64,000 nucleotides of DNA from Lachnospiraceae bacterium. Its GTDB lineage: Bacteria; Bacillota; Clostridia; Lachnospirales; Lachnospiraceae. How positions within the stretch are numbered: the stretch's first letter is position 1; each line of letters starts with the position of its first letter. This document shows positions 1 to 64,000 of this stretch, piece by piece. The notes under the pieces are model-generated. The model searched no databases, had not been told where the DNA came from, and saw nothing but the letters and a program-made list of their open reading frames with translations. Both the position numbers and the translations under genes were made by a program. The DNA lies in NCBI GenBank assembly GCA_910574865.1, contig CAJTDN010000005.1:186001-250000 (forward strand), written 5' to 3'.

Positions 1-2
1 CG

Positions 3-323
3 GAAGTTCCCAAGGCCGAGAAAATCAAGTGCGTGGAAATGGACGGCCTCACAATCAACCTGACCAATTATTCCGTCGAGTGCGACGGAACCGCGGTGGA
101 AATGCCGCCGAAGGAACTGGAACTGTTGTATTTCCTCGCCTCCTCGCCAAACCAGGTGTTCACGAGGGAGCAGCTTCTCGACCAGATTTGGGGATACGAA
201 TACATCGGGGACACCCGCACCGTCGACGTACACATCAAGCGGCTGCGGGAAAAAATCAAAGACCACGATTCCTGGCGACTGAGCACCGTCTGGGGGATTG
301 GTTATAAATTTGAAACAAGATAG
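3..323 (+). CDS. Response regulator, C-terminal DNA-binding domain (5' end outside window)
   Basis: This is an OmpR/PhoB-type winged-helix output domain of a two-component response regulator. The frame is open from the window edge, so the receiver domain with its phospho-acceptor Asp lies upstream and is not seen. Visible marks are the helix with KELELLYFL, the recognition-helix region (TREQLLDQIWG, then TRTVDVHIKRLREKI) and the closing wing (WRLSTVWGIGYKFE). It should bind promoter DNA and be phosphorylated by the histidine kinase 120 bp downstream on the same strand. The intergenic stretch holds two small adjacent hairpins (CTCCG/CGGAG at 353-375 and GTGCC/GGCAC at 375-388) of unknown role. 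Family assignment is secure; the target genes are unknown. Confidence 0.93.
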   Translation, partial: EVPKAEKIKCVEMDGLTINLTNYSVECDGTAVEMPPKELELLYFLASSPNQVFTREQLLDQIWGYEYIGDTRTVDVHIKRLREKIKDHDSWRLSTVWGIGYKFETR

Positions 324-445
324 TACGATTTACCACGCATAAGCAGTCCTGGCTCCGTAAGAAGCGGGATCGGAGTGCCGTAAGGCACGACAAATGTGCA
401 TGCGTAATGAAGCGGCCGTGAATCGTGGCATTAAAGGAAATATTT

Positions 446-1861
446 ATGAAAAGCACTTTGTATTTAAAATTTATCATCCTATATATTATTTTCGGGTTTT
501 TAAGCCTTTTCACGACCGCGACGCTGGGGGAGCACCTGGTCAAGGAACGCATCGCGGATTCCGTGTCCGAAAGCATTTACAAGGAGGCGAATTTCCTGGC
601 CGCCTCCTACCTGCCCGGCTATTTTTCCGAAAACGTGACCCCACGTGAAATCCAGGTGCAGCTAAACGCCGCCCAGCTTTACCTCGACGCTGCCCTCTGG
701 TTTGTCGACGCCGACGGAAACCGCATCGCCTTTGCGACTTATGGGCACGGTGCGGTGCCGGAGTCCATCGTGGACTTCAACCCGGCGGAAACGGGCAGCG
801 AACGCTATGTCGCGGGAAATTACCACGATTATTTTGATGAAGAGGTGCTCACGTTCATTGCCCCGGTCATCCAGGGCTTCCGCACGGATGGTTATCTCCT
901 CATTCACAAACCGATGGCCGACATTGACGCGGCATGCAAGGCAATGATGCGGCCTGTCTACATCACCCTGGCGGTCGTATACGTACTGGCCTTCCTGATT
1001 TTGCTCGGGTTCCAATTTTTCGTCTACCTCCCGCTGCGGCAAATCACGGAGGCCGCCGCGCAGTATGCTTCCGGCAACCTGGGCTATGAAATTCCGGTTT
1101 ACACGCAGGATGAGATGGGATACCTCTCCGCCTCGCTCAATTCCATGTCGTCGCAGCTCAAGGACATGGAGGATTACCAGAAAAAAATAGTGGCAAACGT
1201 CTCGCACGACTTCCGCTCGCCGCTGACCTCCATCAAGGGCTACGTCGAGGCGATGAGTGACGGCACGATACCGCCCGAGTTATATGGAAAATATTTGAAA
1301 ATCATTTTGTTCGAAACGGAACGGCTGACCGATCTGACACAAGACCTTTTGACGCTCAATGAATTTGACACGAAGGAACACATGCTGGACAAAAGTAATT
1401 TTGACCTGCAGGCAATGTTAAAGCAAACCGCCGCCTCCTTCGAGGGGGCGGGAACCGAGAAACGGGTCAGCATTGAATTGTTATTGTTGCCCGGCGAGGT
1501 CACGGTCCATGCCGACAAGCGTAAGATTCAGCAGGTTCTATACAACTTGATTGACAATGCGGTGAAATTCAGCGAGTACGATTCCACCATCACCATCGAG
1601 GTCACGAGGAAAGGAAGCAAGATTTTTACGTCCGTCAAGGACAACGGGGTCGGCATTCCCAAAAAGGACCTCGGAAAAATATGGGAACGATTTTACAAGT
1701 CCGACGCGTCCCGCGGCAAGGACAAAAAGGGCACCGGTCTTGGGCTCTCCATCGTCAAGGAGGCCATCGCAGCCCACGATGAGCACATCAACGTCATCAG
1801 TACCGAGGGGGTCGGAACCGAATTTATTTTTTCCTTACCAAAGGGAGCTGTCGGGAAATAG
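446..1861 (+). CDS. Membrane sensor histidine kinase
   Basis: HisKA/HATPase_c sensor kinase of about 471 residues, partner of the preceding response regulator. The ATG at 446 is chosen because AAAGGA lies 7 nt upstream; a GTG at 425 is also in frame but lacks a ribosome site. Layout: TM1 near residues 5-27, extracytoplasmic sensor to about 170, TM2 near 172-196, HAMP to about 245, H-box SHDFRSPLTSI with the phospho-acceptor His near 254, N-box around DNAVKF, G1 DNGVGIP, F-box WERFYKSD and G2 GTGLGLSIVKE. All catalytic boxes are intact. The stop codon overlaps the left arm of the hairpin at 1847-1888. The signal sensed cannot be read from the sequence; the convergent sugar-binding lipoprotein is a candidate partner only by position. 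Confidence 0.95.
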   Translation: MKSTLYLKFIILYIIFGFLSLFTTATLGEHLVKERIADSVSESIYKEANFLAASYLPGYFSENVTPREIQVQLNAAQLYLDAALWFVDADGNRIAFATYGHGAVPESIVDFNPAETGSERYVAGNYHDYFDEEVLTFIAPVIQGFRTDGYLLIHKPMADIDAACKAMMRPVYITLAVVYVLAFLILLGFQFFVYLPLRQITEAAAQYASGNLGYEIPVYTQDEMGYLSASLNSMSSQLKDMEDYQKKIVANVSHDFRSPLTSIKGYVEAMSDGTIPPELYGKYLKIILFETERLTDLTQDLLTLNEFDTKEHMLDKSNFDLQAMLKQTAASFEGAGTEKRVSIELLLLPGEVTVHADKRKIQQVLYNLIDNAVKFSEYDSTITIEVTRKGSKIFTSVKDNGVGIPKKDLGKIWERFYKSDASRGKDKKGTGLGLSIVKEAIAAHDEHINVISTEGVGTEFIFSLPKGAVGK

Positions 1862-1902
1862 CACTTTTTTGCCCCGTTTCCCGACAGCCCCCTCCTTTTT
1901 AT
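1847..1902. terminator. Bidirectional terminator built on a family C hairpin
   Basis: A perfect 12-bp stem, GCTGTCGGGAAA at 1847-1858 with TTTCCCGACAGC at 1877-1888, is followed by a pyrimidine/T run on the plus strand. It lies between convergent genes. The left arm contains the last codons of the histidine kinase. The same arm sequence recurs at about 5163 and 56882 (family C). Confidence 0.8.
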
Positions 1903-3359
1903 TCGTAAAGCATCCTCTTGATGGCCGCGTCTTCCATATTTTCCTGCGTCACCCACGTATATCCGGTATCCACCTGCGCTTCGTTTCCTTGGTCAAGTAT
2001 GGTACGTGCCGCCGCGACCACCGCCGCGTATCCCATGCCGAACGGGTTCTGTACGACCAGTCCCTTGATTTCCCCGTTTTTCAACGCCTCCAATTGTTCT
2101 TTCCCCGCATCAAATCCCATTAAGGAAACATTTTCCAACCTTTCCGCCCGTCTTAAGGCCTTCAACCCGGCCTGCGTCGCCGAGAAGCTGGTTCCGAACA
2201 TCCCCTTCAAGTCTGGATACTTCTCCAAATAGTAGGCGTATACGTCCTCATCCGACATGGCATTGACCATCGCCGTCTTTTCTTCATCCGTCATCCCCGC
2301 GGCATCCGAAGTCGCCGGGGTTCCCTCATTTTCCTGGCCTTCCAGGTTGGCCGCCGCTTCGCCTGGCCGCGTTCCATCCGTCACGCTTCCGCTTGTCTCC
2401 CGCGCATTGTCCGCGGCGTTATCTTGGCCACTCGCATTTCCTGCCGCCCCGCCTTGGCCGGCTTCGTTTCCTGCCGCATTATTTTGGCCGGCCTCGTTTC
2501 CTGCCGCCCCGCCTTGGCCAACACCGTCCGGCCGTGCCCCGTTTTCGGTCATGCCGTCCTGCCCCGTGCCATCTTCCACGCCGCCCGCTTCCAGCTCGCG
2601 TGCCTTTTCCTCCACGATCCGCCTTTTATATTTCGCCAAATCGTCCAGGTAAATCGTCTCCACGACCTCGATATCCGGGTGGTTTTCGCTCATTTCCTGC
2701 AAAAAACTTTCCGTCCGCTCCCTGGACGACTCCGACTCGGAATCATTTACCAGCAGTAAGACCTGTCCCGCGCCGCCAATTTCGTCCGCCAGCTTGTACG
2801 CGCCCGTCCGCGCCGCGTCCGCGTTGTCCGTCTTGACCGTGCACAAAATTCCCGGGTGCACGTTTCCCGAATCAAACGCGATAATAGGGATGCCATTGCT
2901 GGTCGCCAAATCCAGCTGGACCGTGCAGGCATCCTCGTCCACGCTGGCGATTCCGAGCACGTCAGGATAGCGGGACAATTCCTCATCCAAAATGTTGACC
3001 TGCTCGCCTATGTCCTCGCTTTTCGCGGCGCCGTTGTATACCACCTTGATTCGGTCGCTTCCCGTGTACCCGAGCAACGTGTTCAAGTCCTCGGCCGCCT
3101 GCATCACGCCCTTGTTCAGTTCCTTCGAATATGCGGAAGACTCTTCTTTTCCGATAATGGATATATATGTACCTGGTTCCAAATTGAGCCCTTGTACGTT
3201 CCTATAAGCCGACGGGGAAACCGCGTCCAAATGCGCCTGATACTCCGGCTCCTGCGTTCCCTCTCCGGTAAACTGTGGCTGTTCCTCTTTCGTACACGCA
3301 CTGAAGACCATCGCCGCCAGTAGCACCACCGCTGCCGTCACTTTTAATTTTCCGTTCAT
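1899..3359 (-). CDS. Sugar-binding lipoprotein (periplasmic-binding-protein type 1) with repeat insertion
   Basis: Extracellular solute-binding protein of the ribose/galactose-binding (Peripla_BP_4) type, 486 residues. The N-terminus is a lipoprotein signal, hydrophobic core then lipobox FSAC with Cys near residue 21. Family marks include IISIIGKEES-like strand 1, GIASVDEDA, GIPIIAFDSGN and NGEIKGLVVQNPFGMGY near the C-terminus, the usual hinge region. Between the two lobes, around residues 265-350, sits a Gly/Asn/Ala/Gln-rich tract made of about four 10-residue repeats (GQGGAAGNEA type), absent from ordinary family members and probably a surface loop. No transporter permease or ATPase is adjacent, so it may feed a sensor rather than a transporter. 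It converges with the two-component system, whose regulator could control it; that is inference. Confidence 0.85.
   Translation of the reverse strand: MNGKLKVTAAVVLLAAMVFSACTKEEQPQFTGEGTQEPEYQAHLDAVSPSAYRNVQGLNLEPGTYISIIGKEESSAYSKELNKGVMQAAEDLNTLLGYTGSDRIKVVYNGAAKSEDIGEQVNILDEELSRYPDVLGIASVDEDACTVQLDLATSNGIPIIAFDSGNVHPGILCTVKTDNADAARTGAYKLADEIGGAGQVLLLVNDSESESSRERTESFLQEMSENHPDIEVVETIYLDDLAKYKRRIVEEKARELEAGGVEDGTGQDGMTENGARPDGVGQGGAAGNEAGQNNAAGNEAGQGGAAGNASGQDNAADNARETSGSVTDGTRPGEAAANLEGQENEGTPATSDAAGMTDEEKTAMVNAMSDEDVYAYYLEKYPDLKGMFGTSFSATQAGLKALRRAERLENVSLMGFDAGKEQLEALKNGEIKGLVVQNPFGMGYAAVVAAARTILDQGNEAQVDTGYTWVTQENMEDAAIKRMLYE
2402..2520 (-). repeat. 30-bp coding minisatellite, about four units
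   Basis: Tandem units of 30 bp encode GQGGAAGNEA, GQNNAAGNEA, GQGGAAGNAS and GQDNAADNA inside the sugar-binding lipoprotein. Period and frame are exact multiples of three, so copy number can change without breaking the gene. Confidence 0.85.
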
Positions 3360-3578
3360 GTTCCACGCACTCCCATCGTCTTGTTTTCATGTACCGAACG
3401 CCCGCCTTGCCGCCTTGAACGTCCGGTCAAATTTTCCTCTTCCTATCATACACGATTTTTCCAAAAAGAAAAGGGGAAATTTCCTTAATTTTTATTAAAA
3501 TCGTAGGGCAATATTTGTGATTTTTCGACAGTTTGGATAAAAAAAACATTTTTCCGCCACTTTCCTAAAAATCTTCTC

Positions 3579-3607
3579 TTGTATTTATAGGGCAAATATT
3601 ATACAAT
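3579..3607 (+). promoter_or_regulatory. Predicted sigma-A promoter of the ferredoxin gene
   Basis: TTGTAT at 3579-3584 and TACAAT at 3602-3607 are separated by 17 bp. This leaves a 5' leader of about 80 nt before the ferredoxin start. The remaining upstream gap (3360-3578) is AT-rich and shows no gene. Confidence 0.65.
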
Positions 3608-3690
3608 ACAAGGGAAGCCCAGTTACGGTTGACGGCCACGGCCGTCCATGGTAACGAAGTTCACTATTATTTAAAAGGAGGAACACTGCT

Positions 3691-3858
3691 ATGGCATATG
3701 TAATCGGTGATGACTGCGTATCTTGTGGCGCTTGCGAGTCCACATGTCCGGTTGGCGCTATCAGCGAGGGCGATGGCAAATACGAAATCAACCCTGACGA
3801 GTGCATCGAGTGTGGCGCTTGTGCTGACGGATGTCCGTCCGACGCAATCAGCTTGTAA
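3691..3858 (+). CDS. 2[4Fe-4S] ferredoxin
   Basis: Small clostridial-type ferredoxin, 55 residues. Two CxxCxxCxxxCP clusters are visible, CVSCGACESTCP and CIECGACADGCP, each ligating one 4Fe-4S centre. It is a low-potential cytoplasmic electron carrier for enzymes such as pyruvate:ferredoxin oxidoreductase and hydrogenase in fermenting anaerobes. AAAGGAGG lies 8-9 nt before the ATG. It is monocistronic, with its own promoter at 3579 and its own terminator at 3887. Length and cysteine spacing match the family fully. Confidence 0.97.
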   Translation: MAYVIGDDCVSCGACESTCPVGAISEGDGKYEINPDECIECGACADGCPSDAISL

Positions 3859-3886
3859 GATTTGGAGACAATGGCTACATAGGAAA

Positions 3887-3914
3887 GGCATCCCTATCAC
3901 CGGGATGTCTTTTC
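3887..3914 (+). terminator. Rho-independent terminator of the ferredoxin gene
   Basis: GGCATCCC (3887-3894) pairs with GGGATGTC (3902-3909), with one G-U pair, followed by a T-rich tail. Confidence 0.8.
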
Positions 3915-4028
3915 TTGTCCCAATTTGACGAACGCTTTTTTACTCCCAGCCGTATTTTTATGTTATACTTGATGCATGGTAATAATATCATGGTATTTCA
4001 TACTCGCTTAAGGAGGCATCTGAGTAAT

Positions 4029-5144
4029 ATGGGTGAAGTTAGATTTATGATTTCCGAAGCGGCGAAAAAGCTTCAAGTAGAAGCCCACGTCCTGCGATAC
4101 TGGGAAGAGGAACTCGGACTACATATCGGCCGCACGGAAATGGGACACCGATATTATACGGAAGATGACATACAACTATTTCTTTGTATTCAAAAACTGA
4201 AAAATGAAGGCATCCTGCTTCGGGAACTAAAGACTTTGATTCCGAAGCTGACCGAGCTCCGCCGGAAAAAGACGGAAGAAAAAAACATGGCGCAGGCAGA
4301 AAGTGGGACAAGCGTCCACGAATCACGAACCGGCGCGGGAAGTGCCGGGCCCTCCCCACGGACCGATGCGGCGGGCGTCGCACCTTCGTCACCGATGCCG
4401 GAGACTTTAGGCGGCAACCGCCAGAATCATGCAAGCGTGGCCATGGCACGCTGCCTGCAAAAAGCAGATTCATCCAAATCTGTCGAATCCGTCCTGGCCA
4501 GCCTGACGGAAACATCCGTGGACGGGACGCGTTCCAAGACGGATTTTGCCGACGCGCAAACATCGGCAGACGCAAGTGGCCCAATGACGGAAAAGGCGGC
4601 GGCCACGGTTTCCAAAATGGCGAACGACGCGACGGCCGCGGTTTCCAGAATGGCAAACGACACGGCCGCGTCAACTTCCAAAGTGGTGGAAAATTTGGCC
4701 ACGGACGACCCAATGGCGGACAATCCGGCCACGAGCGGCCCAATGGCAGATCATTTAACCGCGGACAATTCCGCCACGGACGTCGCCTCCCATGAGACGA
4801 CGCTGACCGTTCCGCATAAGGCAGACGCCCCGCTCCCCGGCCGGGCCGCAAACGACAGGACGGCCGAAGTCATCGAGGTCACGCACTTGGAACAAGTACG
4901 CGCGCTATTCGGCGACGTCATAACCGAGGCCATCACCTCCAACAACCAGGTATTGGAGAAAAACATCAGCCGCCGAGTCACGTCCAACGTGTGCCGGGAA
5001 ATCGACCTCTTGTTCCAGGCACAAGAACACCAGGAGGAAGAACATTACCGCAAGCTTGACCAGCTTATCCGACAACAACAGACATATCGTAGGGAGGCGG
5101 CCGAGAGTGCGCCCGTGGGGGCATTCAAAAAACTTTTTACATAA
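4029..5144 (+). CDS. MerR-type DNA-binding protein with a repeat-rich linker
   Basis: About 371 residues. The first 75 residues form a MerR winged helix (ISEAAKKLQVEAHVLRYWEEELGL, then HRYYTEDDIQLFLCIQKLKNEG, both shown only in part by family matches). The start at 4029 begins exactly where the domain begins, although AAGGAGG at 4010-4016 is 12 nt away, rather far. Residues about 90-275 are low-complexity Ala/Asp/Met/Thr sequence with an 11-residue repeat (KMANDATAAVS, RMANDTAASTS and decayed copies). The C-terminal 100 residues are charged, with predicted coiled coil (LEQVRALFGDVI, then REIDLLFQAQEHQEEEHYRKL). No metal- or drug-sensing domain is recognisable, so the ligand is unknown. A TATACT at 3964 could be its -10. 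Confidence 0.8.
   Translation: MGEVRFMISEAAKKLQVEAHVLRYWEEELGLHIGRTEMGHRYYTEDDIQLFLCIQKLKNEGILLRELKTLIPKLTELRRKKTEEKNMAQAESGTSVHESRTGAGSAGPSPRTDAAGVAPSSPMPETLGGNRQNHASVAMARCLQKADSSKSVESVLASLTETSVDGTRSKTDFADAQTSADASGPMTEKAAATVSKMANDATAAVSRMANDTAASTSKVVENLATDDPMADNPATSGPMADHLTADNSATDVASHETTLTVPHKADAPLPGRAANDRTAEVIEVTHLEQVRALFGDVITEAITSNNQVLEKNISRRVTSNVCREIDLLFQAQEHQEEEHYRKLDQLIRQQQTYRREAAESAPVGAFKKLFT
4590..4800 (+). repeat. 33-bp coding minisatellite in the MerR-type gene
   Basis: Five or six units of 11 codons, the first two closely alike (ATVSKMANDAT and AAVSRMANDTA), later ones diverged (PMADNPATSG, PMADHLTADN). All are in frame. Confidence 0.75.
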
Positions 5145-5154
5145 TGACGAGGAC

Positions 5155-5265
5155 AAAAAGGGGCTGTCGGGTAATGCAGAAAACCCACAATATATGGCGG
5201 CGAATCCAGATGCGCCACGGCATATATTGTGGGCCTGCAGTCATTTCCCGACAGCCCTCTTTTAC
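5155..5265. repeat. Family C palindromic element, also a terminator
   Basis: The terminal arms GGGCTGTCGGG and CCCGACAGCCC enclose a second perfect 13-bp stem, CCCACAATATATG (5184-5196) with CATATATTGTGGG (5221-5233). The whole is about 105 bp and fills the gap between convergent genes. Runs of A on the left and T on the right suit termination in both directions. Its size and nested inverted repeats resemble a MITE or REP-type element. Confidence 0.75.
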
Positions 5266-5270
5266 TCCCA

Positions 5271-6617
5271 TCATCCTTCCTGGTGCCGCAGTTCGTTCCC
5301 GAACTTCGTGTACTGCGGCATCCAAGCCAGCCGAACGGTTCCAATCGGGCCGTTCCTCTGTTTGGCGATGATGATTTCGGCGATATTTTTATCCTCCGTG
5401 TCGGGAATGTAATAATCCTCCCGGTAAATGAACATGCACACGTCGGCGTCCTGCTCGATGGCTCCCGACTCGCGCAGGTCGGAGAGCATCGGCCGCTTGT
5501 CGGTACGCGACTCCACCGCGCGGCTAAGCTGCGACAAGGCAATCACCGGGACGTTCAGTTCCCTTGCCAGCCCCTTCAGGGAACGGGAAATTTCCGAAAT
5601 CTCCTGCTGGCGGCTCTCGTTGCTCCTGCCGCCGCTTCCGCTCATCAGCTGCAAATAGTCGATGATAATCAGGTCCAACCCTTGTTCCAGCTTGTACTTG
5701 CGGCACTTCGACCGCATCTCGCCAATCGAGATGCCCGACGTGTCATCGATAATCATCCGGGACTTTCCGATGTCCCCGGCCCCTTCAATCAGTTTTTCCC
5801 AATCCGTGTCCTTCAAATTTCCCGTCCGCAGTATCTGCGCGTCCACGTGCGACTCCAAGGAGAAAAACCGGTTCATCAACTGTTCCTTTGACATTTCCAA
5901 ACTGAAAATGGCCACCGCCTTGTGCTGGCGGAACGCCACGTTCTGCGCGATGTTGAGCGCGAACGCCGTCTTTCCCATGGAGGGCCTGGCCGCAATCAGT
6001 ATCAAGTCGGAGCGCTGCAGTCCCGACAGCTTGTAATCCAGGTCGATAAAGCCTGTCGGCACCCCGGTCACGTTCCCTTTCGTCTTTGACGCCCGCTCAA
6101 TGATTTCCAGCGTGTTCAGGACCACTTGCTTGATTGGCACGAACTCTTGCGAGTTGCCCCGCTCCACCAGTTCGAACACTTTCTTTTCCGTCGTGTTCAA
6201 AATCTCTTCCAACGGCTTGTTTTCCATGTAGCAGGTGTTTCCGATTTCTTCCGTAATCTTGATCAGCCTGCGCAACGTCGCCTTCTCCCCGACAATCCGC
6301 GCGTAATGTTTGACGTTGGCCGAAGTCTGGACGCCCGCGAGCAAGTCCCGCGCATACTCCATGTCGCTGATTTCCGGCGGCACGTTTTTCGCCTTCAGGT
6401 AATCCTGCAACGTGATCATGTCCACCAGTTTCCCTTGCTGGAACATTTCCACCATGGTGTCAAAAAGGACTCCATAAGCCGGCTGGTAAAAGTCCGCCCC
6501 CGCCAAAAGCCCGGAGACCTCCGAAATCGCGTCCTTGTTTAAAAGCATCGCCCCGATGACCGCCTGCTCCGCTTCCGTATTGTGCGGCAATATCCGCTTA
6601 ATGACCGCTTCTTCCAT
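5271..6617 (-). CDS. dnaB: Replicative DNA helicase DnaB
   Basis: Hexameric 5'-3' helicase of the replication fork, 448 residues. The N-terminal DnaB domain begins PHNTEAEQAVIGAML; the RecA-like domain shows Walker A ARPSMGKTAFALN, Walker B LIIIDYLQLM and the conserved SQLSRAVESR segment. Start at 6617 is preferred over upstream in-frame codons because family members begin MEEAVIKR-like and AAGGGG precedes it by 9 nt. That ribosome site is the last part of the family A element at 6628-6772, so this gene carries the element as its leader. Third gene of gdpP-rplI-dnaB. Confidence 0.98.
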   Translation of the reverse strand: MEEAVIKRILPHNTEAEQAVIGAMLLNKDAISEVSGLLAGADFYQPAYGVLFDTMVEMFQQGKLVDMITLQDYLKAKNVPPEISDMEYARDLLAGVQTSANVKHYARIVGEKATLRRLIKITEEIGNTCYMENKPLEEILNTTEKKVFELVERGNSQEFVPIKQVVLNTLEIIERASKTKGNVTGVPTGFIDLDYKLSGLQRSDLILIAARPSMGKTAFALNIAQNVAFRQHKAVAIFSLEMSKEQLMNRFFSLESHVDAQILRTGNLKDTDWEKLIEGAGDIGKSRMIIDDTSGISIGEMRSKCRKYKLEQGLDLIIIDYLQLMSGSGGRSNESRQQEISEISRSLKGLARELNVPVIALSQLSRAVESRTDKRPMLSDLRESGAIEQDADVCMFIYREDYYIPDTEDKNIAEIIIAKQRNGPIGTVRLAWMPQYTKFGNELRHQEG

Positions 6618-6627
6618 CTGGTATAAC

Positions 6628-6772
6628 CCCTTACTATAAGCACTTGCATTGAACACTTAGCGAAGTTTCACACGAGCTTAGTGTGAATGCACTCCGCACT
6701 CCTTGGTGAGGTTCTTTAGAACCTAGTCGTGCGGAGTTTCCTTTCGAGCCTTGTGCAGTGTAACTTCCTTAC
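6628..6772 (-). repeat. Family A structured element, copy 1 (leader of dnaB)
   Basis: Read on the minus strand it begins AAGGAAGTTACACTGCAC and ends GTGCTTATAGTAAGGGG, which serves as the dnaB ribosome site. Module 2 has outer arms ACTCCGCAC and GTGCGGAGT (6691-6699 and 6729-6737) around an inner GGTTC-tetraloop-GAACC hairpin. Module 3 has the TTCACAC/GTGTGAA hairpin with TAAGCTC in the loop, then CTTCGCTAAG. The first module is truncated compared with copy 3. Confidence 0.8.
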
Positions 6773-6808
6773 TTTCATGACGATTCATGGCTACTCCTGG
6801 CCACGCCG

Positions 6809-7258
6809 TCACGCCTCTTCCTTCACAATCAGTTTCAGCCGCGCCGTCACCTGCGAATGCAGCTTGATTGGCACCATGTGCTCTCCCAAGGTCTTGACAG
6901 CCTCCTTGAGCTGGATTTTCTTCTTGTCAACTTCCAAGTCCATCTGTTCCTTGACCGCCACCGCGATTTCCTTGCCGGAAATGGAGCCGAAGGACTTGCC
7001 GCCCTCGCCGACCTTGATGGCCAGCTCGATTTGCCCCTTCTCCAGCTCTCCCGCCAACTTCCGCGCGGCCTCGAGGTTCTCCCTGGCAATCTTTTCCTGG
7101 TTGCTCTTCTGCAGCTTCAAGTCGTTCATGTTCTTCCCGGTCGCCTCGATGCCCAATTTCTTGGGCAAGATGTAATTCCTCGCGTACCCGTCGTTTACAC
7201 TGACAATCTCGCCTTTTTTTCCAAGGGACTTCACGTCCTCCAACAAAATCACTTTCAT
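6809..7258 (-). CDS. rplI: 50S ribosomal protein L9
   Basis: 149 residues, full family length. The N-terminal globule MKVILLEDVKSLGKKGE with VNDGYARNYILPKKLG is diagnostic, followed by the long central helix and C-terminal domain (SITGKEIA-like FGSISGKEIA). It binds 23S rRNA near the L1 stalk. The start codon is 2 nt from the gdpP stop, and its GAAGGAGA site lies within the last gdpP codons, so translation is probably coupled. Confidence 0.98.
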   Translation of the reverse strand: MKVILLEDVKSLGKKGEIVSVNDGYARNYILPKKLGIEATGKNMNDLKLQKSNQEKIARENLEAARKLAGELEKGQIELAIKVGEGGKSFGSISGKEIAVAVKEQMDLEVDKKKIQLKEAVKTLGEHMVPIKLHSQVTARLKLIVKEEA

Positions 7259-7259
7259 T

Positions 7260-9305
7260 TTATATGTCTCCTTCCTCTATCATCTGGTCAATCACGGCCT
7301 TTAACGAGCGAATCGCCTCGTCAACGTCCGTGTGGTCGAACTGCGCCCCGGCCGCGTTAATGTGGCCGCCGCCGCCCAGCCTCTCCGCGATTACTTGTAC
7401 GTTTACCTCGTCAATCGAACGCGCGCTAAGGAACGTCTTTCCCTGGTAAATCGTCAACACGAAGGATGCCTTGATACCGCTGATGTCCAGCAACTCGTTG
7501 GCCGTCTGCGCACCCAGCACGGTCGGGTTCTCGATGTCGCTCGGACATTCGGCAATCGCGTACTGCTCGCGGTACACCTCCGCCATGCGCACCGCCTCCG
7601 CCTTGGCACGGTATGATTCCATGTCGTCACGGAACATCTTGCGCACCTTCGTGATGTTCGCCCCGCACCGGCGCAGGAAAGCCGCCGCCTCGAAGGTCCG
7701 CACCCCGGTCCGGTTCATGAAATTGCGCGTGTCAATCATGATTCCGGCGTACATGCAGTCGGCCTCCACCTGCGGAATACGGATATCCTCCACGATATAC
7801 TGCAGCACCTCCGCCACCATCTCGCAAGTGGACGAGGAATATGGCTCTATATAGGAAAGAATCGCGTTTTCAATAATGTTGTCGCTCTGCCTATGGTGGT
7901 CAAGCACGGCAATCGTCTTCGCCCTCTTCAAAAGTTCAGGGCACTCGGTCATCTGCGGCTTGTTCGTGTCCACCACCACGACCATCGTGCCATCCGTCAT
8001 GTGGTCCATCGCCTTCTCCGGCGTCAGGAAAAAGTCCGATTCATATTCAGAATTTTCCAAAAGCTCGTCATAAAGCGGGCGCACCGCCGCCTGTGCCCCG
8101 TCCATCACGATGCACGCCTTCTTCTTCAACGCCTTCACGGCCCGGGAAATGCCGACGCACGCCCCAAGACTGTCCGCGTCCGCAATCCTATGCCCCATCA
8201 CCAGCACCTGGTCCTTGGACTCGATGAACTCGCGTAACGCCTCGGCCTTCACGCGCGCCTTGACACGGGTGTTTTTCGAGGTCTGCTCCTTCTTGCCGCC
8301 GAAATATGTAATTCCGTGGCAATCCTTGATGACCGCCTGGTCACCGCCCCTTGCCAGCGCCAAGTCAATCGCCGCGCGGGCGTAATTGTAACTCTGGGCG
8401 TAGGTCGCGGCATTCAGCCCCAAGCCGATACTGAGCGTGGCACTGTGCGCGTTCCCGATGTTCACCTGCTTGACCTCCTCCAGCAAGGAGAACTTGTCCG
8501 CTTCGAACCTTTTGTAGCTTTCCTTTTTAATCACGATGAAATACTTGTCATTTTCCAGCTTTTTGACAATGCCGTCAACGTCGCCGATATACTTGTTAAT
8601 CTTGCGGTCAATCAGCGCGACCAGAAGGGACTGGCGCACTTCCTCCACGCTCTCCATCACCTCGTCATAATTGTCAATGTAAATGAGGCCCGCGATCAGC
8701 CGCTGGTTTTCGTTTTCCTCGATATAGGAATTCAGTTCCGTCACGTCCGTCATGTAAAGCGTGATGAAATACTGCTGGCCTTCCGGAATCTCCAGCAAGG
8801 ATTCCTGCTCGTTAAACCCTTGCATGGAGACCATGTTGAGCTCCACCCGGTAGTCATGCTGCCTGCACTCCAGTTCCAGCTCCATGTGCCTCATGTCCTC
8901 TTTGGGAAACATGCTGCGGTTCAATTCGGGAATCAGCTGCTGTATGTGCCGCTCGTTTCTCTTTATATCAGAAAAAATGTCCCAGAAACTGTCATTCGCC
9001 CAGACCACCCTGCCATCCGCGAGCGCGACCGCGTACGGCACCGACATTTCCTGCAAAAGGACGTTCGAAACAGCCTGGTACTCCATGGAAAATTCAAAAA
9101 TCTCATCCAACACCCGGGAGCGGTTATAAAAATACAACGCCACCACGATGACGATATAAACCACGACGAATATCGTCATCAAATAGCCCGCCTTGCGGTT
9201 GACAAAATACATCCAGACGTTCAACCCTACCAGAAGCAGGGACATCAACAGCGGCCACCGCATGTACATCCCGAGCTTGCCCTTCAATTGTATATTGTTT
9301 TTCAT
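7260..9305 (-). CDS. gdpP: Cyclic-di-AMP phosphodiesterase GdpP (YybT)
   Basis: Membrane-bound DHH-DHHA1 phosphodiesterase, about 681 residues, hydrolysing c-di-AMP to pApA and so affecting wall stress and potassium homeostasis. Start at 9305 (MKNNIQLKGK) has GGAGAGG just upstream; in-frame codons further up have none. Layout: two membrane helices within residues 15-62, PAS-like domain about 80-180, degenerate GGDEF about 180-320, DHH domain from about 350 with RIADADSLGA, VVDTNKP and VLDHHRQ, and DHHA1 at the end with RLGGGGH. All DHH metal ligands appear intact. First of the gdpP-rplI-dnaB group. A possible promoter (TTAACA, 18 bp, TATAAA) lies around 9411-9440 on the minus strand. Confidence 0.96.
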   Translation of the reverse strand: MKNNIQLKGKLGMYMRWPLLMSLLLVGLNVWMYFVNRKAGYLMTIFVVVYIVIVVALYFYNRSRVLDEIFEFSMEYQAVSNVLLQEMSVPYAVALADGRVVWANDSFWDIFSDIKRNERHIQQLIPELNRSMFPKEDMRHMELELECRQHDYRVELNMVSMQGFNEQESLLEIPEGQQYFITLYMTDVTELNSYIEENENQRLIAGLIYIDNYDEVMESVEEVRQSLLVALIDRKINKYIGDVDGIVKKLENDKYFIVIKKESYKRFEADKFSLLEEVKQVNIGNAHSATLSIGLGLNAATYAQSYNYARAAIDLALARGGDQAVIKDCHGITYFGGKKEQTSKNTRVKARVKAEALREFIESKDQVLVMGHRIADADSLGACVGISRAVKALKKKACIVMDGAQAAVRPLYDELLENSEYESDFFLTPEKAMDHMTDGTMVVVVDTNKPQMTECPELLKRAKTIAVLDHHRQSDNIIENAILSYIEPYSSSTCEMVAEVLQYIVEDIRIPQVEADCMYAGIMIDTRNFMNRTGVRTFEAAAFLRRCGANITKVRKMFRDDMESYRAKAEAVRMAEVYREQYAIAECPSDIENPTVLGAQTANELLDISGIKASFVLTIYQGKTFLSARSIDEVNVQVIAERLGGGGHINAAGAQFDHTDVDEAIRSLKAVIDQMIEEGDI

Positions 9306-9539
9306 GATTCCTCTCCATTCATAAAACCCCGCACTTGCCAATCCCGCCAGGCCCGGCAAGATAATAAAAGGCACGTCCGCGGCCAATGCCGCGCATGATG
9401 ACACAAAAAGTATTTATAGTATATCACTTTTCTTTTTGTTAATCCACACTTTTCTGACGAAGTTAAATCAATGTAATCCTTCTGTAACCAAATATTAACC
9501 AAATCGTTACATTTGATTTTTCCTTAAAGCCGCGGGACG

Positions 9540-9857
9540 TTTCGCTTGCGAACCGCGCGCGCCGTTTACGGTTCCCCGGCGGCAAAATTTTTCCAGCCGT
9601 GCGGTTGCGATCCGATGGTAGTTTTCATACAATTTATTGCAGTGAAAACTACCTGTCGGATTAGCAACCCATTTATTAATGAGCAAAATGTGGCTGCGTT
9701 AGCAGACATGGGAGTGCGTTGGCACGGATTTTGCGAATTGGATAAACAGGTTGGATGCTCTTTAGGGCATTCAACCGCACAGCTGGAAATTTTTTCGCGC
9801 CCGCACGCATACTCCCCATGATTTCATATCACGGGGAACGAAGTTTCCCATGACATG
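9540..9857. repeat. Family B nested palindromic region in the 600-bp gap before gdpP
   Basis: The gap between rpsR and gdpP holds no convincing gene. It contains a long outer inverted repeat (AAATTTTTCCAGC near 9583 with GCTGGAAATTTTT near 9781), extended by GTGCGGTTG/CAACCGCAC. Inside is an arm GGTAGTTTTC/GAAAACTACC with ATCCGA/TCGGAT and GGTTGC/GCAACC outside it, and a second arm GGTTGGATGC/GCATTCAACC. At the right end lies TCATATCACGGGGAAC with GTTTCCCATGACATGA, a palindrome nearly repeated at 41351-41379. The segment 9405-9540 is AT-rich with two TTTGGTTA direct repeats and the probable gdpP promoter. Confidence 0.7.
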
Positions 9858-9892
9858 AAAAAAGGGTACCACTACGCAATGTAATGGCACCC
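9858..9892 (-). terminator. Terminator of the rpsF-ssb-rpsR operon
   Basis: On the minus strand GGGTGCC pairs with GGTACCC (one mismatch) across 9864-9892, followed by six T at 9863-9858. Confidence 0.75.
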
Positions 9893-9901
9893 GTCGCCTC
9901 A

Positions 9902-10168
9902 TTAATCCTGAACGTACGGCATCAAGGAAATGTGTCTCGCCCTCTTGATGGCAACTGTCAAAGCCCTCTGGTGTTTCGCACAATTCCCGGTAATCCTTCT
10001 CGGAAGAATTTTCCCTCTCTCGGAAATGTACTTCTTCAGCTTTGCCACGTCTTTGTAATCAATCTCGTTATTTTCTTTCCCACAGAATACGCAAACTTTT
10101 TTCCTTCTGCGCACCGGGCCTCTTCTCTTGAATCCGCCCTCGGGTTTGCCTGCTTTTTCGTAAGCCAT
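9902..10168 (-). CDS. rpsR: 30S ribosomal protein S18
   Basis: 88 residues. The clostridial zinc-binding start CVFCGKE plus the core [22 protein letters not shown] (in part) and [26 protein letters not shown] identify it. It binds with S6 to the 16S rRNA platform. Last gene of rpsF-ssb-rpsR. The 230-bp gap to ssb carries a GTTACAG/CTGTAAC hairpin and no gene. AGGAGG precedes the start. Confidence 0.98.
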
Positions 10169-10399
10169 CGTCCTTACCTCCTATTATCGTCCTTCCCGTT
10201 ACAGCCGCCAAGGCTGAACTGTAACCCCTTCCCGTCCCTTTGACCGGAAGATGTTTGGTGAAGGTCCCCGTCATGCCGGGCCCCGGATAAACCTGCCGCC
10301 CGGTATCTTGTGACGCGCACAACCATATACGGAATTATGCCGTTGTACGGCTGCGGCCGGCGCAATACTCACGGCAGATTTTATCGGCCATAAGCATGG

Positions 10400-10894
10400 T
10401 TAATTAAACGGCAGCTCCTCGTCAATCCCATCCGGGATGTTCATGAAGCCGTCCCCCGCGTCCCCGCTTGGTGACGGAGCCGGCGCCGACTGCCTATAGG
10501 AGTTATTGTTGTAGGAATTGTTGTTATAGGAGTTGTTATTAAATGAAGAACCGCCGCCGTTTGCCTCTCTCTCGGCCCTGCTCTCCGCGAACTCCTGCTC
10601 CTCCACAATCACTTCCGTCGTATAGACGCGCGCGCCGTCCTTGTTCGTATAGCTGCCGGTCTGGATGCGCCCCGACACGGACACCCGCATCCCCTGGCGG
10701 AAATACTTCTCCGCGAACTCCCCGGAACGCCCGAACACCACGCACGGAATGAAATCCGCGGTCGGCTCGTTGTCCCGCTTGAACCTGCGGTCCACCGCCA
10801 GCGTATACCTTGCAACCGCCGTCGCATTGTCCCCTTGTGAATACCTCACTTCCGGATCCCTCGTCAGGCGACCCACCAAAATCACTTTATTCAT
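10400..10894 (-). CDS. ssb: Single-stranded DNA-binding protein
   Basis: 164 residues. The OB fold occupies residues 1-105 (MNKVILVGRLTRDPEVRY, FIPCVVFGRSGEFAEKYFRQG, VSGRIQTGSYTNKDG), the flexible linker 106-150, and the acidic tip IDEELPFN that docks partner proteins. The linker holds three in-frame NNNSY repeats from a 15-bp DNA repeat (about 10495-10545). Middle gene of the rpsF operon, 18 nt after rpsF, the usual firmicute arrangement. Confidence 0.98.
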   Translation of the reverse strand: MNKVILVGRLTRDPEVRYSQGDNATAVARYTLAVDRRFKRDNEPTADFIPCVVFGRSGEFAEKYFRQGMRVSVSGRIQTGSYTNKDGARVYTTEVIVEEQEFAESRAEREANGGGSSFNNNSYNNNSYNNNSYRQSAPAPSPSGDAGDGFMNIPDGIDEELPFN

Positions 10895-10911
10895 ATATTA
10901 CCTCTTTCTCT

Positions 10912-11199
10912 TTATGCATCCTGTCTTACGCATAAATACCTGAGAACATTGTCCATGATACGGATACGCTGTTCCACTTCACCCGGAACAGTGCTCTCAG
11001 CCTCGAAGTGGACGAAGTAATAATATCCTTCCCTCATCTTCTGAATTTCGTAAGCGAACCTTCTCTTACCCCATTCATCGACGTCCGTCACGACGCCACC
11101 GAAACGGGTAACTAAGGCCTTCACCTTTTCCATCACGTCCGCCCTGGCATCGTCTTCGAGTTTTGCGCTGACAACAACAGCCAATTCATACTTGTTCAT
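10912..11199 (-). CDS. rpsF: 30S ribosomal protein S6
   Basis: 95 residues. Start chosen at 11199 (MNKYELAVVV) because AAGGAGG is 8 nt upstream and the family begins there; an upstream in-frame ATG at 11289 would add an unrelated tail. Core marks: GGVVTDVDEWGKRRFAYEI, EGYYYFVHFEAE and IRIMDNVLRYL. It pairs with S18 on the small subunit. First gene of rpsF-ssb-rpsR, driven by the promoter at 11298-11326. Confidence 0.98.
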   Translation of the reverse strand: MNKYELAVVVSAKLEDDARADVMEKVKALVTRFGGVVTDVDEWGKRRFAYEIQKMREGYYYFVHFEAESTVPGEVEQRIRIMDNVLRYLCVRQDA

Positions 11200-11224
11200 G
11201 TCTCGCACCTCCTTATGGTCTCTG

Positions 11225-11247
11225 GCCCCCGCCTTTCTCGCGGGAGC
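11225..11247 (-). other. Leader hairpin before rpsF (possible S6:S18 autoregulatory site)
   Basis: GCTCCCGC pairs with GCGGGGGC around a GAGAAAG loop, a few nucleotides before the rpsF ribosome site. In many bacteria S6:S18 binds such a leader to repress its own operon. Identity as that motif is inference from position only. Confidence 0.4.
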
Positions 11248-11297
11248 AAGGATTGTAATAAAACCGTGTTTTTCAAAACGGCATGTCACAAGTACCT

Positions 11298-11326
11298 ATC
11301 TTACCATAACATGTTTCACGTTTCAA
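11298..11326 (-). promoter_or_regulatory. Predicted sigma-A promoter of rpsF-ssb-rpsR
   Basis: On the minus strand TTGAAA (11326-11321), 17 bp, TAAGAT (11303-11298). The -35 overlaps the end of the DUF951 gene. The leader would be about 90 nt. Confidence 0.7.
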
Positions 11327-11517
11327 GCTTTTTTGTGGATTTTCCTCACATTTTTTTCCACCAGCTTGCGCGGCACCATCACCTGGTGTGCGCAGCCCAT
11401 GCATTTCAAGCGAAAGTCCGCGCCCACGCGCAATATTTCCCACTCGTTGCTGCCGCAAGGATGCGGCTTTTTCATCCAAATGACGTCTCCCACGCCAAAT
11501 TCAAATCGTCCCGCCAT
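11323..11517 (-). CDS. DUF951 protein
   Basis: 64 residues, matching the short DUF951 family common next to rpsF in Firmicutes. Diagnostic stretch: GDVIWMKKPHPCGSNEWE, then RVGADFRLKCMGC and VMVPR. The paired Cys residues suggest a zinc-ribbon-like fold; function is not established. Start at 11517 (MAGRFEF) has GAGG at proper distance; the longer frame upstream is Arg/Gly-rich and not family-like. Confidence 0.9.
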   Translation of the reverse strand: MAGRFEFGVGDVIWMKKPHPCGSNEWEILRVGADFRLKCMGCAHQVMVPRKLVEKNVRKIHKKA

Positions 11518-11579
11518 ATGCTTCATCCTCGTTGCCTTCCACGGGGCCGCGCACCCGCCGCACGGCCGCCGTCCGCCGG

Positions 11580-12461
11580 CTAATCCTCGTCCACCAGCAC
11601 GCCTTGCACCAAAAACCGCTCGTCGTCCCGCACGTTCGTGCACGTTGACAAGCTGACGATTTTGGACTGGGCGTCCAGCTCCACGTCCACGTCGTAATTG
11701 GACGATCTTTTACATACCTTCAGGTAATCCGTAAAATCTTTTTCCGTCAAATAGGACGGCGTATAATTCTCGGCCTCCGCCTTCACGACCGACGCCGAAA
11801 AAACCTTGTACGTACGGGTCTTGCCATCCGGCGTGTAAATATAAAAATAGGGATATTTCTTACAAAACTCCTCATCCGCATATTCCGTCAACTGGGAAAA
11901 CATTTCCCCGCCGATTTTCAGGTTATGCCCGTAAATGAACACGTTCCGGTCATTGAACGACGTGTTGCGCATGTCCATGAAAATCGCGCCAAGCTTGTTG
12001 TCGTTGGCAAAGAACGTCTTCGTCAAATATTCATTATTATCCTTGCTCTGCACGACCGGGTAATTGATAATTGCCGGCTCCTCGAACCGGATCCACGCCA
12101 CCACGTCCGGATTCTCCCTTGCCAGAAACGCGAAATCCACCTTGAAGCCGTCCCCCACGTCATCCGACTCTATCGCAAGCTCCTTCACCTCGTCGTACTC
12201 CTTGCCGCCCGCCAAATACGGGTACAGCGACATGGCCAGCTGGCAGCCGGAAAACAAAAATACGAGCACGGCCACGATTAAGAGGACGGGAATCACCTTG
12301 CTCTTGTTTTCCTTTTCCTTGCGACGCGCGTTCCGCCTGCGCCGCCGGCCGGGCTCCGTCGTTCCCGCCTTCCGCCCCGTCGCTGCCGGCCTCTGCCCCG
12401 TCGCTGCCGCCTTCCGCCCCGTTGCCCCCGGCTTCTGGCCCGCCTGCTTCTTTTCTTCCAT
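11580..12461 (-). CDS. srtB: Class B sortase
   Basis: Membrane-anchored cysteine transpeptidase of 293 residues that attaches surface proteins or pilins to peptidoglycan. A cytoplasmic Lys/Arg tail (residues 1-54) precedes one membrane helix (about 56-73). The catalytic residues are visible: His in IYGHN near 179, Cys in LSTCT near 274, Arg in DERF near 282. The tail is built from a 7-residue repeat (GRKAAAT, GQRPAAT, GRKAGTT) encoded by a 21-bp DNA repeat at about 12355-12440. AAGGGG lies 8 nt before the start. No LPXTG-type substrate is recognised beside it, so its target is unknown. Confidence 0.92.
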   Translation of the reverse strand: MEEKKQAGQKPGATGRKAAATGQRPAATGRKAGTTEPGRRRRRNARRKEKENKSKVIPVLLIVAVLVFLFSGCQLAMSLYPYLAGGKEYDEVKELAIESDDVGDGFKVDFAFLARENPDVVAWIRFEEPAIINYPVVQSKDNNEYLTKTFFANDNKLGAIFMDMRNTSFNDRNVFIYGHNLKIGGEMFSQLTEYADEEFCKKYPYFYIYTPDGKTRTYKVFSASVVKAEAENYTPSYLTEKDFTDYLKVCKRSSNYDVDVELDAQSKIVSLSTCTNVRDDERFLVQGVLVDED

Positions 12462-12538
12462 AAATATGTCCCCTTCCCAAAATGCTCGTCAAATTCTATC
12501 ATCACCGACCATCCCTGGTCGAACGCGGACGGCAATTT

Positions 12539-13174
12539 TTAAAATCCCAAATTCTCATCCACCAGGATGACCTTGGTCCGCTTCGGCTCCCTGGAAAACC
12601 TCGTTATCAGAATCTGGCAACAGATGCACTGCGGCGACTTGCAGTCAGAGCAGGTTCCGTTCTTCACGCACGGCGTGTCAATCCCGAAACGCTGCGCGTT
12701 TATCGGAGCCGCCTCGTTGCGCGCCCGGCTCATGGCATCCTCCTCGCTTTTCACCACTTTGTTCATGCCCACAATGAGCACCACGCTCTTCGGACCGAAC
12801 GCGTAGGCCGCCACCCGGTTCGCGTTCCCGTCGATGTTGACCATCACCCCGTCCTCGCTGACCGCGTTGGTACTGCCGATAAACACGTCACACGTAAGCG
12901 CCTTGCGGGCGACCTCCTGCTTTTCCTCGCGCGTCATCTTGTCCTCACGGTCAAGCACCTCGTAATCGCCGTTATGTAGCGCGTCCAGAAGGCCGATTTC
13001 CTTGGCCGACTCGCAGCCGCCCCAGCTCACCGTGCTGCCCGCCGGAATCAATTCCAGTGCCTTCGCAAGGGCCTCCTCCTTCGTCCTGACATAATACGCC
13101 TCCATGTTGCGGGACTCGATGGCCTTCACCACGCGTGTCCCCAAAACTTCATTCCTCATTGACCTGACGTTCAT
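12539..13174 (-). CDS. LUD-domain protein (LutC/YkgG-like, lactate utilisation family)
   Basis: 211 residues of the LUD (DUF162) family. Marks are VSWGGCESAKEIGLLDAL, ADVFIGSTNAVSEDG-like CDVFIGSTNAVSEDG, GNANRVAAYAFGPK and a C-terminal Cys-rich segment TPCVKNGTCSDCKSPQCICC, which could bind a metal or Fe-S. LutA and LutB partners are absent, so the lactate role cannot be assumed. The start overlaps the stop of the upstream ATPase gene (ATGA), with AGGAGG inside that gene's last codons, so the two are translationally coupled. Confidence 0.85.
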   Translation of the reverse strand: MNVRSMRNEVLGTRVVKAIESRNMEAYYVRTKEEALAKALELIPAGSTVSWGGCESAKEIGLLDALHNGDYEVLDREDKMTREEKQEVARKALTCDVFIGSTNAVSEDGVMVNIDGNANRVAAYAFGPKSVVLIVGMNKVVKSEEDAMSRARNEAAPINAQRFGIDTPCVKNGTCSDCKSPQCICCQILITRFSREPKRTKVILVDENLGF

Positions 13175-14769
13175 GATAATTTAACCTCCTCAATCACACA
13201 TGTATGTTTTCGTTTTTCTTTCGCGTCTTTGTCATAAGCGATGCCCACCAGCAAAACAACACCGCCGTATCCATGCAGTACTTCCGGATATCTTCGGTTC
13301 TTAATCTGAACAATCGCTCCTTCTGCCGACTGATTCCACTTTAACTCAACTACCAACGCAGGCATCGGGGAAGATTTTTTCGGCAAATATACAATATCCG
13401 CATATCCATCTCCAGAAGGTAATTCTTCAAATTTCAAATAATAATCCTTATACCCGAAATACGCCAATTTGACCACGCTTCGCAACGCTTGTTCATTGTT
13501 ATAGAAAAGCGGTACTGTCTCTTCCGCATGAATCTTCTCAATCTGGGCGGCCACCGCGTTCGCATTGCCATGAATGGTATCATAAATCAATTGGTCACTC
13601 TCGCGAACACGCCGGATGGTCTCATCTCTCTTCACGTCGCGAACGGCCCTGGCGAACTCCAGCCGTATCTCTTCATTTGGAATCCGTGCCATTTTCAACT
13701 CCTCATCATAGGCAAGATAACCCAAATGAACCAGCAAAGTCAGCACGTCATTGCGGTTTCTGAAAGTGACAAGGTCGTTCGCGAAACCATTCGTGTCCAC
13801 CAGAACCTCAATCCCTCCCATCAATTCAGCCATCGTTTTTGACAGCCCGTCAAAATCCAGGCTGATATAATCCATCAGGCTTTTTGCGGTGGACGTTTCC
13901 GTCCAGTAAGAGTGAAATTTATTACTGCGAACCGCTTTCATCACGGAATTCGGATTGTAAACCGAACCCGCGTCCTCCAACTCGTACCCGTCATACCACG
14001 ATTTCATCATGGTAAAATCCCGTCCGTACCGCCCGCACAGCTGACGCACTTCCTCTTCCGTAAACCCTACGGACTTCGCGAACCCCATCGGGCAAATGAT
14101 GGAATACTCCTGAAAATCCGAAATCGCCGATTGGGAGCCATCCTTTTTAATTGGCAATATTCCCGTCATATAGGCGGCGGCAAAAATCTTCGCCGTCATA
14201 CCGCTGTTTTTAAACAAAGAGCGCAAAAACTCCAGATAATTTTGCTGGAGTTCCCCATTATTCCTGGCTTCCCGGATTGGCGCGTCCCACTCGTCAATAA
14301 TCATGACGAACTTCGTCCCGGCGATAGCGACCGCGTTTGACAAGGTATCATGGAAAGCCTCCGCGACCTTTAACCTTGGATAGGCTTCCACCAACTCCCG
14401 GGTGACATTCCTTATCACAAAAGGAACAATGTCGTCCTTGTCATGAACCGCGCCAATCACCGCCGTCATGTCAAGATAAATTACGTCATACTTGTTCAAA
14501 TGCTTCCGATAGGAATCTGTAAACTCCTGATTTGTCGCGATTTTCAAATCTTTGAATAATTCCGACGAATCACAGCTCCTATCATAATATGCACATAACA
14601 TCTGGGCGGCAAAGGACTTGCCAAAACGACGCGGACGGCTGACGCAAGTCAGGCGTCTTGGTGTCTCTATCGTCTCGTTAACCAGACGAATCATCTCGCT
14701 TTTATCCACGTAAATGTCATTTCTAATTCCGATGAAACCACTGTTCCCGGGATTCAAATAATTCCCCAA
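13171..14769 (-). CDS. AAA-ATPase-like / PD-(D/E)XK nuclease-fold protein
   Basis: About 532 residues. The family usually begins at MG-YLNPGN; here that corresponds to a TTG at 14769 with GGGGAGG about 9 nt upstream, better than an ATG at 14799 that lacks a site. The N-terminal AAA part has a Walker A-like RPRRFGKS and Walker B MIIDEWDAP; the C-terminal nuclease fold has GDGYADIVYLP followed by ALVVELKW, giving the D...E-x-K pattern. Such proteins are abundant, often multicopy and of unknown role in gut Clostridia and Bacteroidia, sometimes suspected of mobile or defence functions. It is intact here and coupled to the LUD gene. Confidence 0.85.
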   Translation of the reverse strand: MGNYLNPGNSGFIGIRNDIYVDKSEMIRLVNETIETPRRLTCVSRPRRFGKSFAAQMLCAYYDRSCDSSELFKDLKIATNQEFTDSYRKHLNKYDVIYLDMTAVIGAVHDKDDIVPFVIRNVTRELVEAYPRLKVAEAFHDTLSNAVAIAGTKFVMIIDEWDAPIREARNNGELQQNYLEFLRSLFKNSGMTAKIFAAAYMTGILPIKKDGSQSAISDFQEYSIICPMGFAKSVGFTEEEVRQLCGRYGRDFTMMKSWYDGYELEDAGSVYNPNSVMKAVRSNKFHSYWTETSTAKSLMDYISLDFDGLSKTMAELMGGIEVLVDTNGFANDLVTFRNRNDVLTLLVHLGYLAYDEELKMARIPNEEIRLEFARAVRDVKRDETIRRVRESDQLIYDTIHGNANAVAAQIEKIHAEETVPLFYNNEQALRSVVKLAYFGYKDYYLKFEELPSGDGYADIVYLPKKSSPMPALVVELKWNQSAEGAIVQIKNRRYPEVLHGYGGVVLLVGIAYDKDAKEKRKHTCVIEEVKLS

Positions 14770-14893
14770 GGCCACCACCTCCCCTTGCACGGCATCCATG
14801 CGACGTGCCCAAGTATCGTAAAACGCATCTCTAGATTACCATATTTTTAGAAAAATGACAAGCGGGGATGGCCTTTGTTTTATTTGTCACGTC

Positions 14894-15435
14894 CTACCAT
14901 TTTTTTAAGTATCTCTTTAACAAAAACGCGCAAAAATATGGAAACGTATAAATTTTATCCTTGTACCCGATGTTTCCGGCCGTAAATTTAATCCCATGCG
15001 AAATGTCGGAATATTTCTCACTGGCAATCAAGGTGTGAAGCGATTTTGCCCTCCCCCCCACGGCTTTCACTTCCACCGGAATCAACTCCGATGCCGTTCT
15101 CACGAAAAAATCCTCTTCCAAGGTGGAATCTTCACGTTTGTAATAATATAGGTCATATCCGCATTTCACCAATGCCTCGCCCAAAGGCTTGACATTCTGC
15201 ATGTGTTCTAAAAGCTCGTTTATAAATGCGCCGTCATAGCCCTTTGCCCACAGAAATTCCTCAAAATCCAAAGAATGCATCTGGTAATCCATTTTATACC
15301 CCACGCTGTTACTCTCGATTCTTTTGCATTGTATTCCCAACATGGAGCCACTGCAGATTACGTCAAACCTCCCGTCAATACAGAAAATTTCAATGCCGTG
15401 GAAATCTCCGGAAATTCCTGCAATTCATCAAAATT
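14894..15435 (-). pseudogene. Remnant of an AAA_14/DUF4143-type ATPase
   Basis: Reading on the minus strand, it opens just after the AraC gene with FDELQEFPEISTALKF, the segment around Walker B. It then continues in another frame as FCIDGRFDVICSGSMLG and DYQMHSLDFEEFLWAKGY. The frame change sits in a T run near 15385, consistent with one lost base. Walker A and everything before it are missing. A second loss inside joins NVKPL directly to GEALVKCGYDLYYY, removing most of the middle. The C-terminus with LIPVEVKAVGG and FPYFCAFLLKR is preserved. It is therefore 5'-truncated, frameshifted and internally deleted. Confidence 0.85.
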
Positions 15436-16654
15436 TTGCCTTGGACACCCTTCGGTATCCAGCGGGTGTTTGGTTCATCACCTGTTTAAACTTCCTGGCA
15501 AAATAGGACACGTCGTTAAAGCCGACCAAAGCGGCAATTTCCGGGTTCGAAAGCGAAGTATTGCAAAGTAATTCCGCGGCGTATTGCACGCGTAACGAGG
15601 TTATGTACTCAGTCAACGTGACACCGAGTTCTTTTTTAAAGAGCGTGCAAAGATAATTTTTACTTATATTAAAATGCTCAGACAAAAAATTCAGGCTCAG
15701 GTCGGCATGGAGGTTTGAATTCGCGTAAATGATAATTTCCCTAATTAACGCGGAATGCTTTTTCAGCGTGTACCGTCTCACCAGGTCGCAATAAGCACGA
15801 ATCATGTCCAGAACCAAGGACGTGCTTTGTGACATCGTCATGACGTTTTCAATTTCGTTCAAGATACGGTTCGAGGCAATATTGACATAAACCAAAGGCA
15901 CCGTGGCACGCTCCACTTCCTTACGCAAAACCGCGTTCAGCCCCACGAGGCGATATTGAAAAGCGACAGGCGTAAGCGCCCCCCGAAACGGAACCGTAAT
16001 ACCGCCAAAACATTGAATGATTTCAAAAGCCCTTGCCTCGTCCCCATTATAAACCGCTTTTCGAAGTTGGTTTTCCAAGTCCGTACGCTCGCGGACGGCC
16101 TGCGTGCTAAAATCCGTATTTAACTGTAATTCCTTCATTCGTGTCCGCGAACGCGTCTCCCATGACAAATTCGAATCCAAAGAAACCTCCCTTACGGCCA
16201 TATCCTCCCCAAATAAATACTTCCCTAATTCGGAAATCAAAGTATGATATCCTCCAATCGTGGCAAGGTTGGGCAAACGTTGATAATAATCCTTTAATTG
16301 GGAACTGAGCGTTTCAGGCAAATCCCACTTCGAACACACCTTTTCGAACTGTACTTGCCAGCTTTCATCTTGGAGAGACGGACCGACAAAGAAAAAGCAT
16401 TCCGTCCCCTGCGGAATACGAAGCAGCGAATAGTAGCAGCCGAACATGTCCGTCACATGAACCAATGTTCGGTGTGGCAGCTTGCGAACCTCCTCCCGAA
16501 AAACTTCCCAATCAACATCCCCTCCAAATAATTGCTTCCGTAAGCCAAGGTCAAACGGAAACGGACTATAACATTCTTCAATGGAAAATATTTTTACACG
16601 TATCCGATTTCTTTCCAATACGTTTTGAACAAAATCGACAATATCCGACTGCAT
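15428..16654 (-). CDS. AraC-family transcriptional regulator
   Basis: 408 residues; start at 16654 with GGAGG 7 nt upstream. An N-terminal sensing region of unrecognised fold (to about 300) precedes two helix-turn-helix units: LSLNFLSEHFNISKNYLCTLFKKELG and SNPEIAALVGFNDVSYFARKFKQ (both quoted in part). The closing TPAGYR is typical. It is divergent from the sugar transporter and GH79-like gene and is the natural activator of them; two direct repeats at 16738 and 16759 are the likely binding sites. The final codons abut a pseudogene, so the extreme C-terminus could have been altered by that deletion. Confidence 0.9.
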   Translation of the reverse strand: MQSDIVDFVQNVLERNRIRVKIFSIEECYSPFPFDLGLRKQLFGGDVDWEVFREEVRKLPHRTLVHVTDMFGCYYSLLRIPQGTECFFFVGPSLQDESWQVQFEKVCSKWDLPETLSSQLKDYYQRLPNLATIGGYHTLISELGKYLFGEDMAVREVSLDSNLSWETRSRTRMKELQLNTDFSTQAVRERTDLENQLRKAVYNGDEARAFEIIQCFGGITVPFRGALTPVAFQYRLVGLNAVLRKEVERATVPLVYVNIASNRILNEIENVMTMSQSTSLVLDMIRAYCDLVRRYTLKKHSALIREIIIYANSNLHADLSLNFLSEHFNISKNYLCTLFKKELGVTLTEYITSLRVQYAAELLCNTSLSNPEIAALVGFNDVSYFARKFKQVMNQTPAGYRRVSKAKF

Positions 16655-16737
16655 GCTTCTTCCTCCCACGTGACATCTGTTTCCCGACATCCCCTTTGTT
16701 CATTTTAACACACTGTTACGACAAAATATACCTAATA

Positions 16738-16800
16738 TGAATATTGTCCAATAATTCGTGAATATTGTGAATTTACAACAATAATTCAAGTGAATAGAAT
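16738..16800 (+). promoter_or_regulatory. AraC-type operator and promoter of the transporter/GH79 operon
   Basis: Two identical direct repeats TGAATATTGT at 16738-16747 and 16759-16768 start 21 bp apart, two helical turns. Four bases after the second comes TTTACA (16772-16777), then 17 bp, then TAGAAT (16795-16800). This is the arrangement of a class II AraC-activated promoter with a weak -35. Confidence 0.8.
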
Positions 16801-16845
16801 GGATATATGTAAAAAATACACAACAAAAAGAAAGGAAGGATTTTT

Positions 16846-18246
16846 ATGTCAGAAAAACAATTACGTCCTTTTGGTATGAAGGACAAAATGGGGTACTTGT
16901 TAGGAGACCTGGGAAACGACCTTACGTTTATCCTCTCTTCCAGCTATTTGATGAAATTTTATACCGACATCATGGGAGTCCCCGCGGCCATCGTGGGGGT
17001 CATCATGATGATTGCCCGATTCGTGGATGCCTTTACAGACGTAACGATGGGCCGCATTTGCGACAAAGGGCAGCCAACGAAAGCTGGAAAATTCCGTCCG
17101 TGGATTCGCCGAATGTGCGGGCCCGTGGCGGTAGCCTCTTTTTTAATGTACCAAAGCTCGCTGTCAGGCATGCCAATGCCCTTTAAAGTGGGATATCTCT
17201 TCGTAACGTATATTTTATGGGGATCCGTCTTTTATACCTCCATCAATATCCCATATGGCTCCATGGCTTCGGCAATTTCAAACAAGCCGGAAGACCGCCA
17301 GTCTTTGTCCACCTTCCGAACGGTCGGCGGCACATTATCAGGCGTATTCATGGGAATTCTCGTTCCTATGATCGCGTTTGAAACGGTAAACGGGCAGACA
17401 GTATTGGTCGGGAGCAAATTTACCGTGGCGGCAGGCATTTTTTCCGTGCTGGCAATACTTTGCTATTTAGGATGCTATGCCCTGACACTGGAAAGGGTAA
17501 AACCACAGCAAATCGGACAACTGCCAAAGGAATCCGCCGGTACAGGCTTTTTTGGCGTCCTCAAGAGCCTGTTTACAAACCGTGCCTTGTTGTCCGTTAT
17601 CGCTGCAATGCTCTTCATGTTGTTGGCACAACTCACGATCCAAGGAATGAATAATTACGTATATCCCAACGTTTATAACAACGCAGGCGCCTTGTCCTTG
17701 TCCTCACTTTTAATCCTGGCCGTGGTGTTGGTTTGCGCCGCTTTTGCAAAGCCGCTGACCAAGCGGTTCGGACGCAAGGAAATCAGTATTGCGGGATCCG
17801 TCTTGGCGGCGGTCTGTTATGGGATTTGCTTCTTAATCCGGCCATCCAACGTCTGGGTCTACCTGGCATTCGCCATGATTGCCTACATCGGGTTGATGCT
17901 CTTTAGCATAATGTCCTGGGCGTTGATTACGGACGTAATCGACTATTCAGAAATCAGAAACGGCATCCGAGAGGACGGGACGATTTATTCCGTATATTCT
18001 TTCTCCAGAAAGCTCGGACAAGCCGCCAGTGCCGGCCTGGTAGGCGGACTCTTGTCATTGGCCGGTTATACGGCAGAAACCGCTTTTGACACGGGCGTGG
18101 TAAACGCGATTTTTGACATTTCCTGCATCGTTCCCGCCATCGGTTTCATTGCCGTTGCATTAATCATGGGACTTGCTTATCCGCTAAATAAAAAACGGGT
18201 AGATGAAAATGTGAAAATCCTCGCAGAAAAACATTCTAACGACTAA
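16846..18246 (+). CDS. GPH-type sugar:cation symporter (MFS)
   Basis: 466 residues, about 12 membrane helices. The glycoside-pentoside-hexuronide:cation symporter family is marked by GYLLGDLGNDLTFILSS, DAFTDVTMGRICDKG, the NIPYGSMASAIS segment and GMREDGTIYS-like GIREDGTIYSVYSFSRKLGQA. It likely imports a glycoside or uronide for the following hydrolase, 15 bp downstream. AAGGAAGGA precedes the ATG. It also serves as the intact reference for the deleted transporter at 47-48 kb. Confidence 0.93.
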   Translation: MSEKQLRPFGMKDKMGYLLGDLGNDLTFILSSSYLMKFYTDIMGVPAAIVGVIMMIARFVDAFTDVTMGRICDKGQPTKAGKFRPWIRRMCGPVAVASFLMYQSSLSGMPMPFKVGYLFVTYILWGSVFYTSINIPYGSMASAISNKPEDRQSLSTFRTVGGTLSGVFMGILVPMIAFETVNGQTVLVGSKFTVAAGIFSVLAILCYLGCYALTLERVKPQQIGQLPKESAGTGFFGVLKSLFTNRALLSVIAAMLFMLLAQLTIQGMNNYVYPNVYNNAGALSLSSLLILAVVLVCAAFAKPLTKRFGRKEISIAGSVLAAVCYGICFLIRPSNVWVYLAFAMIAYIGLMLFSIMSWALITDVIDYSEIRNGIREDGTIYSVYSFSRKLGQAASAGLVGGLLSLAGYTAETAFDTGVVNAIFDISCIVPAIGFIAVALIMGLAYPLNKKRVDENVKILAEKHSND

Positions 18247-18261
18247 CGGAGGTAAAAATTT

Positions 18262-19761
18262 ATGGAACATGTAGTATTAAACCCAAACAAGCTTACACCC
18301 CTGCACAAAATGGATCTCGCGATAACGTCTTATAATATTGAGATGACCGAAGTCACGGGGGGAACCTTCTGGCGTGCATTCACGCCAGGACAAGTGGCGG
18401 GGAAAGAACCCATTTCCTCCGCAGGACTAAACGACCGCGAACACATGATGCAACTATTCCCCCCCATCAACCTAAAAGAACCGAGAATACGTACACTTGG
18501 AAAAGCGTTGGGACCAGTATGGGTGCGGGTGAGCGGCACATGGGCGACCAGCACCTATTATGATTTTGACGGACATACAAACGGCATCGCGCCCCATGGC
18601 TACCAAAGTGTCATGACAAAGGAACAGTGGGACGGCGTGTTGGACTATGTGCGGGAAATCGGCGGAAAGCTATTGGTTTCCGTGGCAAACTGCGAGGGCA
18701 CACACAACGAGGACGGAACATGGAATCCGGAACAAGCGAGAATGCTTTTTTCATACAGCCGAGAATACGGCGTGCCAATTTCAGCCGCCGAGTTCATGAA
18801 CGAGCCAAACTTGCTTTCCATGAGCGGCGCGCCAAAAGGGTATGGATTAAATGATTTTTGCCGTGACCAAGATGCCTTTTTTACCTTATTAAAAGAAGAA
18901 TTTCCGCAAACGCTTCTCGTTGGCCCGGCGGCCACTTGTGACAAGGATGAAAGCCAAGGCGAAAAAGCGGCCGTCCTCGACACTTTGCCTATCATTGCCA
19001 CAAAGGACATTTTGGCAAAATGCAAAATCAAGCCGGAAATATTTAGCTACCATTACTATAACGGCGTATCGGAAAGAGGCGCCTCCATGGGCGGACATTG
19101 GGACGCCGGCGAGGCGACAACGGAGGAATACCTGAAGGGGGCGGCCAATACATGCGGAATCTACCTTCCTTTACGCGACGAATTTTGTCCCCGTACCCCG
19201 ATTTGGGTCACGGAATCCGGCGCCGCCGCTTGTGGCGGTAATTCATGGGACTCCACCTATTTAGACGTGATTCGCACCGCGAATGAACTGGGCGTATTTT
19301 CAACATTGACCGAAGGCATCATCTTTCACAACACGTTTGCCTCGTCCGACTACGGGTTGCTGGATCCTATTACGCACCTCCCGCGACCTAATTATTGGAT
19401 TTTCCTGCTTTGGTCACGCCTGATGGGGCAAACCGTGTACGACACCCATGAGCCGCTGCGGGAAGGCGTACACCTATTCGCGCACAGCCGGAGGGATCAG
19501 AAAGATGGCATTGCCTACCTGCTTGTCAATAATAGTAAAAGTGAAAAGACGTACGTCCAACTTTCAGGCAATGCGGAAATATACCTATTGGACGCGCCAT
19601 TCATGCGCTCGACGGATATCTATTTGAATGGCGAAAAATTAGAAATGGCAGACGACTTAACGATGCCAAAATTAACTGCCAGGCAACATACGGGGAGCCA
19701 ACTGGAAATCGCTCCCGGCGCAATCACGTTTATTTTAACGGAAACAGACATTCGCCTTTGA
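18262..19761 (+). CDS. Clan GH-A glycoside hydrolase, GH79-like (beta-glucuronidase/heparanase type)
   Basis: 499 residues, no signal peptide, so a cytoplasmic enzyme acting on imported substrate. The candidate acid/base Glu is in AAEFMNEPN (about 181) and the nucleophile in WVTESGAAACGG (about 318), the GH79 pattern on a TIM barrel; a small beta domain follows (LLVNNSKSE onward). Partnership with a GPH symporter, a family that includes glucuronide carriers, agrees with a glucuronide or related substrate, but this is inference. GGAGG lies before the ATG. A 10-bp hairpin at 19772-19798 follows, without a clear T run. Confidence 0.78.
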   Translation: MEHVVLNPNKLTPLHKMDLAITSYNIEMTEVTGGTFWRAFTPGQVAGKEPISSAGLNDREHMMQLFPPINLKEPRIRTLGKALGPVWVRVSGTWATSTYYDFDGHTNGIAPHGYQSVMTKEQWDGVLDYVREIGGKLLVSVANCEGTHNEDGTWNPEQARMLFSYSREYGVPISAAEFMNEPNLLSMSGAPKGYGLNDFCRDQDAFFTLLKEEFPQTLLVGPAATCDKDESQGEKAAVLDTLPIIATKDILAKCKIKPEIFSYHYYNGVSERGASMGGHWDAGEATTEEYLKGAANTCGIYLPLRDEFCPRTPIWVTESGAAACGGNSWDSTYLDVIRTANELGVFSTLTEGIIFHNTFASSDYGLLDPITHLPRPNYWIFLLWSRLMGQTVYDTHEPLREGVHLFAHSRRDQKDGIAYLLVNNSKSEKTYVQLSGNAEIYLLDAPFMRSTDIYLNGEKLEMADDLTMPKLTARQHTGSQLEIAPGAITFILTETDIRL

Positions 19762-19771
19762 CTTTTTCCAT

Positions 19772-19798
19772 CGAGTAGGGGGGATTTTCCCCTACTCG
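19772..19798 (+). terminator. Hairpin after the GH79-like gene
   Basis: CGAGTAGGGG pairs with CCCCTACTCG. There is no T tract, so termination is uncertain. Confidence 0.45.
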
Positions 19799-19859
19799 TC
19801 GCGCCGGGACCAGCCGCGTAAACAGCATGTTCCTTTCTGCCCCGTGCGCGCAAAAACAC

Positions 19860-19906
19860 GGCCGCCGCGTCAAGGTCATTCCCTTGGTGCGGCGGCCGCA
19901 TTTTTT
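19860..19906. terminator. Bidirectional terminator between convergent operons
   Basis: GGCCGCCGC and CAAGG pair with CCTTG and GCGGCGGCC over 19860-19897; six T follow on the plus strand and a T-rich stretch on the minus strand. Confidence 0.8.
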
Positions 19907-19912
19907 ATCTTT

Positions 19913-21883
19913 TTATTTCGCCAAGTCCACGTACTTTTGTATGTATCCCACGATCGTGCCCGTGTCTATCTTATCCAAACCGGCCGTATAATCCTCCCAC
20001 TTCATTTCTCCCATGATGACCCGCGGAAGGTTCTGGCCCATGTAGTCCACGACCTGCGACTGTACCTTGCCAAGTTCGGCCGACTCGTCCGCGCTCAGCA
20101 AGCCGGTATAATCGGAAATACCTCCGGTATTCTTATATTTTCCCCAAAGCTGATATGCTTTCCTATAAACCGCCGGCGTACCATCCTCTTTATAGTATTC
20201 GCCCGTCGTCCCGTTCAAAGCAAGTCCTGCCACCATTCTGCTGCCCTGGGTCGCCCCCATCAGAGCCGCGTTCGGATCATCGACCCTGATGGACGGCACG
20301 TAGACCGTCTTGCCCTCGTCATCCGTCTTTTTCGAATAGGAACACGTGATGCCATATTCCGCATACAAGTCCGGGTTCAATTCAACAGAGTTTGCCTGCT
20401 CTTCCGTCAGACCGAAGCCCAGCGTCTCGGCGCCTTCCACCGTGTACGCCCAATCCAGGAACGTAAACAGAGCCTTCATATCCTTTTCCTCGCACTTGGG
20501 CGTGACACCGATTTTACCCTCGATTCTGCTGTCCTGATATAACGCGTCCGGCTCTTTGTACATCTGCTCCTCGCTGCCATACATGTCATTTATCGGCAAT
20601 GCCGCGGGCATCGCGAACGCGTTCTGCTGGTCACGCTCGTCCAGACAAGTCTGGCGAATCAAAGTTCCGATGGAATTGCCATGGTAGTTACTCCACAATC
20701 CGACCTTTCCCTGGCTGATTCCCGCCTGGTTAATCATGTAGAACAAATCGGAAGCCCTCGTGTAAAACGCCTGGTCAAGCCAGCCCTTCTTATACCAGTT
20801 CTGCATGCACTCCACATAGGTGGCAAAATTTTCCGACGTTCCGTCAAAGGACGCCTTGCCATCCTTCATATAATAATATCCGTTGCCGCCGCCAAACGAG
20901 GACACGATGTCTCCCAGCGTGCTGTTGCCCATGTAAGAAATCGACGTGCAGTACGCGTTGGTGTCGTCACTCCAGCCTCTATCGGCAATCGCCTTGTCAA
21001 ATGCCTCGAACATCCACTCCCAGTCGCTGATGGTAATCGGATCTTCGGTACCGCTCGGGAAAATCACGTTGTCCGTGTAATCCTCATCCGGATTCTCGCC
21101 CGGGGTCGCCGTAAATTCCGTCACCTCGTTTTTCTTCCAGCCATTTAAGTTGTTTTGCGCCATGGCCTCGGAAAGAGGTGTCACTTCCGGATGCCCGTTC
21201 TTTTGCACGTCCTCGTCATCCCAGTCCCAGACGTACTCAGTCGGCTCGGCATACTCCACGAGCCAGTCGCGCCGGTACATCATGCCTTCCCACGGATCAC
21301 GCACAGAATCCCCGATACGATAAAGCGCGTAATAATGGGGCGAGCCGTCTTCTCCCTGCACCGACACCAACGGCTTCAGTTCCGGGTTGGCATCCAAAAG
21401 CGCCAGGTAATTCGGCATATACTCTTCCACGTATTCCGTAATGTCCATCAGCCAGCCGTTTTCCACCATGGCCTGCGGGTTCTCCGAAGATGCCGCCAAA
21501 TCAACCAGCTCCGGATACTCCCCGGTGGAAAACATCGTGTTAAAATTGTCCTGCTCGTTTCCGGAAATCGGCACGATATAATCAAACTGCAGCCTCGTTC
21601 CGTTTTCGGCCGTGCCGACCCCGCCGTTTTCCGTGTCCCAATACTGGGCGTTTACCCATTGTACGGCTGCCGCGTCCTTGTAATCCTCATAATAGGTTCC
21701 CGCGCCGTCCGTCTGATAAATCCACCAGGTGAATTTCTGCGCGTCGGTCACTTCCTTCCCACCTTTCGCGCCTTCGTTGCCGTCACCTTCGCCGCCCTTG
21801 CCGCCGCAGCCCGCCAAAAGCGATATCGACAAGCCCGCGGCCAGGCACGCTGCCAACAGTTTCTTAACCCATTTGCTTTTCAT
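19913..21883 (-). CDS. ABC-type extracellular solute-binding lipoprotein (oligosaccharide class)
   Basis: 656 residues; start at 21883 (MKSKWVKKL) with GGAGG 9 nt upstream. Lipoprotein signal with lipobox LLAGC near residue 24, followed by a Gly/Glu/Lys linker. The large size and features such as YDIVPISGN-like segment, EYPELVDLA, MYRRDWLVEYAEPTEYVWDWDD, and the repeated Trp/Tyr-rich C-terminal half fit the LipO/YtcQ subgroup of family 1 binding proteins that serve carbohydrate ABC importers. The usual permease pair is not adjacent in this window. It lies downstream of the GH78 gene but has its own upstream region (21884-22027), which shares a 35-bp element with the promoter of the cluster at 30.2 kb, so co-regulation is likely. 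Confidence 0.85.
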   Translation of the reverse strand: MKSKWVKKLLAACLAAGLSISLLAGCGGKGGEGDGNEGAKGGKEVTDAQKFTWWIYQTDGAGTYYEDYKDAAAVQWVNAQYWDTENGGVGTAENGTRLQFDYIVPISGNEQDNFNTMFSTGEYPELVDLAASSENPQAMVENGWLMDITEYVEEYMPNYLALLDANPELKPLVSVQGEDGSPHYYALYRIGDSVRDPWEGMMYRRDWLVEYAEPTEYVWDWDDEDVQKNGHPEVTPLSEAMAQNNLNGWKKNEVTEFTATPGENPDEDYTDNVIFPSGTEDPITISDWEWMFEAFDKAIADRGWSDDTNAYCTSISYMGNSTLGDIVSSFGGGNGYYYMKDGKASFDGTSENFATYVECMQNWYKKGWLDQAFYTRASDLFYMINQAGISQGKVGLWSNYHGNSIGTLIRQTCLDERDQQNAFAMPAALPINDMYGSEEQMYKEPDALYQDSRIEGKIGVTPKCEEKDMKALFTFLDWAYTVEGAETLGFGLTEEQANSVELNPDLYAEYGITCSYSKKTDDEGKTVYVPSIRVDDPNAALMGATQGSRMVAGLALNGTTGEYYKEDGTPAVYRKAYQLWGKYKNTGGISDYTGLLSADESAELGKVQSQVVDYMGQNLPRVIMGEMKWEDYTAGLDKIDTGTIVGYIQKYVDLAK

Positions 21884-21985
21884 GACTTCTTCCTCCATCA
21901 TTCAAATTTTCGTGCGAGAACCCGTCCGGCTTCGTGGGTTCTTGCCCTTTCTGTATCGTATCTTATCACCGGTGCGATTTTCATT

Positions 21986-22020
21986 ATTGCAGAATACTAT
22001 TTGAAATTGTAAATTTCCAC
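21986..22020 (-). promoter_or_regulatory. 35-bp shared regulatory element, copy 1 (binding-protein gene)
   Basis: The plus-strand pattern ATTGYAGAATAC, five bases, AAATT, then AAATTTCCA is also found at 30209-30243. Here it is about 100 bp before the start of the solute-binding lipoprotein. Likely an operator for a common regulator. Confidence 0.65.
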
Positions 22021-22027
22021 TCCTTCC

Positions 22028-24937
22028 TCACTGCCCGTTCAGCGCGTCGAGTATTGCCTCGTAGGCCGCCTTCACCGCCGGTGCCGAACTGATTCCCTCG
22101 GCCAACGTCATCCGCTTGGCATATTCAATCATCGGATTGGCCATCAATTCCGGCATCATTTGGTCAAGCAGCTGTTTTCCCAGCGGCTCCGCCATGATTT
22201 CCCCCAGCGTGTTGTCCAAGGTGAACCTTGCCGGCTTTAGGCTGGTCGTGGTGTCATACTCGTACACGTGCTCGCCGGAACCGACTTCCAGCGCGCCCTC
22301 CTTTTCCGGCAGGTAAATCACCGCCGAGGTATTGGCCGGAACCGTTACCCGCACGCGGATTTTCTTGTCCCGGCAACTCCATTCGGAAACGATTTTCCCA
22401 TACGGCGTTTCCAATTCCGTGCAGGCCTCCTCGATTCCCCGCACGAACATCGGTTTCACGTAAAACTTGTGGTAAGCCGCCTCAAGCTGGTTGATGCCGC
22501 CGATTTTGCGGTACATCCAGTTGCCGATGGAACCGTACGCGTAGTGGTTCATGGAATTCGAGCCCGGATGCGGCATCGTCTGGTCCGGATAAATCGCGTT
22601 CCACTGCTCCCACATCGTGGTCGCCCCCATTTTCACGCCATACAGCCAGGACGGGTAGTCGTCGCGCAAAAACAGCACCGACGCCACGTCGTGCGCCCCG
22701 TTGTCCGACAAGGCATGGCACAAATACGGCGTTCCCACGAACCCGGTCGTCAAATGGTTTTTGTGGTTCTCGACATTGGCGACCAACGCCCGTAAAATTT
22801 TCTCCCGGTCTTTTTCCCTCGCCAAGCCAAAATGTAGGGAGAGCACGCACCCGGTCTGCGTCTCGCTGACGACGCGCCCGCGTGGGGTAAAATATTCCTC
22901 GCGAAACGACTCAAGCGTCTCTTTGTACAATTTCCCATAACGTGCGGCCTCGTCGTCCTTGCCAAGCACCCGCGCCGTCTTCGCCACCAGGTCCGTCACG
23001 TACAGATAATATGCGTTGGCTATCAGGTAAATATCCGTGGCGCCCACGCTGCCGTCATCAAACATTTCACGATCCAGGGACTTCCAGTCGCCATACTGAA
23101 ATCCCGACTTCCACAAGCCGTCCTCATTTACCTGGTTGTGAATATAATCCACCCACTCGTGCATGCATTGCCACGAATCTTCCAAAATCCTCGTGTCCCC
23201 GTATGTCTGGTAAACGACCCAGGGAACGATGACCGCCACGTCGCTCCAGGCCGCCGAGCTGTACGTGCCCTGGATGTCCGGCACGATGTGCGGCACGCCC
23301 TTTTCCAGCGAGGAGGCCGCCGCCACGTCATGCATCCATTTTCGGAAAAAGGAAGCCGTTCCCCGGTTAAATGCCGCCGTCCAGGAAAATACCTGCGCGT
23401 CCCCCGTCCAGCCAAGCCGCTCGTCGCGCTGCGGACAATCGGTCGGAATGTCGAAAAAGTTGTCCCGAAGGCTCCAGTCGATATTGTCCTGCAGGCGGTT
23501 CACATTTTCATCGGAGCAGTGGAAATTTCCCGTCTTTTCCATGTCAGAATGCATCACGCAGGCGGTAAACATCTCCGGCGCGGGGTTCTCAATTCCTTCC
23601 ACCAACGCATAGCGGAAACCGTGGAACGTGAAATGCGGCATCAGCACTTGCTCTTCCCCGTTCAAGATATAGGTATCCTTCGAAATCGCCGTGCGCAGCG
23701 TGTCCGGATAAAACACGCCGTCCTTGTCGAGCACCTCCGCATGGCGCAGGGAAATTTCCTGCCCCTTCCGCCCCTTTATTTTCACCTCGACAAGCCCGGT
23801 CAGGTTCTGGCCGAAATCCACCAGCACGTTCCCCTTCGGGTCGGTAAAAATCTTTTTCGGCGAAATCCTTTCCGTCACCCGCACCGGCTCGCTCTCCTGT
23901 GCCACGAGGACGGACGGGTCAAATTCGGCCACGGAAACCTTGCCCTCAACGACACGCCCCGACACCGCGGCAGTCGACGCGCCGCCGTTTCCCGACATCG
24001 TCCCTGATTCGGCCGCAAAGCCTTTATCCGCGCCGCCGTTTCCCAGCGTCGTTCCGATTGTCGTGTCCCGCGTCTCGCCCATGTAAATCTCGCTGTAGCG
24101 AATCTGCCCGGTACGCACGCCCCAGTCCTCGTCCGTGGCAATGACTTCCCTGCCGCCATCCTCGTAGAGAACGTGCAGCTCCGCGAAAGCCGCCACGCGG
24201 TCGCCGTAGCGGTTCGGCTTGCAATCAAAACTCAAAATACCCTTGTACCAGCCGTTTGCCACCGTCATTTCCAGCGTATTTTTCGCCGCCAAAAATTCTG
24301 TCACGTCATAATATTGATACTGCAGACGCTTGTGGTACTCGGTCCATCCCGGAGCCATGTACTCATCGCCGACGCGCCGCCCGTTTAAGCACAATTCGTA
24401 AACACCGTGGGCCGTCGCGTATACACAGGCCTTCCTGACCGGCTTTGCGAGCGTGAATTGCTTGTAAAACACCGGACACGCCGTCTCTTCCGCCGGAAAA
24501 TCATGAGTAATCATCTTCGCCTGCAAACGTGCCGCGTCAAAGATTCCCATGGAAAACCTCGTTTCACTTTCGGCCAGATTTCCGTAATTGTCCTCCACGA
24601 ACAGCCTGACCTGGTATTCTGTTTCCTCCTCCAAGGCCGCGCCGCCGTAAACGACCAGGACACTTGTGTCACTTTCCACCCGGCCGCTGTCCCAAGCCAT
24701 GGCCTGCATGGAGCCCGCCGCGCCACCGCCGCACGTGCGCATGTCGCCTTGCGTCACGTCAACGTCCGCACACGCGCCGTCCCGCGCCACTTTGTCCACA
24801 CAAGTGACCTTGATGCGGTATGCGTTTTGTACCACGTTTTTCTCTTCCGACTCCAACTTCCACGAGAAGCGGGGAACCATGACGGACAACCCTTGCGGTT
24901 CCTTCTGATACTCGATGCGGAAATCGTAGATCTTCAT
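22028..24937 (-). CDS. Alpha-L-rhamnosidase, GH78
   Basis: 969 residues without signal peptide, so intracellular. N-terminal beta-sandwich domains (from VPRFSWKLES) lead to the (alpha/alpha)6 barrel. The catalytic region DIPTDCPQRDERLGWTGDAQ contains the conserved acids, and TMWEQWNAIYPD plus SMNHYAYGSIGNWMY are standard GH78 signatures. Two oddities: a Gly/Ala/Ser-rich insertion around residues 293-330 (GNGGADKG, GNGGASTAA) in the second sandwich domain, and an extra C-terminal helical tail of about 65 residues after the final beta domain. It overlaps the upstream GH94-type gene by ATGA, with GGAGG inside that gene's end. It should release L-rhamnose from imported glycosides. Confidence 0.92.
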   Translation of the reverse strand: MKIYDFRIEYQKEPQGLSVMVPRFSWKLESEEKNVVQNAYRIKVTCVDKVARDGACADVDVTQGDMRTCGGGAAGSMQAMAWDSGRVESDTSVLVVYGGAALEEETEYQVRLFVEDNYGNLAESETRFSMGIFDAARLQAKMITHDFPAEETACPVFYKQFTLAKPVRKACVYATAHGVYELCLNGRRVGDEYMAPGWTEYHKRLQYQYYDVTEFLAAKNTLEMTVANGWYKGILSFDCKPNRYGDRVAAFAELHVLYEDGGREVIATDEDWGVRTGQIRYSEIYMGETRDTTIGTTLGNGGADKGFAAESGTMSGNGGASTAAVSGRVVEGKVSVAEFDPSVLVAQESEPVRVTERISPKKIFTDPKGNVLVDFGQNLTGLVEVKIKGRKGQEISLRHAEVLDKDGVFYPDTLRTAISKDTYILNGEEQVLMPHFTFHGFRYALVEGIENPAPEMFTACVMHSDMEKTGNFHCSDENVNRLQDNIDWSLRDNFFDIPTDCPQRDERLGWTGDAQVFSWTAAFNRGTASFFRKWMHDVAAASSLEKGVPHIVPDIQGTYSSAAWSDVAVIVPWVVYQTYGDTRILEDSWQCMHEWVDYIHNQVNEDGLWKSGFQYGDWKSLDREMFDDGSVGATDIYLIANAYYLYVTDLVAKTARVLGKDDEAARYGKLYKETLESFREEYFTPRGRVVSETQTGCVLSLHFGLAREKDREKILRALVANVENHKNHLTTGFVGTPYLCHALSDNGAHDVASVLFLRDDYPSWLYGVKMGATTMWEQWNAIYPDQTMPHPGSNSMNHYAYGSIGNWMYRKIGGINQLEAAYHKFYVKPMFVRGIEEACTELETPYGKIVSEWSCRDKKIRVRVTVPANTSAVIYLPEKEGALEVGSGEHVYEYDTTTSLKPARFTLDNTLGEIMAEPLGKQLLDQMMPELMANPMIEYAKRMTLAEGISSAPAVKAAYEAILDALNGQ

Positions 24938-27360
24938 ATTATAAATACCTCCACTTCATGCGTTTTCCCGTCCCCCAAATCTGGCAAAACCACTGCCGTC
25001 ACGCGCTCCCCGTCCACGCAAATCTCCGGCGTGCCATTTTCCACGTGGTTCGGGTTTTTCACCACCACGTGGTACGTCGCGCCACGAAAATAACGCGTCA
25101 TCTCCGCCCGTTCCCAAGCGGCCGGGAAACACGGCTCCACACGTAGGCCCTCGTAATCGGCCTTCACCCCGAGAATCCCCTCGTACAATCCCTTCAGGCA
25201 CCAGGCCGAAGTGCCGGTCGTCCAGGACTGGTAGGATTTCCCATAATATCCCGGGTGGGTCGAATAACAATTGGTGAACACGTACGGCTCCGCGCCGGAT
25301 CTCATTGATGGGTTCTTTTCGCTGTCCGGCATGATTTTTTTCAAGGTCTCATATGCCTTTGTCGCGCGCCCCGTCTTGCAGTCCATCAAAATCTTGAAGC
25401 CGGTCGCATGGCAATAGATGCCTCCATTTTCAAACAGGCCCGGCAGCATGCCCGACATTCTCCCCACGTTCGGCGAGTACGCCGGGTACGGCGGCATGTT
25501 GAGCGGGAAGCCGAAATCGTGCTCCATGCCGTCCACCGCCTCCAGCACCATGGGCAGCCGCTCGCCGTCCGCCACGTCCGCCAACACCGCCCACGTCTGC
25601 GCGTTCAAATAAATCTTGCTTCCCCCGCTGTCCTTCGATCCAATATTTTCCACCCCGCTCAACGCGCGCATGTACCACTTCCCGTCCCATGCGCGGGCGT
25701 TGATGGCATCCTTCAACGTCTGGTATTCCTTTGCCAAAACACTGGCATATGCCTCATCCCCATATTTGCGCATTAATGTTTCCAGTTCTTTCAACGCCAG
25801 GCAGAACTGCTGGGAGAGCATGACCGACTCCGCTTCCTCATCCGTCGTAATATTCAGCGCGTCGTTCCAATCCGCGAAATAAATGCGCACCAGGCCGTTT
25901 TTCCCCTTGTCGGCAATCAGCCGCCCCACGGCCGCCTTCACGTGAGAAAGGACGCTCGCCGCCCCGCCGTCCTGCCACTCGATGGATTCCTCCAATAGGG
26001 AGAAATCCCCCGTCTCCTTGATAAGCTGGCAGACGGCCCAGATAATCCAGAACGGCTGGTCGGAATAACGCGTGTCATCGTACGGATACCACGTCAGCAC
26101 CGCGTGGCCGTCCATGAACTGGTGCCGCAGGCATTCCAAAATTTCCTCTTTCGCCTTGTCCTGCCTATAGTTTAACAAAGCCACGGCAATCTGTAAATTG
26201 TCCCGCACGCCTTTTTTTCCCACGATACAAAAATCCACCTGCTTCTTGGCCCAGTTGTTCATGACGTGGTTGATTTTTTCGTCCGGCGTCTGCACGGAAA
26301 GAGACGCGTACTTATGGAAATATGCCTCCTGCGCCTTGCGAAATTCCGATTTGACGCTGCAAACCGGCTCACGGGCGCTCCGCTTATTGCTCGTATCGCC
26401 GCTTAAAACGATATGGCTCAATTCCTGCTCCGCATACGCCATATCCACCGTTTTCCCGCGTATCGCGCGCGCCACCCCGCGTGCTTCCTCACGCGACTCG
26501 CTGATGCCGAACGCCAGGTGGATTTCCTTCGACTCGCCCGGCTTCAAGGTAATCTTGTGCTGCAACACGCCGCCCAAAATGAACAATGCCGCCTCGGAAT
26601 TCGTGCAGTCCCGTCCTTCCATCACCACGTCCGGCCGCGAAAAAAGTGCCGTGGCCGACGCGTCCAACTCGGTAATCGTGTTGGTCGGTCCGCAAAATGC
26701 CGTCAAATCCCCGTCATAGGCAAACACCGGCTCCGAGGAGGCCAGAAAACCATGATAACGGCCATGGGGCGCGAACGGATGGGCCGAGTCGCAGTAAATC
26801 CCGTTCAATTCCTTGTCAAACGCGGTGTTCATGCAACGGTACATTTCATAATACCTCGGATAGGAAAATCCCTCCAACGAAAAGCTCACCGCCGAAAACA
26901 CGCTGAGTACGCGCTCCTTGTCCCCCGTATTTTTCAGGTTCAACGTCCACACCTCGTGGTATCCCCTTTGCGGCACGAAAATCTGCCAGGAACCCTCGAT
27001 GCCATGGTATTTCGACTGCAACAAGGAATATCCGATGGCGTGCGTGCATTGATAGTCCTCCACTTCCGTGTTCAGCGGGCCCATGCCAATGTTCCAGCTC
27101 TCCTTCGTCTCCTCGTCCCGCAGATAAACGTACCGCGCGTCGTCCTTGTTCATCATGCACATGTCCGCCTTTTCGCTCAAGTAATAGCTGCGCCCGTGGC
27201 CAATCTGGGAAACCTGCGCACAGTAGCGATCCTCGTTCCACAAATAATTGTACCAGAACCTCGGCGTTCGCGGCTCTCTTATGATGCAGGCGTTGCCGTC
27301 CGCCGAAAACTCATACACGTCATTGGCCGCCATGGCACGCGTCCTCTCACCTTTCGTCAT
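24934..27360 (-). CDS. GH94-type glycoside phosphorylase (family 36 glycosyltransferase fold)
   Basis: 808 residues. The N-terminal beta-sandwich carries PRTPRFWYNYLWNEDRY and GHGRSYY; the helical barrel has YSDQPFWIIWAV, FADWNDALN with the catalytic Asp, and TGTSAWCLKGLYEGILGV. These match inverting phosphorylases that split disaccharides with phosphate to sugar-1-phosphate. Substrate within the family is not predictable here; pairing with GH78 suggests a product left after rhamnose removal. GGAGG is 9 nt before the ATG at 27360; an internal Met (27333) also has a site. Second gene of the cluster. Confidence 0.85.
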   Translation of the reverse strand: MTKGERTRAMAANDVYEFSADGNACIIREPRTPRFWYNYLWNEDRYCAQVSQIGHGRSYYLSEKADMCMMNKDDARYVYLRDEETKESWNIGMGPLNTEVEDYQCTHAIGYSLLQSKYHGIEGSWQIFVPQRGYHEVWTLNLKNTGDKERVLSVFSAVSFSLEGFSYPRYYEMYRCMNTAFDKELNGIYCDSAHPFAPHGRYHGFLASSEPVFAYDGDLTAFCGPTNTITELDASATALFSRPDVVMEGRDCTNSEAALFILGGVLQHKITLKPGESKEIHLAFGISESREEARGVARAIRGKTVDMAYAEQELSHIVLSGDTSNKRSAREPVCSVKSEFRKAQEAYFHKYASLSVQTPDEKINHVMNNWAKKQVDFCIVGKKGVRDNLQIAVALLNYRQDKAKEEILECLRHQFMDGHAVLTWYPYDDTRYSDQPFWIIWAVCQLIKETGDFSLLEESIEWQDGGAASVLSHVKAAVGRLIADKGKNGLVRIYFADWNDALNITTDEEAESVMLSQQFCLALKELETLMRKYGDEAYASVLAKEYQTLKDAINARAWDGKWYMRALSGVENIGSKDSGGSKIYLNAQTWAVLADVADGERLPMVLEAVDGMEHDFGFPLNMPPYPAYSPNVGRMSGMLPGLFENGGIYCHATGFKILMDCKTGRATKAYETLKKIMPDSEKNPSMRSGAEPYVFTNCYSTHPGYYGKSYQSWTTGTSAWCLKGLYEGILGVKADYEGLRVEPCFPAAWERAEMTRYFRGATYHVVVKNPNHVENGTPEICVDGERVTAVVLPDLGDGKTHEVEVFII

Positions 27361-27443
27361 CTTCCTTTTCCTCCCGCCATTTTACAAAATCATGCACGCC
27401 CGGCGGCGGCCCTGCAGCCGGCAAAGCCGCCATCCCGGTCTTT

Positions 27444-30029
27444 TCACGCTTTCACTTGCAGATGATACTGCACGCCCGGCGCCTCTCCGTTCAAGTCGAA
27501 GCAAACCATGCCCGCTTGTGCTTCATCGTTCGTTCCAGATACGCCGTCCAGATTTTTTGTTCCCGTCTCTTCCGCCTTACCACAAATTTCCGCGAGTACC
27601 TCGCCAACCGGGTTCAAGATTCGCAAAACCGCTTCTCTTGCCTTCACGAAAATCTTTCCTTCCAGCGTCTCGGCATACAATTTCCCCTTGAATTCCACGG
27701 CCGTGAAGGGCATTCCCATCACTTCCGTCCCCGGCTCGTACGTGGTCTCGTCCATACCGGTCGTGCCCATCGCCGTCAGGACGAACTCGTTTGCCTCGGA
27801 CAGCGTCATTCCCCTGGCAAAATCGCCCGCCATGGCTTCGGTGCAACCCCCCGCCCCACAAGACGATGTCGCATTTACCGAAATCGATGCGCCCACCGTG
27901 GCCGCCGCCTTCTCCACCGGCAATAATGTCAACGATATTCTTTCATTTTTCGCCTGCACGCTTACCTTGTCGGAAAGCACGATCGTTTCGTCCGGCGCGC
28001 CGCTGAACGCCGCGCAATATGGCGTGCAAATCTGGTATTTTGCGTGCTCCGGGTCAAACACGAGCTCCTTCGTGTCGGAAACCAGCTTTCCGTCCACGTA
28101 CCCCGCGTCCTCGGGCAAAACTCCCCATTCCTTCATCGCCCGATCCGCCAATTTGGCAAACTCGCGGTAATCCCCGTCCCCGGCAACTTCACGAATCTGC
28201 TCGAACACCAGGGCCTGCTCGCCCAGGCGCACGCCCGGCTGGATTTCACGGCTTCCCCTTGCCGCCCTCGCGAGGCGGTTTTTGTCCTCGAAACGGCGCA
28301 TCGCGTCCCGATATGGTGACCATGCGTAATACATGGCGTGCTTTGCACCGGCCAAATCCGCCCCGTTTAAAAAGCCCGCGTTGACGGCCACGTCCGCGTC
28401 ACCCTGGTAAGCGTCCCCGCCGTCCAAAAAGACGTTTCGCATCGCTGTCACGTAAGGGAAGAACACGGTCGGCATCGAGTGGAAATTCGGAAGCGTCCGC
28501 AGGTCGTTCTGCGTATAAACCACGTCCACGAGACGCTTCGCCACGGATACCTTGCCCCTAAGGAACACGGAAGCCAAAAATCCCCACTGGCAGACCACCG
28601 CCGGGTCATTATACACGTCAAACACGCTCACGATTTCATCCGCCGGCTGGTCGTCCCATTTTTCCGACGTATGATGGTTATAAAGGATTAACCCGTCCCA
28701 GTCATTTAAACACGCATACGCGATTGCCTGCAAAAACGACGTGGAATGGAACGGATGCTCGCCGTACTCGTTCCACTCGCTGAGCATGAACGGCTTTCCC
28801 TTCACGATGGCCACCGAACCGAGGCTCGTAAGCGTGGTGGCCATCGAACCGACGCCCTTTTGCATCATCAGCGGGTTGGCCGAGACGTATTCCGCCGGAC
28901 CCGGCACCAAATATTTGTTTCCCTGCTGCGGCAGCAACGGATGGTTGAAATAACTGTTATTCTCCATCAGGTCGCCGTCCGTATGCCCGTACACGTCGGC
29001 CGCCCCTGCAATCAGGTTGCTGGTGACGATGGGCACCTTCACGCCCAGTGAATGTAGGTAATCCTTCATCGTCTGGTAAAATTTACGATTCATATAGACG
29101 CCAAATTCCATGAAATCCGCATAACGCGCCGGCCCGCATTCGGAGTCCCACTGCCCGTCCGGGTCGTTCGTCGGCTGGTAGAAGCCGCCCGCCACGCCGC
29201 GCACGGTTCCCTTCGCCGGATCCTCGTCCTCGCCCAGGGAACATACGCCCCCGTACGTCCATGCTTCCTTAAGCCTCTCACGCGTATAATATTTCATCAA
29301 TAAATAATGGTTAAACCGTCTTTGCACCTCGTCCCGGTAGGGCTTCATCTGCTCGCCCGCGTCCGCCCCCATCGGGCCTTTGATGGCCGAGTCCTCATTA
29401 TTAATCTGCACCGTGGCCACCGCCGGGTCGTCGACGAGCGCCAGGCCGGTGTAGGGATTCACGTGGCACAAGAACGCCCTCGCGTATTCCATCTGCAATT
29501 CGGCCAGACGCTGGTTGTACATGCAGTGCCGCTTCATGCACGATGGCACGCCGCCCGGGTAATCCAACTCGTCCCCGTCCAAAAAATCCCTGGCCACAAT
29601 CAGGTCGATGTGCAAATAAATCCCCTTTTCTTTCAGCTTCGCCGCGAAATAATCGAACCGGTCCCAGCCCTCCTTATTGAACGTCCGGCTGTTTCCGCCC
29701 GTATAATCCAAAAGCGGAGCCTCCTTGCAGCTGCTCCAGCTCCAGGGTTCCTCCCCGACCGGCGCGTCCGCCGCGTGCAGACGGATGATGTTGACCCCCA
29801 TGCTGGCAAAACGCTCGGCCAGTTTGTCCGCCGTCTCATGATCCGGCGTGTTCGACCGGGTGGCGACGTTGAAACCTAAAAACCTGGCCCGCGTCCCGTC
29901 CTCAAAGTAAAAATTCCCCTTACGGCTCTCCACGAACCCGTGCTTGCCCGCCGGCGCATCCAAAAGATGCGAATAATTGAGCATGCCCGTGTTGGGCTCC
30001 GCCTTATGAATACGAATCTTATGCTTCAT
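27444..30029 (-). CDS. Clan GH-A glycoside hydrolase (GH5/GH42-like), first gene of the cluster
   Basis: 861 residues, no signal peptide. The TIM-barrel start is GNFYFEDGTRARFLGFNV with FASMGVNIIRLHA. The candidate acid/base Glu is in VQINNEDS (about 212), the nucleophile in FMLSEWNEYGE (about 418). The exact GH family is not recognised. The start at 30029 (MKHKIRIHK) has AAGGGAGG upstream, and that site is the terminal part of family A copy 2, so the leader of this cluster is the structured element. A Ser/Cys/Ala-rich patch (around residues 755-785) has no obvious counterpart in a TIM-barrel enzyme. Order: this gene, GH94-type, GH78, then the binding protein. Confidence 0.78.
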   Translation of the reverse strand: MKHKIRIHKAEPNTGMLNYSHLLDAPAGKHGFVESRKGNFYFEDGTRARFLGFNVATRSNTPDHETADKLAERFASMGVNIIRLHAADAPVGEEPWSWSSCKEAPLLDYTGGNSRTFNKEGWDRFDYFAAKLKEKGIYLHIDLIVARDFLDGDELDYPGGVPSCMKRHCMYNQRLAELQMEYARAFLCHVNPYTGLALVDDPAVATVQINNEDSAIKGPMGADAGEQMKPYRDEVQRRFNHYLLMKYYTRERLKEAWTYGGVCSLGEDEDPAKGTVRGVAGGFYQPTNDPDGQWDSECGPARYADFMEFGVYMNRKFYQTMKDYLHSLGVKVPIVTSNLIAGAADVYGHTDGDLMENNSYFNHPLLPQQGNKYLVPGPAEYVSANPLMMQKGVGSMATTLTSLGSVAIVKGKPFMLSEWNEYGEHPFHSTSFLQAIAYACLNDWDGLILYNHHTSEKWDDQPADEIVSVFDVYNDPAVVCQWGFLASVFLRGKVSVAKRLVDVVYTQNDLRTLPNFHSMPTVFFPYVTAMRNVFLDGGDAYQGDADVAVNAGFLNGADLAGAKHAMYYAWSPYRDAMRRFEDKNRLARAARGSREIQPGVRLGEQALVFEQIREVAGDGDYREFAKLADRAMKEWGVLPEDAGYVDGKLVSDTKELVFDPEHAKYQICTPYCAAFSGAPDETIVLSDKVSVQAKNERISLTLLPVEKAAATVGASISVNATSSCGAGGCTEAMAGDFARGMTLSEANEFVLTAMGTTGMDETTYEPGTEVMGMPFTAVEFKGKLYAETLEGKIFVKAREAVLRILNPVGEVLAEICGKAEETGTKNLDGVSGTNDEAQAGMVCFDLNGEAPGVQYHLQVKA

Positions 30030-30040
30030 GATATGTCCTC

Positions 30041-30169
30041 CCTTACTATAAACACTTTGCGAGGTTTCACACGAGCTTAGTGTGAATGTACTCCGCGCAT
30101 CTTGGTAAGGTTCTTTCGAACCTAGTTGCACGGAGTTTCCCCAAGCCTAGTGCAACATAACTTCCTTAC
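30041..30169 (-). repeat. Family A structured element, copy 2 (leader of the glycan cluster)
   Basis: On the minus strand it begins AAGGAAGTTATGTTGCACTA and ends GTGTTTATAGTAAGGGAGG at the ribosome site. Module 2 arms are ACTCCGCGCA (30090-30099) and TGCACGGAGT (30127-30136), one mismatch, with inner GGTTC/GAACC. Module 3 has TTCACAC/GTGTGAA and ACCTCGCAAAG. The first module is shortened as in copy 1. It lies wholly in the predicted 5' UTR. Confidence 0.8.
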
Positions 30170-30187
30170 CTCTTATACCCGCATCCT

Positions 30188-30243
30188 ATCATAAACATCG
30201 TCTTCGATATTGTAGAATACCCTTTCAAATTACAAATTTCCAT
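30188..30243 (-). promoter_or_regulatory. 35-bp shared element, copy 2, with probable -10 of the glycan cluster
   Basis: Positions 30209-30243 match the element at 21986-22020 at most positions. On the minus strand a TATGAT lies 18 bp beyond TTCTAC, at 30193-30188. The layout suggests an activator site overlapping a poor -35; the divergent AraC gene at 30309 is the best candidate regulator. Confidence 0.6.
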
Positions 30244-30308
30244 CTTGCACTTTTTCCCGACCTCATTTATACTCATTAATAAAGGAGCAAAAAACATGGG
30301 AGGAATCC

Positions 30309-31508
30309 ATGATGGACTACGTTGCATTTTGTAAAAACTTTTTTGCCGCCACCAATATTCCCATCAATCTTTTGAAAGACAGCGTACCGCAATATTCCAC
30401 CTTTGGCGACCTGCTTTCGCTGCCGCCGCAAAAACCGTGGGAGCTTTGGCCTATCGAAGCCGGAAAGAACCCGGCCTTTTGCGGGTACTCTTCCGACATC
30501 GAGTACGGCCGCATACATGTGGAAGGAACGGATTACGACGTCATCGTAGGACCCACGTTCAGTGTCCCCATAACCGACAAAATCGTGCGCGAATTTGCCC
30601 ACGAGCTCGAGGTTCCGTTTGGATACCGGGAGCAATTTACCGAACTGCTTTCCGCCATCCCGCGCACGAGCCAACACCAATTTGCCAAATACCTCTCTTT
30701 TTTGTACCTGTGCCTCAACCAAAAAGAAGCAAATACCGATGATTTATATGAAGAAGACGAACTCCTGATTCAGAGCCGGAAACAAAACCAACTGGAAAAC
30801 ATGCTGGAAAACATGGAAAATGAATTCCGGCACAACACTTACCAGTACGAATTGGAAATGTTTCAATATATAAAGGAAGGAAACCCGGAAAAACTCAAGA
30901 ACTTTTTTGCTTCCCACAAGCTGTTGCTGAAAGAAGGGAAACTGGCGCATTCCCCGATACGCCAGGCCAAGAACATTTTTTTATCGACCATCACCAAGAT
31001 TGAGATGCTCGCCGCGATTCCGGGCGGCCTGGACGTTGAAAAAACGTACCAGCTGGTCGACCTTTACATTCAGGAATGTGAACAGCTGCAAACCATCGAG
31101 GAAATCAACTCCCTACAATATCACATGGTGATGGATTTTTGCCAACGGCTGAATGACGTGCAAATGCCGGAGGGCATTTCCCCCGACGTGTACCATTGCA
31201 TGAACTTCATACGCAGCCACACCAACGAACCCATCGGTGTGGACGACGTGGCGGCGCACGTCCATCGGAGCAGTTCCTACATGATGAAATGTTTTAAAAA
31301 GGAACTTGGCATCCAGATTGGCGCCTTCATCACCCGCTGCAAACTGGAGGAAGCGAAAAGCATGCTCACCTACAGCAACAAGACGCTCGCGGAAATCAGC
31401 AGCTACCTCTGCTTTTCCAGCCAGTCCTATTTTCAGAACTTGTTCAAAAAGCAGTATGGGGTCACGCCGATGCAGTATCGGAAACAAAGCCAGACGAAGA
31501 CGACGTGA
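30309..31508 (+). CDS. AraC-family transcriptional regulator of the glycan cluster
   Basis: 399 residues, start preceded by GGAGG 5 nt away (two tandem ATG codons, 30309 and 30312). N-terminal domain of unrecognised type; C-terminal AraC domain with DDVAAHVHRSSSYMMKCFKKELG, the linker helix, and second HTH LAEISSYLCFSSQSYFQNLFKKQYG then TPMQYR (partly quoted). Overall organisation resembles the regulator at 15428: a long N-terminus about 290 residues rich in acidic helices, then HTH at the end. Divergent from the GH-A/GH94/GH78 cluster 280 bp away. Confidence 0.9.
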   Translation: MMDYVAFCKNFFAATNIPINLLKDSVPQYSTFGDLLSLPPQKPWELWPIEAGKNPAFCGYSSDIEYGRIHVEGTDYDVIVGPTFSVPITDKIVREFAHELEVPFGYREQFTELLSAIPRTSQHQFAKYLSFLYLCLNQKEANTDDLYEEDELLIQSRKQNQLENMLENMENEFRHNTYQYELEMFQYIKEGNPEKLKNFFASHKLLLKEGKLAHSPIRQAKNIFLSTITKIEMLAAIPGGLDVEKTYQLVDLYIQECEQLQTIEEINSLQYHMVMDFCQRLNDVQMPEGISPDVYHCMNFIRSHTNEPIGVDDVAAHVHRSSSYMMKCFKKELGIQIGAFITRCKLEEAKSMLTYSNKTLAEISSYLCFSSQSYFQNLFKKQYGVTPMQYRKQSQTKTT

Positions 31509-31583
31509 TTCATTATTATGCACGAGGGGCATGGAACCTGCCGCGATTCCACGCCCCCTTGGGCAACATTGCCACAAACTCTT

Positions 31584-31865
31584 CTACTTTGTAACCACCT
31601 CGTTGTCGCGCACATCGAAAGTCACGATTTCACTATTTTCATACGGCGCCCCGATAAACGGCAGTCCCGCGTTGTCCGTGCGGCATCCTTCACAACGGCA
31701 TCCGTGGAGACACTGCCGAAAAACGCGGTCGTGCCCGAATTACTCGTCCCCTCGTCCACAATCACATTGCACCCCTCCTCCGGAACGTTTTCGGCCATGT
31801 CAATTTGCAGCCCGTAAATGGTCTTGCCATTTCCGTCGAAATACCCGTGGAAGGAGTGTATTCTT
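31584..31865 (-). pseudogene. Frameshifted remnant with a GLUG-like motif
   Basis: In the 460-bp gap after the AraC gene, the minus strand reads HGYFDGNGKTIYGLQIDMAE, then VPEEGCNVIVDEGTSNSG and TTAFFGSVSTDAVVKDA. It then continues in a different frame as DNAGLPFIGAPYENS and EIVTFDVRDNEVVTK with a stop at 31584. FDGNGKTIYGL is typical of GLUG-type repeats of surface proteins. No upstream start is left, and the frame change is near 31690. The rest of the gap shows nothing else. Confidence 0.7.
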
Positions 31866-31970
31866 TTCCTGCATAATTAGTGGCATGACGTTCACTCCTT
31901 TCTTTGGCATAATTATGGCGCAATTATGTGCGAGAAACAATCCTTATTCCCCAAAAAGCCCAAACCAGGA

Positions 31971-32990
31971 TCATTTTGCCGGACGGTGGCCGAGCGGTGT
32001 GCGCACGATTTCGTGAAAAGAAACCAACGCCTCCAATTCGCAGTGATGGCAATGTTCCAGGTCCAGGCATCCGTCCAGTTCGCCATACATCCTTGCGAGC
32101 AATGGCCGCCCCTCTTCCATGTGGAGCCAGTCATAGAGCCGGGCGCATATCCGATGTATATTGCCAATATAAGACATAAACCACGGGCTGATTTCGGCCA
32201 CCAGTTCCTGGATGTCGGAATCGTAAATTTCCGTGACGGGATAAAAATACAACTCGTAATCTTTTTTCCACACCTCCACCAGTTCATCGCACGCGAGAAT
32301 TTCCCCGAGGCTTTGTTTCATGGACTCGACATAATCCATGCACCCCGCCTCGTCAAACGCGGCAACTTCATTTTCATGCCGGCGTTTGAACGTAAGCAGC
32401 TCGTCCACCCGTTCTTGGGACAGCCCGGACAAAAACATTTTTAACTTACGGTAATTCGCATTTTCCGGGTCGCCCGTGATACGGTTAATCTTGCTCCACA
32501 AATATTGCTGGTATTCCGTAAAATTTTCTTCCGGGAGAAACCTCGTCCACAAAAACTGGTTCACCAGGTTATTGTCCCCCTCCCCGTATTCCGCCATTTT
32601 CTCCGTGGAAAGCGGCTCCGGAATGTCTGCGCCCTTGCTTATGGCATACACGTTTTCAAGGCCCGGGTTCAACGGAAGCCGTTCCAGAATCTGCTCCACG
32701 CTCCTCGCCACCCGCTCCTTTTGCCAGATTTCTTTTTTCAGCTGGTCCAAGTGCAGGCGCAGGTAATATCCCGCCACGGCCGGGGTATTGATGATGGAGC
32801 GAATCGTGGAAATCGACAGCCCCGCATTGCGCAACTCGCGCACGAGCGACAAGCGCAGGCAATCCTCCTCACCGAAATTATAGTACCCGTTTTCCTCGTT
32901 CACCCCCGGTGCAAGCAACCTTTCCTTTATATAAAAATGAATGTTCCGCTTCGAAAGTCCCGTTCGATTGCATACTTCCTGAATCTTCAT
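31971..32990 (-). CDS. MerR-family transcriptional regulator
   Basis: 339 residues. The N-terminal winged helix (KIQEVCNRTGLSKRNIHFYI, GYYNFGEEDCLRLSLVRELRNAG) and dimerisation helix are clear. The C-terminal 230 residues are an unrecognised helical effector domain with HCHHCE near the end, a possible metal-binding patch. It is divergent from the flavoenzyme gene at 33202. A near-perfect dyad in its own promoter and a similar half-site pair in a 19-bp-spacer promoter facing the flavoenzyme point to control of both. Confidence 0.88.
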   Translation of the reverse strand: MKIQEVCNRTGLSKRNIHFYIKERLLAPGVNEENGYYNFGEEDCLRLSLVRELRNAGLSISTIRSIINTPAVAGYYLRLHLDQLKKEIWQKERVARSVEQILERLPLNPGLENVYAISKGADIPEPLSTEKMAEYGEGDNNLVNQFLWTRFLPEENFTEYQQYLWSKINRITGDPENANYRKLKMFLSGLSQERVDELLTFKRRHENEVAAFDEAGCMDYVESMKQSLGEILACDELVEVWKKDYELYFYPVTEIYDSDIQELVAEISPWFMSYIGNIHRICARLYDWLHMEEGRPLLARMYGELDGCLDLEHCHHCELEALVSFHEIVRTPLGHRPAK

Positions 32991-33008
32991 AATGAAACAC
33001 CCTCCCGC

Positions 33009-33036
33009 AAAACCGTACAGTCAACTGTATGGTTTT
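33009..33036. promoter_or_regulatory. MerR-type operator dyad
   Basis: AAAACCGTACAGT and ACTGTATGGTTTT are inverted with one mismatch around CA. On the minus strand the dyad contains TTGACT, so it overlays the regulator's own -35: likely autoregulation. Confidence 0.75.
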
Positions 33037-33138
33037 CCACGCCTTCCCCGTCCGTTCGCCAAAGCGCCTTGTTTACTTTTCCCATTAAGTATAACATATT
33101 TACCGCGAGGCATAAAGAAAATCAGTAAAAATTACGGT

Positions 33139-33169
33139 TTGACCGTTTCCCTTGTGTACGGTGTATAGT
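33139..33169 (+). promoter_or_regulatory. MerR-activated promoter of the flavoenzyme gene (19-bp spacer)
   Basis: TTGACC at 33139-33144 and TATAGT at 33164-33169 are 19 bp apart, the over-long spacing that MerR proteins correct by twisting DNA. Inside, ACCGT (33142) and ACGGT (33158) are inverted and match the half-sites of the dyad at 33009. Confidence 0.82.
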
Positions 33170-33201
33170 AAAGATAAAACAAAAGGAAGCGAGGTATTTT
33201 T

Positions 33202-36200
33202 ATGTTTGACAAGTTATTTCGTCCCATCAAAATCAAGGACATGGAATTGAAAAACCGTATCATCCTTCCCGCCATGGGAACCAAGTTCTCCGGGAAAGCC
33301 AGTTACGTCACCCCGCAACTAATCGACTACCACGTCGCACGCGTGAAGGGCGGCTGCGGGCTCAACATCGTGGAGGTCTGCAGCGTGCACACGCCAAGCG
33401 CCCCGCGCGGGTTCCTATCCATCAGCGAGGACGAGTATATTCCCGGCCTCAAAGGGCTGACGGACGCCATCCACGCGGCCGGAGGGAAAGCCGGATTGCA
33501 GCTCTGGCAAGGCAGCCTGGCCGTGGGCATGGACAAAACGGCCCAAATCCTCGTGGCAAGCGACATGCCGGTCGGCCCGCAGATGACGCTTCCCGGCATT
33601 TCGAAGGAACAAATCGCGGAAATCGCGAAATGCTTTGGCAAGGCGGCAGGGCGCGCCGTACAGGCCGGGTTCGACTGCGTGGAATTCCACTGCGCGCACA
33701 ATTACCTGCCGCACTCCTTCCTCTCCGGCGGCATCAACCACCGCACGGACGAATACGGCGGAAGCCTTGAAAACCGGGCAAAATTCCCGCTGGAATGCAT
33801 TCGCGCAATCCGCGCCAGCATCCCGGAGGGCATGCCTCTGTTCATGAGGGTTGACGCGCACGACGACTATCTCGAGGGCGGGCTTACCATCGAGGAAGTT
33901 ATTGAATTTTGCAAAATGGCGAAGGAAGCCGGCGTGGACGTGCTCGACGTTTCCCGCGGCAACATCCTCTCCGCCGGGCTCAAATACGAGGTTCCGTCCA
34001 TCGACCTGCCACGGGCGTTCAACATTGACAACGCGGCAAGAATCCGCAAAGAGACCGGCATGACGACTGTCGGCGTGGGGCGCGTCAACACGCCGGAACT
34101 GGCCGAGCAAATCCTGGAGGACGACAAGGTGGACCTCCTCGTCATGGGACGGGCGCAGCTGGCCGACCCGGAATTTTGCAACAAGGCAATGGCGGGAGCC
34201 GTCGAGGACATCGACTACTGCGTCGGCTGCAACCAGGGTTGCTATGACGGATTTGAAAACGCGGATTCGCCCTGCATCACCTGCCTGCGCAACCCGGCGG
34301 TTGGACGCGAAGCAGAATGTGAGCTCGTTCCAGCCGAAAAGCCGGAAACCGTACTTATCGCGGGCGGCGGCATCGGCGGGCTCGAAGCGGCGATTATCCT
34401 CAAAAAACGCGGGCACGATCCGATTCTCTGCGAGGCCACGGACAAATTGGGCGGCCAGTTTTTAACGGCCGGCGAAGCGCCGCGCAAGGAAGAAATGAAG
34501 AACGCCGTCCAGGCCATGGCCGAAAAGGCAAAACGACTCGGCGTGGACATTCGCCTGAACACGGAAGTGACACCGAAACTCATCGCCGAAACAAGGCCGC
34601 ACACCGTAATGAACGCCATCGGGGCAACGCCCATCATCCCGCCGATTCCGGGAAATGACAAATCCTTCGTCGTCAATTCCCACGACGTGCTGAACGGAAA
34701 GACAAAGGTTTCCGGAAACGTCGTCATCATCGGCGGCGGCATGGTCGGCATGGAAACCGCGGAATACCTGGCTGCAGAAGGCTCGAAAGTCACGGTGCTG
34801 GAAATGCTGCCGGAATTTTGCGCGGACATGGGGAGCACGCGCAAAATCTGCGTGACCGAAAGCATTTATGCGGCGGGCATCACGCCGGTCACAAGCGTGA
34901 CCGTGACGGAAATCAAGGACGACGTGGAGAATAATGCCGTGACCGGCCAGAAAGACGGCGCAAGAGGCGGCGCGGTAGCCGACCAGAAGAATAACGCAAA
35001 AGGTGGCGTAGTTGTCGGGAAAAAAGACGGCGCGGAAGTGACATTTCCGTGCGACTTCGCGGTGATGGCCGTCGGCGCGAAAAAGCGGGACGGAAGCGCG
35101 CTGGCCAAGGCTTGCCATGAAAATGGCATCGGCTATTATGAAATCGGCGACGCGGGCCAGGCCAGGCGGGCGTTAAATGCCACGCGTGAGGCCTATGACG
35201 CGGCCATTTCCTTCGACAAACCGGAAGAGCACGCTTACGCGTCACGGCCGAAGAGGCTCGTCTTCGTCACCGGCGCGACCGGGACGATGGGGCAGGAGAC
35301 GATGAAGCAGCTCCTGGCAAGAAGCAACCGCTTCAAAACAAGAATTCTCGCCCGCCCGTCGGACAAGAACAAGGCCCTACTGAAGAAATACATGTGCCCG
35401 GCACTGGAAATCGTCTGGGGCGACATGGCGGATTACGAGACAATCAAAAAATGCGTGGACGGGGCGGACTACGTGCTCCACATCGGCGCGATGGTGTCCC
35501 CGGCGGCGGACGCCTACCCGGAAAAGACGCTCTATACGAACATCGGCTCCACACTGAACATTATCAAGGCCATCAAGGAGCAGCCCGACCCGGACAAGGT
35601 TCATTTCGCCTACGTGGGCACCGTCGCCATGACGGGAAGCCGCTTGGATCCGGTACATTTCGGCCGCGTCGGCGACCCGATGCAGCCGTCCATCCACGAT
35701 TACTACGCACTGTCCAAGGTATTTTCCGAGGCGGCGTTGTTTGACAGCGGCCTGAAATACTGGGTGTCCATACGCCAGACCGGGCAGCACCCGAGCGCCG
35801 AGGGCGCGGGCGAGGAACCCATCATTTTCCACCAGCCGCCGAACAACGTGCTGGAGTGGAGCACGTCCATCGAATCCGGCATCTGCATGGCCAACCTCTG
35901 CGAGGACTGGGTGGACGAAAGCTTCTGGCGGAAGGCCTACAACTTAAGCAGCGGCAAGGGATACCGGATGACGACCTGGGAGCTGATGGACATGTCGCTG
36001 AAACCGGCGGGCATCGGGTACAAAGACCTTTTCGACCCGGAGGACGTCGCGAGGTTCAATTTCCACGGACATTACTACACCGACTCAGATTTGCTGGATG
36101 AATACCTGCACTTCCGCTGCATTCCGGCCGAGCAGTACTGGGGCGGTGTCACGGCGGAAATGAGCCGCATGATGGCCAACCCGATGATTGCCGCCATGAT

Positions 36201-36744
36201 GCCGGGCGCGGAAGGCATGAAGGCACACAACAAGGAAATCGGCAAAAAACGGATGGGAACCATCTGGATGGAGGAAAACCACGAAACGGACTGGGTAAAC
36301 GCCTTCTTTGGCTCATGGGAGGCCAAGCACGACGCGAAGCCGTTCGAATTCCATCATCCGAGCGAGGAAGAAACTTTCCTAAACCACGGCTATGACGAGG
36401 AAAAGGGACTGGAAAACCTGGACGCGGCCGATTTGCAAAAGGCGGCCGAATACCGCGGCGGCACCTACGAAGACGGCGAGCCGGAAGACATTTACACCCC
36501 GGTAACATGGAAGTGCGCGTTCGGACACGAGTTCAAGCTGTCCGTCAATGCCGCGCTGCACGGCGGCCACTGGTGCCCGGAATGTTTGAAAAATTCTTGG
36601 GCGTATCCGAAAATCGCCCGCAAGAACCCGTTCTTCGCGCAGGTGTGGGACGCGCAGCATGGCAAGGAAGAGACTTACGAGATTCCGATCCAGTACAGCG
36701 CGTATGAAATCATGATGGAATTGAAAGAAAAACTGGGATTGTAA
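33202..36744 (+). CDS. Old-yellow-enzyme / FAD-NAD(P) reductase / SDR-epimerase fusion
   Basis: 1180 residues in one frame. Residues 1-340: OYE-type FMN barrel (NRIILPAMGTKFS, CAHNYLPHSFLSGG, TDEYGGSLENR). About 340-370: Fe-S cysteines CVGCNQGC and CITCLRNP. About 380-680: FAD and NAD(P) Rossmann folds (VLIAGGGIGGLEAA, VVIIGGGMVGMETAEYL), together the 2,4-dienoyl-CoA-reductase/enoate-reductase layout. About 687-1000: a short-chain dehydrogenase/epimerase (FVTGATGTMGQE, YYALSK). The last 90 residues hold CAFGHEF and CPEC, a zinc-ribbon-like unit. A 12-residue repeat insertion lies near 575-612. Substrate unknown. Controlled by the divergent MerR protein. Confidence 0.85.
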   Translation: MFDKLFRPIKIKDMELKNRIILPAMGTKFSGKASYVTPQLIDYHVARVKGGCGLNIVEVCSVHTPSAPRGFLSISEDEYIPGLKGLTDAIHAAGGKAGLQLWQGSLAVGMDKTAQILVASDMPVGPQMTLPGISKEQIAEIAKCFGKAAGRAVQAGFDCVEFHCAHNYLPHSFLSGGINHRTDEYGGSLENRAKFPLECIRAIRASIPEGMPLFMRVDAHDDYLEGGLTIEEVIEFCKMAKEAGVDVLDVSRGNILSAGLKYEVPSIDLPRAFNIDNAARIRKETGMTTVGVGRVNTPELAEQILEDDKVDLLVMGRAQLADPEFCNKAMAGAVEDIDYCVGCNQGCYDGFENADSPCITCLRNPAVGREAECELVPAEKPETVLIAGGGIGGLEAAIILKKRGHDPILCEATDKLGGQFLTAGEAPRKEEMKNAVQAMAEKAKRLGVDIRLNTEVTPKLIAETRPHTVMNAIGATPIIPPIPGNDKSFVVNSHDVLNGKTKVSGNVVIIGGGMVGMETAEYLAAEGSKVTVLEMLPEFCADMGSTRKICVTESIYAAGITPVTSVTVTEIKDDVENNAVTGQKDGARGGAVADQKNNAKGGVVVGKKDGAEVTFPCDFAVMAVGAKKRDGSALAKACHENGIGYYEIGDAGQARRALNATREAYDAAISFDKPEEHAYASRPKRLVFVTGATGTMGQETMKQLLARSNRFKTRILARPSDKNKALLKKYMCPALEIVWGDMADYETIKKCVDGADYVLHIGAMVSPAADAYPEKTLYTNIGSTLNIIKAIKEQPDPDKVHFAYVGTVAMTGSRLDPVHFGRVGDPMQPSIHDYYALSKVFSEAALFDSGLKYWVSIRQTGQHPSAEGAGEEPIIFHQPPNNVLEWSTSIESGICMANLCEDWVDESFWRKAYNLSSGKGYRMTTWELMDMSLKPAGIGYKDLFDPEDVARFNFHGHYYTDSDLLDEYLHFRCIPAEQYWGGVTAEMSRMMANPMIAAMMPGAEGMKAHNKEIGKKRMGTIWMEENHETDWVNAFFGSWEAKHDAKPFEFHHPSEEETFLNHGYDEEKGLENLDAADLQKAAEYRGGTYEDGEPEDIYTPVTWKCAFGHEFKLSVNAALHGGHWCPECLKNSWAYPKIARKNPFFAQVWDAQHGKEETYEIPIQYSAYEIMMELKEKLGL
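34931..35037 (+). repeat. 36-bp coding minisatellite inside the flavoenzyme
   Basis: Three 12-codon units, AVTGQKDGARGG, AVADQKNNAKGG and VVVGKKDGAEV, interrupt the NAD-binding region between conserved strands. Confidence 0.75.
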
Positions 36745-36777
36745 GAATGCACTGAATTTCCCATGACATGAGACAAC

Positions 36778-36814
36778 GGCGACCGCTGGGGCATAACCCG
36801 GCGGCCGCCTTTTC
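36778..36814 (+). terminator. Terminator of the flavoenzyme gene
   Basis: GGCGACCGCTGGG pairs with CCCGGCGGCCGCC (two mismatches), followed by TTTTCT. Just before it, 36755-36772 repeats the right arm of family B (TTTCCCATGACATGA). Confidence 0.8.
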
Positions 36815-36880
36815 TACCCCTTCTCTCAAGCGTTTCATAACCCGCCCCAAAAGTTGTTCATAATCCTTATCATTTTTATT

Positions 36881-37174
36881 TCAATTATTCATATAATGCT
36901 TAAGCTGGTCATAAAAATTTTCCCTTGTTCCGGCCATAATTATAACGATAATCTCGTCCTCTAAATATTCCACCATGTATGCTAGTTCATAATTGGTCTT
37001 ATTATAATAAATATCGTACCCGAACACGCCGGACAAATCACCCGTTTTGGCTTCGCCAATCGTATAATCCACCCGTATTTTGTCAATTGCCTCCTGAAAC
37101 AACCGTTTCAGCCTTTTATCCTTCAACTTTTTTATGAACCTTGCGGCCGGTGGAAGAAAACGTACCTCTGTCAC
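36881..37174 (-). CDS. RelE/ParE-type toxin
   Basis: 97 residues of the RelE/ParE superfamily: TEVRFLPPAARFIKKLKDK, DLSGVFGYDIYYNKTNYEL-like core and the C-terminal strand VIIMAGTRENFYDQLKHY. Such toxins cut ribosome-bound mRNA or poison gyrase. It overlaps the AbrB-type gene by ATGA and follows it, the standard antitoxin-first order. Which target applies cannot be decided. Confidence 0.82.
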   Translation of the reverse strand: MTEVRFLPPAARFIKKLKDKRLKRLFQEAIDKIRVDYTIGEAKTGDLSGVFGYDIYYNKTNYELAYMVEYLEDEIIVIIMAGTRENFYDQLKHYMNN

Positions 37175-37551
37175 TCCTCTTCCTCCCCACCAAAAACATC
37201 TTCATAAGTTGCATACCCCGCTTCCAAAGCGGCAACACGTTTTCCCTCCTCAAGCACGGCTTCCACGGCCGGACGCACTTGCCTCTGCGCCCTCTTGAAA
37301 CGTTCGAGCAAATCAGCCCCACTATATCCTTGTGCAATGAGATCCGCCAATATTTGTTCGGCAAACTCCCCACCCATATTATTTCTCGCAGGACGGATAA
37401 CTAATTCATTCCCGCGCACCAAGCACTCGGCTTCCGTGTCAAATCCCAACATGGTAAAAAACTTTTGAGGAATTGTTATCTGTCTTTTTGCTGAAATACT
37501 TACCTTTTTCATCTCCGTCGGAACTCTGGCATTCATCATTGTTGCCGGCAT
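37171..37551 (-). CDS. AbrB/MazE-type antitoxin
   Basis: 126 residues. The swapped-hairpin DNA-binding domain shows KKVSISAKRQITIPQKFF and ECLVRGNELVIRP. The C-terminal half is acidic and helical (AEQILADLIAQGYSG, VFGGEEEE), suited to wrap a RelE/ParE-type toxin. GGGAGG precedes the ATG by 8 nt. It should repress the promoter at 37627-37655. Confidence 0.85.
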   Translation of the reverse strand: MPATMMNARVPTEMKKVSISAKRQITIPQKFFTMLGFDTEAECLVRGNELVIRPARNNMGGEFAEQILADLIAQGYSGADLLERFKRAQRQVRPAVEAVLEEGKRVAALEAGYATYEDVFGGEEEE

Positions 37552-37626
37552 GTTTACGTCCTCCCTTCCACACCCGATTCAAAGAAACGGGTTTCTTTGT
37601 TTCTCATTTTCTCGGTATCCAAGACT

Positions 37627-37655
37627 ATTGTATGCAATCCCACGTGACATGTCAA
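37627..37655 (-). promoter_or_regulatory. Sigma-A promoter of the toxin-antitoxin pair
   Basis: Minus strand TTGACA (37655-37650), 17 bp, TACAAT (37632-37627). The palindrome TGACATGTCA overlaps the -35 and could be the antitoxin operator. Confidence 0.78.
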
Positions 37656-37714
37656 GTATCTTTTTCGCCTCTTTATAACCGCTTTCCAATCGCAATGCAA
37701 ACAATTCATTTATA

Positions 37715-37743
37715 TTGACTTTCGCCCTTATCTTTTTTATACT
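37715..37743 (+). promoter_or_regulatory. Sigma-A promoter of the AraC gene at 37823
   Basis: TTGACT at 37715-37720, 17 bp, TATACT at 37738-37743, giving a leader of about 75 nt. Confidence 0.75.
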
Positions 37744-37822
37744 TTAATTATAATGTAGCGTCAGCGTACAGATGGCAGATTCAAATGCATTTTGACCGCA
37801 ATGACAGCATGGAGGACTATTT

Positions 37823-38743
37823 ATGCAAAACCCACCCGCCCTTTCCACAACCGCCCCCGCTTCGCAAATGTTTTCCGAGGTGGACAACACCTTGAAGGAG
37901 CGCGGCATGCACGGCTCCTTCGAGCTCCCAATCGAAACTTACACCGACAACTGCGCCATTTTCCACTCCGTCTACAACCACTGGCACGACGAGATGGAAA
38001 TCCTTTGCATCGAGGACGGCATCGGCATGATGCGCTTAAACCGCGAAAACCTGCGGGTGAAAAAGGGCGACGTCCTCGTCGTGAATCCCGGCGTGCTCCA
38101 TGGTATAAAGACGGATTTGAAGCGTATCCTATACTTCAAGAGCATTGTTTTCGATTTGGAATTTTTGCGCGGCAGCGCGGGCGACCTCTGCCAGGAGCGG
38201 GTCATTTTGCCGCTGATGGAGAACCGAGCGGAATTTGTGCACCAGATTTCCCCGCAGGCCGAGAATTATGACAAAATTTTTTCGCTCTTTTACCAGGTCC
38301 ACGACTGCCACCGACAGAAGGAGCCGTATTACTTTGTCAAATTAAAAGGCCTGCTTTATGATTTCTTCTATGAAATGTTGATAGGGAATTACATCATTCC
38401 CACGGACGCGGAGCAAAACAAGAACCTCTCGTCCATCAAACGGGTCATTGATTACATGAACCGGCATTATGCGGAAACGCTCACCGCGAGGGAATTGGCC
38501 CTGTCCTCCAATTTCAGTGAATATTATTTTATGAAAATGTTCCGGCAATATACGGGCAAGACCTTGATCGGGTATCTCAATGACCTCCGCCTGGAAAAAG
38601 CGAAAACACTTTTGATGCATTCGCAAGATTCCGTCACGGAAATCGCGCTGGCCGTGGGATTCAACAATACCAGCTATTTTATCAAGAAATTCGAACAAGC
38701 CAACGGAATTTCGCCAAGTAAATTCCGCAGGAAAATGTCATAA
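37823..38743 (+). CDS. AraC-family regulator with cupin sensing domain
   Basis: 306 residues. The N-terminal cupin (HSVYNHWHDEMEILCIEDG, KKGDVLVVNPGVLHGI in part) should bind a sugar; the C-terminal domain has LTARELALSSNFSEYYFMKMFRQYTG and VTEIALAVGFNNTSYFIKKFEQANG (partly quoted). GGAGG is 7 nt before the ATG. The next gene is glycogen phosphorylase, on the same strand; a regulatory link is possible but not shown. Confidence 0.9.
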   Translation: MQNPPALSTTAPASQMFSEVDNTLKERGMHGSFELPIETYTDNCAIFHSVYNHWHDEMEILCIEDGIGMMRLNRENLRVKKGDVLVVNPGVLHGIKTDLKRILYFKSIVFDLEFLRGSAGDLCQERVILPLMENRAEFVHQISPQAENYDKIFSLFYQVHDCHRQKEPYYFVKLKGLLYDFFYEMLIGNYIIPTDAEQNKNLSSIKRVIDYMNRHYAETLTARELALSSNFSEYYFMKMFRQYTGKTLIGYLNDLRLEKAKTLLMHSQDSVTEIALAVGFNNTSYFIKKFEQANGISPSKFRRKMS

Positions 38744-38788
38744 AAGAACAATTTTGTTATATTTTTTGCCTTTATGGCATGCTATGAT

Positions 38789-38985
38789 AAAGGAAATTAC
38801 GCTGCACTAGGCTCGAAAAAAACTCGCCAAGTTGCAGGTAACTACGTTCGCACGTAAGCAAGACATAGAGGAAACTCCGCATAACTAGGTTCGAAAGAAC
38901 CTCACCAAGGTATGCGGAGTACATTCACACTAAGCTCGTGTGAAACCTCGCTAAGTGTTCATTGTAAGTGCTCACAGTAAGGAGG
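38789..38985 (+). repeat. Family A structured element, copy 3 (leader of glycogen phosphorylase)
   Basis: Longest copy, with three modules. Module 1: CTGCA (38802-38806) and TGCAG (38833-38837) around CTAGGCTCG...ACTCGCCAAG. A small TACGT/ACGTA hairpin follows. Module 2: ACTCCGCAT (38874-38882) and ATGCGGAGT (38912-38920) around CTAGGTTCG...ACCTCACCAAG. Module 3: TTCACAC/GTGTGAA, then ACCTCGCTAAG. The end, CAGTAAGGAGG, is the ribosome site of the next gene. A TATGAT at 38784-38789 may be a -10. Confidence 0.85.
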
Positions 38986-38994
38986 AATATCATC

Positions 38995-41250
38995 ATGAAA
39001 GAATTGGAAATGATCATTCAGGACATGTTCCACAAGGATTGTGGCGAATGCACGAATGAAGAATTATATCAGGCATTATTGACTTATACAAAGCAATCGC
39101 TTGTCAACAAGGGCTATCAGGACGGCAAGAAAAAAGTGTACTACATTTCTGCGGAGTTCCTGATTGGCAAGCTGTTGTCCAACAACCTGATTAACCTCGG
39201 CATCTACGACCAGGTGGCCGAATTTTTGAAGCAAAATGGAAAATCGCTGGCCGAAATCGAGGAAATCGAGCCTGAGCCGTCGCTTGGAAACGGCGGGCTG
39301 GGAAGGCTGGCCGCCTGCTTCCTTGATTCCATCGCGACTTTGGGACTTCCCGGCGAAGGCATCGGCCTGAATTACCATTTAGGGCTTTTCAAGCAGGAGT
39401 TCCACGACCATCTGCAGAGCGAGAAGCCGAATCCGTGGATTGCCGAAACCGGCTGGCTTAAATCCACGGGCGTGTCTTACATGGTTCCTTACCGAGGGTT
39501 CGTCCTGAAGTCTTCCTTATATGACATAGACGTGGCCGGATACCACAGCAAGTCCATCAAGCTCCACTTGTTCGACATTGACATCGCGGACGAGGGCATC
39601 GTGGGTGACGGGATTTCCTTTGACAAAAAAGACATCCTGCACAACCTGACGCTGTTCTTGTACCCGGACGACAGCGACGACGACGGAAGGAAGCTGCGCA
39701 TTTACCAGCAATATTTCATGGTCAGTAACGCGGCGCAATACATTTTGGACGAGGCGGAAAAGAAAGGCTGCACGCTGCATGATTTGCCGGATTACGCGGT
39801 CGTGCAGATTAACGATACCCACCCGAGCATGATTATCCCCGAGTTCATCCGCCTTTTGACGGAACGGGGCATCGAGTTCGAGGAAGCCTGCCAAATCGCG
39901 TCCGCCATGTGTGCCTACACGAACCACACCATTTTGGCGGAAGCCTTGGAAAAGTGGCCGATGGATTATCTGGAGGACGTGGTGCCGCACCTCGTTCCCA
40001 TCATCCGCAGGCTTGACGAACGGATGAAGGCGAAATACCCGCAAAAATCCGTGGCCATCATTGATGAAAACGACCTGGTGCACATGGCGCACATGGACAT
40101 CCACTACGGCTTTTCCATCAACGGCGTGGCCGCTCTCCATACGGACATTTTGAAAAACAGCGAGCTGAAACATTTTTACGAAATTTACCCGCAGAAATTC
40201 AACAATAAGACGAACGGCATCACGTTCCGCCGCTGGCTGATGCACTGCAACCACGAGCTGACCGAATTTATCACGTCGCTCATCGGGGACGGTTTTAAAA
40301 CTGATGCCTTCGCCTTGGAAAAATTGTTGGAATACAAGGACGATTCCGAAGTGCTAAAGAGGCTCCTCGCCATCAAGGCCGACGCGAAAAAGGCGTGCAA
40401 GGAATTCATTTTGCACAATACGGGCGTGGAAATTGACGAAAACAGTATTTATGACATCCAGAGCAAACGGCTCCACGAATACAAAAGGCAGCAGCTGAAC
40501 GCGTTGTATATCATTCGGAAGTATTTGGAAATCAAAAACGGCCACAAGCCGACCACGCCGCTCACGTTCATTTTCGGCGCGAAGGCGGCTCCCGCCTACG
40601 TCATTGCAAAAGACATCATCCATCTTTTGCTCTGCCTGCAGGAATTGATTGAAAACGACCCAGACGTGTCGCCTTACATGAAAGTCGTGATGGTGGAAAA
40701 TTACAACGTGACGGCGGCCGAAAAGCTGATTCCCGCCTGCGACCTTTCCGAGCAGATTTCCCTCGCCTCCAAGGAGGCCAGCGGCACCGGAAACATGAAG
40801 TTCATGCTGAACGGAGCCGTGACGCTGGGAACGCTTGACGGCGCCAACGTGGAAATCGGCGACCTGGTCGGCAAGGACAACATTTACATCTTCGGAGAGT
40901 CCAGTGAAAAGGTCATCGAGCATTACGAAAAAGCCGACTATTGTTCCAAGGAAATATACGAAAGTGACGAGGACATCCGCCAGTGCGTGGACTTCATCGT
41001 GAGCCCGCAGCTTTTGTCCATCGGGCAGGAAGAGAACTTGCGGCGGCTCTATTCGGAACTCGTCAACAAGGACTGGTTCATGACGCTTCTGGATTTCCAG
41101 GACTATGTGAAGGTGAAAGACCTTGCGCTCGCCGATTATGAAAATCGCCAGGAATGGGCGAAAAAAATGCTGGTAAACATCGCCAAGGCCGGGTATTTCT
41201 CGTCGGACAGGACGATACGGCAGTACAACGAAGATATTTGGCATCTGTAA
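38995..41250 (+). CDS. glgP: Glycogen/alpha-glucan phosphorylase (GT35)
   Basis: 751 residues, the short clostridial form. It converts glycogen plus phosphate to glucose-1-phosphate in the cytoplasm. Marks: [33 protein letters not shown], the PLP-binding motif [14 protein letters not shown] with Lys near 602, and [12 protein letters not shown]. The start at 38995 (MKELEMI) follows the GGAGG supplied by family A copy 3; an upstream in-frame ATG lies within the element and is not preferred. Confidence 0.97.
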
Positions 41251-41261
41251 AGACCAAGGTG

Positions 41262-41380
41262 TTTTGCTTGCGGAACTCTCGCGCCGGGGCGCGGCTGCGT
41301 CAGCAGCCATCTTCCCCAGGCGCGAAGTGCGCATCCCCCAGAGGGTTTTGTATCATAGGGAACGAAGTTTCCTATGATAT
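41262..41380. repeat. Family B element, copy 2
   Basis: Shares GGCTGCGT-AGCAG with the region near 9693 and, at 41351-41379, a palindrome TATCATAGGGAAC / GTTTCCTATGATA with the same loop (GAA) as at 9823-9857. It lies between convergent genes. Confidence 0.65.
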
Positions 41381-41381
41381 C

Positions 41382-41414
41382 AAAAAGCGGGAGGTTCATC
41401 GCCTCCCGCTTTTT
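41382..41414. terminator. Bidirectional terminator
   Basis: AAAAAGCGGGAGG and CCTCCCGCTTTTT form a perfect 13-bp stem with a 7-nt loop, strong on both strands, between glgP and the MFS gene. Confidence 0.92.
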
Positions 41415-41459
41415 ATTCCCGCGAGCAATCCCCATGTGATTTCAAGCAACTCTCACATT

Positions 41460-42917
41460 CTAAAACTCATCCCCGCTCACCTTGCCCAGATCCACGCCAC
41501 GGGTCTCCTTCGTCTTGAACATGACGAGCAGGATACCGATGGCAAGGCCCGGCACCGCGAACGCGAAGCAAATGATCCCAATCATCGCGTCCCCCAAAAG
41601 ATTGATGGCCACCAGATAGCCAATCATACCAAGCGCAAAGATGGCCATCCCGATTACGGGCTGCAGCGTCAATATGGACAACCGCAAGTTGGTAGGCGCC
41701 GACTCCGTAATCATGATGCCGTTAATGTCACCGGCTCCCCAGTAGCTGCCGACCGACAGTCCTGCCATGACGCCCACGAAATACGGGTTCCAGGATTGGT
41801 TTGCCCCGGCAAAGAACAGCAAATAGGATACCAGGCACATGATGCTCATGCTAAGCAGCGCCGGCTTCCTTCCCAGCGTGTCGGAGAAGAAGCCCTGCAA
41901 AATCTGTATCACAGCACTGGCCAACGGAAACGTCATGAGAGCCGCCGTCACCATTGGGATGGCCTGCTGCCTGGCCGCCTCCATCTCCATGCCGGCCGCC
42001 TGGAAGCTCTGCGCGTACCCATACGTCATCGTCGTCTCATAGTACATCGCAATCAGCATGCCGAACATCATGAACCCATACGCGATGCACAAATATCTCA
42101 GTTGTCCGTGCCGGAATATGAACTTGAACGCCTTCCCCAGACCGCCCCTGGCTTCCGCGTCCTGGTTCTTCGCCTTGGCCGCCTCCTTCTCCTCCTCCGT
42201 CATGGTCAGCTGGTGGATGCGGCTCTCCACGAAGGCATCCGATTCTCTCACGAGGAACAGCGCGGCAATGGAGACCGCCAGCCCGATTATGCCTGGAATG
42301 ATGTAAACAAACCGCCACCCCGACTGGTCCGTCTCCGTGATAAACAAATTTCTCAAAAACGGAATCAAAAACATCCCCAGCGTCGCCATTCCTTTTATGA
42401 TGGAATAAATTTTCGCGCGATGCTTCGCCGGCGTCGACTCATATATGTACACCGCCTGCATGTCATGGGGCGTGAAAAAAGCCGTCACCCACGCGCCCAG
42501 GAAATATACCGGTATGTTTGTCGCGATACCCACGAAGAGCATTCCCAGCCCCATCCCGAGCGTGTTGGCGACGAGGAAAATCCGTCGGCCGTAGCGGTCT
42601 GACAACGGCTTGTACAGAAACGCCAACACCGTGATGATGATTCCAATCATGCCCAGGCTCCCCATCCGGGCCATCGCGTACTCCGCCCCGAATACCGGCG
42701 CGAAAATCTCCGAGGCCACGATGGTCTGCATCTGCGTCCCTATCTGCGAAGCGATTTCATCCACCAGGTAGACCACGGTGATAATCATGATAAAATAAAT
42801 CATGTAACCGGATCCCTTCGGCTTCGCCTGCTCCTTCCGAAGCCTCTCAAGTTCCCTTGCCTCCGCCGCCTTCCTCCTGGCAATTTTTTCCGGCGACAAT
42901 TCCTTCGCTTTCCCCAT
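41460..42917 (-). CDS. MFS transporter (sugar-porter-like)
   Basis: 485 residues, about 12 helices. A 38-residue charged cytoplasmic tail (ARRKAAEARELERLRKEQ) precedes TM1. The MFS signature between helices 2 and 3 is KPLSDRYGRRIFLV, and its second-half echo is SDTLGRKPALLS; a long charged loop (TEEEKEAAKAKNQDAEARG) lies between the halves. AAAGGAGG precedes the ATG. Single gene with no enzymes adjacent; substrate not predictable. Confidence 0.88.
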   Translation of the reverse strand: MGKAKELSPEKIARRKAAEARELERLRKEQAKPKGSGYMIYFIMIITVVYLVDEIASQIGTQMQTIVASEIFAPVFGAEYAMARMGSLGMIGIIITVLAFLYKPLSDRYGRRIFLVANTLGMGLGMLFVGIATNIPVYFLGAWVTAFFTPHDMQAVYIYESTPAKHRAKIYSIIKGMATLGMFLIPFLRNLFITETDQSGWRFVYIIPGIIGLAVSIAALFLVRESDAFVESRIHQLTMTEEEKEAAKAKNQDAEARGGLGKAFKFIFRHGQLRYLCIAYGFMMFGMLIAMYYETTMTYGYAQSFQAAGMEMEAARQQAIPMVTAALMTFPLASAVIQILQGFFSDTLGRKPALLSMSIMCLVSYLLFFAGANQSWNPYFVGVMAGLSVGSYWGAGDINGIMITESAPTNLRLSILTLQPVIGMAIFALGMIGYLVAINLLGDAMIGIICFAFAVPGLAIGILLVMFKTKETRGVDLGKVSGDEF

Positions 42918-43202
42918 AAGAATTTCCTCCTTTAGACTTTTTCACCTGGCTCCCCGGCCTTGAGCCCGTGTCCATGAGAACTCGTATTCTCTTTCAACCT
43001 ATCTTCAGTATATCTCATTTTCCTTGAAAGCTCAACTGATTCATGGAAAATCAAGAACAAAATGAAAAGAGAGGGATTACTTTTCACGGGGTAGGGAAAC
43101 GATGAGTGAAATACCTCGCAGCAAGCTCTTAACTTGACCTATATTTATACAAGGTAACTTCGATAAGCAAGTAATGCGCAGAAAATTTGCGCAAAAAAAG
43201 AA
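42918..43202. other. Intergenic region with a degenerate family A fragment
   Basis: No gene. Around 43095-43180, GAGTGAAATACCTCGC and AAGGTAACTTCGATAAGCAAG resemble parts of module 3 and of the spacer found only in copy 3, so copy 4 seems to have been longer. The fragment is separated from the rest of copy 4 by the promoter at 43203. Confidence 0.5.
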
Positions 43203-43231
43203 TTGACGTGAGAACCATAATTTGGTATAAT
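43203..43231 (+). promoter_or_regulatory. Near-consensus sigma-A promoter of the tRNA-Cys transcript
   Basis: TTGACG (43203-43208), 17 bp, TATAAT (43226-43231). The strongest promoter in the window. Transcription from about 43238 would run through family A copy 4 into the tRNA. Confidence 0.88.
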
Positions 43232-43267
43232 CTTTTTGTTACAAAGAGCATATACTATAACATGCTC

Positions 43268-43427
43268 ATAGATATGTCGTCTGGTAAGCTCGTGAAGCAC
43301 CTCGCTAACGCCGACGACACGCATCGCACGAAGGAAACTCCTTTCATCTAAACTCGTGGGATACCTCGTTAAGATTCAAGGAGTAGATTCACACTAAGCT
43401 CGTGAAATACCTCGCTAAGTGTTCAGC
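43268..43427 (+). repeat. Family A structured element, copy 4 (leader of tRNA-Cys)
   Basis: Module 1: GTCGTC (43276-43281) and GACGAC (43313-43318) around TAAGCTCG...ACCTCGCTAA. Module 2: ACTCCTT (43337-43343) and AAGGAGT (43378-43384) around CTAAACTCG...ACCTCGTTAAG. Module 3: CACACTAAGCTCG, then ACCTCGCTAAGTGTTC, ending 2-3 nt before the tRNA. The module stems differ in sequence from the other copies but still pair. Confidence 0.82.
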
Positions 43428-43429
43428 TA

Positions 43430-43500
43430 GGCGCAGTAGCCAAGTGGTAAGGCGTGGGTCTGCAACACCCTGATCACCGGTTCAAATCCGGTCTGTGCCT
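43430..43500 (+). tRNA. tRNA-Cys (anticodon GCA)
   Basis: 71 nt. Acceptor arms GGCGCAG and CTGTGCC pair with one G-U; discriminator U; anticodon loop TCTGCAA with GCA; T arm CCGG-TTCAAAT-CCGG. CCA is not encoded. It has its own promoter, a leader made of family A copy 4, and its own terminator. Confidence 0.95.
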
Positions 43501-43506
43501 CTTTTA

Positions 43507-43540
43507 AAACACCCCGAAAGCATCATCGGGGTGTTTCTTT
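43507..43540 (+). terminator. Terminator of tRNA-Cys
   Basis: AAACACCCCGA pairs perfectly with TCGGGGTGTTT, followed by CTTTG. Confidence 0.9.
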
Positions 43541-43556
43541 GTTTAGTTCCTTTTCA

Positions 43557-46500
43557 TCAACGTCCGGCACATTCAATCTCATAATGTCCCGCATCCAACA
43601 CCCGCGCCTCCGAGAGCATTTCAAATACAAACGGCGTGGTAAGGAAGCCCGTGCCTATCTTGTACTCGCGCTCCCGATTCAGCTCCACGATTTTCTGCAA
43701 TAATTTTTCCCTTGACTTTCCCTGCGCCAGCCCCAAACCACAAGGACGCACATATTTGCACATGCGGTTTGTCGAAATGTCACCGCCCTTCACAAAGTAA
43801 TAATTATACGCTTTTGTCGTATTGACCGCGACCTCCTTGTAGATTTTAGCTTCTTCCGCCTTTCCAAAGTGCGAGGCCATTTTCCGCATCAAATTTGCCG
43901 TATAAGCCAGATAAGCGGTCGCCTCCTCGGCCATCGGAATCATCATTTTTGATTTTGGCGGCGCACAGTCATCCGGCTCCGTCCATTCTCCAAAATCCCT
44001 GCCGCAGGCACATAAATATTTATCATATTTACTCCGTTTCGGATGAAACAGCGACAAGAGATTTCGCTTTCCCATCCTTCGTTTATAAAACGCGAAGCAA
44101 CGCTCCATTTCTTCCCAAAACTCACAAATCAACGCGTCATCGCCATAGCGTTTCCAATAATAATACGGAATCAAAATCATCGCGTCGCCCCAGCCGGCAC
44201 CGCCCTCCGAGGAAGAAAAGGTAAACGTCTCATTCATTTTGCTGTACACCGCAATCGCGGTAAAATTCTCAGCCACGACCTCTTCCGGCCAGTCAAGGAG
44301 CAGCACGTACTGAAATCCCATCACGGTAAATTTCGGCTTGTAGGTGTGACGCGCCCCGTCACAAATGACATCGTTTGTCTGAAAATGACACGTCGTATAC
44401 TCCCCTTCCCAGGAAATGTTGGTATAGGAAAAATTGCCGTCTTCATTTAGACGCTCCCCAAGCACCATGGAACACTTGTGTCCCTTTGGTCCCTGCAATG
44501 CCGCTTCCATGTACCCCGCAATATTTTGGCCGAAGTCGAGCACCGTATTTCCATCCGGGCAGTGAATCACCCGGGGATTTGAAAAATGCTCCATCTCCTG
44601 CACCGGCACGCTGTTCGAGGCACAGACGATTCCCTCATAGGCCGTCCCTAACGCATGTCGCGAATAGGACGGTTCAAAATTATAATCCACGATTTCCCCG
44701 TCCTTTAAATCCGACTGCCGAATCGCCCCGTCATTAGACCACGAAAATGTCTCATCGGTTCCAATCACTTCCACCGTGCCATTCGCATACAAAATTTCCA
44801 ACTGCGCACATACCTTCGGCTCGTATCCATACGGCTTGGCCTTGCCAAACACGCCCTGGCGGCTAGCATAAAATCCGTCGGCCAGTTCTATCGTCAAAAC
44901 CTGCCGCGCTTCATCCGCCCGCCGTTCCCAGCTCTCCTGCCGCTCTTGTCCTTTTTGCCGCGCCCGACTCCCCGGCTGATTTTCCGAATGCTGCCCTTGC
45001 CCTCCTATTCCCAGCAGTTCCGTCACGTCATACGTCTGGTAATGCACCCGCTTTTGAAATGCCGTCGAACCGGGCGCGAGAACCCAGCCCCCCGCTTTCC
45101 TCCCATTTATCCGCACTTCGTACATGCCACACGCCGTAGCGTATAGTCGTGCCTTTTCCACTTCCCCCTTTAAATGGAACTCCTTCTTAAAACAATCCAC
45201 CGAATAGCGTACCTTCGCGTCCTTGTCATGGTCATAACCTCCCATGACCCATTTTGCCTTCCAATCCTTCGCTTCCAGCAGACCCATTTCGAAAACGGCT
45301 TCCTCGCTCCATTTTCCTTCCTTTCCGTTTTCATCCGTCAGCCGTACCTGCCAACGCACGATATCCCGGCTTTGAAGCGCAAGCAATTCCACGCTCTTCC
45401 CTTCGCTGTAGACCTCGATTTCCGCCATGCGCCCATCCATTCCTATCCAGCTCCAACTGGCCACCGCGTCGGTTCCCCGCCACATGCCGAAAAAATATTT
45501 TTCTCCCACGTGATTCAGCGGACGTACTGCGATATATGGCTTCTTATACCATCCCCAGGCAATTGCCGCATGATAGCCTTCCGTATCTACATGTCCAATC
45601 AGGTCAATCGCGCCGCATCCGCCGCTGACACAAGGGTACGGGCGGTTAAATCCACCCCTGCTCTTTCCGTAAATCGGCACGCCGATTCCTGCTTCTCCCA
45701 GATAGTCCATCGCCGTCCACATAAAGTCCCCGATAACATACGGACTGCGCATAATCATCGGCCATCTTTCGGCCACGCTCTGCGGATATGTCTCCGAGCC
45801 AACCATGATTCTCTTCGGTGCCCATTCATGATGCGGCTCATAGCATTGCTCGGCATAATTGTATCCCACGATGTCAAGTTCATCAAAACAAGGCTTCAAC
45901 AGCTTTTCCACCTTTTTCGGCTTTCCCAGCAACTTGCTGATAAACGGAGCCACCGTCGCAATCATGTTTGCCAAGAGGCTTGCCGTCGCCTGTGACCCGG
46001 CAGACTCTTCATAAGGATTTACGACATCACTTTCCGTCACGTTCTTCGCCCCCGGCGTTCCACCCATCGCGGACACCGTGGGATTGATGCCATTCGTCGT
46101 GGGGCGTGTCGCGTCATGTTTATGGAAAAACCGTGACAAACGATGACTGATTTCCTTCCCGCTTGCCTTTCCCGTATCCCCGATTTCATTTCCGATGGAA
46201 TACATAATGACGGACGGATGGTTGCGGTCTTTTAAAATCATGGCCAGGCAATCCTTCTCCCATTCCTTGTCAAAGTAGAGCGCATAGTCATAATCCAATT
46301 TGGGAAACTGCCACTGGTCAAATGCCTCGTCCATGACATAGATTCCCAGTTCGTCACACGCCGCCAGCATTTCCTTGCCAATCGGATTGTGCGCGGAACG
46401 AATCGCGTTAAATCCCGCTCTTTTTAGTATCTTCGCCTTCCGATATTCCGCCGCATAAGGCGCGCAAGCCCCCAGAATGCCGTTGTCATGGTGAATGCAG

Positions 46501-47615
46501 CCGCCCCGCAGCTTCACGCTTTTACCGTTTACCACCATTCCCTTTTCCGCGTTCCACTCAAGCGTCCGAATTCCCGTGACCACAGATTGCTCGTCTACGA
46601 GCTTTTCCCCTTCCATCAACATCACGCGAACCTGATACAAGTTGGGAAATTCTTCGTTCCACAGCGCGGCATCCCCCATCTCGATACGGCAATCCGTGCC
46701 GCTTCCAGTCGCAACCGGAACATCACCGTCCTCCAACGCCTTTATTTTTCCGGTCGTGTCAAACCCCTTATGGTACTCATACACCTCAACCTTCACGTCC
46801 AAATCGGCAAAGGCCGTTTCCTGGTTCAAACCGGCATCATGAGAACCGTCGCCATGAAAGCCGTCAGCATGAACATCATCCACCTCCGTTTGCACGGAGA
46901 TGACTGCCGGATGAATACGCTCCGTCACCACCTTCACGCCGTCCAACTTGACATGACGTTTGTCACCGACCAGAAGATTTACGTTGCGGTAAATCCCGCT
47001 GCCGGAATACCAACGGCTGTTCGGAGTCTGCGTATTGTCCGCCACCACCTTGATTTCATTGTCCTCGCCGATGCGAAGCTTGTCGGTCAAATCCACGTAA
47101 AACCCCGTGTACCCATGCGAGCCGACGCATGCGACGAAAATGTTGGGCAGGCTGACGCACAAATACCCGATGCACTGTGCCGGTAAAAGAGCCGGCGCAA
47201 ACAGACGGATGATGACCCCCACACATGCAATCATCATGGTTCCGCTGATTACGCTTGCCACGCCGAACTTTTTACAAATCTTCGGGATAAAGATATAAAT
47301 CGGAAGCATCAGAGCCGACATTGCCATGACGATGGAAAATGTCGCCAGATTTCCAAACACATACTGGAAGTAATATTGTCCCACCCCGAAAGAACTCATC
47401 AAAATCATCATGTACAAGAAATTGATAATCGTATACATCACCAGATACTTATTTTTTAACACACTTTTCAAAAACGTGCCAATCGGAACGTTTTCCTTTG
47501 CTTGTTCCACGTCATACCCGCCAAACGCCGCCAGTTCTTCTTCCGTGTACTCCGGACAAAGGACAAAACAAGCGATACATGAGAAAATGCCAAACACTGC
47601 CGTCACGACCGCCAT
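43557..47615 (-). pseudogene. Chimera: GPH transporter C-part :: GH2 :: GH78 pieces in one frame
   Basis: One 1352-codon frame made of parts of three genes. Residues 1-166 are the C-terminal helices of a GPH transporter. At about 167 it switches, in VGSHGYTGF, to a GH2 beta-galactosidase/glucuronidase-type protein that lacks its N-terminal domain; its Glu residues in SIGNEIGD and VGSETYP remain. At about 743 (LLALQSRD) it passes to a GH78 protein lacking its start; near 1139 (SSSEGGAGWGD) about 100 residues are missing, including the catalytic DCPQRDE/GWTGD region present in the intact GH78 at 22028. The C-terminus stops about 200 residues early. GH2 activity is conceivable; the rest should be dead. 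Confidence 0.85.
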
Positions 47616-48037
47616 GATGACGAATCCTTCTTGTGAACCGTGGAAAATATCGTGATGTACACGACCAACGCCATGTTCCTAGTTTCCACCGACACCCCTC
47701 CAAACCAGCTGGTCGGGACGGCAAAGCAAGCCACCAGCGAAATCCACATCAAAATCCCGGCAAACACGTACGGCCTGGCCTTTCCGAACTTTGTATGCGT
47801 CCGATTTACAATCGTCCCCATGATCAAGTCGGTCACCGCGCCGATGGCCGTCTTGATGGCCATGCCCATGGAAATCGCCGCCACTGCCAACGCCAAGCTG
47901 TTCGTCGCGAAATAGGTTATCTCTCCCGTCATCAATCCCGCGAGGATGTTTCCCAACCTCACCAGAGAAAATCCCAACGCTTTCTTTCCAGAAAATTTCT
48001 CATCGGCAATATTCAGCTTTAGTACTTGTGCACTCAT
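47603..48037 (-). pseudogene. N-terminal fragment of the same GPH transporter
   Basis: Starts at 48037 (MSAQVLKLNIADEKF) with GGGAGG 8 nt upstream; four membrane segments with GNILAGLMTGEITYF and IKTAIGAVTDLIMGTIVNRT follow. It runs to VVYITIFSTVH, then meets the C-terminal part in another frame. Compared with the intact transporter at 16846, roughly 80 residues around the NIPYG loop are missing at the junction (about 47640), so one gene has lost its middle and its frame. Confidence 0.85.
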
Positions 48038-48109
48038 TCCCAGTACCTCCCTATTCATTTTTATTTGTATGTCAGAAAGGGGAACAGAACTTCTCTTTTC
48101 CAAAAAGAA

Positions 48110-48136
48110 AAAGATGGCCAATGACAACCATCTTTT
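48110..48136. terminator. Terminator after the RloB gene
   Basis: On the minus strand AAAGATGG and CCATCTTT enclose a 10-nt loop, then TTTCTTTTT. It isolates the defence pair from the broken transporter. Confidence 0.8.
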
Positions 48137-48162
48137 CCCCATTGCATTTTATGTAATTTATT

Positions 48163-48804
48163 TTATTCCGAAATTTCAACCATAAACTGTTCTATCAGTT
48201 TATAGACGCTTGTGAACGGATTCATATCTTTAATATCTGTAAATATACTTTTTCCCTCGACAGCATACCGTCTTTCCAGAATCCTCGCATTATCAATAGC
48301 TTTTTCTACATTACCATTTCGAACTATTTCGCGGGTTTTGCCCTTATGTCCTTTAGAATAAGTGCCATGTAAATGAAATGATAAACGCCGGTAAATTTCT
48401 CCCTTTGATAGTTTCTCTTCCACATCCTCAAAATGCATTAATAACCATGTTTCAAATAAATGATTAGAGATTAACAATTCATATTCCGCAGCCGCCAGAA
48501 CCACGGCTTGTATATCTGGCGGATCATCGCAATCAAAGGCCAGATATTTACCATAGGTGCTGAATTTCTGATTATGCTTTTCATCGGTCATAAATTCGTT
48601 TGCAAAATTTAGAACAGTCCGTGCATTTCCATTGGCAGTTTCCAAGATGACTTCTATGTCCGTATACTTGTTTTTCTTGATAATTTCTGCAAAATAATCA
48701 AAGTAATATTTCTCAGTTTTTCCTTCACAAAATATGATGATACGTCCTATATTTGTTTTCTTTGTTTCTGAAAGGCGCTGTGGTGACAACCTTGTTCTAC
48801 CCAT
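48163..48804 (-). CDS. rloB: RloB-family protein (Toprim-like nuclease of a defence pair)
   Basis: 213 residues. The RloB family is marked by IIIFCEGKTEKYYFDYFAE (E of a Toprim-like fold), YLAFDCDDPPD, and LLISNHLFETWLLMHFED with HGTYSKGHKGKT. In AbiL- and RloAB-type systems this partner of an AAA ATPase is the presumed effector. It overlaps the end of the ATPase gene by 8 nt. Base composition is AT-rich compared with the surrounding genes, a sign of recent arrival. Confidence 0.82.
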   Translation of the reverse strand: MGRTRLSPQRLSETKKTNIGRIIIFCEGKTEKYYFDYFAEIIKKNKYTDIEVILETANGNARTVLNFANEFMTDEKHNQKFSTYGKYLAFDCDDPPDIQAVVLAAAEYELLISNHLFETWLLMHFEDVEEKLSKGEIYRRLSFHLHGTYSKGHKGKTREIVRNGNVEKAIDNARILERRYAVEGKSIFTDIKDMNPFTSVYKLIEQFMVEISE

Positions 48805-50071
48805 TCAATTCATCCCCCATAATTTCATCATAATTAAAGATAGGAATGGCCCCATATTTTCCTTGGAGATAATCTTTATTAAAAGTTGTATCCTCACGCA
48901 CTTTTAAGTCGGAAAGCGCATATAAGCTTGATTCCCCACGTTCGTTTTTATCTACAAATACGATTTCATCACGCCGAAATTGATTATTGTTCAGCAATGA
49001 AATATCATGTGTCGTAAAAATCAATTGTGCTTTTTTATTTTGATCCGAACAAAAAATGTCCACAATCAGTTTAGTTAACAGCGGATGCAGTCTTGCGGAT
49101 ATTTCATCCACGATAAACACACCGCCATTTGAAACCATCTCAACTATATTTTGGATATAGGCCAGAAAACGGAGCGTGCCGCTGGATTCTTGACGTAAAT
49201 CAAAAAGTTTTTCTCCGACTATATTTCCAGCTTCATCATAAACCTCATGCACGGTACGGACAACTTTTTTCTTCTTTTTTTTACCGGTACGTTCGTCAAA
49301 AATCGTTTCTGTTTGCACATCTAGGCATTTGATACCCACATCAATCAACCGCAAATAATGCTCCACTTTTTTTCTGTACGCCTTATTACTAACTAGTTTT
49401 TTTGAAAGTCCAATCGTTCCCGCCAGACCCTTTACCGTAGATTCAAAAAGAATTTCAGTAAACACATTGTATTCTTTACTAAAGAAAGAAATAAAATCAC
49501 CAAGCACGACTTTTTTGGCTTCTTCATCAAGAAAATACTCAAGTACAGCAACATAAAGCCTCTCGGCAGGTAACTTTTTATAGGGGCCCAGCATCCTTTG
49601 ATACCTGCTTCCAAATGAAAGTTCCGTGTCGGTTCGTTCAAATACCTTTTTATCGTCGATGAATAACCATTCATTCAGAACTTCTTCAGGAGTACACTCA
49701 AAACCATACTGTATCTGTTTATCATTATGCAAAAATATAATATCAAACTCTGAAGCATTGTTTATATCATCTGATAAACCAAATGGTTCTAGCTTCATTT
49801 TCATGCCAATTTCGTTAGATTCAAAATCCTCGTTTTCTTTTTTGTTAATAAATTGAGAAAATATATACCGTTCAAAAAAAAACATTGCCGAAATCAAATT
49901 AGATTTTCCTGATGCATTCGCACCATACAAAGCCGTTGTCTTTAAGAGACCCAGTTTGTCATTTACTCGTATAACATGGGTAGGATGCTGCACATAAGCG
50001 GTTGCCCTCATATCAAGTATAGATTCATTTTTAAATGAAAGATAGTTTTTCACCTTAAACATTAATAACAT
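48797..50071 (-). CDS. rloA: RloA-type AAA ATPase (AbiL/RloAB defence)
   Basis: 424 residues of the AAA_15/21 ABC-like ATPase group. Walker A ALYGANASGKSN near 50, signature SSGTLRFL, Walker B VFIVDEIS and H-loop FTTHD are all present, with an inserted coiled middle region. GGAGG lies 9 nt before the ATG. With RloB it forms a two-gene phage-defence module in which the ATPase is thought to sense infection and trigger the Toprim partner. It has its own promoter (50107-50135) and terminator, and sits between two decayed glycan loci. Confidence 0.85.
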   Translation of the reverse strand: MLLMFKVKNYLSFKNESILDMRATAYVQHPTHVIRVNDKLGLLKTTALYGANASGKSNLISAMFFFERYIFSQFINKKENEDFESNEIGMKMKLEPFGLSDDINNASEFDIIFLHNDKQIQYGFECTPEEVLNEWLFIDDKKVFERTDTELSFGSRYQRMLGPYKKLPAERLYVAVLEYFLDEEAKKVVLGDFISFFSKEYNVFTEILFESTVKGLAGTIGLSKKLVSNKAYRKKVEHYLRLIDVGIKCLDVQTETIFDERTGKKKKKKVVRTVHEVYDEAGNIVGEKLFDLRQESSGTLRFLAYIQNIVEMVSNGGVFIVDEISARLHPLLTKLIVDIFCSDQNKKAQLIFTTHDISLLNNNQFRRDEIVFVDKNERGESSLYALSDLKVREDTTFNKDYLQGKYGAIPIFNYDEIMGDELNG

Positions 50072-50106
50072 GGATCCTTACCTCCAAAACAAAACTCTCC
50101 TATACC

Positions 50107-50135
50107 ATAGTATATCCAAAAATGCAGAATGTCAA
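50107..50135 (-). promoter_or_regulatory. Sigma-A promoter of rloAB
   Basis: Minus strand TTGACA (50135-50130), 17 bp, TACTAT (50112-50107), about 35 nt before the start codon. Confidence 0.78.
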
Positions 50136-50240
50136 CACCATTCCCGAAATTTTCGTGATTATGCACTCGTTTTTAAGTAATAAGCTGATAAGTTTCAAAT
50201 AATTATCGAAAATATCATATTTTTTCAAAAAGTGAACATG

Positions 50241-50300
50241 CTTCAAAAAAGAAACCCGCATGACACCGTCGGCTTTTAAAAAGCAAAGCCGCACGGGTCT
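50241..50300 (-). terminator. Terminator after the GH3 fragment
   Basis: On the minus strand ACCCGTGCGGCTTT pairs imperfectly with AAAGCCGAC...GCGGGT, then TTTCTTTTTT. Confidence 0.65.
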
Positions 50301-50315
50301 GCCGGAATGAACATT

Positions 50316-51125
50316 TTACTGAATCTCCGCAATGTCCTGGTACATTTTCTGCAGCATTTTTTCCGCCTCCACGGCATTTGGCATATACCCGATTACGATC
50401 ATGGACATGGCGTCGCGAAGTGTTCTGTCCCCCAGGATGGAAACCCCGTCATTTTCCAGCAAGCCCGGCAAATATCGTTCCAAAACCTCCGTCGCCTTGG
50501 GATCTGCCAAAATCACGGAAAACAACGTATCCGATCCATATGTATATGGATTTTCCCCGATCACCCTCATGGGTATCTCCGCAAAAATTTCCTGGGAAGA
50601 AGTGCCCAAATACAATTGATATTCTCCCGTCGGAATCACCCATTTTTCCATTTTGGGGTCAAAACATGCGAGTTCTTCTGCTTTCAGCACCAGTTGCAGT
50701 TCCTTTTGGTTTCGCAAATCAAACTCCAGACCGTCCAGTTCAGACTCCTGCTTAAACTTTGAATAGCTCAGCCCATAACCAAATGGATATTGCACGGAAA
50801 TCTTCCGCTTTTCGTAATTTCGATATCCGACGAAAATTCCCTCCCCATAATACACGTCATTATGTTCCCCGGGGAAATTCGGATAGGACGGCGTGTCCTC
50901 ATAACGAACCGAAAACGTGACCGGCAATCGTCCCGCCGGTGCGGCATTTCCAAGCAACATGTCCGCCGCCGCTTTTCCGCCCATATATCCCGGGATAAAA
51001 ATGCAAAGAACCGCGTCCGCAATCCAGTTTCGCACGTCCACCGGGCCGGATACGTTCAAAAGGACAACCGTTTTCATGTCTCTGACCGCTCCCTTTTCGT
51101 CCTGCGATGCGTCAGCTTTCCCCAC
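50316..51125 (-). pseudogene. C-terminal fragment of a GH3 beta-glucosidase-type enzyme
   Basis: About 269 codons. GH3 C-domain marks: FIPGYMGGKAAADMLLGNA, GRLPVTFSVRYEDTP, YYGEGIFVGYRNYE and YPFGYGLSYSKF. The N-terminal catalytic barrel with its nucleophile is gone. The fibronectin-like end also looks internally shortened (KQESELDG joins directly to the last strands LAYFDP-like LACFDPKMEKW). At about 51110 it abuts the sulfatase fragment in a different frame, joined at GTGGGGAAAGC. It cannot be an active glucosidase. Confidence 0.85.
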
Positions 51126-51739
51126 GGGCTGTGCGGTGCCGTATAATGCACGGAAATGTAAAACGGCGCGTCCCCTGCCTTGGCCTTTGGAGCCAGCTCC
51201 TGAATATATTCGACACTCTTGTCCGTAATCAAGTCCGTCACGAACCCTTTTCCCGGATACACCGTCTCGTTTTCAATCAACGGCGGGTCAATATAGGGCG
51301 AATGTCCCAGCGGAACGGAAAACCACTTCGTGAACCCATGCTGCGGCTCCACGCTGTTTCCCAGATGCCATTTTCCCGCAAGCGCGCAAGTATAGCCGTT
51401 CTCCCGCAATAAATCCGTGAAGGTCATCTGCCCTTCCAGATAATTGATCGCCTCCCGCTCGGAAGCATAGGCGGGCGTGTTTGTCACCTCATATTTTCTC
51501 GCGTCCAAATCCCCGCCGTCCAGCCAGTCCGTAATTCCATGCGCGGACGGGATGTTTCCCGTAAAAAAGGATGCCCTCGCCGAGGAACACACCGGAGACA
51601 CGCAGAAAAAATTGTCAAATCGAATTCCCCTCTCCGCCAACCGGTCAATGTTCGGCGTGTGCGCGTCCTTGTTTCCCGCACAGCCCAGCGACCAGTATCC
51701 CTGGTCGTCCGTCATAATTACCACTACGTTCTTTCTCAT
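51110..51739 (-). pseudogene. N-terminal fragment of a type I sulfatase
   Basis: Start at 51739 (MRKNVVVIMTDDQG) with AGGAG upstream. The metal-binding DDQ, the formylglycine site CSSARASFFTG with Cys, and GKWHLG are intact. After HYTAPHSPWGK the frame runs into GH3 DNA and stops at 51074. About half the usual length is missing, so it is inactive. Confidence 0.85.
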
Positions 51740-51825
51740 GTGACTTCTCTCCTTTTCCCGGACATTGCCCGCCCATACGCGGCATGCCGTATCCTCTATG
51801 CTCATGGAACCCCCGCCAAGTGTTT

Positions 51826-51935
51826 TTATCATACTCGGTTTACTAAAAAAGAGGAATCTCCCACTTATTTTCATACATGCGGTTTTTGAATCATTTTCCC
51901 GCCGAGTTGTCCCTGGTGAAACAGCCCGCCGAACC
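51826..51935 (-). repeat. Upstream module D, copy 1 (before the sulfatase fragment)
   Basis: About 100 bp closely similar to 60282-60390. On the minus strand: TGTTTCA, spacer, AATGATTCAAAAA, CATG, ATAAGTGGGAGATTCC, spacer, TATGATAA. The GGGAGATTCC centre is a short palindrome about 25 bp before a TATGAT. It looks like a shared promoter or activator module. Confidence 0.65.
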
Positions 51936-51990
51936 CCTTTTTCTTCAACTCCGGCATGGCACCTGACACAGTAAGTGGCTTTTTATATCT

Positions 51991-53631
51991 TTACTGTCCC
52001 CCAGCCACTTTTGCCGGATACCATTTCTGGAACCATGCTGTAAAAATCCCCATAAAGATAGGAAGTACAGAATTGATGAGCCCGATATAGCTACTAATAG
52101 GAGTTCGCATCAGCAGCCAGGTAAAAACAGATGTAAACAAGTAAAGAACGCCCCAAAGCATGGTCAAAATGCGGTTGGTCTTTAGAAAGAGTGCATTTTG
52201 TAAAGCGTCCTCGCCGCCGTAGCTGTTCATGGAATAATGAGCCGTAAGAGGTACTTTCCCCAAACACGACACAAGCCACATCACGCCAAAGGAAAGATAC
52301 GACAACGGCAACATCCATTTTTCCGAGCATCCGGCCAGCATCATAACAGAAAAGCCCGTTACCAAAGCGTTTGTCAAAATATCATATACTGTTTTTCTAT
52401 TTTGATAGAAAATAAGAGGAACCAGCGCACATACAACGATACTGATAAGACTCCCCCCTTGCTTGTGAATCGCGGGGGCTACCCATAAAACAATCCATGG
52501 AATGAGCATAATGTTCATATTGGTGTTTTTCTGTGGCAAAACCTCTTCTACCCGTTTCGTCTGTGGCCGTGAACCGCCGAAGTAGGTGTCCCATTTCAGC
52601 ATCAAGTTAAAATCTCCTTTTACCTTATAAAGCCCTTGCATCATGGCTTCATCACCCCGAATTTCTCCGGCCGCAATCGAGCGCCATACAGTAACCGGTG
52701 TTTCAATCTTTGTGGTAGCTGTTAAAGACTTATCTGTATAAACATGGCTGCCATCCTTTCCCAGCAGGATTTGATAGCTTTCCTCCACATCCGTGTAGTG
52801 CATTTCCAGCACGATATCTTTGCCAGGATAGTTTTCTTTGCGATAAAGTGAGGCCATTTGCCTTGTGAAAATCAGCGTGTCAGATTCTTTTTTTGCGGCA
52901 ATTTCGTCAGTTTTTGCGCCACTCTTATCAATCCCCCAGCTTGCATCAGCGCAGGCTTCAAAAGTTTCTCTCGGCAGCAAGAGCTGGTCAAGTTGTTCCC
53001 GAGTTTCTCTGGAAATACCACCTTTCATATACTGCCGTCCTGCTTGTTTTACATAAGAAAGATATTCGTTAGTACGCACAGAGAGTTCCGGCACCCGAAA
53101 CAATTCGCCTTGACCGCAAAAAACGGTCGTATAATTTCCCCGCCCACAGAGATGATCGAAAAGGCTACATACGCCGTCATAGTTTCCCGTTGCCGTATAA
53201 AAGCCACAAGTGGAAATCACCACTGTTCTTTTTCCGCTCATATCATACCGGGAAGGATGGTTTCCATTTCCGACCTGTCCCTCCTTTTCTTCCATGAAAG
53301 GAAGAAGCATGGGTAACTGACGGTCAATAAGATTTTTTAATGAACCGGGAACCGTAAAATAATATAAAGGAAAACTCCATATTGTAACGTCCGCCCAAAG
53401 CAGGTCTTGAATGACCTGCTGCATATCATCTTGTATGCAGCATTGTCCAGGAGTACGGTTCCAACATGAAAAGCAGCCAAGGCAGGGTTTAATATTCATA
53501 CGGCTGATGGAAAGCTCCTTTGTTTGAATATTCCAAATCTCTTGCTTCATTCCATCCAGGAATGCGGACGTAAGCCGGTAGGTATTGCTGCCGGCTCCTT
53601 TTGGACTTCCGTTTATCACCAAAACGTTCAT
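51991..53631 (-). CDS. NADPH-dependent FMN reductase / SCP2-like / membrane fusion protein
   Basis: About 546 residues. Residues 1-200: flavodoxin-like FMN reductase (NVLVINGSPKGAGSNTY, CLGCFSCW with two Cys, WSFPLYYFTVPGSLKN). About 255-360: SCP2-like lipid-binding domain (LEMHYTDVEESYQILLGKD, GEIRGDEAMMQGLYKV). About 380-540: five or six membrane helices. It overlaps the PadR regulator by ATGA and is co-transcribed. The function is unknown: a membrane-tied quinone, drug or lipid reductase is one guess. Confidence 0.8.
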   Translation of the reverse strand: MNVLVINGSPKGAGSNTYRLTSAFLDGMKQEIWNIQTKELSISRMNIKPCLGCFSCWNRTPGQCCIQDDMQQVIQDLLWADVTIWSFPLYYFTVPGSLKNLIDRQLPMLLPFMEEKEGQVGNGNHPSRYDMSGKRTVVISTCGFYTATGNYDGVCSLFDHLCGRGNYTTVFCGQGELFRVPELSVRTNEYLSYVKQAGRQYMKGGISRETREQLDQLLLPRETFEACADASWGIDKSGAKTDEIAAKKESDTLIFTRQMASLYRKENYPGKDIVLEMHYTDVEESYQILLGKDGSHVYTDKSLTATTKIETPVTVWRSIAAGEIRGDEAMMQGLYKVKGDFNLMLKWDTYFGGSRPQTKRVEEVLPQKNTNMNIMLIPWIVLWVAPAIHKQGGSLISIVVCALVPLIFYQNRKTVYDILTNALVTGFSVMMLAGCSEKWMLPLSYLSFGVMWLVSCLGKVPLTAHYSMNSYGGEDALQNALFLKTNRILTMLWGVLYLFTSVFTWLLMRTPISSYIGLINSVLPIFMGIFTAWFQKWYPAKVAGGQ

Positions 53632-54176
53632 GACTTCATTTCTCCTTCCAATCTCCGGATGCAGTCTTGTGCCCACTCAATTTGCATTTGTAAACTTCGC
53701 CGCCCATATTCTACCGTCATCTGCCAATAAAGTGTTTTCTCTTTCTGCCCAATCATATCGCCATAGGTGTATATGAGCTGTGGAACATGCTCTAAACTCT
53801 TTAGGAATAACTCGCAGCTTTTCTTAACGCTTTCAAAGTAACAAATATTTTCTTTCACGCTTCTTTCCCCGAGGAAAAAGACTTTCATCAAAATCGGTGT
53901 CTTGACCCTCAACCCCAAGTCACCATCTGCAAGCCATCGCAGTAGTTCCTCCCGCCCCATTGCCGTGATGGAATAGACGTTTTTATCTGGCTTTCCGTTT
54001 TGCAAAACAACCGTTTTGTTTACCCATTCCTTTTGTTCCAGCCCTTGAAGCTCTCTATAAATCTGGCTGGTTTTCGCATCCCAGAAATAATTTAGGGAAT
54101 CTCGAAAAATTTCCATAATTTCATACCCGGTCATTTCATTATAATTAAGTAGCCCTAAAATGCCGTGCTTTAACAT
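53628..54176 (-). CDS. PadR-family transcriptional regulator
   Basis: 182 residues; start at 54176 (MLKHGILGLLNYNEMTGYEI, the canonical PadR opening) with AAGGAGG 9 nt upstream. The winged helix continues with TSQIYRELQGLEQKEWV and PDKNVYSITAMGREELLRWL; the C-terminal half is a helical dimer domain. It presumably represses its own operon through the palindrome in the promoter at 54216-54244. Confidence 0.93.
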   Translation of the reverse strand: MLKHGILGLLNYNEMTGYEIMEIFRDSLNYFWDAKTSQIYRELQGLEQKEWVNKTVVLQNGKPDKNVYSITAMGREELLRWLADGDLGLRVKTPILMKVFFLGERSVKENICYFESVKKSCELFLKSLEHVPQLIYTYGDMIGQKEKTLYWQMTVEYGRRSLQMQIEWAQDCIRRLEGEMKS

Positions 54177-54215
54177 ACGATGCGTCCTCCTTGCTCTGTT
54201 CCATCCTGCACATTT

Positions 54216-54244
54216 ATTATATTCCACAAGTGGAATATTGTCAA
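54216..54244 (-). promoter_or_regulatory. PadR-operon promoter with embedded operator
   Basis: Consensus TTGACA (54244-54239), 17 bp, TATAAT (54221-54216). The spacer is filled by the perfect palindrome ATTCCACAAGTGGAAT (54221-54236), a fitting repressor site. Confidence 0.88.
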
Positions 54245-54310
54245 TAGAAGAGGGGCGCGAGGAAGTTTTACACGTGCTGATTGCCACGTATTTAGAGCAA
54301 CACATGTCCT

Positions 54311-55306
54311 TTACCTTAACCGATATTGATACTCCGGGATATTCAAAACCCCATCATTTAAAATCTGATTGCCCAGATACTGAAAGCTGCCATCTTCCCT
54401 GCATCGTATCATAAGCTGGTGGGTTATGACGGCATCATTGCACATCGTCATATCACACACCGCGTCCACCGTCAGGGTGATTGTACCATCCCCGTTTTCT
54501 TCCACACGAACGACTTCCGGCAAAGAAGTGGAAAATACCGTGGGCGAAACATTCATGCATCCCATCCTCGCCCATGCATAAGTCTGACTTTCCTCGTCAA
54601 ATACCGCCCACCTGCGAAGCTGCTCTGCGGTAACCGGAAGATATTCCATCAGCAAGCCTTCAAACTCCGCCGCCGGAATCCGATAATTCGACGCCCCTCC
54701 CACGTCCACTTGTGTAAAATACTTCTCCTCATTTATCCCTGAAAAACTACTGTTTTCCGGTTCAAAACGCTCTCTATATTTCATTGCATACAAATATTCG
54801 TATATCGCGTTGTAGTCCAACCCCTCCATATGCGCCGCGTCCCAATTTGAGCAGAGCAAATTATTTCCCTGATATCCCAAAGGGAGCACGCATTTTTCCG
54901 ACCACGCAAGACACTCGTTTGACAAAGGCCGCACCCTGACCATGCAGCTTCCATCTACGATTTCCGTCACCTCCGGTGGTTTTGGCACGGACAATTCATA
55001 ACAAAACCAACCTTTTTCCGTATAATTCCAGGTTTCAATTTCCATGTGAGTGACATCGGAAATCACCGGGGTGCTTTTTCCCCTCCATGTCACCCTCGCC
55101 GTCGACAGATACATGTCCGTCCCGTCATAATAAAATTTCTGCCGGGAAACCGCTCCGTCCCGACAGACCTTGTACAAAACAACCTCTCCTTTTTTCCCTT
55201 GCCCGCATTCTAAAAGGAACCGCTCCATCTCCTGGTAATGCTCCATCACACAATAGCGGGACGCATCAATTACCGTTTCCCCGGCTCCTGCAATCTGCAC
55301 TTTCAT
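54311..55306 (-). CDS. Unrecognised protein, paralogue of the next gene, lacking a signal peptide
   Basis: 331 residues. It aligns along its length with the 3' three quarters of the gene at 55307 (shared ALRVLPL/VRVRPLSNECL, LLPIGY-type stretch, DGTITLTVDAVCDM against DGTVTLTVDAVFPA, QYLGNQIL against QYVSNRVI). The N-terminal lipoprotein signal and linker of its partner are absent. Its ATG follows the partner's TGA without a gap and has no ribosome site of its own, so it depends on coupling. It may be a duplicated copy whose 5' end was lost by deletion. No known function. Confidence 0.7.
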   Translation of the reverse strand: MKVQIAGAGETVIDASRYCVMEHYQEMERFLLECGQGKKGEVVLYKVCRDGAVSRQKFYYDGTDMYLSTARVTWRGKSTPVISDVTHMEIETWNYTEKGWFCYELSVPKPPEVTEIVDGSCMVRVRPLSNECLAWSEKCVLPLGYQGNNLLCSNWDAAHMEGLDYNAIYEYLYAMKYRERFEPENSSFSGINEEKYFTQVDVGGASNYRIPAAEFEGLLMEYLPVTAEQLRRWAVFDEESQTYAWARMGCMNVSPTVFSTSLPEVVRVEENGDGTITLTVDAVCDMTMCNDAVITHQLMIRCREDGSFQYLGNQILNDGVLNIPEYQYRLR

Positions 55307-56637
55307 TCAATACATTAATTCATCCGAAATCTCAAGATTATCGTTCACGGAGAATAACCTCTGCCGTTCCTCCCCGGTCAGACGAGGCGTATGCCACGTC
55401 TTTTCAACATCCTCTTCCGAATGTATGACCCGATTGGAGACATATTGTACCTTGCCGCCCTCAAACGGACGAACCACCACCTCATGCGTGTATACTTTAG
55501 AAACCCCCGCCGCCGGAAAGACCGCGTCAACCGTAAGCGTGACAGTTCCATCCTCATTTTCCGTATACGCCGTCACTTCAGAATAAGGATATTCGGGAAA
55601 CTCCGCCTCGTACCGCCCTCTCGGCCTATATTCATACGTCTCGATTTCTGCATCATAAACCGTTTTCGATTGCAAGGTTTCACTGTCAATCTGAAAATAC
55701 GCCATAATGACTTTTTCAAACTCCGCTTTCGGTATCTGATAAATCGTGCCGCCATCCAGATTATCCGCCACCTCATAAGGCAACGGTTCTCCATTTACCA
55801 TGGGATACAAAGCGTCATATAAATCATAAAAATCCAGCTCACCATAATCTTTCTCGCTCCAATCAACAAGAAACATGTTATTTCGCTCATAGGAAATGGG
55901 AAGCAAATAGTTACGGTTTAGCTCTCTGCACTTGTCATCTAACGGCAATACCCGAAGCGCAACCTGCTCTTTCGCATTGCTCATGGTAAACATATATGAT
56001 TCCTCTGAAAACCACGCACCTGAAAACAGCAAATACCCGTCCTTCGTATATTGCCACTCGCTTGCCTCATATTCAACTGCCGACATTTTTTTCATCGTAT
56101 CATTTTCCAAGCAATAAAAAGCCCTGGCCACATCCACGGTTCTTTCTTGCGTTTGCAAGTCAAACTTGATAAATCCCCCCGAATCCGTGACTTCTATCAC
56201 CGTCAATGTGCTTTCAGCCTTTTTCTCCACATTTTCGCAAAAACGTATCACCTGCTCCGCCTCAGTCATATTGACCTGATTCTTACTATCAACGACCGCA
56301 TACCCGTGTTCTCCCAAGCTCTCCACGATATCTCGTATCACTTCCAAATCATCAAGTTCGTCTTCCTCTGCCGCTTTTTCATAAAATTCCTGACAAAGTT
56401 TTATGATTTTTTCCGTCTCCGGGTCTGGCTTCCCGTCTGATTCCGAATCCAGTCCTGCCCCTGAATTTCTCGTATCGTTCTGCATCTCACCGTTTTCATT
56501 TACATTTTTCGCACCGCCTTCTCTCACCAATGCGTCGCCACACCCTGAAACAAGAAGCACTAACACGGCAATTGCCGCCGCCAATCCAACCCTATAACTT
56601 CGTACACTCAGTCGCCATTTTCTTGATGTAAAAACAT
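55307..56637 (-). CDS. Unrecognised lipoprotein with apparent frameshift after its start
   Basis: The best start is the ATG at 56637 with AAAGGA upstream, but that frame ends after nine codons. Adding one T to the T5 run at 56634-56630 gives FFTSRKWRLSVRSYRVGLAA, leading straight into the lipoprotein signal (AVLVLLVSGC). Without that base translation would need the TTG at 56584. The mature part has a Glu/Asp-rich linker, then about 300 residues shared with the following gene, including RVLPLDDKC and DGTVTLTVDAV. The function is unknown. The homopolymer could be a phase-variable switch, a sequencing error or decay. Confidence 0.7.
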
Positions 56638-56706
56638 GAATCCAGTTCCTTTCCTTCTGTCCTAAATATCGATTTCACATCCCCATCACTTATCCTTTGT
56701 CTACAG

Positions 56707-56735
56707 AGTATACCATACACCAGTTCGTTAAGCAA
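56707..56735 (-). promoter_or_regulatory. Promoter of the lipoprotein pair
   Basis: Minus strand TTGCTT (56735-56730), 17 bp, TATACT (56712-56707). Confidence 0.65.
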
Positions 56736-56823
56736 ATTTTTCTGCAAAGATCCAATTGATGTTATATTGTAACATATAATAGGAAAAAGTGGTTGTTAAT
56801 CAGCCATTTTTTCCTTTTTTGGG

Positions 56824-56872
56824 AAAAAAACTTCAGGGGCCGATGTGACTCATGCGAGTCACATCGGCCCCT
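56824..56872 (-). terminator. Terminator of the GH43 gene
   Basis: A perfect 17-bp stem, AGGGGCCGATGTGACTC (56835-56851) with its complement at 56856-56872, then seven T on the minus strand. The gene's TAG stop is part of the stem. Confidence 0.92.
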
Positions 56873-58355
56873 ATTTGGAACTATCCATTTCCCGACAGCC
56901 CGCCCGAAATGAAAATCCATAAAAGTTCAGTTTTCCCTGCCCCACGTATTTGAAATATAATGGCACCACGTCCGCGGTCAGCTTCTCCCGCCCAAGCTTT
57001 GCCGAACATTCTTTGACTTCCCTCCCGTGGACGTCAATTGGCACCTCCGCGACAAGGTGGCAAAACGCCTCGTCACAATACACGCGAAACACCCCGTTCG
57101 CGCTTCCCGAAACCTCGACCGAAAGTCCCCGCGCCTTCCCCATGTCAAAATACTTGTATCCGGCCACGGCTCCGTCCCTCATGTTGGCAATGTATTGCAC
57201 CGCCGTCTCGTCCCCGTCCCGTTTATCCTGCGTGATGAAGGGGTGTTTCGCGTAACGAAGCCGCGCAAATGACACGTCGTAACGCCCGGTTCCCCGCGCG
57301 CTCCAGAGGTTGCAGGCAATTCGCGCCTCATAGCGCCCCTCCCCAAGGAGCGGCCCGCCGTTTAGTCCGCAGCTCGTCATCTCGGCCTGGCAAAATCCGC
57401 CGTCCTCCCCGCGCCACAACATTTCCGCACAAGTCTGGCGGGCATAAGAACTACGGTTCGTGTGCCGGTGATAAAAGATATAGTACTGCCCGTCCAGGCA
57501 GAGCATGCCCCCGTGATTATTGCCAATGTAATTCTTCGCGTGCCCCTCGTCCTCGTTCCCGTCCAGAAACAAGTCCCCGTTGCTGATCAGCGTTCCCCCG
57601 TACACGAAATCCTTGTCCGGATGGTCGCTTACGGCATAGCAAAGCTCGTGGTTGTGGCGGGAAGAATAGACGAAATAATATTTTCCCTCATATTTGCGGA
57701 TGGAACTGGCCTCGAAAAACTCGTGGTCTGCAAAGGAGCCCACGCCCTCCTTGGGAAACAATAACTTCTCCGGGGTCTTGACCGTCACCATGTCCGGCTC
57801 CAGCTCCAACACGTAACCCCCTTCGTATCGAAGCGACCGCCCACCGGTCACGATGGAGGGCATCTTCGTGTAAAATCCCGAATATAGGAACACGCGCCCG
57901 TCGTCGTCCACGAGCACACCCGGGTCAAACGGAAACGAATCGCCCTTCTTACACCCCCAAACCGTGCCATCCGCATAATGCACGTGCCCGTAAAAGGCAT
58001 ACGGCCCCGCCGGGCGGTCGCTCACTGCCACGCCCATCATGCCCATGAAATCAAACGCATAATATAGGTAAAACCTCCCATCCGCGCCACGTGCCACGTC
58101 CGGCGCGAACAAAAGCCGAAGCCCCAGGCGGTTCTTCGGATCCTGGTTTTTTCGATAAATGACCCCCTCGTAGCGCCAGTCGCCCAAGTCGTCCACCGAT
58201 GCCGACCAGCATACATAGTCATTGACACAAAAAATCGGGCTGCCAAAGCCGTCGTGGGAACCATACACGTAAATCCTGCCGTCAAATTCATAAGGCTCCC
58301 CGTCTGGAATATATTCGTATCCTGGCAAATATGGATTTACCGCTTGTCGCTTCAT
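56871..58355 (-). CDS. GH43-family glycoside hydrolase with C-terminal carbohydrate-binding domain
   Basis: 494 residues; start at 58355 (MKRQAVNPYLPG) with GGAGGAG upstream. A five-bladed propeller: the catalytic base region YEFDGRIYVYGSHDG, FAPDVARGADGRFYLYYAF, and acid region HEFFEASSIRKYEGKYYFVYS fit GH43 (arabinofuranosidase/xylosidase). After FYHRHTNRSS and TSCGLNGGPL, residues about 370-490 form a CBM6-like sandwich (VQYIANMRDGAVAGYKYFD). No signal peptide, so intracellular. A paralogue begins at the right edge of the window. The last codons contain the family C arm sequence GCTGTCGGGAAAT. Confidence 0.88.
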   Translation of the reverse strand: MKRQAVNPYLPGYEYIPDGEPYEFDGRIYVYGSHDGFGSPIFCVNDYVCWSASVDDLGDWRYEGVIYRKNQDPKNRLGLRLLFAPDVARGADGRFYLYYAFDFMGMMGVAVSDRPAGPYAFYGHVHYADGTVWGCKKGDSFPFDPGVLVDDDGRVFLYSGFYTKMPSIVTGGRSLRYEGGYVLELEPDMVTVKTPEKLLFPKEGVGSFADHEFFEASSIRKYEGKYYFVYSSRHNHELCYAVSDHPDKDFVYGGTLISNGDLFLDGNEDEGHAKNYIGNNHGGMLCLDGQYYIFYHRHTNRSSYARQTCAEMLWRGEDGGFCQAEMTSCGLNGGPLLGEGRYEARIACNLWSARGTGRYDVSFARLRYAKHPFITQDKRDGDETAVQYIANMRDGAVAGYKYFDMGKARGLSVEVSGSANGVFRVYCDEAFCHLVAEVPIDVHGREVKECSAKLGREKLTADVVPLYFKYVGQGKLNFYGFSFRAGCREMDSSK

Positions 58356-58440
58356 CGTCTTTCTCCTCCACATTTCATTCCGTCACTGCCGTTTAGGGCA
58401 CCCTCCGCAAGAAAGGCACCCAAAGTCTTATTTTTCATTC

Positions 58441-58463
58441 AAGAACGCCACCGGCGTTCTTGT
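58441..58463. other. Perfect hairpin without T run
   Basis: CAAGAACGCC and GGCGTTCTTG pair completely around ACC/GGT. It lies between the GH43 gene and the broken peptidase; no tract follows, so its role is unclear. Confidence 0.45.
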
Positions 58464-58476
58464 GGCGGCGCACAAG

Positions 58477-60333
58477 TCAGCCATGCTGACAAAATACATC
58501 TTTGTGCACCTGCAACGGCAATATCACGATAAACGCGAACGCCGCCAAATCCACCGTGTCTTGCGGCTCGATCCAGTAAATCCACGTTCCGTCGTAAACC
58601 TCCTGAATTTCTCCGCCATCCGGCACGTTCGCCTGGATGACATGATAGGCTTTCTGCGCCCCGTCCGCGCTTGTCCCGCTGACGATGTTGCCGTCCTGGT
58701 CATATAGAAGCACCACGTTATAGGCCGGATTTCCCTTATAGATTCCGGTAAATATAATGGATTCTGCCGGGATTACGTCACCCTCGCCCGGCCCATACTT
58801 ATAATCCGCCGTCAGCCTTCCGATGGCCGGAGTCCCGTTTACCGTGCTTTGTAACTCCACGTTATCCCCGGTCACGCCCAGAACGTCCAGCTCCGTAATC
58901 GCAATCTGCTTTCCTTCCTTGTTCCTAATCACAAGCCGCATCGCCGTCGTGTCGTAGGCCGCCAAGTTTCCTTTTGGCGGACTGCTGAAATAAACCGTCC
59001 ACGCGTTCTGTCCCGCCGTGCCAAGATAGGTCGTGTCGCCGTTATTGTCAATCGCCTTGTCGATTGCTTTCTCCGGCGTTTTCGCGCACGGATCTTCTTC
59101 GCTTCCGTTGTAATCCTCTTCCACCGACGTGATGCCGCTTGCGCTTACCGTCCACCCTGCCTTGTCAACATTGCCGTTATGCTCGATTTTCAGCGGATCC
59201 AACGTCAATACCGCCGAACGGTTCAGATATTTGTCAATTGCCGTGACCTCGTAAGTCACCACGCGGTTGTTCATCGTCGTCACAAGGTCGCCAAACGTTT
59301 CTTTCGTCGTAAAGCCCACGACCATTTTCTCCGCCACACCGCCGGACGTGGTGCAGCGCACAATCTCGTATCCGAGAATGTCGTCCCTGCCCGCCTCTGT
59401 CAGCACGAACTGGAAATTCACCCTGTTTTTGGCATTCGCGTCAATCTGCGCGGACGTCGCGGCCGAGAGCACTTCCGTCGTGCCGTCCGCCAAAAGCCTG
59501 CTGCCCTCATGCGTCAGCCGAAATACGCGGGAGTCGTCGTCCACATAATAAATCGCCCTCGTCTCCTCCGTGAACTGCCCGGCATACTGTTTTGTCCCCT
59601 CGTTCGCCGTCATGCCCCAGCGTTCAAAAAACGCCAACAAATTCCTTTCGGCCGCCGCGCAGGAAAGCCGCATCAGGTTCTGGTCCGTATCACCGGTCAG
59701 CACCAGCGCGATTCCTCCCGGCGCGGGCGCCTTCGCCGCGTCCCTCGCGTAGGTGTCCACCCGGGCAAAGAACAGATTCTTAAGCTGCTCATTATAGTTG
59801 TCGTAAGTCTTGTAGTTATAGCCGTCGTCATAGGCCAGGTGAAGCTGCCAGTACATCCCCAGCTGCGCGAACACGTTGGAAGCACTTCCCTTCGTGCCGG
59901 ACGTCACCTTCTCATAGACCTTGTCATATTGGAACCGCACGCTATCGCTGGTATCTCGCGCTTGTGCCAGCACGGAATAATAATTGTTCGTGACCTCCGC
60001 CACCGCGTAGGCTCCCTGGTTGATGCAGTGCCCGATTTCGTGGGCGATTCCCCAGCCAAAATACCGGCCGTTCATATATCGCCCGTCCACGTCCGCCTGC
60101 ACCGAAGCCCCGGACGCCATGCCCCTCGTCTCGTTCCACTCAATCCCGACATGGTTGCCGGACGCATACATGAACGCCCCCGCAAACATCCTCTGATAAC
60201 GGATGTTCAGATGCATGGACGGATATCGGTCCTTCACCGCGATTGCATTGCCCCCGTCACTTTCATTCTCCGTCAATCTCTTATCATACCACGCCCGACA
60301 AAAGGAGGGAATCTCCCACTTATCTTCTTTCAT
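58477..60333 (-). pseudogene. Beheaded M60-like (enhancin-type) metallopeptidase
   Basis: The frame carries the M60-like core: NIRYQRMFAGAFMYASGNHVG (in part), then GIAHEIGHCINQ with HEIGH near residue 97 and a downstream EVTNNYYSVLAQ, so the zinc site is present. A discoidin/F5-8-type sandwich follows (TPEKAIDKAIDNNGDTTYLG). The first 30 residues do not belong to the family but read through the upstream module D; no signal peptide or N-terminal domain remains. The C-terminus ends in an odd hydrophobic tail (AAFAFIVILPLQVHKD). Secreted mucin-type peptidases need export, so this gene is probably non-functional. Confidence 0.75.
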
Positions 60334-60390
60334 GCAATTTTTGAATCATTTTTCCGTCAATTTATCCTTGATGAAACAAATGCTCCCGAA
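60282..60390 (-). repeat. Upstream module D, copy 2 (fused to the M60 remnant)
   Basis: Same order as copy 1: TGTTTCA, AATGATTCAAAAA, CATG, ATAAGTGGGAGATTCCC, then TATGATAAG at about 60290. Here it directly precedes and partly supplies the open frame of the truncated peptidase. Confidence 0.65.
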
Positions 60391-60463
60391 TCGGAAGAGC
60401 ACGATATCCGTAAATCCCCATGGGAATTGACCCTCAATCATTTTTTATTGATTTCTCTCCATT

Positions 60464-63277
60464 CTACTTGAACAAATAACGCAATTCTTCATATTTTTCT
60501 TTTGCTTCTTCCTTCACCTTGTCTGAAACCGTCTTCATCTCGCAGGTGGTATCCAAGTTCATATAGGTAAAGTCGCCCTCGTTCGCCGGCCATTCCGCAA
60601 GGCCTTCGCCGTTCGGATTGCCGGTTCTGGCGAAATTCACCAGGTAATCTGACATCACGTCTCCCAAATCAAAGTCCTCCTGCTGCCAGGCCTCTTTTCT
60701 CACAGGCGTGAAATAATTCAGAAAATAAGGGATTTCTGAAGAATGAAACGCTCCGTTCTCCTCTGCATTCATTGGCATGGAGTGGGAAAAATTATACAAA
60801 TACACCTTTCCCGCGCAAGTACCGGAATGCGCCTTGGCCAGACTGACAAAGTTTTGTACCGCCATCAATCCGTCCGTTTTGGAAACCTCCTCGGAAAATT
60901 GTGTCGGGAACATAAAGGAATCGCATTGAATCATACTTTCCGGCGTCTCGTCATTGCTCGTCATCCCGGTCATAATGTCCACGTCCACGGCACTTCCGTC
61001 GGCCAACGCCTCCTCATAGGATTTTGTCAAAAGAACGCCGTCAATGCATGGACCGGCTTGTCCTTTTACCAACATGTTCCAACTGATTTGCAGCAAATCT
61101 CTCGCCGACATTTCGCGCAGCTCTTCCAAGCTTTTTCCTTCAGTGGCCCCATCTCCCAGTTTTGCCTTTTCTTGTGCCGTAGCATAAGGATTGGCAGAAA
61201 TGGAATCATAGCTTTCGGTTACCGCATGAGCAAATAACCCCTCCGATGCCGGTGACGCAATCAAAGCCTGTACCGAACCGGCTCCCGCGGACTGCCCCAT
61301 CAAAGTTACGTTATTCGGATTTCCGCCGAAAGCCGCAATATTCTCCTTAACCCACTGCAGCGCCTTCAACTGGTCCATCATTCCAAAATTGCCCGCGGAA
61401 GGATCTTCCGCCAACATTTCCGAGGTGGATAAATAGCCAAACACGCCGACTCGATAATTTATACTGACAAATACCGCGCCTTTTCTGGCAATCTCCTCTC
61501 CATTATATACCTCGCACGAGCTGCCGCCCGAAGTAAAGCTTCCTCCATGGACAAATACGATGACCGGCTTGTCCCTCTCCTCATTCCTTCCGTTCGTCCA
61601 CACGTTTAGATATAAACAGTCCTCACTGTATCTCTTGCTGGAAACAATGAATTCGTCCGTATAACACATAAAAGTCGACTGGTCATTTTGCATGGCACTG
61701 GTGCTCCACCTTGTACAGTTTCGCACACCTTCCCACCGCTTCACGTCCTGCGGTGCCTTCCAGCGTAAGTCACCAATCGGAGCCGCCGCATAAGGGATTC
61801 CTTTAAAGATTTCCACCTGGCCGTCCGCCGAGAGGTATCCCTGGACTTTTCCCCCATTCACCTCTACCACTTCGGTCATCTTCGGTTTTTTTGTGATCGC
61901 GCCATTTTTGTCCAGCTCCTGATAAATATACTCCGCGGCCTTCTCATTGCCGATACCATTCATGTGTACACCATCCTCGAACCATTCCTCATGACCCATG
62001 GTATACGTATTTAAATCAATCAGATAAGCCCCCGTCTGCTCTGCCACACGCGTCACAATGTCAATCACTTCATCCTGAATCACGTCCTTGTCAATGTCAT
62101 ATACGACGACCCCGGTCTCCTTTTGCGGATACGCCACCGGCGGCCGCATCAGGTAAACCTGCCCGGACTCCGACAAAGCCTTATATTCATTTACAAACTC
62201 CGTCAATTCCCGTTCGTACCGTTCTGCGTCCCAATTCTGCGGCTTTGAGTCATTTGTTCCCAGCATAATGATATAGATATCCGCGGCGACCTCTTTGGAA
62301 AAACGATAATACTTCGTCTTTCGATATGGCGAGTCCGATTCATCCTGAACACACTTTCCGCTCAACCCACAGTTTATCACCTGATATTCTTCCTCTACCA
62401 TCGTCTGTAAAAGAGCCGGGTAAGATTCCGTCTCACGGCTCTCCCTCACTCCGGATCCAAACGTGACACTGTCGCCGATGCATACGATATGCCGCCTTTC
62501 CGGGTCTAGCTGCGGAGGCAATGGATGCTGTACATTATAATAAGCCATCCAGTTTTTTATGTCCTCATATAAAAACTTTGCAATCTCCTCATTGCCTTCG
62601 GCATTCGGATGTACGCCGTTTGCGAACCACTTCTTCTGCTCTTGTGTAAAGCCATACAGATCCATATATTTCGCACCGGTCTCTTCCGCCACTTCCTTGA
62701 TGACATCATACATTTCATCTCCGACAATGTCATCGGATATTCCGCCCTTCACCTTGCCGAACCAATTCTCCGGAAAGCACTTCGGCGGCTGAATCAAATA
62801 TACGAACTCGGTTTCCGTAACGTCCTGGTACGTTTTCACAAGCTCCGTCAATTCCGTTTTGTAACGTTTGGCATCCCAGCTTTCCTCTTTCGCGTCATTT
62901 GTCCCCAGCATAATCACATAAATGTCCGCATCCGCGTCGAGACTTTCCTGATATGCCTCCGTCTTCACATACGGATTTGCGCCGTCTTCCTGCAGCGTCG
63001 TCCCCGGCACGCCATAATTCAACACCTGGTAATCTTGTGTCTGCTCCTGGAAATACGCGGTGATAGATTCCTCTTGTCGATTATCCGCCACGGCCGTCCC
63101 GTAAAAAATGTCATCCCCTACAAAGGCGATATGATACATCCCATCCTTGACCTCGGGGGACTCCCATGTGAAACTGACATCCTCATCCTTTCCCCCGCAT
63201 GCTGAAAGCATGCAGATTCCCAATACCACGGCCAACATAAGCGCCACGTACTTTTTGTATCGCTTCCTATTTTTCAT
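60464..63277 (-). CDS. Lipoprotein with two SGNH esterase domains and a type B carboxylesterase
   Basis: About 937 residues; start at 63277 (MKNRKRYKKYVAL). Lipobox LSAC near residue 26 anchors it outside the cell. Domain 1 (about 45-260): SGNH fold with YVIMLGTND and NGVHPNAEG, but the nucleophile block reads VGDDIFYG, with Asp for Ser. Domain 2 (about 265-475): SGNH with intact IGDSVTFGSG, LGTNDSKP and DGVHMNGIG. Domain 3 (about 490-935): type B carboxylesterase with GIPYAAAPIG, EDCLYLNVW, nucleophile GQSAGAGS and His in FHSSEIPYF. It likely removes acetyl, feruloyl or similar esters from plant polysaccharide, alongside the GH43 enzymes. Confidence 0.88.
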   Translation of the reverse strand: MKNRKRYKKYVALMLAVVLGICMLSACGGKDEDVSFTWESPEVKDGMYHIAFVGDDIFYGTAVADNRQEESITAYFQEQTQDYQVLNYGVPGTTLQEDGANPYVKTEAYQESLDADADIYVIMLGTNDAKEESWDAKRYKTELTELVKTYQDVTETEFVYLIQPPKCFPENWFGKVKGGISDDIVGDEMYDVIKEVAEETGAKYMDLYGFTQEQKKWFANGVHPNAEGNEEIAKFLYEDIKNWMAYYNVQHPLPPQLDPERRHIVCIGDSVTFGSGVRESRETESYPALLQTMVEEEYQVINCGLSGKCVQDESDSPYRKTKYYRFSKEVAADIYIIMLGTNDSKPQNWDAERYERELTEFVNEYKALSESGQVYLMRPPVAYPQKETGVVVYDIDKDVIQDEVIDIVTRVAEQTGAYLIDLNTYTMGHEEWFEDGVHMNGIGNEKAAEYIYQELDKNGAITKKPKMTEVVEVNGGKVQGYLSADGQVEIFKGIPYAAAPIGDLRWKAPQDVKRWEGVRNCTRWSTSAMQNDQSTFMCYTDEFIVSSKRYSEDCLYLNVWTNGRNEERDKPVIVFVHGGSFTSGGSSCEVYNGEEIARKGAVFVSINYRVGVFGYLSTSEMLAEDPSAGNFGMMDQLKALQWVKENIAAFGGNPNNVTLMGQSAGAGSVQALIASPASEGLFAHAVTESYDSISANPYATAQEKAKLGDGATEGKSLEELREMSARDLLQISWNMLVKGQAGPCIDGVLLTKSYEEALADGSAVDVDIMTGMTSNDETPESMIQCDSFMFPTQFSEEVSKTDGLMAVQNFVSLAKAHSGTCAGKVYLYNFSHSMPMNAEENGAFHSSEIPYFLNYFTPVRKEAWQQEDFDLGDVMSDYLVNFARTGNPNGEGLAEWPANEGDFTYMNLDTTCEMKTVSDKVKEEAKEKYEELRYLFK

Positions 63278-63359
63278 CCTTTTCACCCCAACTCTCTTTC
63301 GTGGCATTCTCAGCCACAGAAATAAAACAAGTAACACTCACGTTTTGTCAACCTACAAC

Positions 63360-64000
63360 TTACAACGCAAAACCAACTTGTACCAAGTCAATCGCCCCGT
63401 CAAGATCCACTCCGGTAAAGAAAAGCGCGTGTACGCCATTTTCCATGTCAACGCTTCCTTTCACCTCCGTCCATGCGTCCGTATCCACCGACAAGTCGAT
63501 TTCACCCACAATGGCGGAAGTGTCGTTTTCCAAAGCCGCCTTCGGCTTGGTGCTCACTACGATTTTGCCGTTCGCCTTGCCGCGGACGTTTAAAATCACC
63601 GTGCCTACATTTTTACAATCAAAATATTTAAACCCAATCACGCTCTTATCTTTAAAATTCTTTACATACTGCACGGGGAAGTTTTCATCTTCCTTCGCGC
63701 TCTTTGGATACGGCACGCAGTCCGGTACGACGTCCTTGGCATCCTGCGTCAAATACGGGAACCGATCGCCCATCGCCATTGGATGGGAAAACGTGGCTTT
63801 CCCTCCCTGCGTCAAATGGCAACAGATATTTGCCGGATACATGCCTTCGGCCAGAAGAGGCCCGTCGTTTAATCCGCACGACGTGATCTCCACTTGTGAA
63901 ATGGAGCCGTCCGCCGCAAAGAAAATCTTCTCCGCACAAGCCTGGCGGCTGAAGCTGGTGCGGTTCGTCTGCCTATGGTAGAACACGTACCACTGCCCGT
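63360..64000 (-). CDS. GH43-family glycoside hydrolase, C-terminal part (5' end outside window)
   Basis: The frame is open to the window edge. VFYHRQTNRTSFSRQACAE and ITSCGLNDGPLLAEGMYP match the same places in the GH43 protein at 56871, and the following sandwich (VQYVKNFKDKSVIGFKYFD) matches its C-terminal carbohydrate-binding domain. It is thus the end of a paralogue. The stop lies 83 bp before the esterase start, same strand, so the two may form an operon. Confidence 0.85.
   Translation of the reverse strand, partial: GQWYVFYHRQTNRTSFSRQACAEKIFFAADGSISQVEITSCGLNDGPLLAEGMYPANICCHLTQGGKATFSHPMAMGDRFPYLTQDAKDVVPDCVPYPKSAKEDENFPVQYVKNFKDKSVIGFKYFDCKNVGTVILNVRGKANGKIVVSTKPKAALENDTSAIVGEIDLSVDTDAWTEVKGSVDMENGVHALFFTGVDLDGAIDLVQVGFAL

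Follow-up and report, generated by a model that had tools for sequence, protein, structure and literature searches.

A modular hairpin element before dnaB, glgP, tRNA-Cys and other genes of Lachnospiraceae is probably a non-autonomous mobile repeat favouring ribosome-binding sites

Four hairpin elements and the genes that follow them

The window, that is, the whole 64,000-nucleotide stretch analysed here (contig CAJTDN010000005.1 of the Lachnospiraceae assembly GCA_910574865.1), carries four elements comprising 10 hairpin modules, each oriented toward the next gene (Table 1). A preliminary description of this DNA had placed one copy before each of four genes, and the coordinates, the strands and the aim at the following gene were all confirmed. 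An unfiltered covariance search of the window (E <= 1) returned the 10 modules and none outside the four elements. For the core motif CTARGYTCG the window has 7 occurrences where 0.76 would be expected, and for ACYTCRCYAAG, with up to one mismatch, it has 19 where 4.4 would be expected, part of these 19 lying outside the elements. As had been described, the copies before dnaB, the 27444-30029 gene and glgP end in the gene's ribosome-binding (SD) site, while the fourth precedes tRNA-Cys, whose anticodon is GCA (ARAGORN, run on locus L189). The label GH-A previously given to the 27444-30029 gene could not be confirmed from the Pfam search.

Table 1. Elements and downstream genes in the window, with module counts from the covariance search
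Feature	Position	Strand	Modules	Parts	Basis
Element before dnaB	6627..6772	-	2	module A left-arm remnant ~6741-6772; module B ~6688-6740; end module C' 6643-6695; SD TAAGGGG 6627-6633	core pattern and covariance search
dnaB (replicative helicase)	5271..6617	-			ORF; Pfam DnaB/DnaB_C; start codon at 6617
Element before the 27444-30029 gene	30036..30169	-	2	module A fragment; module B 30087-30139; end module C' 30042-30086; SD TAAGGGAGGA 30036-30045	core pattern and covariance search
861-aa protein	27444..30029	-			ORF; no Pfam match at E <= 1e-5
Element before glgP	38786..38985	+	3	module A 38793-38845; start of C hairpin; nested module B 38871-38923; C' 38916-38968; right part of C; SD TAAGGAGG 38978-38985	covariance search
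glgP (glycogen phosphorylase)	38995..41250	+			ORF; Pfam Phosphorylase
Element between promoter-like sequence (read by eye) and tRNA-Cys	43270..43424	+	3	GTCGTC/GACGAC-stem module 43273-43321; ACTCCTT/AAGGAGT-stem module 43334-43387; end module C' 43380 to ~43424	covariance search
tRNA-Cys	43430..43500	+			Rfam tRNA match

A known RNA family or riboswitch was rejected as an identity for these elements. At the gathering threshold Rfam matched only the tRNA in the whole window and nothing at 17 related loci, and at a relaxed threshold (E <= 10) the glgP leader gave one unrelated chance match, in agreement with the earlier statement that no known riboswitch was recognised.

Architecture and covariation of the modules

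In each unit a single type A or type B hairpin precedes an end hairpin, C. The type A and B hairpins begin with CTAR and share the conserved core CTARGYTCG-n-ACCTCRCYAAG, and the foot of the C inner stem reads GTAA in 28 of 37 rows (ATAA in 5, GTAG in 3, CTAG in 1). The right end of the unit is fairly constant, with GTGCTCATNG immediately before YAAG(G), and 43 of 59 right ends carry YA[AG]G two bases past CAT. Left ends are variable and often truncated; several begin inside the element, and there are truncated ones that start in the loop of the C hairpin. Modules nest inside one another and also repeat in tandem arrays, most often every 101 bp and over a range of periods of about 91-108 bp.

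Stretches of three of the four copies fold better than their shuffles (z -3.5, -4.0 and -4.2), and the tRNA-Cys copy folds no better than shuffles (z +0.37). Across 37 modules, 15 of 17 pairs have changed on both sides, which bears out the earlier observation of a shared core enclosed by variable stems whose pairing is preserved. The stem covariation is real and strong, though some measures do not exceed shuffles: for covariation by further pair types, 280 of 500 shuffles were as high for the modules and 475 of 500 for C, and for pairs changed on both sides in the C hairpin 78 of 500 were as high. Such paired changes do not prove an RNA function. They had been taken as a sign that selection acts on structure, of RNA or of a single strand, and this claim stands only in its wider form, since recognition of the hairpin as DNA, or template-switch correction inside a palindrome, could produce an identical pattern.

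Template switching also figures in a reading with no dedicated enzyme, according to which slippage during replication, switches of template and recombination at short AAGG/YAAG homologies would both spread and alter the palindromes, the covariation arising as one hairpin arm is copied onto the other. The left ends that start in the C-hairpin loop, the tandem arrays, the rarity of G-U pairing within the variable stem (4 of 216), a deletion observed between CATNGTAAG repeats and the lack of an intact resident Y1 transposase are all consistent with this account. We nonetheless consider it improbable, because the dispersal of 79 clusters and a near-perfect core across genera, both described below, would be hard to achieve without recognition in trans.

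Distribution, placement and occupied sites in relatives

The host genome contains at least 137 modules in 79 clusters, so that the four copies, all present in the window, are 4 of these 79 clusters and not the whole set. The module total is a lower bound (150 of 1317 candidates were scored), and the clusters were built per strand and counted by script, about a dozen of them without a full reading by eye. Searched genome-wide, the joined core matches exactly at 83 places and a reversed control pattern at 0. Each of the 12 genomes sampled from the genus contains the family, with module counts that are likewise lower bounds (95 candidates scored per genome; at least 69 modules in the relative G002), and its presence elsewhere is patchy and mostly within Lachnospiraceae, many of which conserve the loop bases, the core being nearly letter-perfect across genera. 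Seven of at least 118 public stretches, from Kiloniellales (four, in one assembly), Dongia, Novosphingobium and a Faecalibacterium, were set aside as another repeat or chance, because the six inspected (all but Dongia) have GC-rich loops and unrelated flanks. Spread on phages or plasmids was rejected, the glgP element having no match in plasmid or phage collections. Two IMG/VR contigs were matched, one (L278) carrying a lone core without the family's flanks and the other (L279) several modules within a cluster of six tRNA genes.

An SD and start codon on the same strand follow 60 of the 79 clusters, compared with 7 of 79 in mirror image and 279 of 1580 random points, the last figure marking the test as a loose one; the other 19 clusters fail it. 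AAGG-like sequence brackets many copies, so that an SD is left behind after insertion. The usual place of the element is thus the ribosome-binding site of a gene, and a site of this kind remains once it is there. In a second type the bracketing sequence resembles a -10 box: of 121 foreign copies, 11 have -10-like sequence after the core (19 of 2360 random stretches do), 13 have it before the core (74 of 2360) and 7 have it on both sides. Six clusters were read as this -10 type (L154, L157, L169, L178, L197 and L198), four of them upstream of and antisense to a gene. These four would therefore not be 5' leader transcripts, which weighs against RNA-mediated copying, whereby a leader transcript would be reverse-transcribed and re-inserted with precise 3' and truncated 5' ends. 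The constant right ends and the left ends lying within the element fit such a process, but nothing positive indicates RNA and we hold it to be very unlikely indeed.

Same-strand placement before start codons, strong pair covariation and conserved loop bases would also suit a cis-acting RNA regulon, with one protein or small molecule binding the leader hairpins and a common signal linking replication, glycan use and translation. Besides glgP in the window, several carbohydrate genes appear, as a raw count, among 17 downstream genes scanned outside it (GH2, GH3, GH43, PfkB and a BD-FAE-like esterase), but the remaining scanned genes are functionally unrelated (ECF transporter, V-ATPase D, PurM-like, response regulator, SipL-domain protein and aldehyde dehydrogenase). 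Some related elements, moreover, separate tRNA genes, and others lie at -10-like sequence or within long hairpins (36 of 121 foreign copies, a raw hairpin count without control), and the SD is more open with real than with base-shuffled leaders (0.61 vs 0.47; higher in 44 of 60), so there is no general SD sequestration and we rejected it as a general switch. A riboswitch would be expected before one gene class and conserved across orthologues; here the genes are mixed and the leader is often missing from orthologous genes in relatives. We judge such a regulon unlikely, and the four leaders probably do not share a regulatory switch.

Comparison with relatives bears on both readings that had been offered earlier, a trans-regulated RNA motif or a mobile structured repeat targeting leaders. 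The 155-bp element before tRNA-Cys is missing from the relatives G001 and G002. The empty dnaB site of G001 contains a single AGTAAGG, whereas in G002 and in the window this sequence flanks the element on both sides. Upstream of the 27444-30029 gene G001 has A-C and G002 a nested A[BC']C, and before glgP G002 has only A and an intact C. At three starts (L166, L229 and L230) one genome carries A and another B. For 24 loci occupied in the host, the element-free orthologous starts were 9 of 16 in G001, 9 of 21 in G002, 6 of 6 in G005 and 3 of 3 in G009, a start being scored as empty if a pattern search within 260 bases detected neither the core nor a whole or half C hairpin. G001 and G002 together thus give 18 of 37 starts without any element, and some with another variant, a count to be read with four loci in mind: L206 in G001 was scored empty with a C-like stretch visible by eye, the L215 orthologue in G002 was scored as C only yet shows a variant core, L170 in G001 has only 158 bases upstream and a different upstream gene, and L155 in G002 is a weak orthologue match. 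Part of the absence in relatives could be due to deletion, and a clean target duplication could not be fixed from the compared sites, since about 5 bases are seemingly lost at the junction in L166 and L170. The mobile repeat is supported by the empty sites, variant swaps, tandem arrays, nesting and SD placement, and the trans-regulated RNA is weakly placed because the downstream genes are mixed and their orthologues often lack the element.

Search for a mobilising enzyme, proposed mechanism and known repeat families

The host genome gave three partial Y1 transposase matches, none intact, one of which, also broken, lies about 170 bp from a module in L150. The module-rich G002 gave no Y1 match, an absence that is not absolute because the genomes are 94-96% complete. 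In 17 loci around the Y1 matches of relatives (some partial; each locus extending about 1.5 kb to either side) we found a single weak module match (L267, E 0.006), and no autonomous copy carrying tnpA with shared ends was found in the host genome, G002 or these loci. When 824 ORFs from 118 foreign loci were compared all against all, the best 60 rows, read by eye, contained mostly transporters and ordinary genes and no transposase. A resident RAYT or IS200 partner was rejected on the partial host matches and on the near absence of modules from the relatives' Y1 loci.

These results indicate that the four leaders are probably copies of a Lachnospiraceae mobile element that is built of hairpin modules, is non-autonomous and favours SD sites. 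An enzyme encoded elsewhere would recognise the core hairpin, probably in single-stranded DNA, and join the unit at an AAGG-like site. As the unit both starts and ends in AAGG-like sequence, an SD that it enters would be rebuilt, so that the gene would still be translated and the copy persist; the sister type would act likewise at -10-box-like sequence, and effects on the host gene, such as mRNA stability or translation level, would be a by-product. More tentatively, both types may belong to a Lachnospiraceae hairpin superfamily whose ends mimic an SD or a -10 box, recreating the signal at each insertion, and whose CTAGGCTCG/CTCGCCAAG hairpin is recognised by an undescribed enzyme. If so, the start regions of core genes (dnaB, glgP, tRNA-Cys) would be colonised with little harm. 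A repeat family that settles at ribosome-binding sites, those of core genes among them, with such a site still in place afterwards, would follow an unusual targeting strategy and would continually supply leader variants to one of the major groups of gut bacteria. Since strong stem covariation in dispersed leaders can stem from mobile DNA, such leaders should not be labelled riboswitch candidates without an empty-site test.

We found no published description of the element among the titles and abstract openings of the best matches, mostly outside the subscription literature (for the core letters, the best 10 of 74). Hairpin MITEs derived from IS200/IS605 have two subterminal hairpins and insert at a short preferred sequence, as the present element does; they differ from it in that its host genome has only partial Y1 matches. 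A term search of PMC3733652 found no clostridial names, and a table passage of PMC12306157 includes Bacillota species. As described in passages of PMC3116915 and PMC6006769, REP/REPIN-RAYT systems are likewise palindromic, extragenic, high-copy DNA with tandem arrays and, probably, hairpin recognition in single-stranded DNA. The REP hairpin foot is the tetranucleotide GT[AG]G according to PMC6006769; the GTAA foot of C comes close to it and three rows match it as GTAG, but the consensus foot here is not GT[AG]G, the modules stand in tandem on one strand instead of forming inverted doublets (only 2 pairs of opposite-strand neighbour clusters lie within 1.5 kb), and the host genome yielded no intact Y1 gene. 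The BOX, RUP and SPRITE repeats of Streptococcus, parasitic and non-autonomous according to passages of PMC3049150, are also small, structured, interspersed, present in high copy and mutually inserted, and the present element, intergenic and nested, is modular as BOX is. The same passages describe BOX as carrying terminal inverted repeats, duplicating its target and being over-represented where genes converge, whereas most copies here stand at an SD in a single orientation. Our best reading is that of a new, BOX/REPIN-like element.

Hairpin modules and the pairing within them

At each of the four places named in the preliminary description, reading of the sequence recovered a composite of hairpin modules. 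An unfiltered search with R1, a covariance model made from 37 modules, found ten modules in the 64-kb window and none in it outside these places. The module names (A, B, C and C') were coined in the present analysis, and orientation is that of the downstream gene. Module A reads AAGTTACG-CTGCA-core-TTGCAG-GTAACT and module B ACTCCGCA-core-TGCGGAGT; module C consists of CGCAC-GTAAG, a variable 6-bp stem with its loop, and YAAGTGC-TCATNG, while C' is a C-like end module with the core where C has its variable stem. Within the core, CTARGYTCG-n-ACCTCRCYAAG, R-G-Y pairs with R-C-Y around an A.A mismatch. No known riboswitch had been recognised in the element, and Rfam likewise gave no match at the thresholds used.

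Paired changes in the stems had been taken to argue for selection on RNA or single-strand structure. Covariation was tested on the same sequences from which the module and C structures were derived. In the module hairpin the share of paired cells is 72.6%, compared with 60.4% when shuffled and 30-39% when slid, and the score of 0.327 (0.173 shuffled) was reached by 0/500 shuffles; further pair types showed no excess (280/500 shuffles as high). In the C hairpin, 97.9% of cells pair (84.1% shuffled), 6/6 variable pairs change on both sides (78/500 shuffles as high) and the score of 0.527 (0.236 shuffled) was reached by 0/500 shuffles, with further pair types again not exceeding them (475/500 as high). 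The 36 locus-unique C stems, representing 20 distinct stems, contain 207 Watson-Crick, 4 G-U and 5 mismatched pairs. These scores and pair counts indicate that pairing is kept, so this part of the argument holds; however, the scarcity of G-U pairs and the stems common within an array would be accounted for no less well by hairpin processing at the DNA level than by selection on RNA. Eight loci have more than one C hairpin: in six of them the 5' arms are identical, in locus L162 they differ by one base, and locus L171 is mixed. Folded as RNA, three of the window-copy stretches beat shuffles (z -3.5, -4.0 and -4.2) and the tRNA-Cys copy does not (z +0.37); as single-stranded DNA of either strand, both copies tested do (z -3.2 to -4.6).

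Copies across genomes and at orthologous genes

The strict core pattern matched the host genome 83 times and its reversed control 0 times. R1 recovered at least 137 modules there at E <= 0.1, a lower bound because 150 of 1317 candidates were scored, and grouping by strand gave 79 clusters (43 with one module, 21 with two, 10 with three, 4 with four and 1 with six), among them tandem arrays with spacings of 91-108 bp, most commonly 101. Across 61 genomes (E <= 0.001), R1 matched 12/12 genomes of the genus, 5/25 other genera of the family and 0/24 genomes from other families of the order; within the genus, modules per genome range from at least 96 (host), at least 69 (relative G002) and at least 44 (relative G001) down to at least 2. 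A pattern scan with one genome per species gave at least 118 stretches among the matches listed, 7 of these being proteobacterial or Faecalibacterium; the other listed records carry Lachnospiraceae names, some of whose genera we presume to belong to that family, or just Eubacteriales, Clostridium, Clostridiaceae or uncultured bacterium.

The tRNA-Cys copy is absent in G001 and G002, where an ungapped alignment runs from the preceding sequence into the tRNA. At dnaB, G001 is without the element (GAGAGTAAGGGGAGTTACCAGATG), and AGTAAGG flanks it on both sides in G002 and the window. At glgP, G002 has A and an intact C hairpin, and in the window a B-C' unit is nested in C. The remaining gene, whose product has no Pfam match at E <= 1e-5, carries A-C in G001, and in G002 a B-C' unit sits within the A core; the window lacks C together with the right part of A, a loss such as recombination between two CATNGTAAG repeats could produce. 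Comparison was extended to 24/79 loci in four relatives, orthologues being taken as the best DNA matches to each gene start, weak in some cases. The 21 orthologous starts in G002 carry a core (8), only C (3), half C (1) or nothing (9), and the 16 in G001 a core (7) or nothing (9); no element stands at 6/6 starts in G005 or 3/3 in G009. At loci L166, L229 and L230 the same start carries an A or a B variant depending on the genome. Between species the pattern is one of presence, absence and replacement rather than of a conserved leader, although part of the absences may be deletions.

Within the window the elements precede dnaB, glgP, tRNA-Cys and the gene of one unassigned protein. Outside the window, 15 of 17 downstream genes scanned had a Pfam match: GH2, GH3 and GH43 glycosidases, a PfkB kinase, a BD-FAE-like esterase, an ECF transporter, a peptidyl-arginine-deiminase family protein, V-ATPase subunit D, an APH-family phosphotransferase, a response regulator, a PurM-like protein, an aldehyde dehydrogenase, a SipL-domain protein, a cupin and DUF5692. 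Carbohydrate genes turn up repeatedly in this raw listing, and families so varied give no clear support to a common regulon. Between the two readings offered in the preliminary description, absence and replacement in relatives favour a mobile structured repeat over a trans-regulated RNA motif; the element is probably not a common-regulon leader, though it may plausibly affect mRNA as a by-product.

Coordinates of features (window positions unless a contig is named; window = G000:C5:186001-250000, host genome 5.33 Mb in 82 contigs)
Feature	Position	Remark
Gene without Pfam match	27444-30029	downstream of an element
Sequence absent in G001 and G002	43270-43424	at tRNA-Cys
Second repeat	41330-41386	
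Second repeat, similar copy	9806-9862	77% alike
Second repeat, longer stretch	41255-41390	start approximate
Short tandem repeat	12353-12436	21 bp
Short tandem repeat	2413-2519	30 bp
L183, two modules	G000:C5:65239-65326	minus strand
L276, weak Y1 match	G006:C31:5123-5458	288-aa frame

The separate second repeat, with hairpin ATCATAGGGAACGAAGTTTCCTATGAT, has its longer stretch at about 42 places in G001 and G002 (81-92% identity). No long frame spans the region of locus L183, which resembles a broken AAA-ATPase-like gene.

Placement at ribosome sites and -10-like sequence

A start codon with a Shine-Dalgarno (SD) site and a frame of at least 100 codons follows within 130 nt on the same strand in 60/79 clusters, compared with 7/79 for the mirror image and 279/1580 for random points in those loci. 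As read by eye, several elements span from the upstream gene's stop codon to the next SD, and YA[AG]G lies two bases past the right-end CAT in 43/59 clusters where the script located the end motif. The predicted unpaired probability of the SD is 0.61, versus 0.47 with base-shuffled upstream sequence (higher in 44/60). A same-strand tRNA gene follows 3/79 clusters (tRNA-Cys twice, tRNA-Asp once, the latter copy between two tRNA genes). Copies between genes of tRNA clusters were seen at L208 and L219 (host), in a Dorea record (L067) and among the six tRNA genes of an IMG/VR contig (L279).

At six host loci (L154, L157, L169, L178, L197 and L198; by eye, two partly seen) a TATACC-like stretch, complementary to an extended -10 box, brackets or ends the cluster, and 4/6 lie upstream of an opposite-strand gene. 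Among 121 foreign copies, -10-like sequence occurs within 32 nt after the core in 11 (random 19/2360), within 110 nt before it in 13 (random 74/2360) and on both sides in 7. A locus-specific inverted repeat of at least 13 exact bases encloses 36/121 in a raw count; at L036, L106, L131 and others, from other Lachnospiraceae, the core lies within long repeats of this kind, some of them terminator-like, each arm being about 30 nt long. Loci L153, L172, L176, L203 and L205 hold another, somewhat variable type, CGTAACATCCACTCAA-core-TTTCGGGATGGGCTTTC, which apparently lies 3' of genes on the opposite strand.

Probable mobilisation and comparison with known repeats

Since the element starts AAGGA-like and ends directly before YAAG(G), insertion at an SD would leave an SD still adjoining the start codon. 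Left ends are often incomplete, commonly starting in the C loop (L180, L215, L226 and G002 at L207), which a precise-end model does not account for. Mobilisation probably occurs in trans through recognition of the core hairpin, given that the core is conserved between genera and the arms and ends vary by type. A search for Y1, the transposase domain considered as candidate mobiliser, gave three matches in the host, all fragments, and none in G002, and no recurrent transposase was recognised by eye beside foreign copies in the best 60 rows of a neighbour-gene comparison. The frame with a weak Y1 match at L276, in a relative with few modules, possibly encodes a protein like RAYT, the Y1-type partner of REPINs.

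A literature search returned no published description among the best matches listed, and we place the element in a new family of mobile hairpin repeats that are small and non-autonomous. By anatomy and behaviour its nearest counterparts are the BOX-type modular repeats of streptococci and REPINs. The C-hairpin foot, GTAA in 28/37 rows and GTAG in 3/37, is near the GT[AG]G foot of REPINs but in its consensus does not match it, and tests for an inverted-doublet arrangement and for an intact RAYT gene likewise did not bear out REPIN membership. What sets the family apart is its placement at SD sites, together with ends whose sequence resembles the signal it targets.
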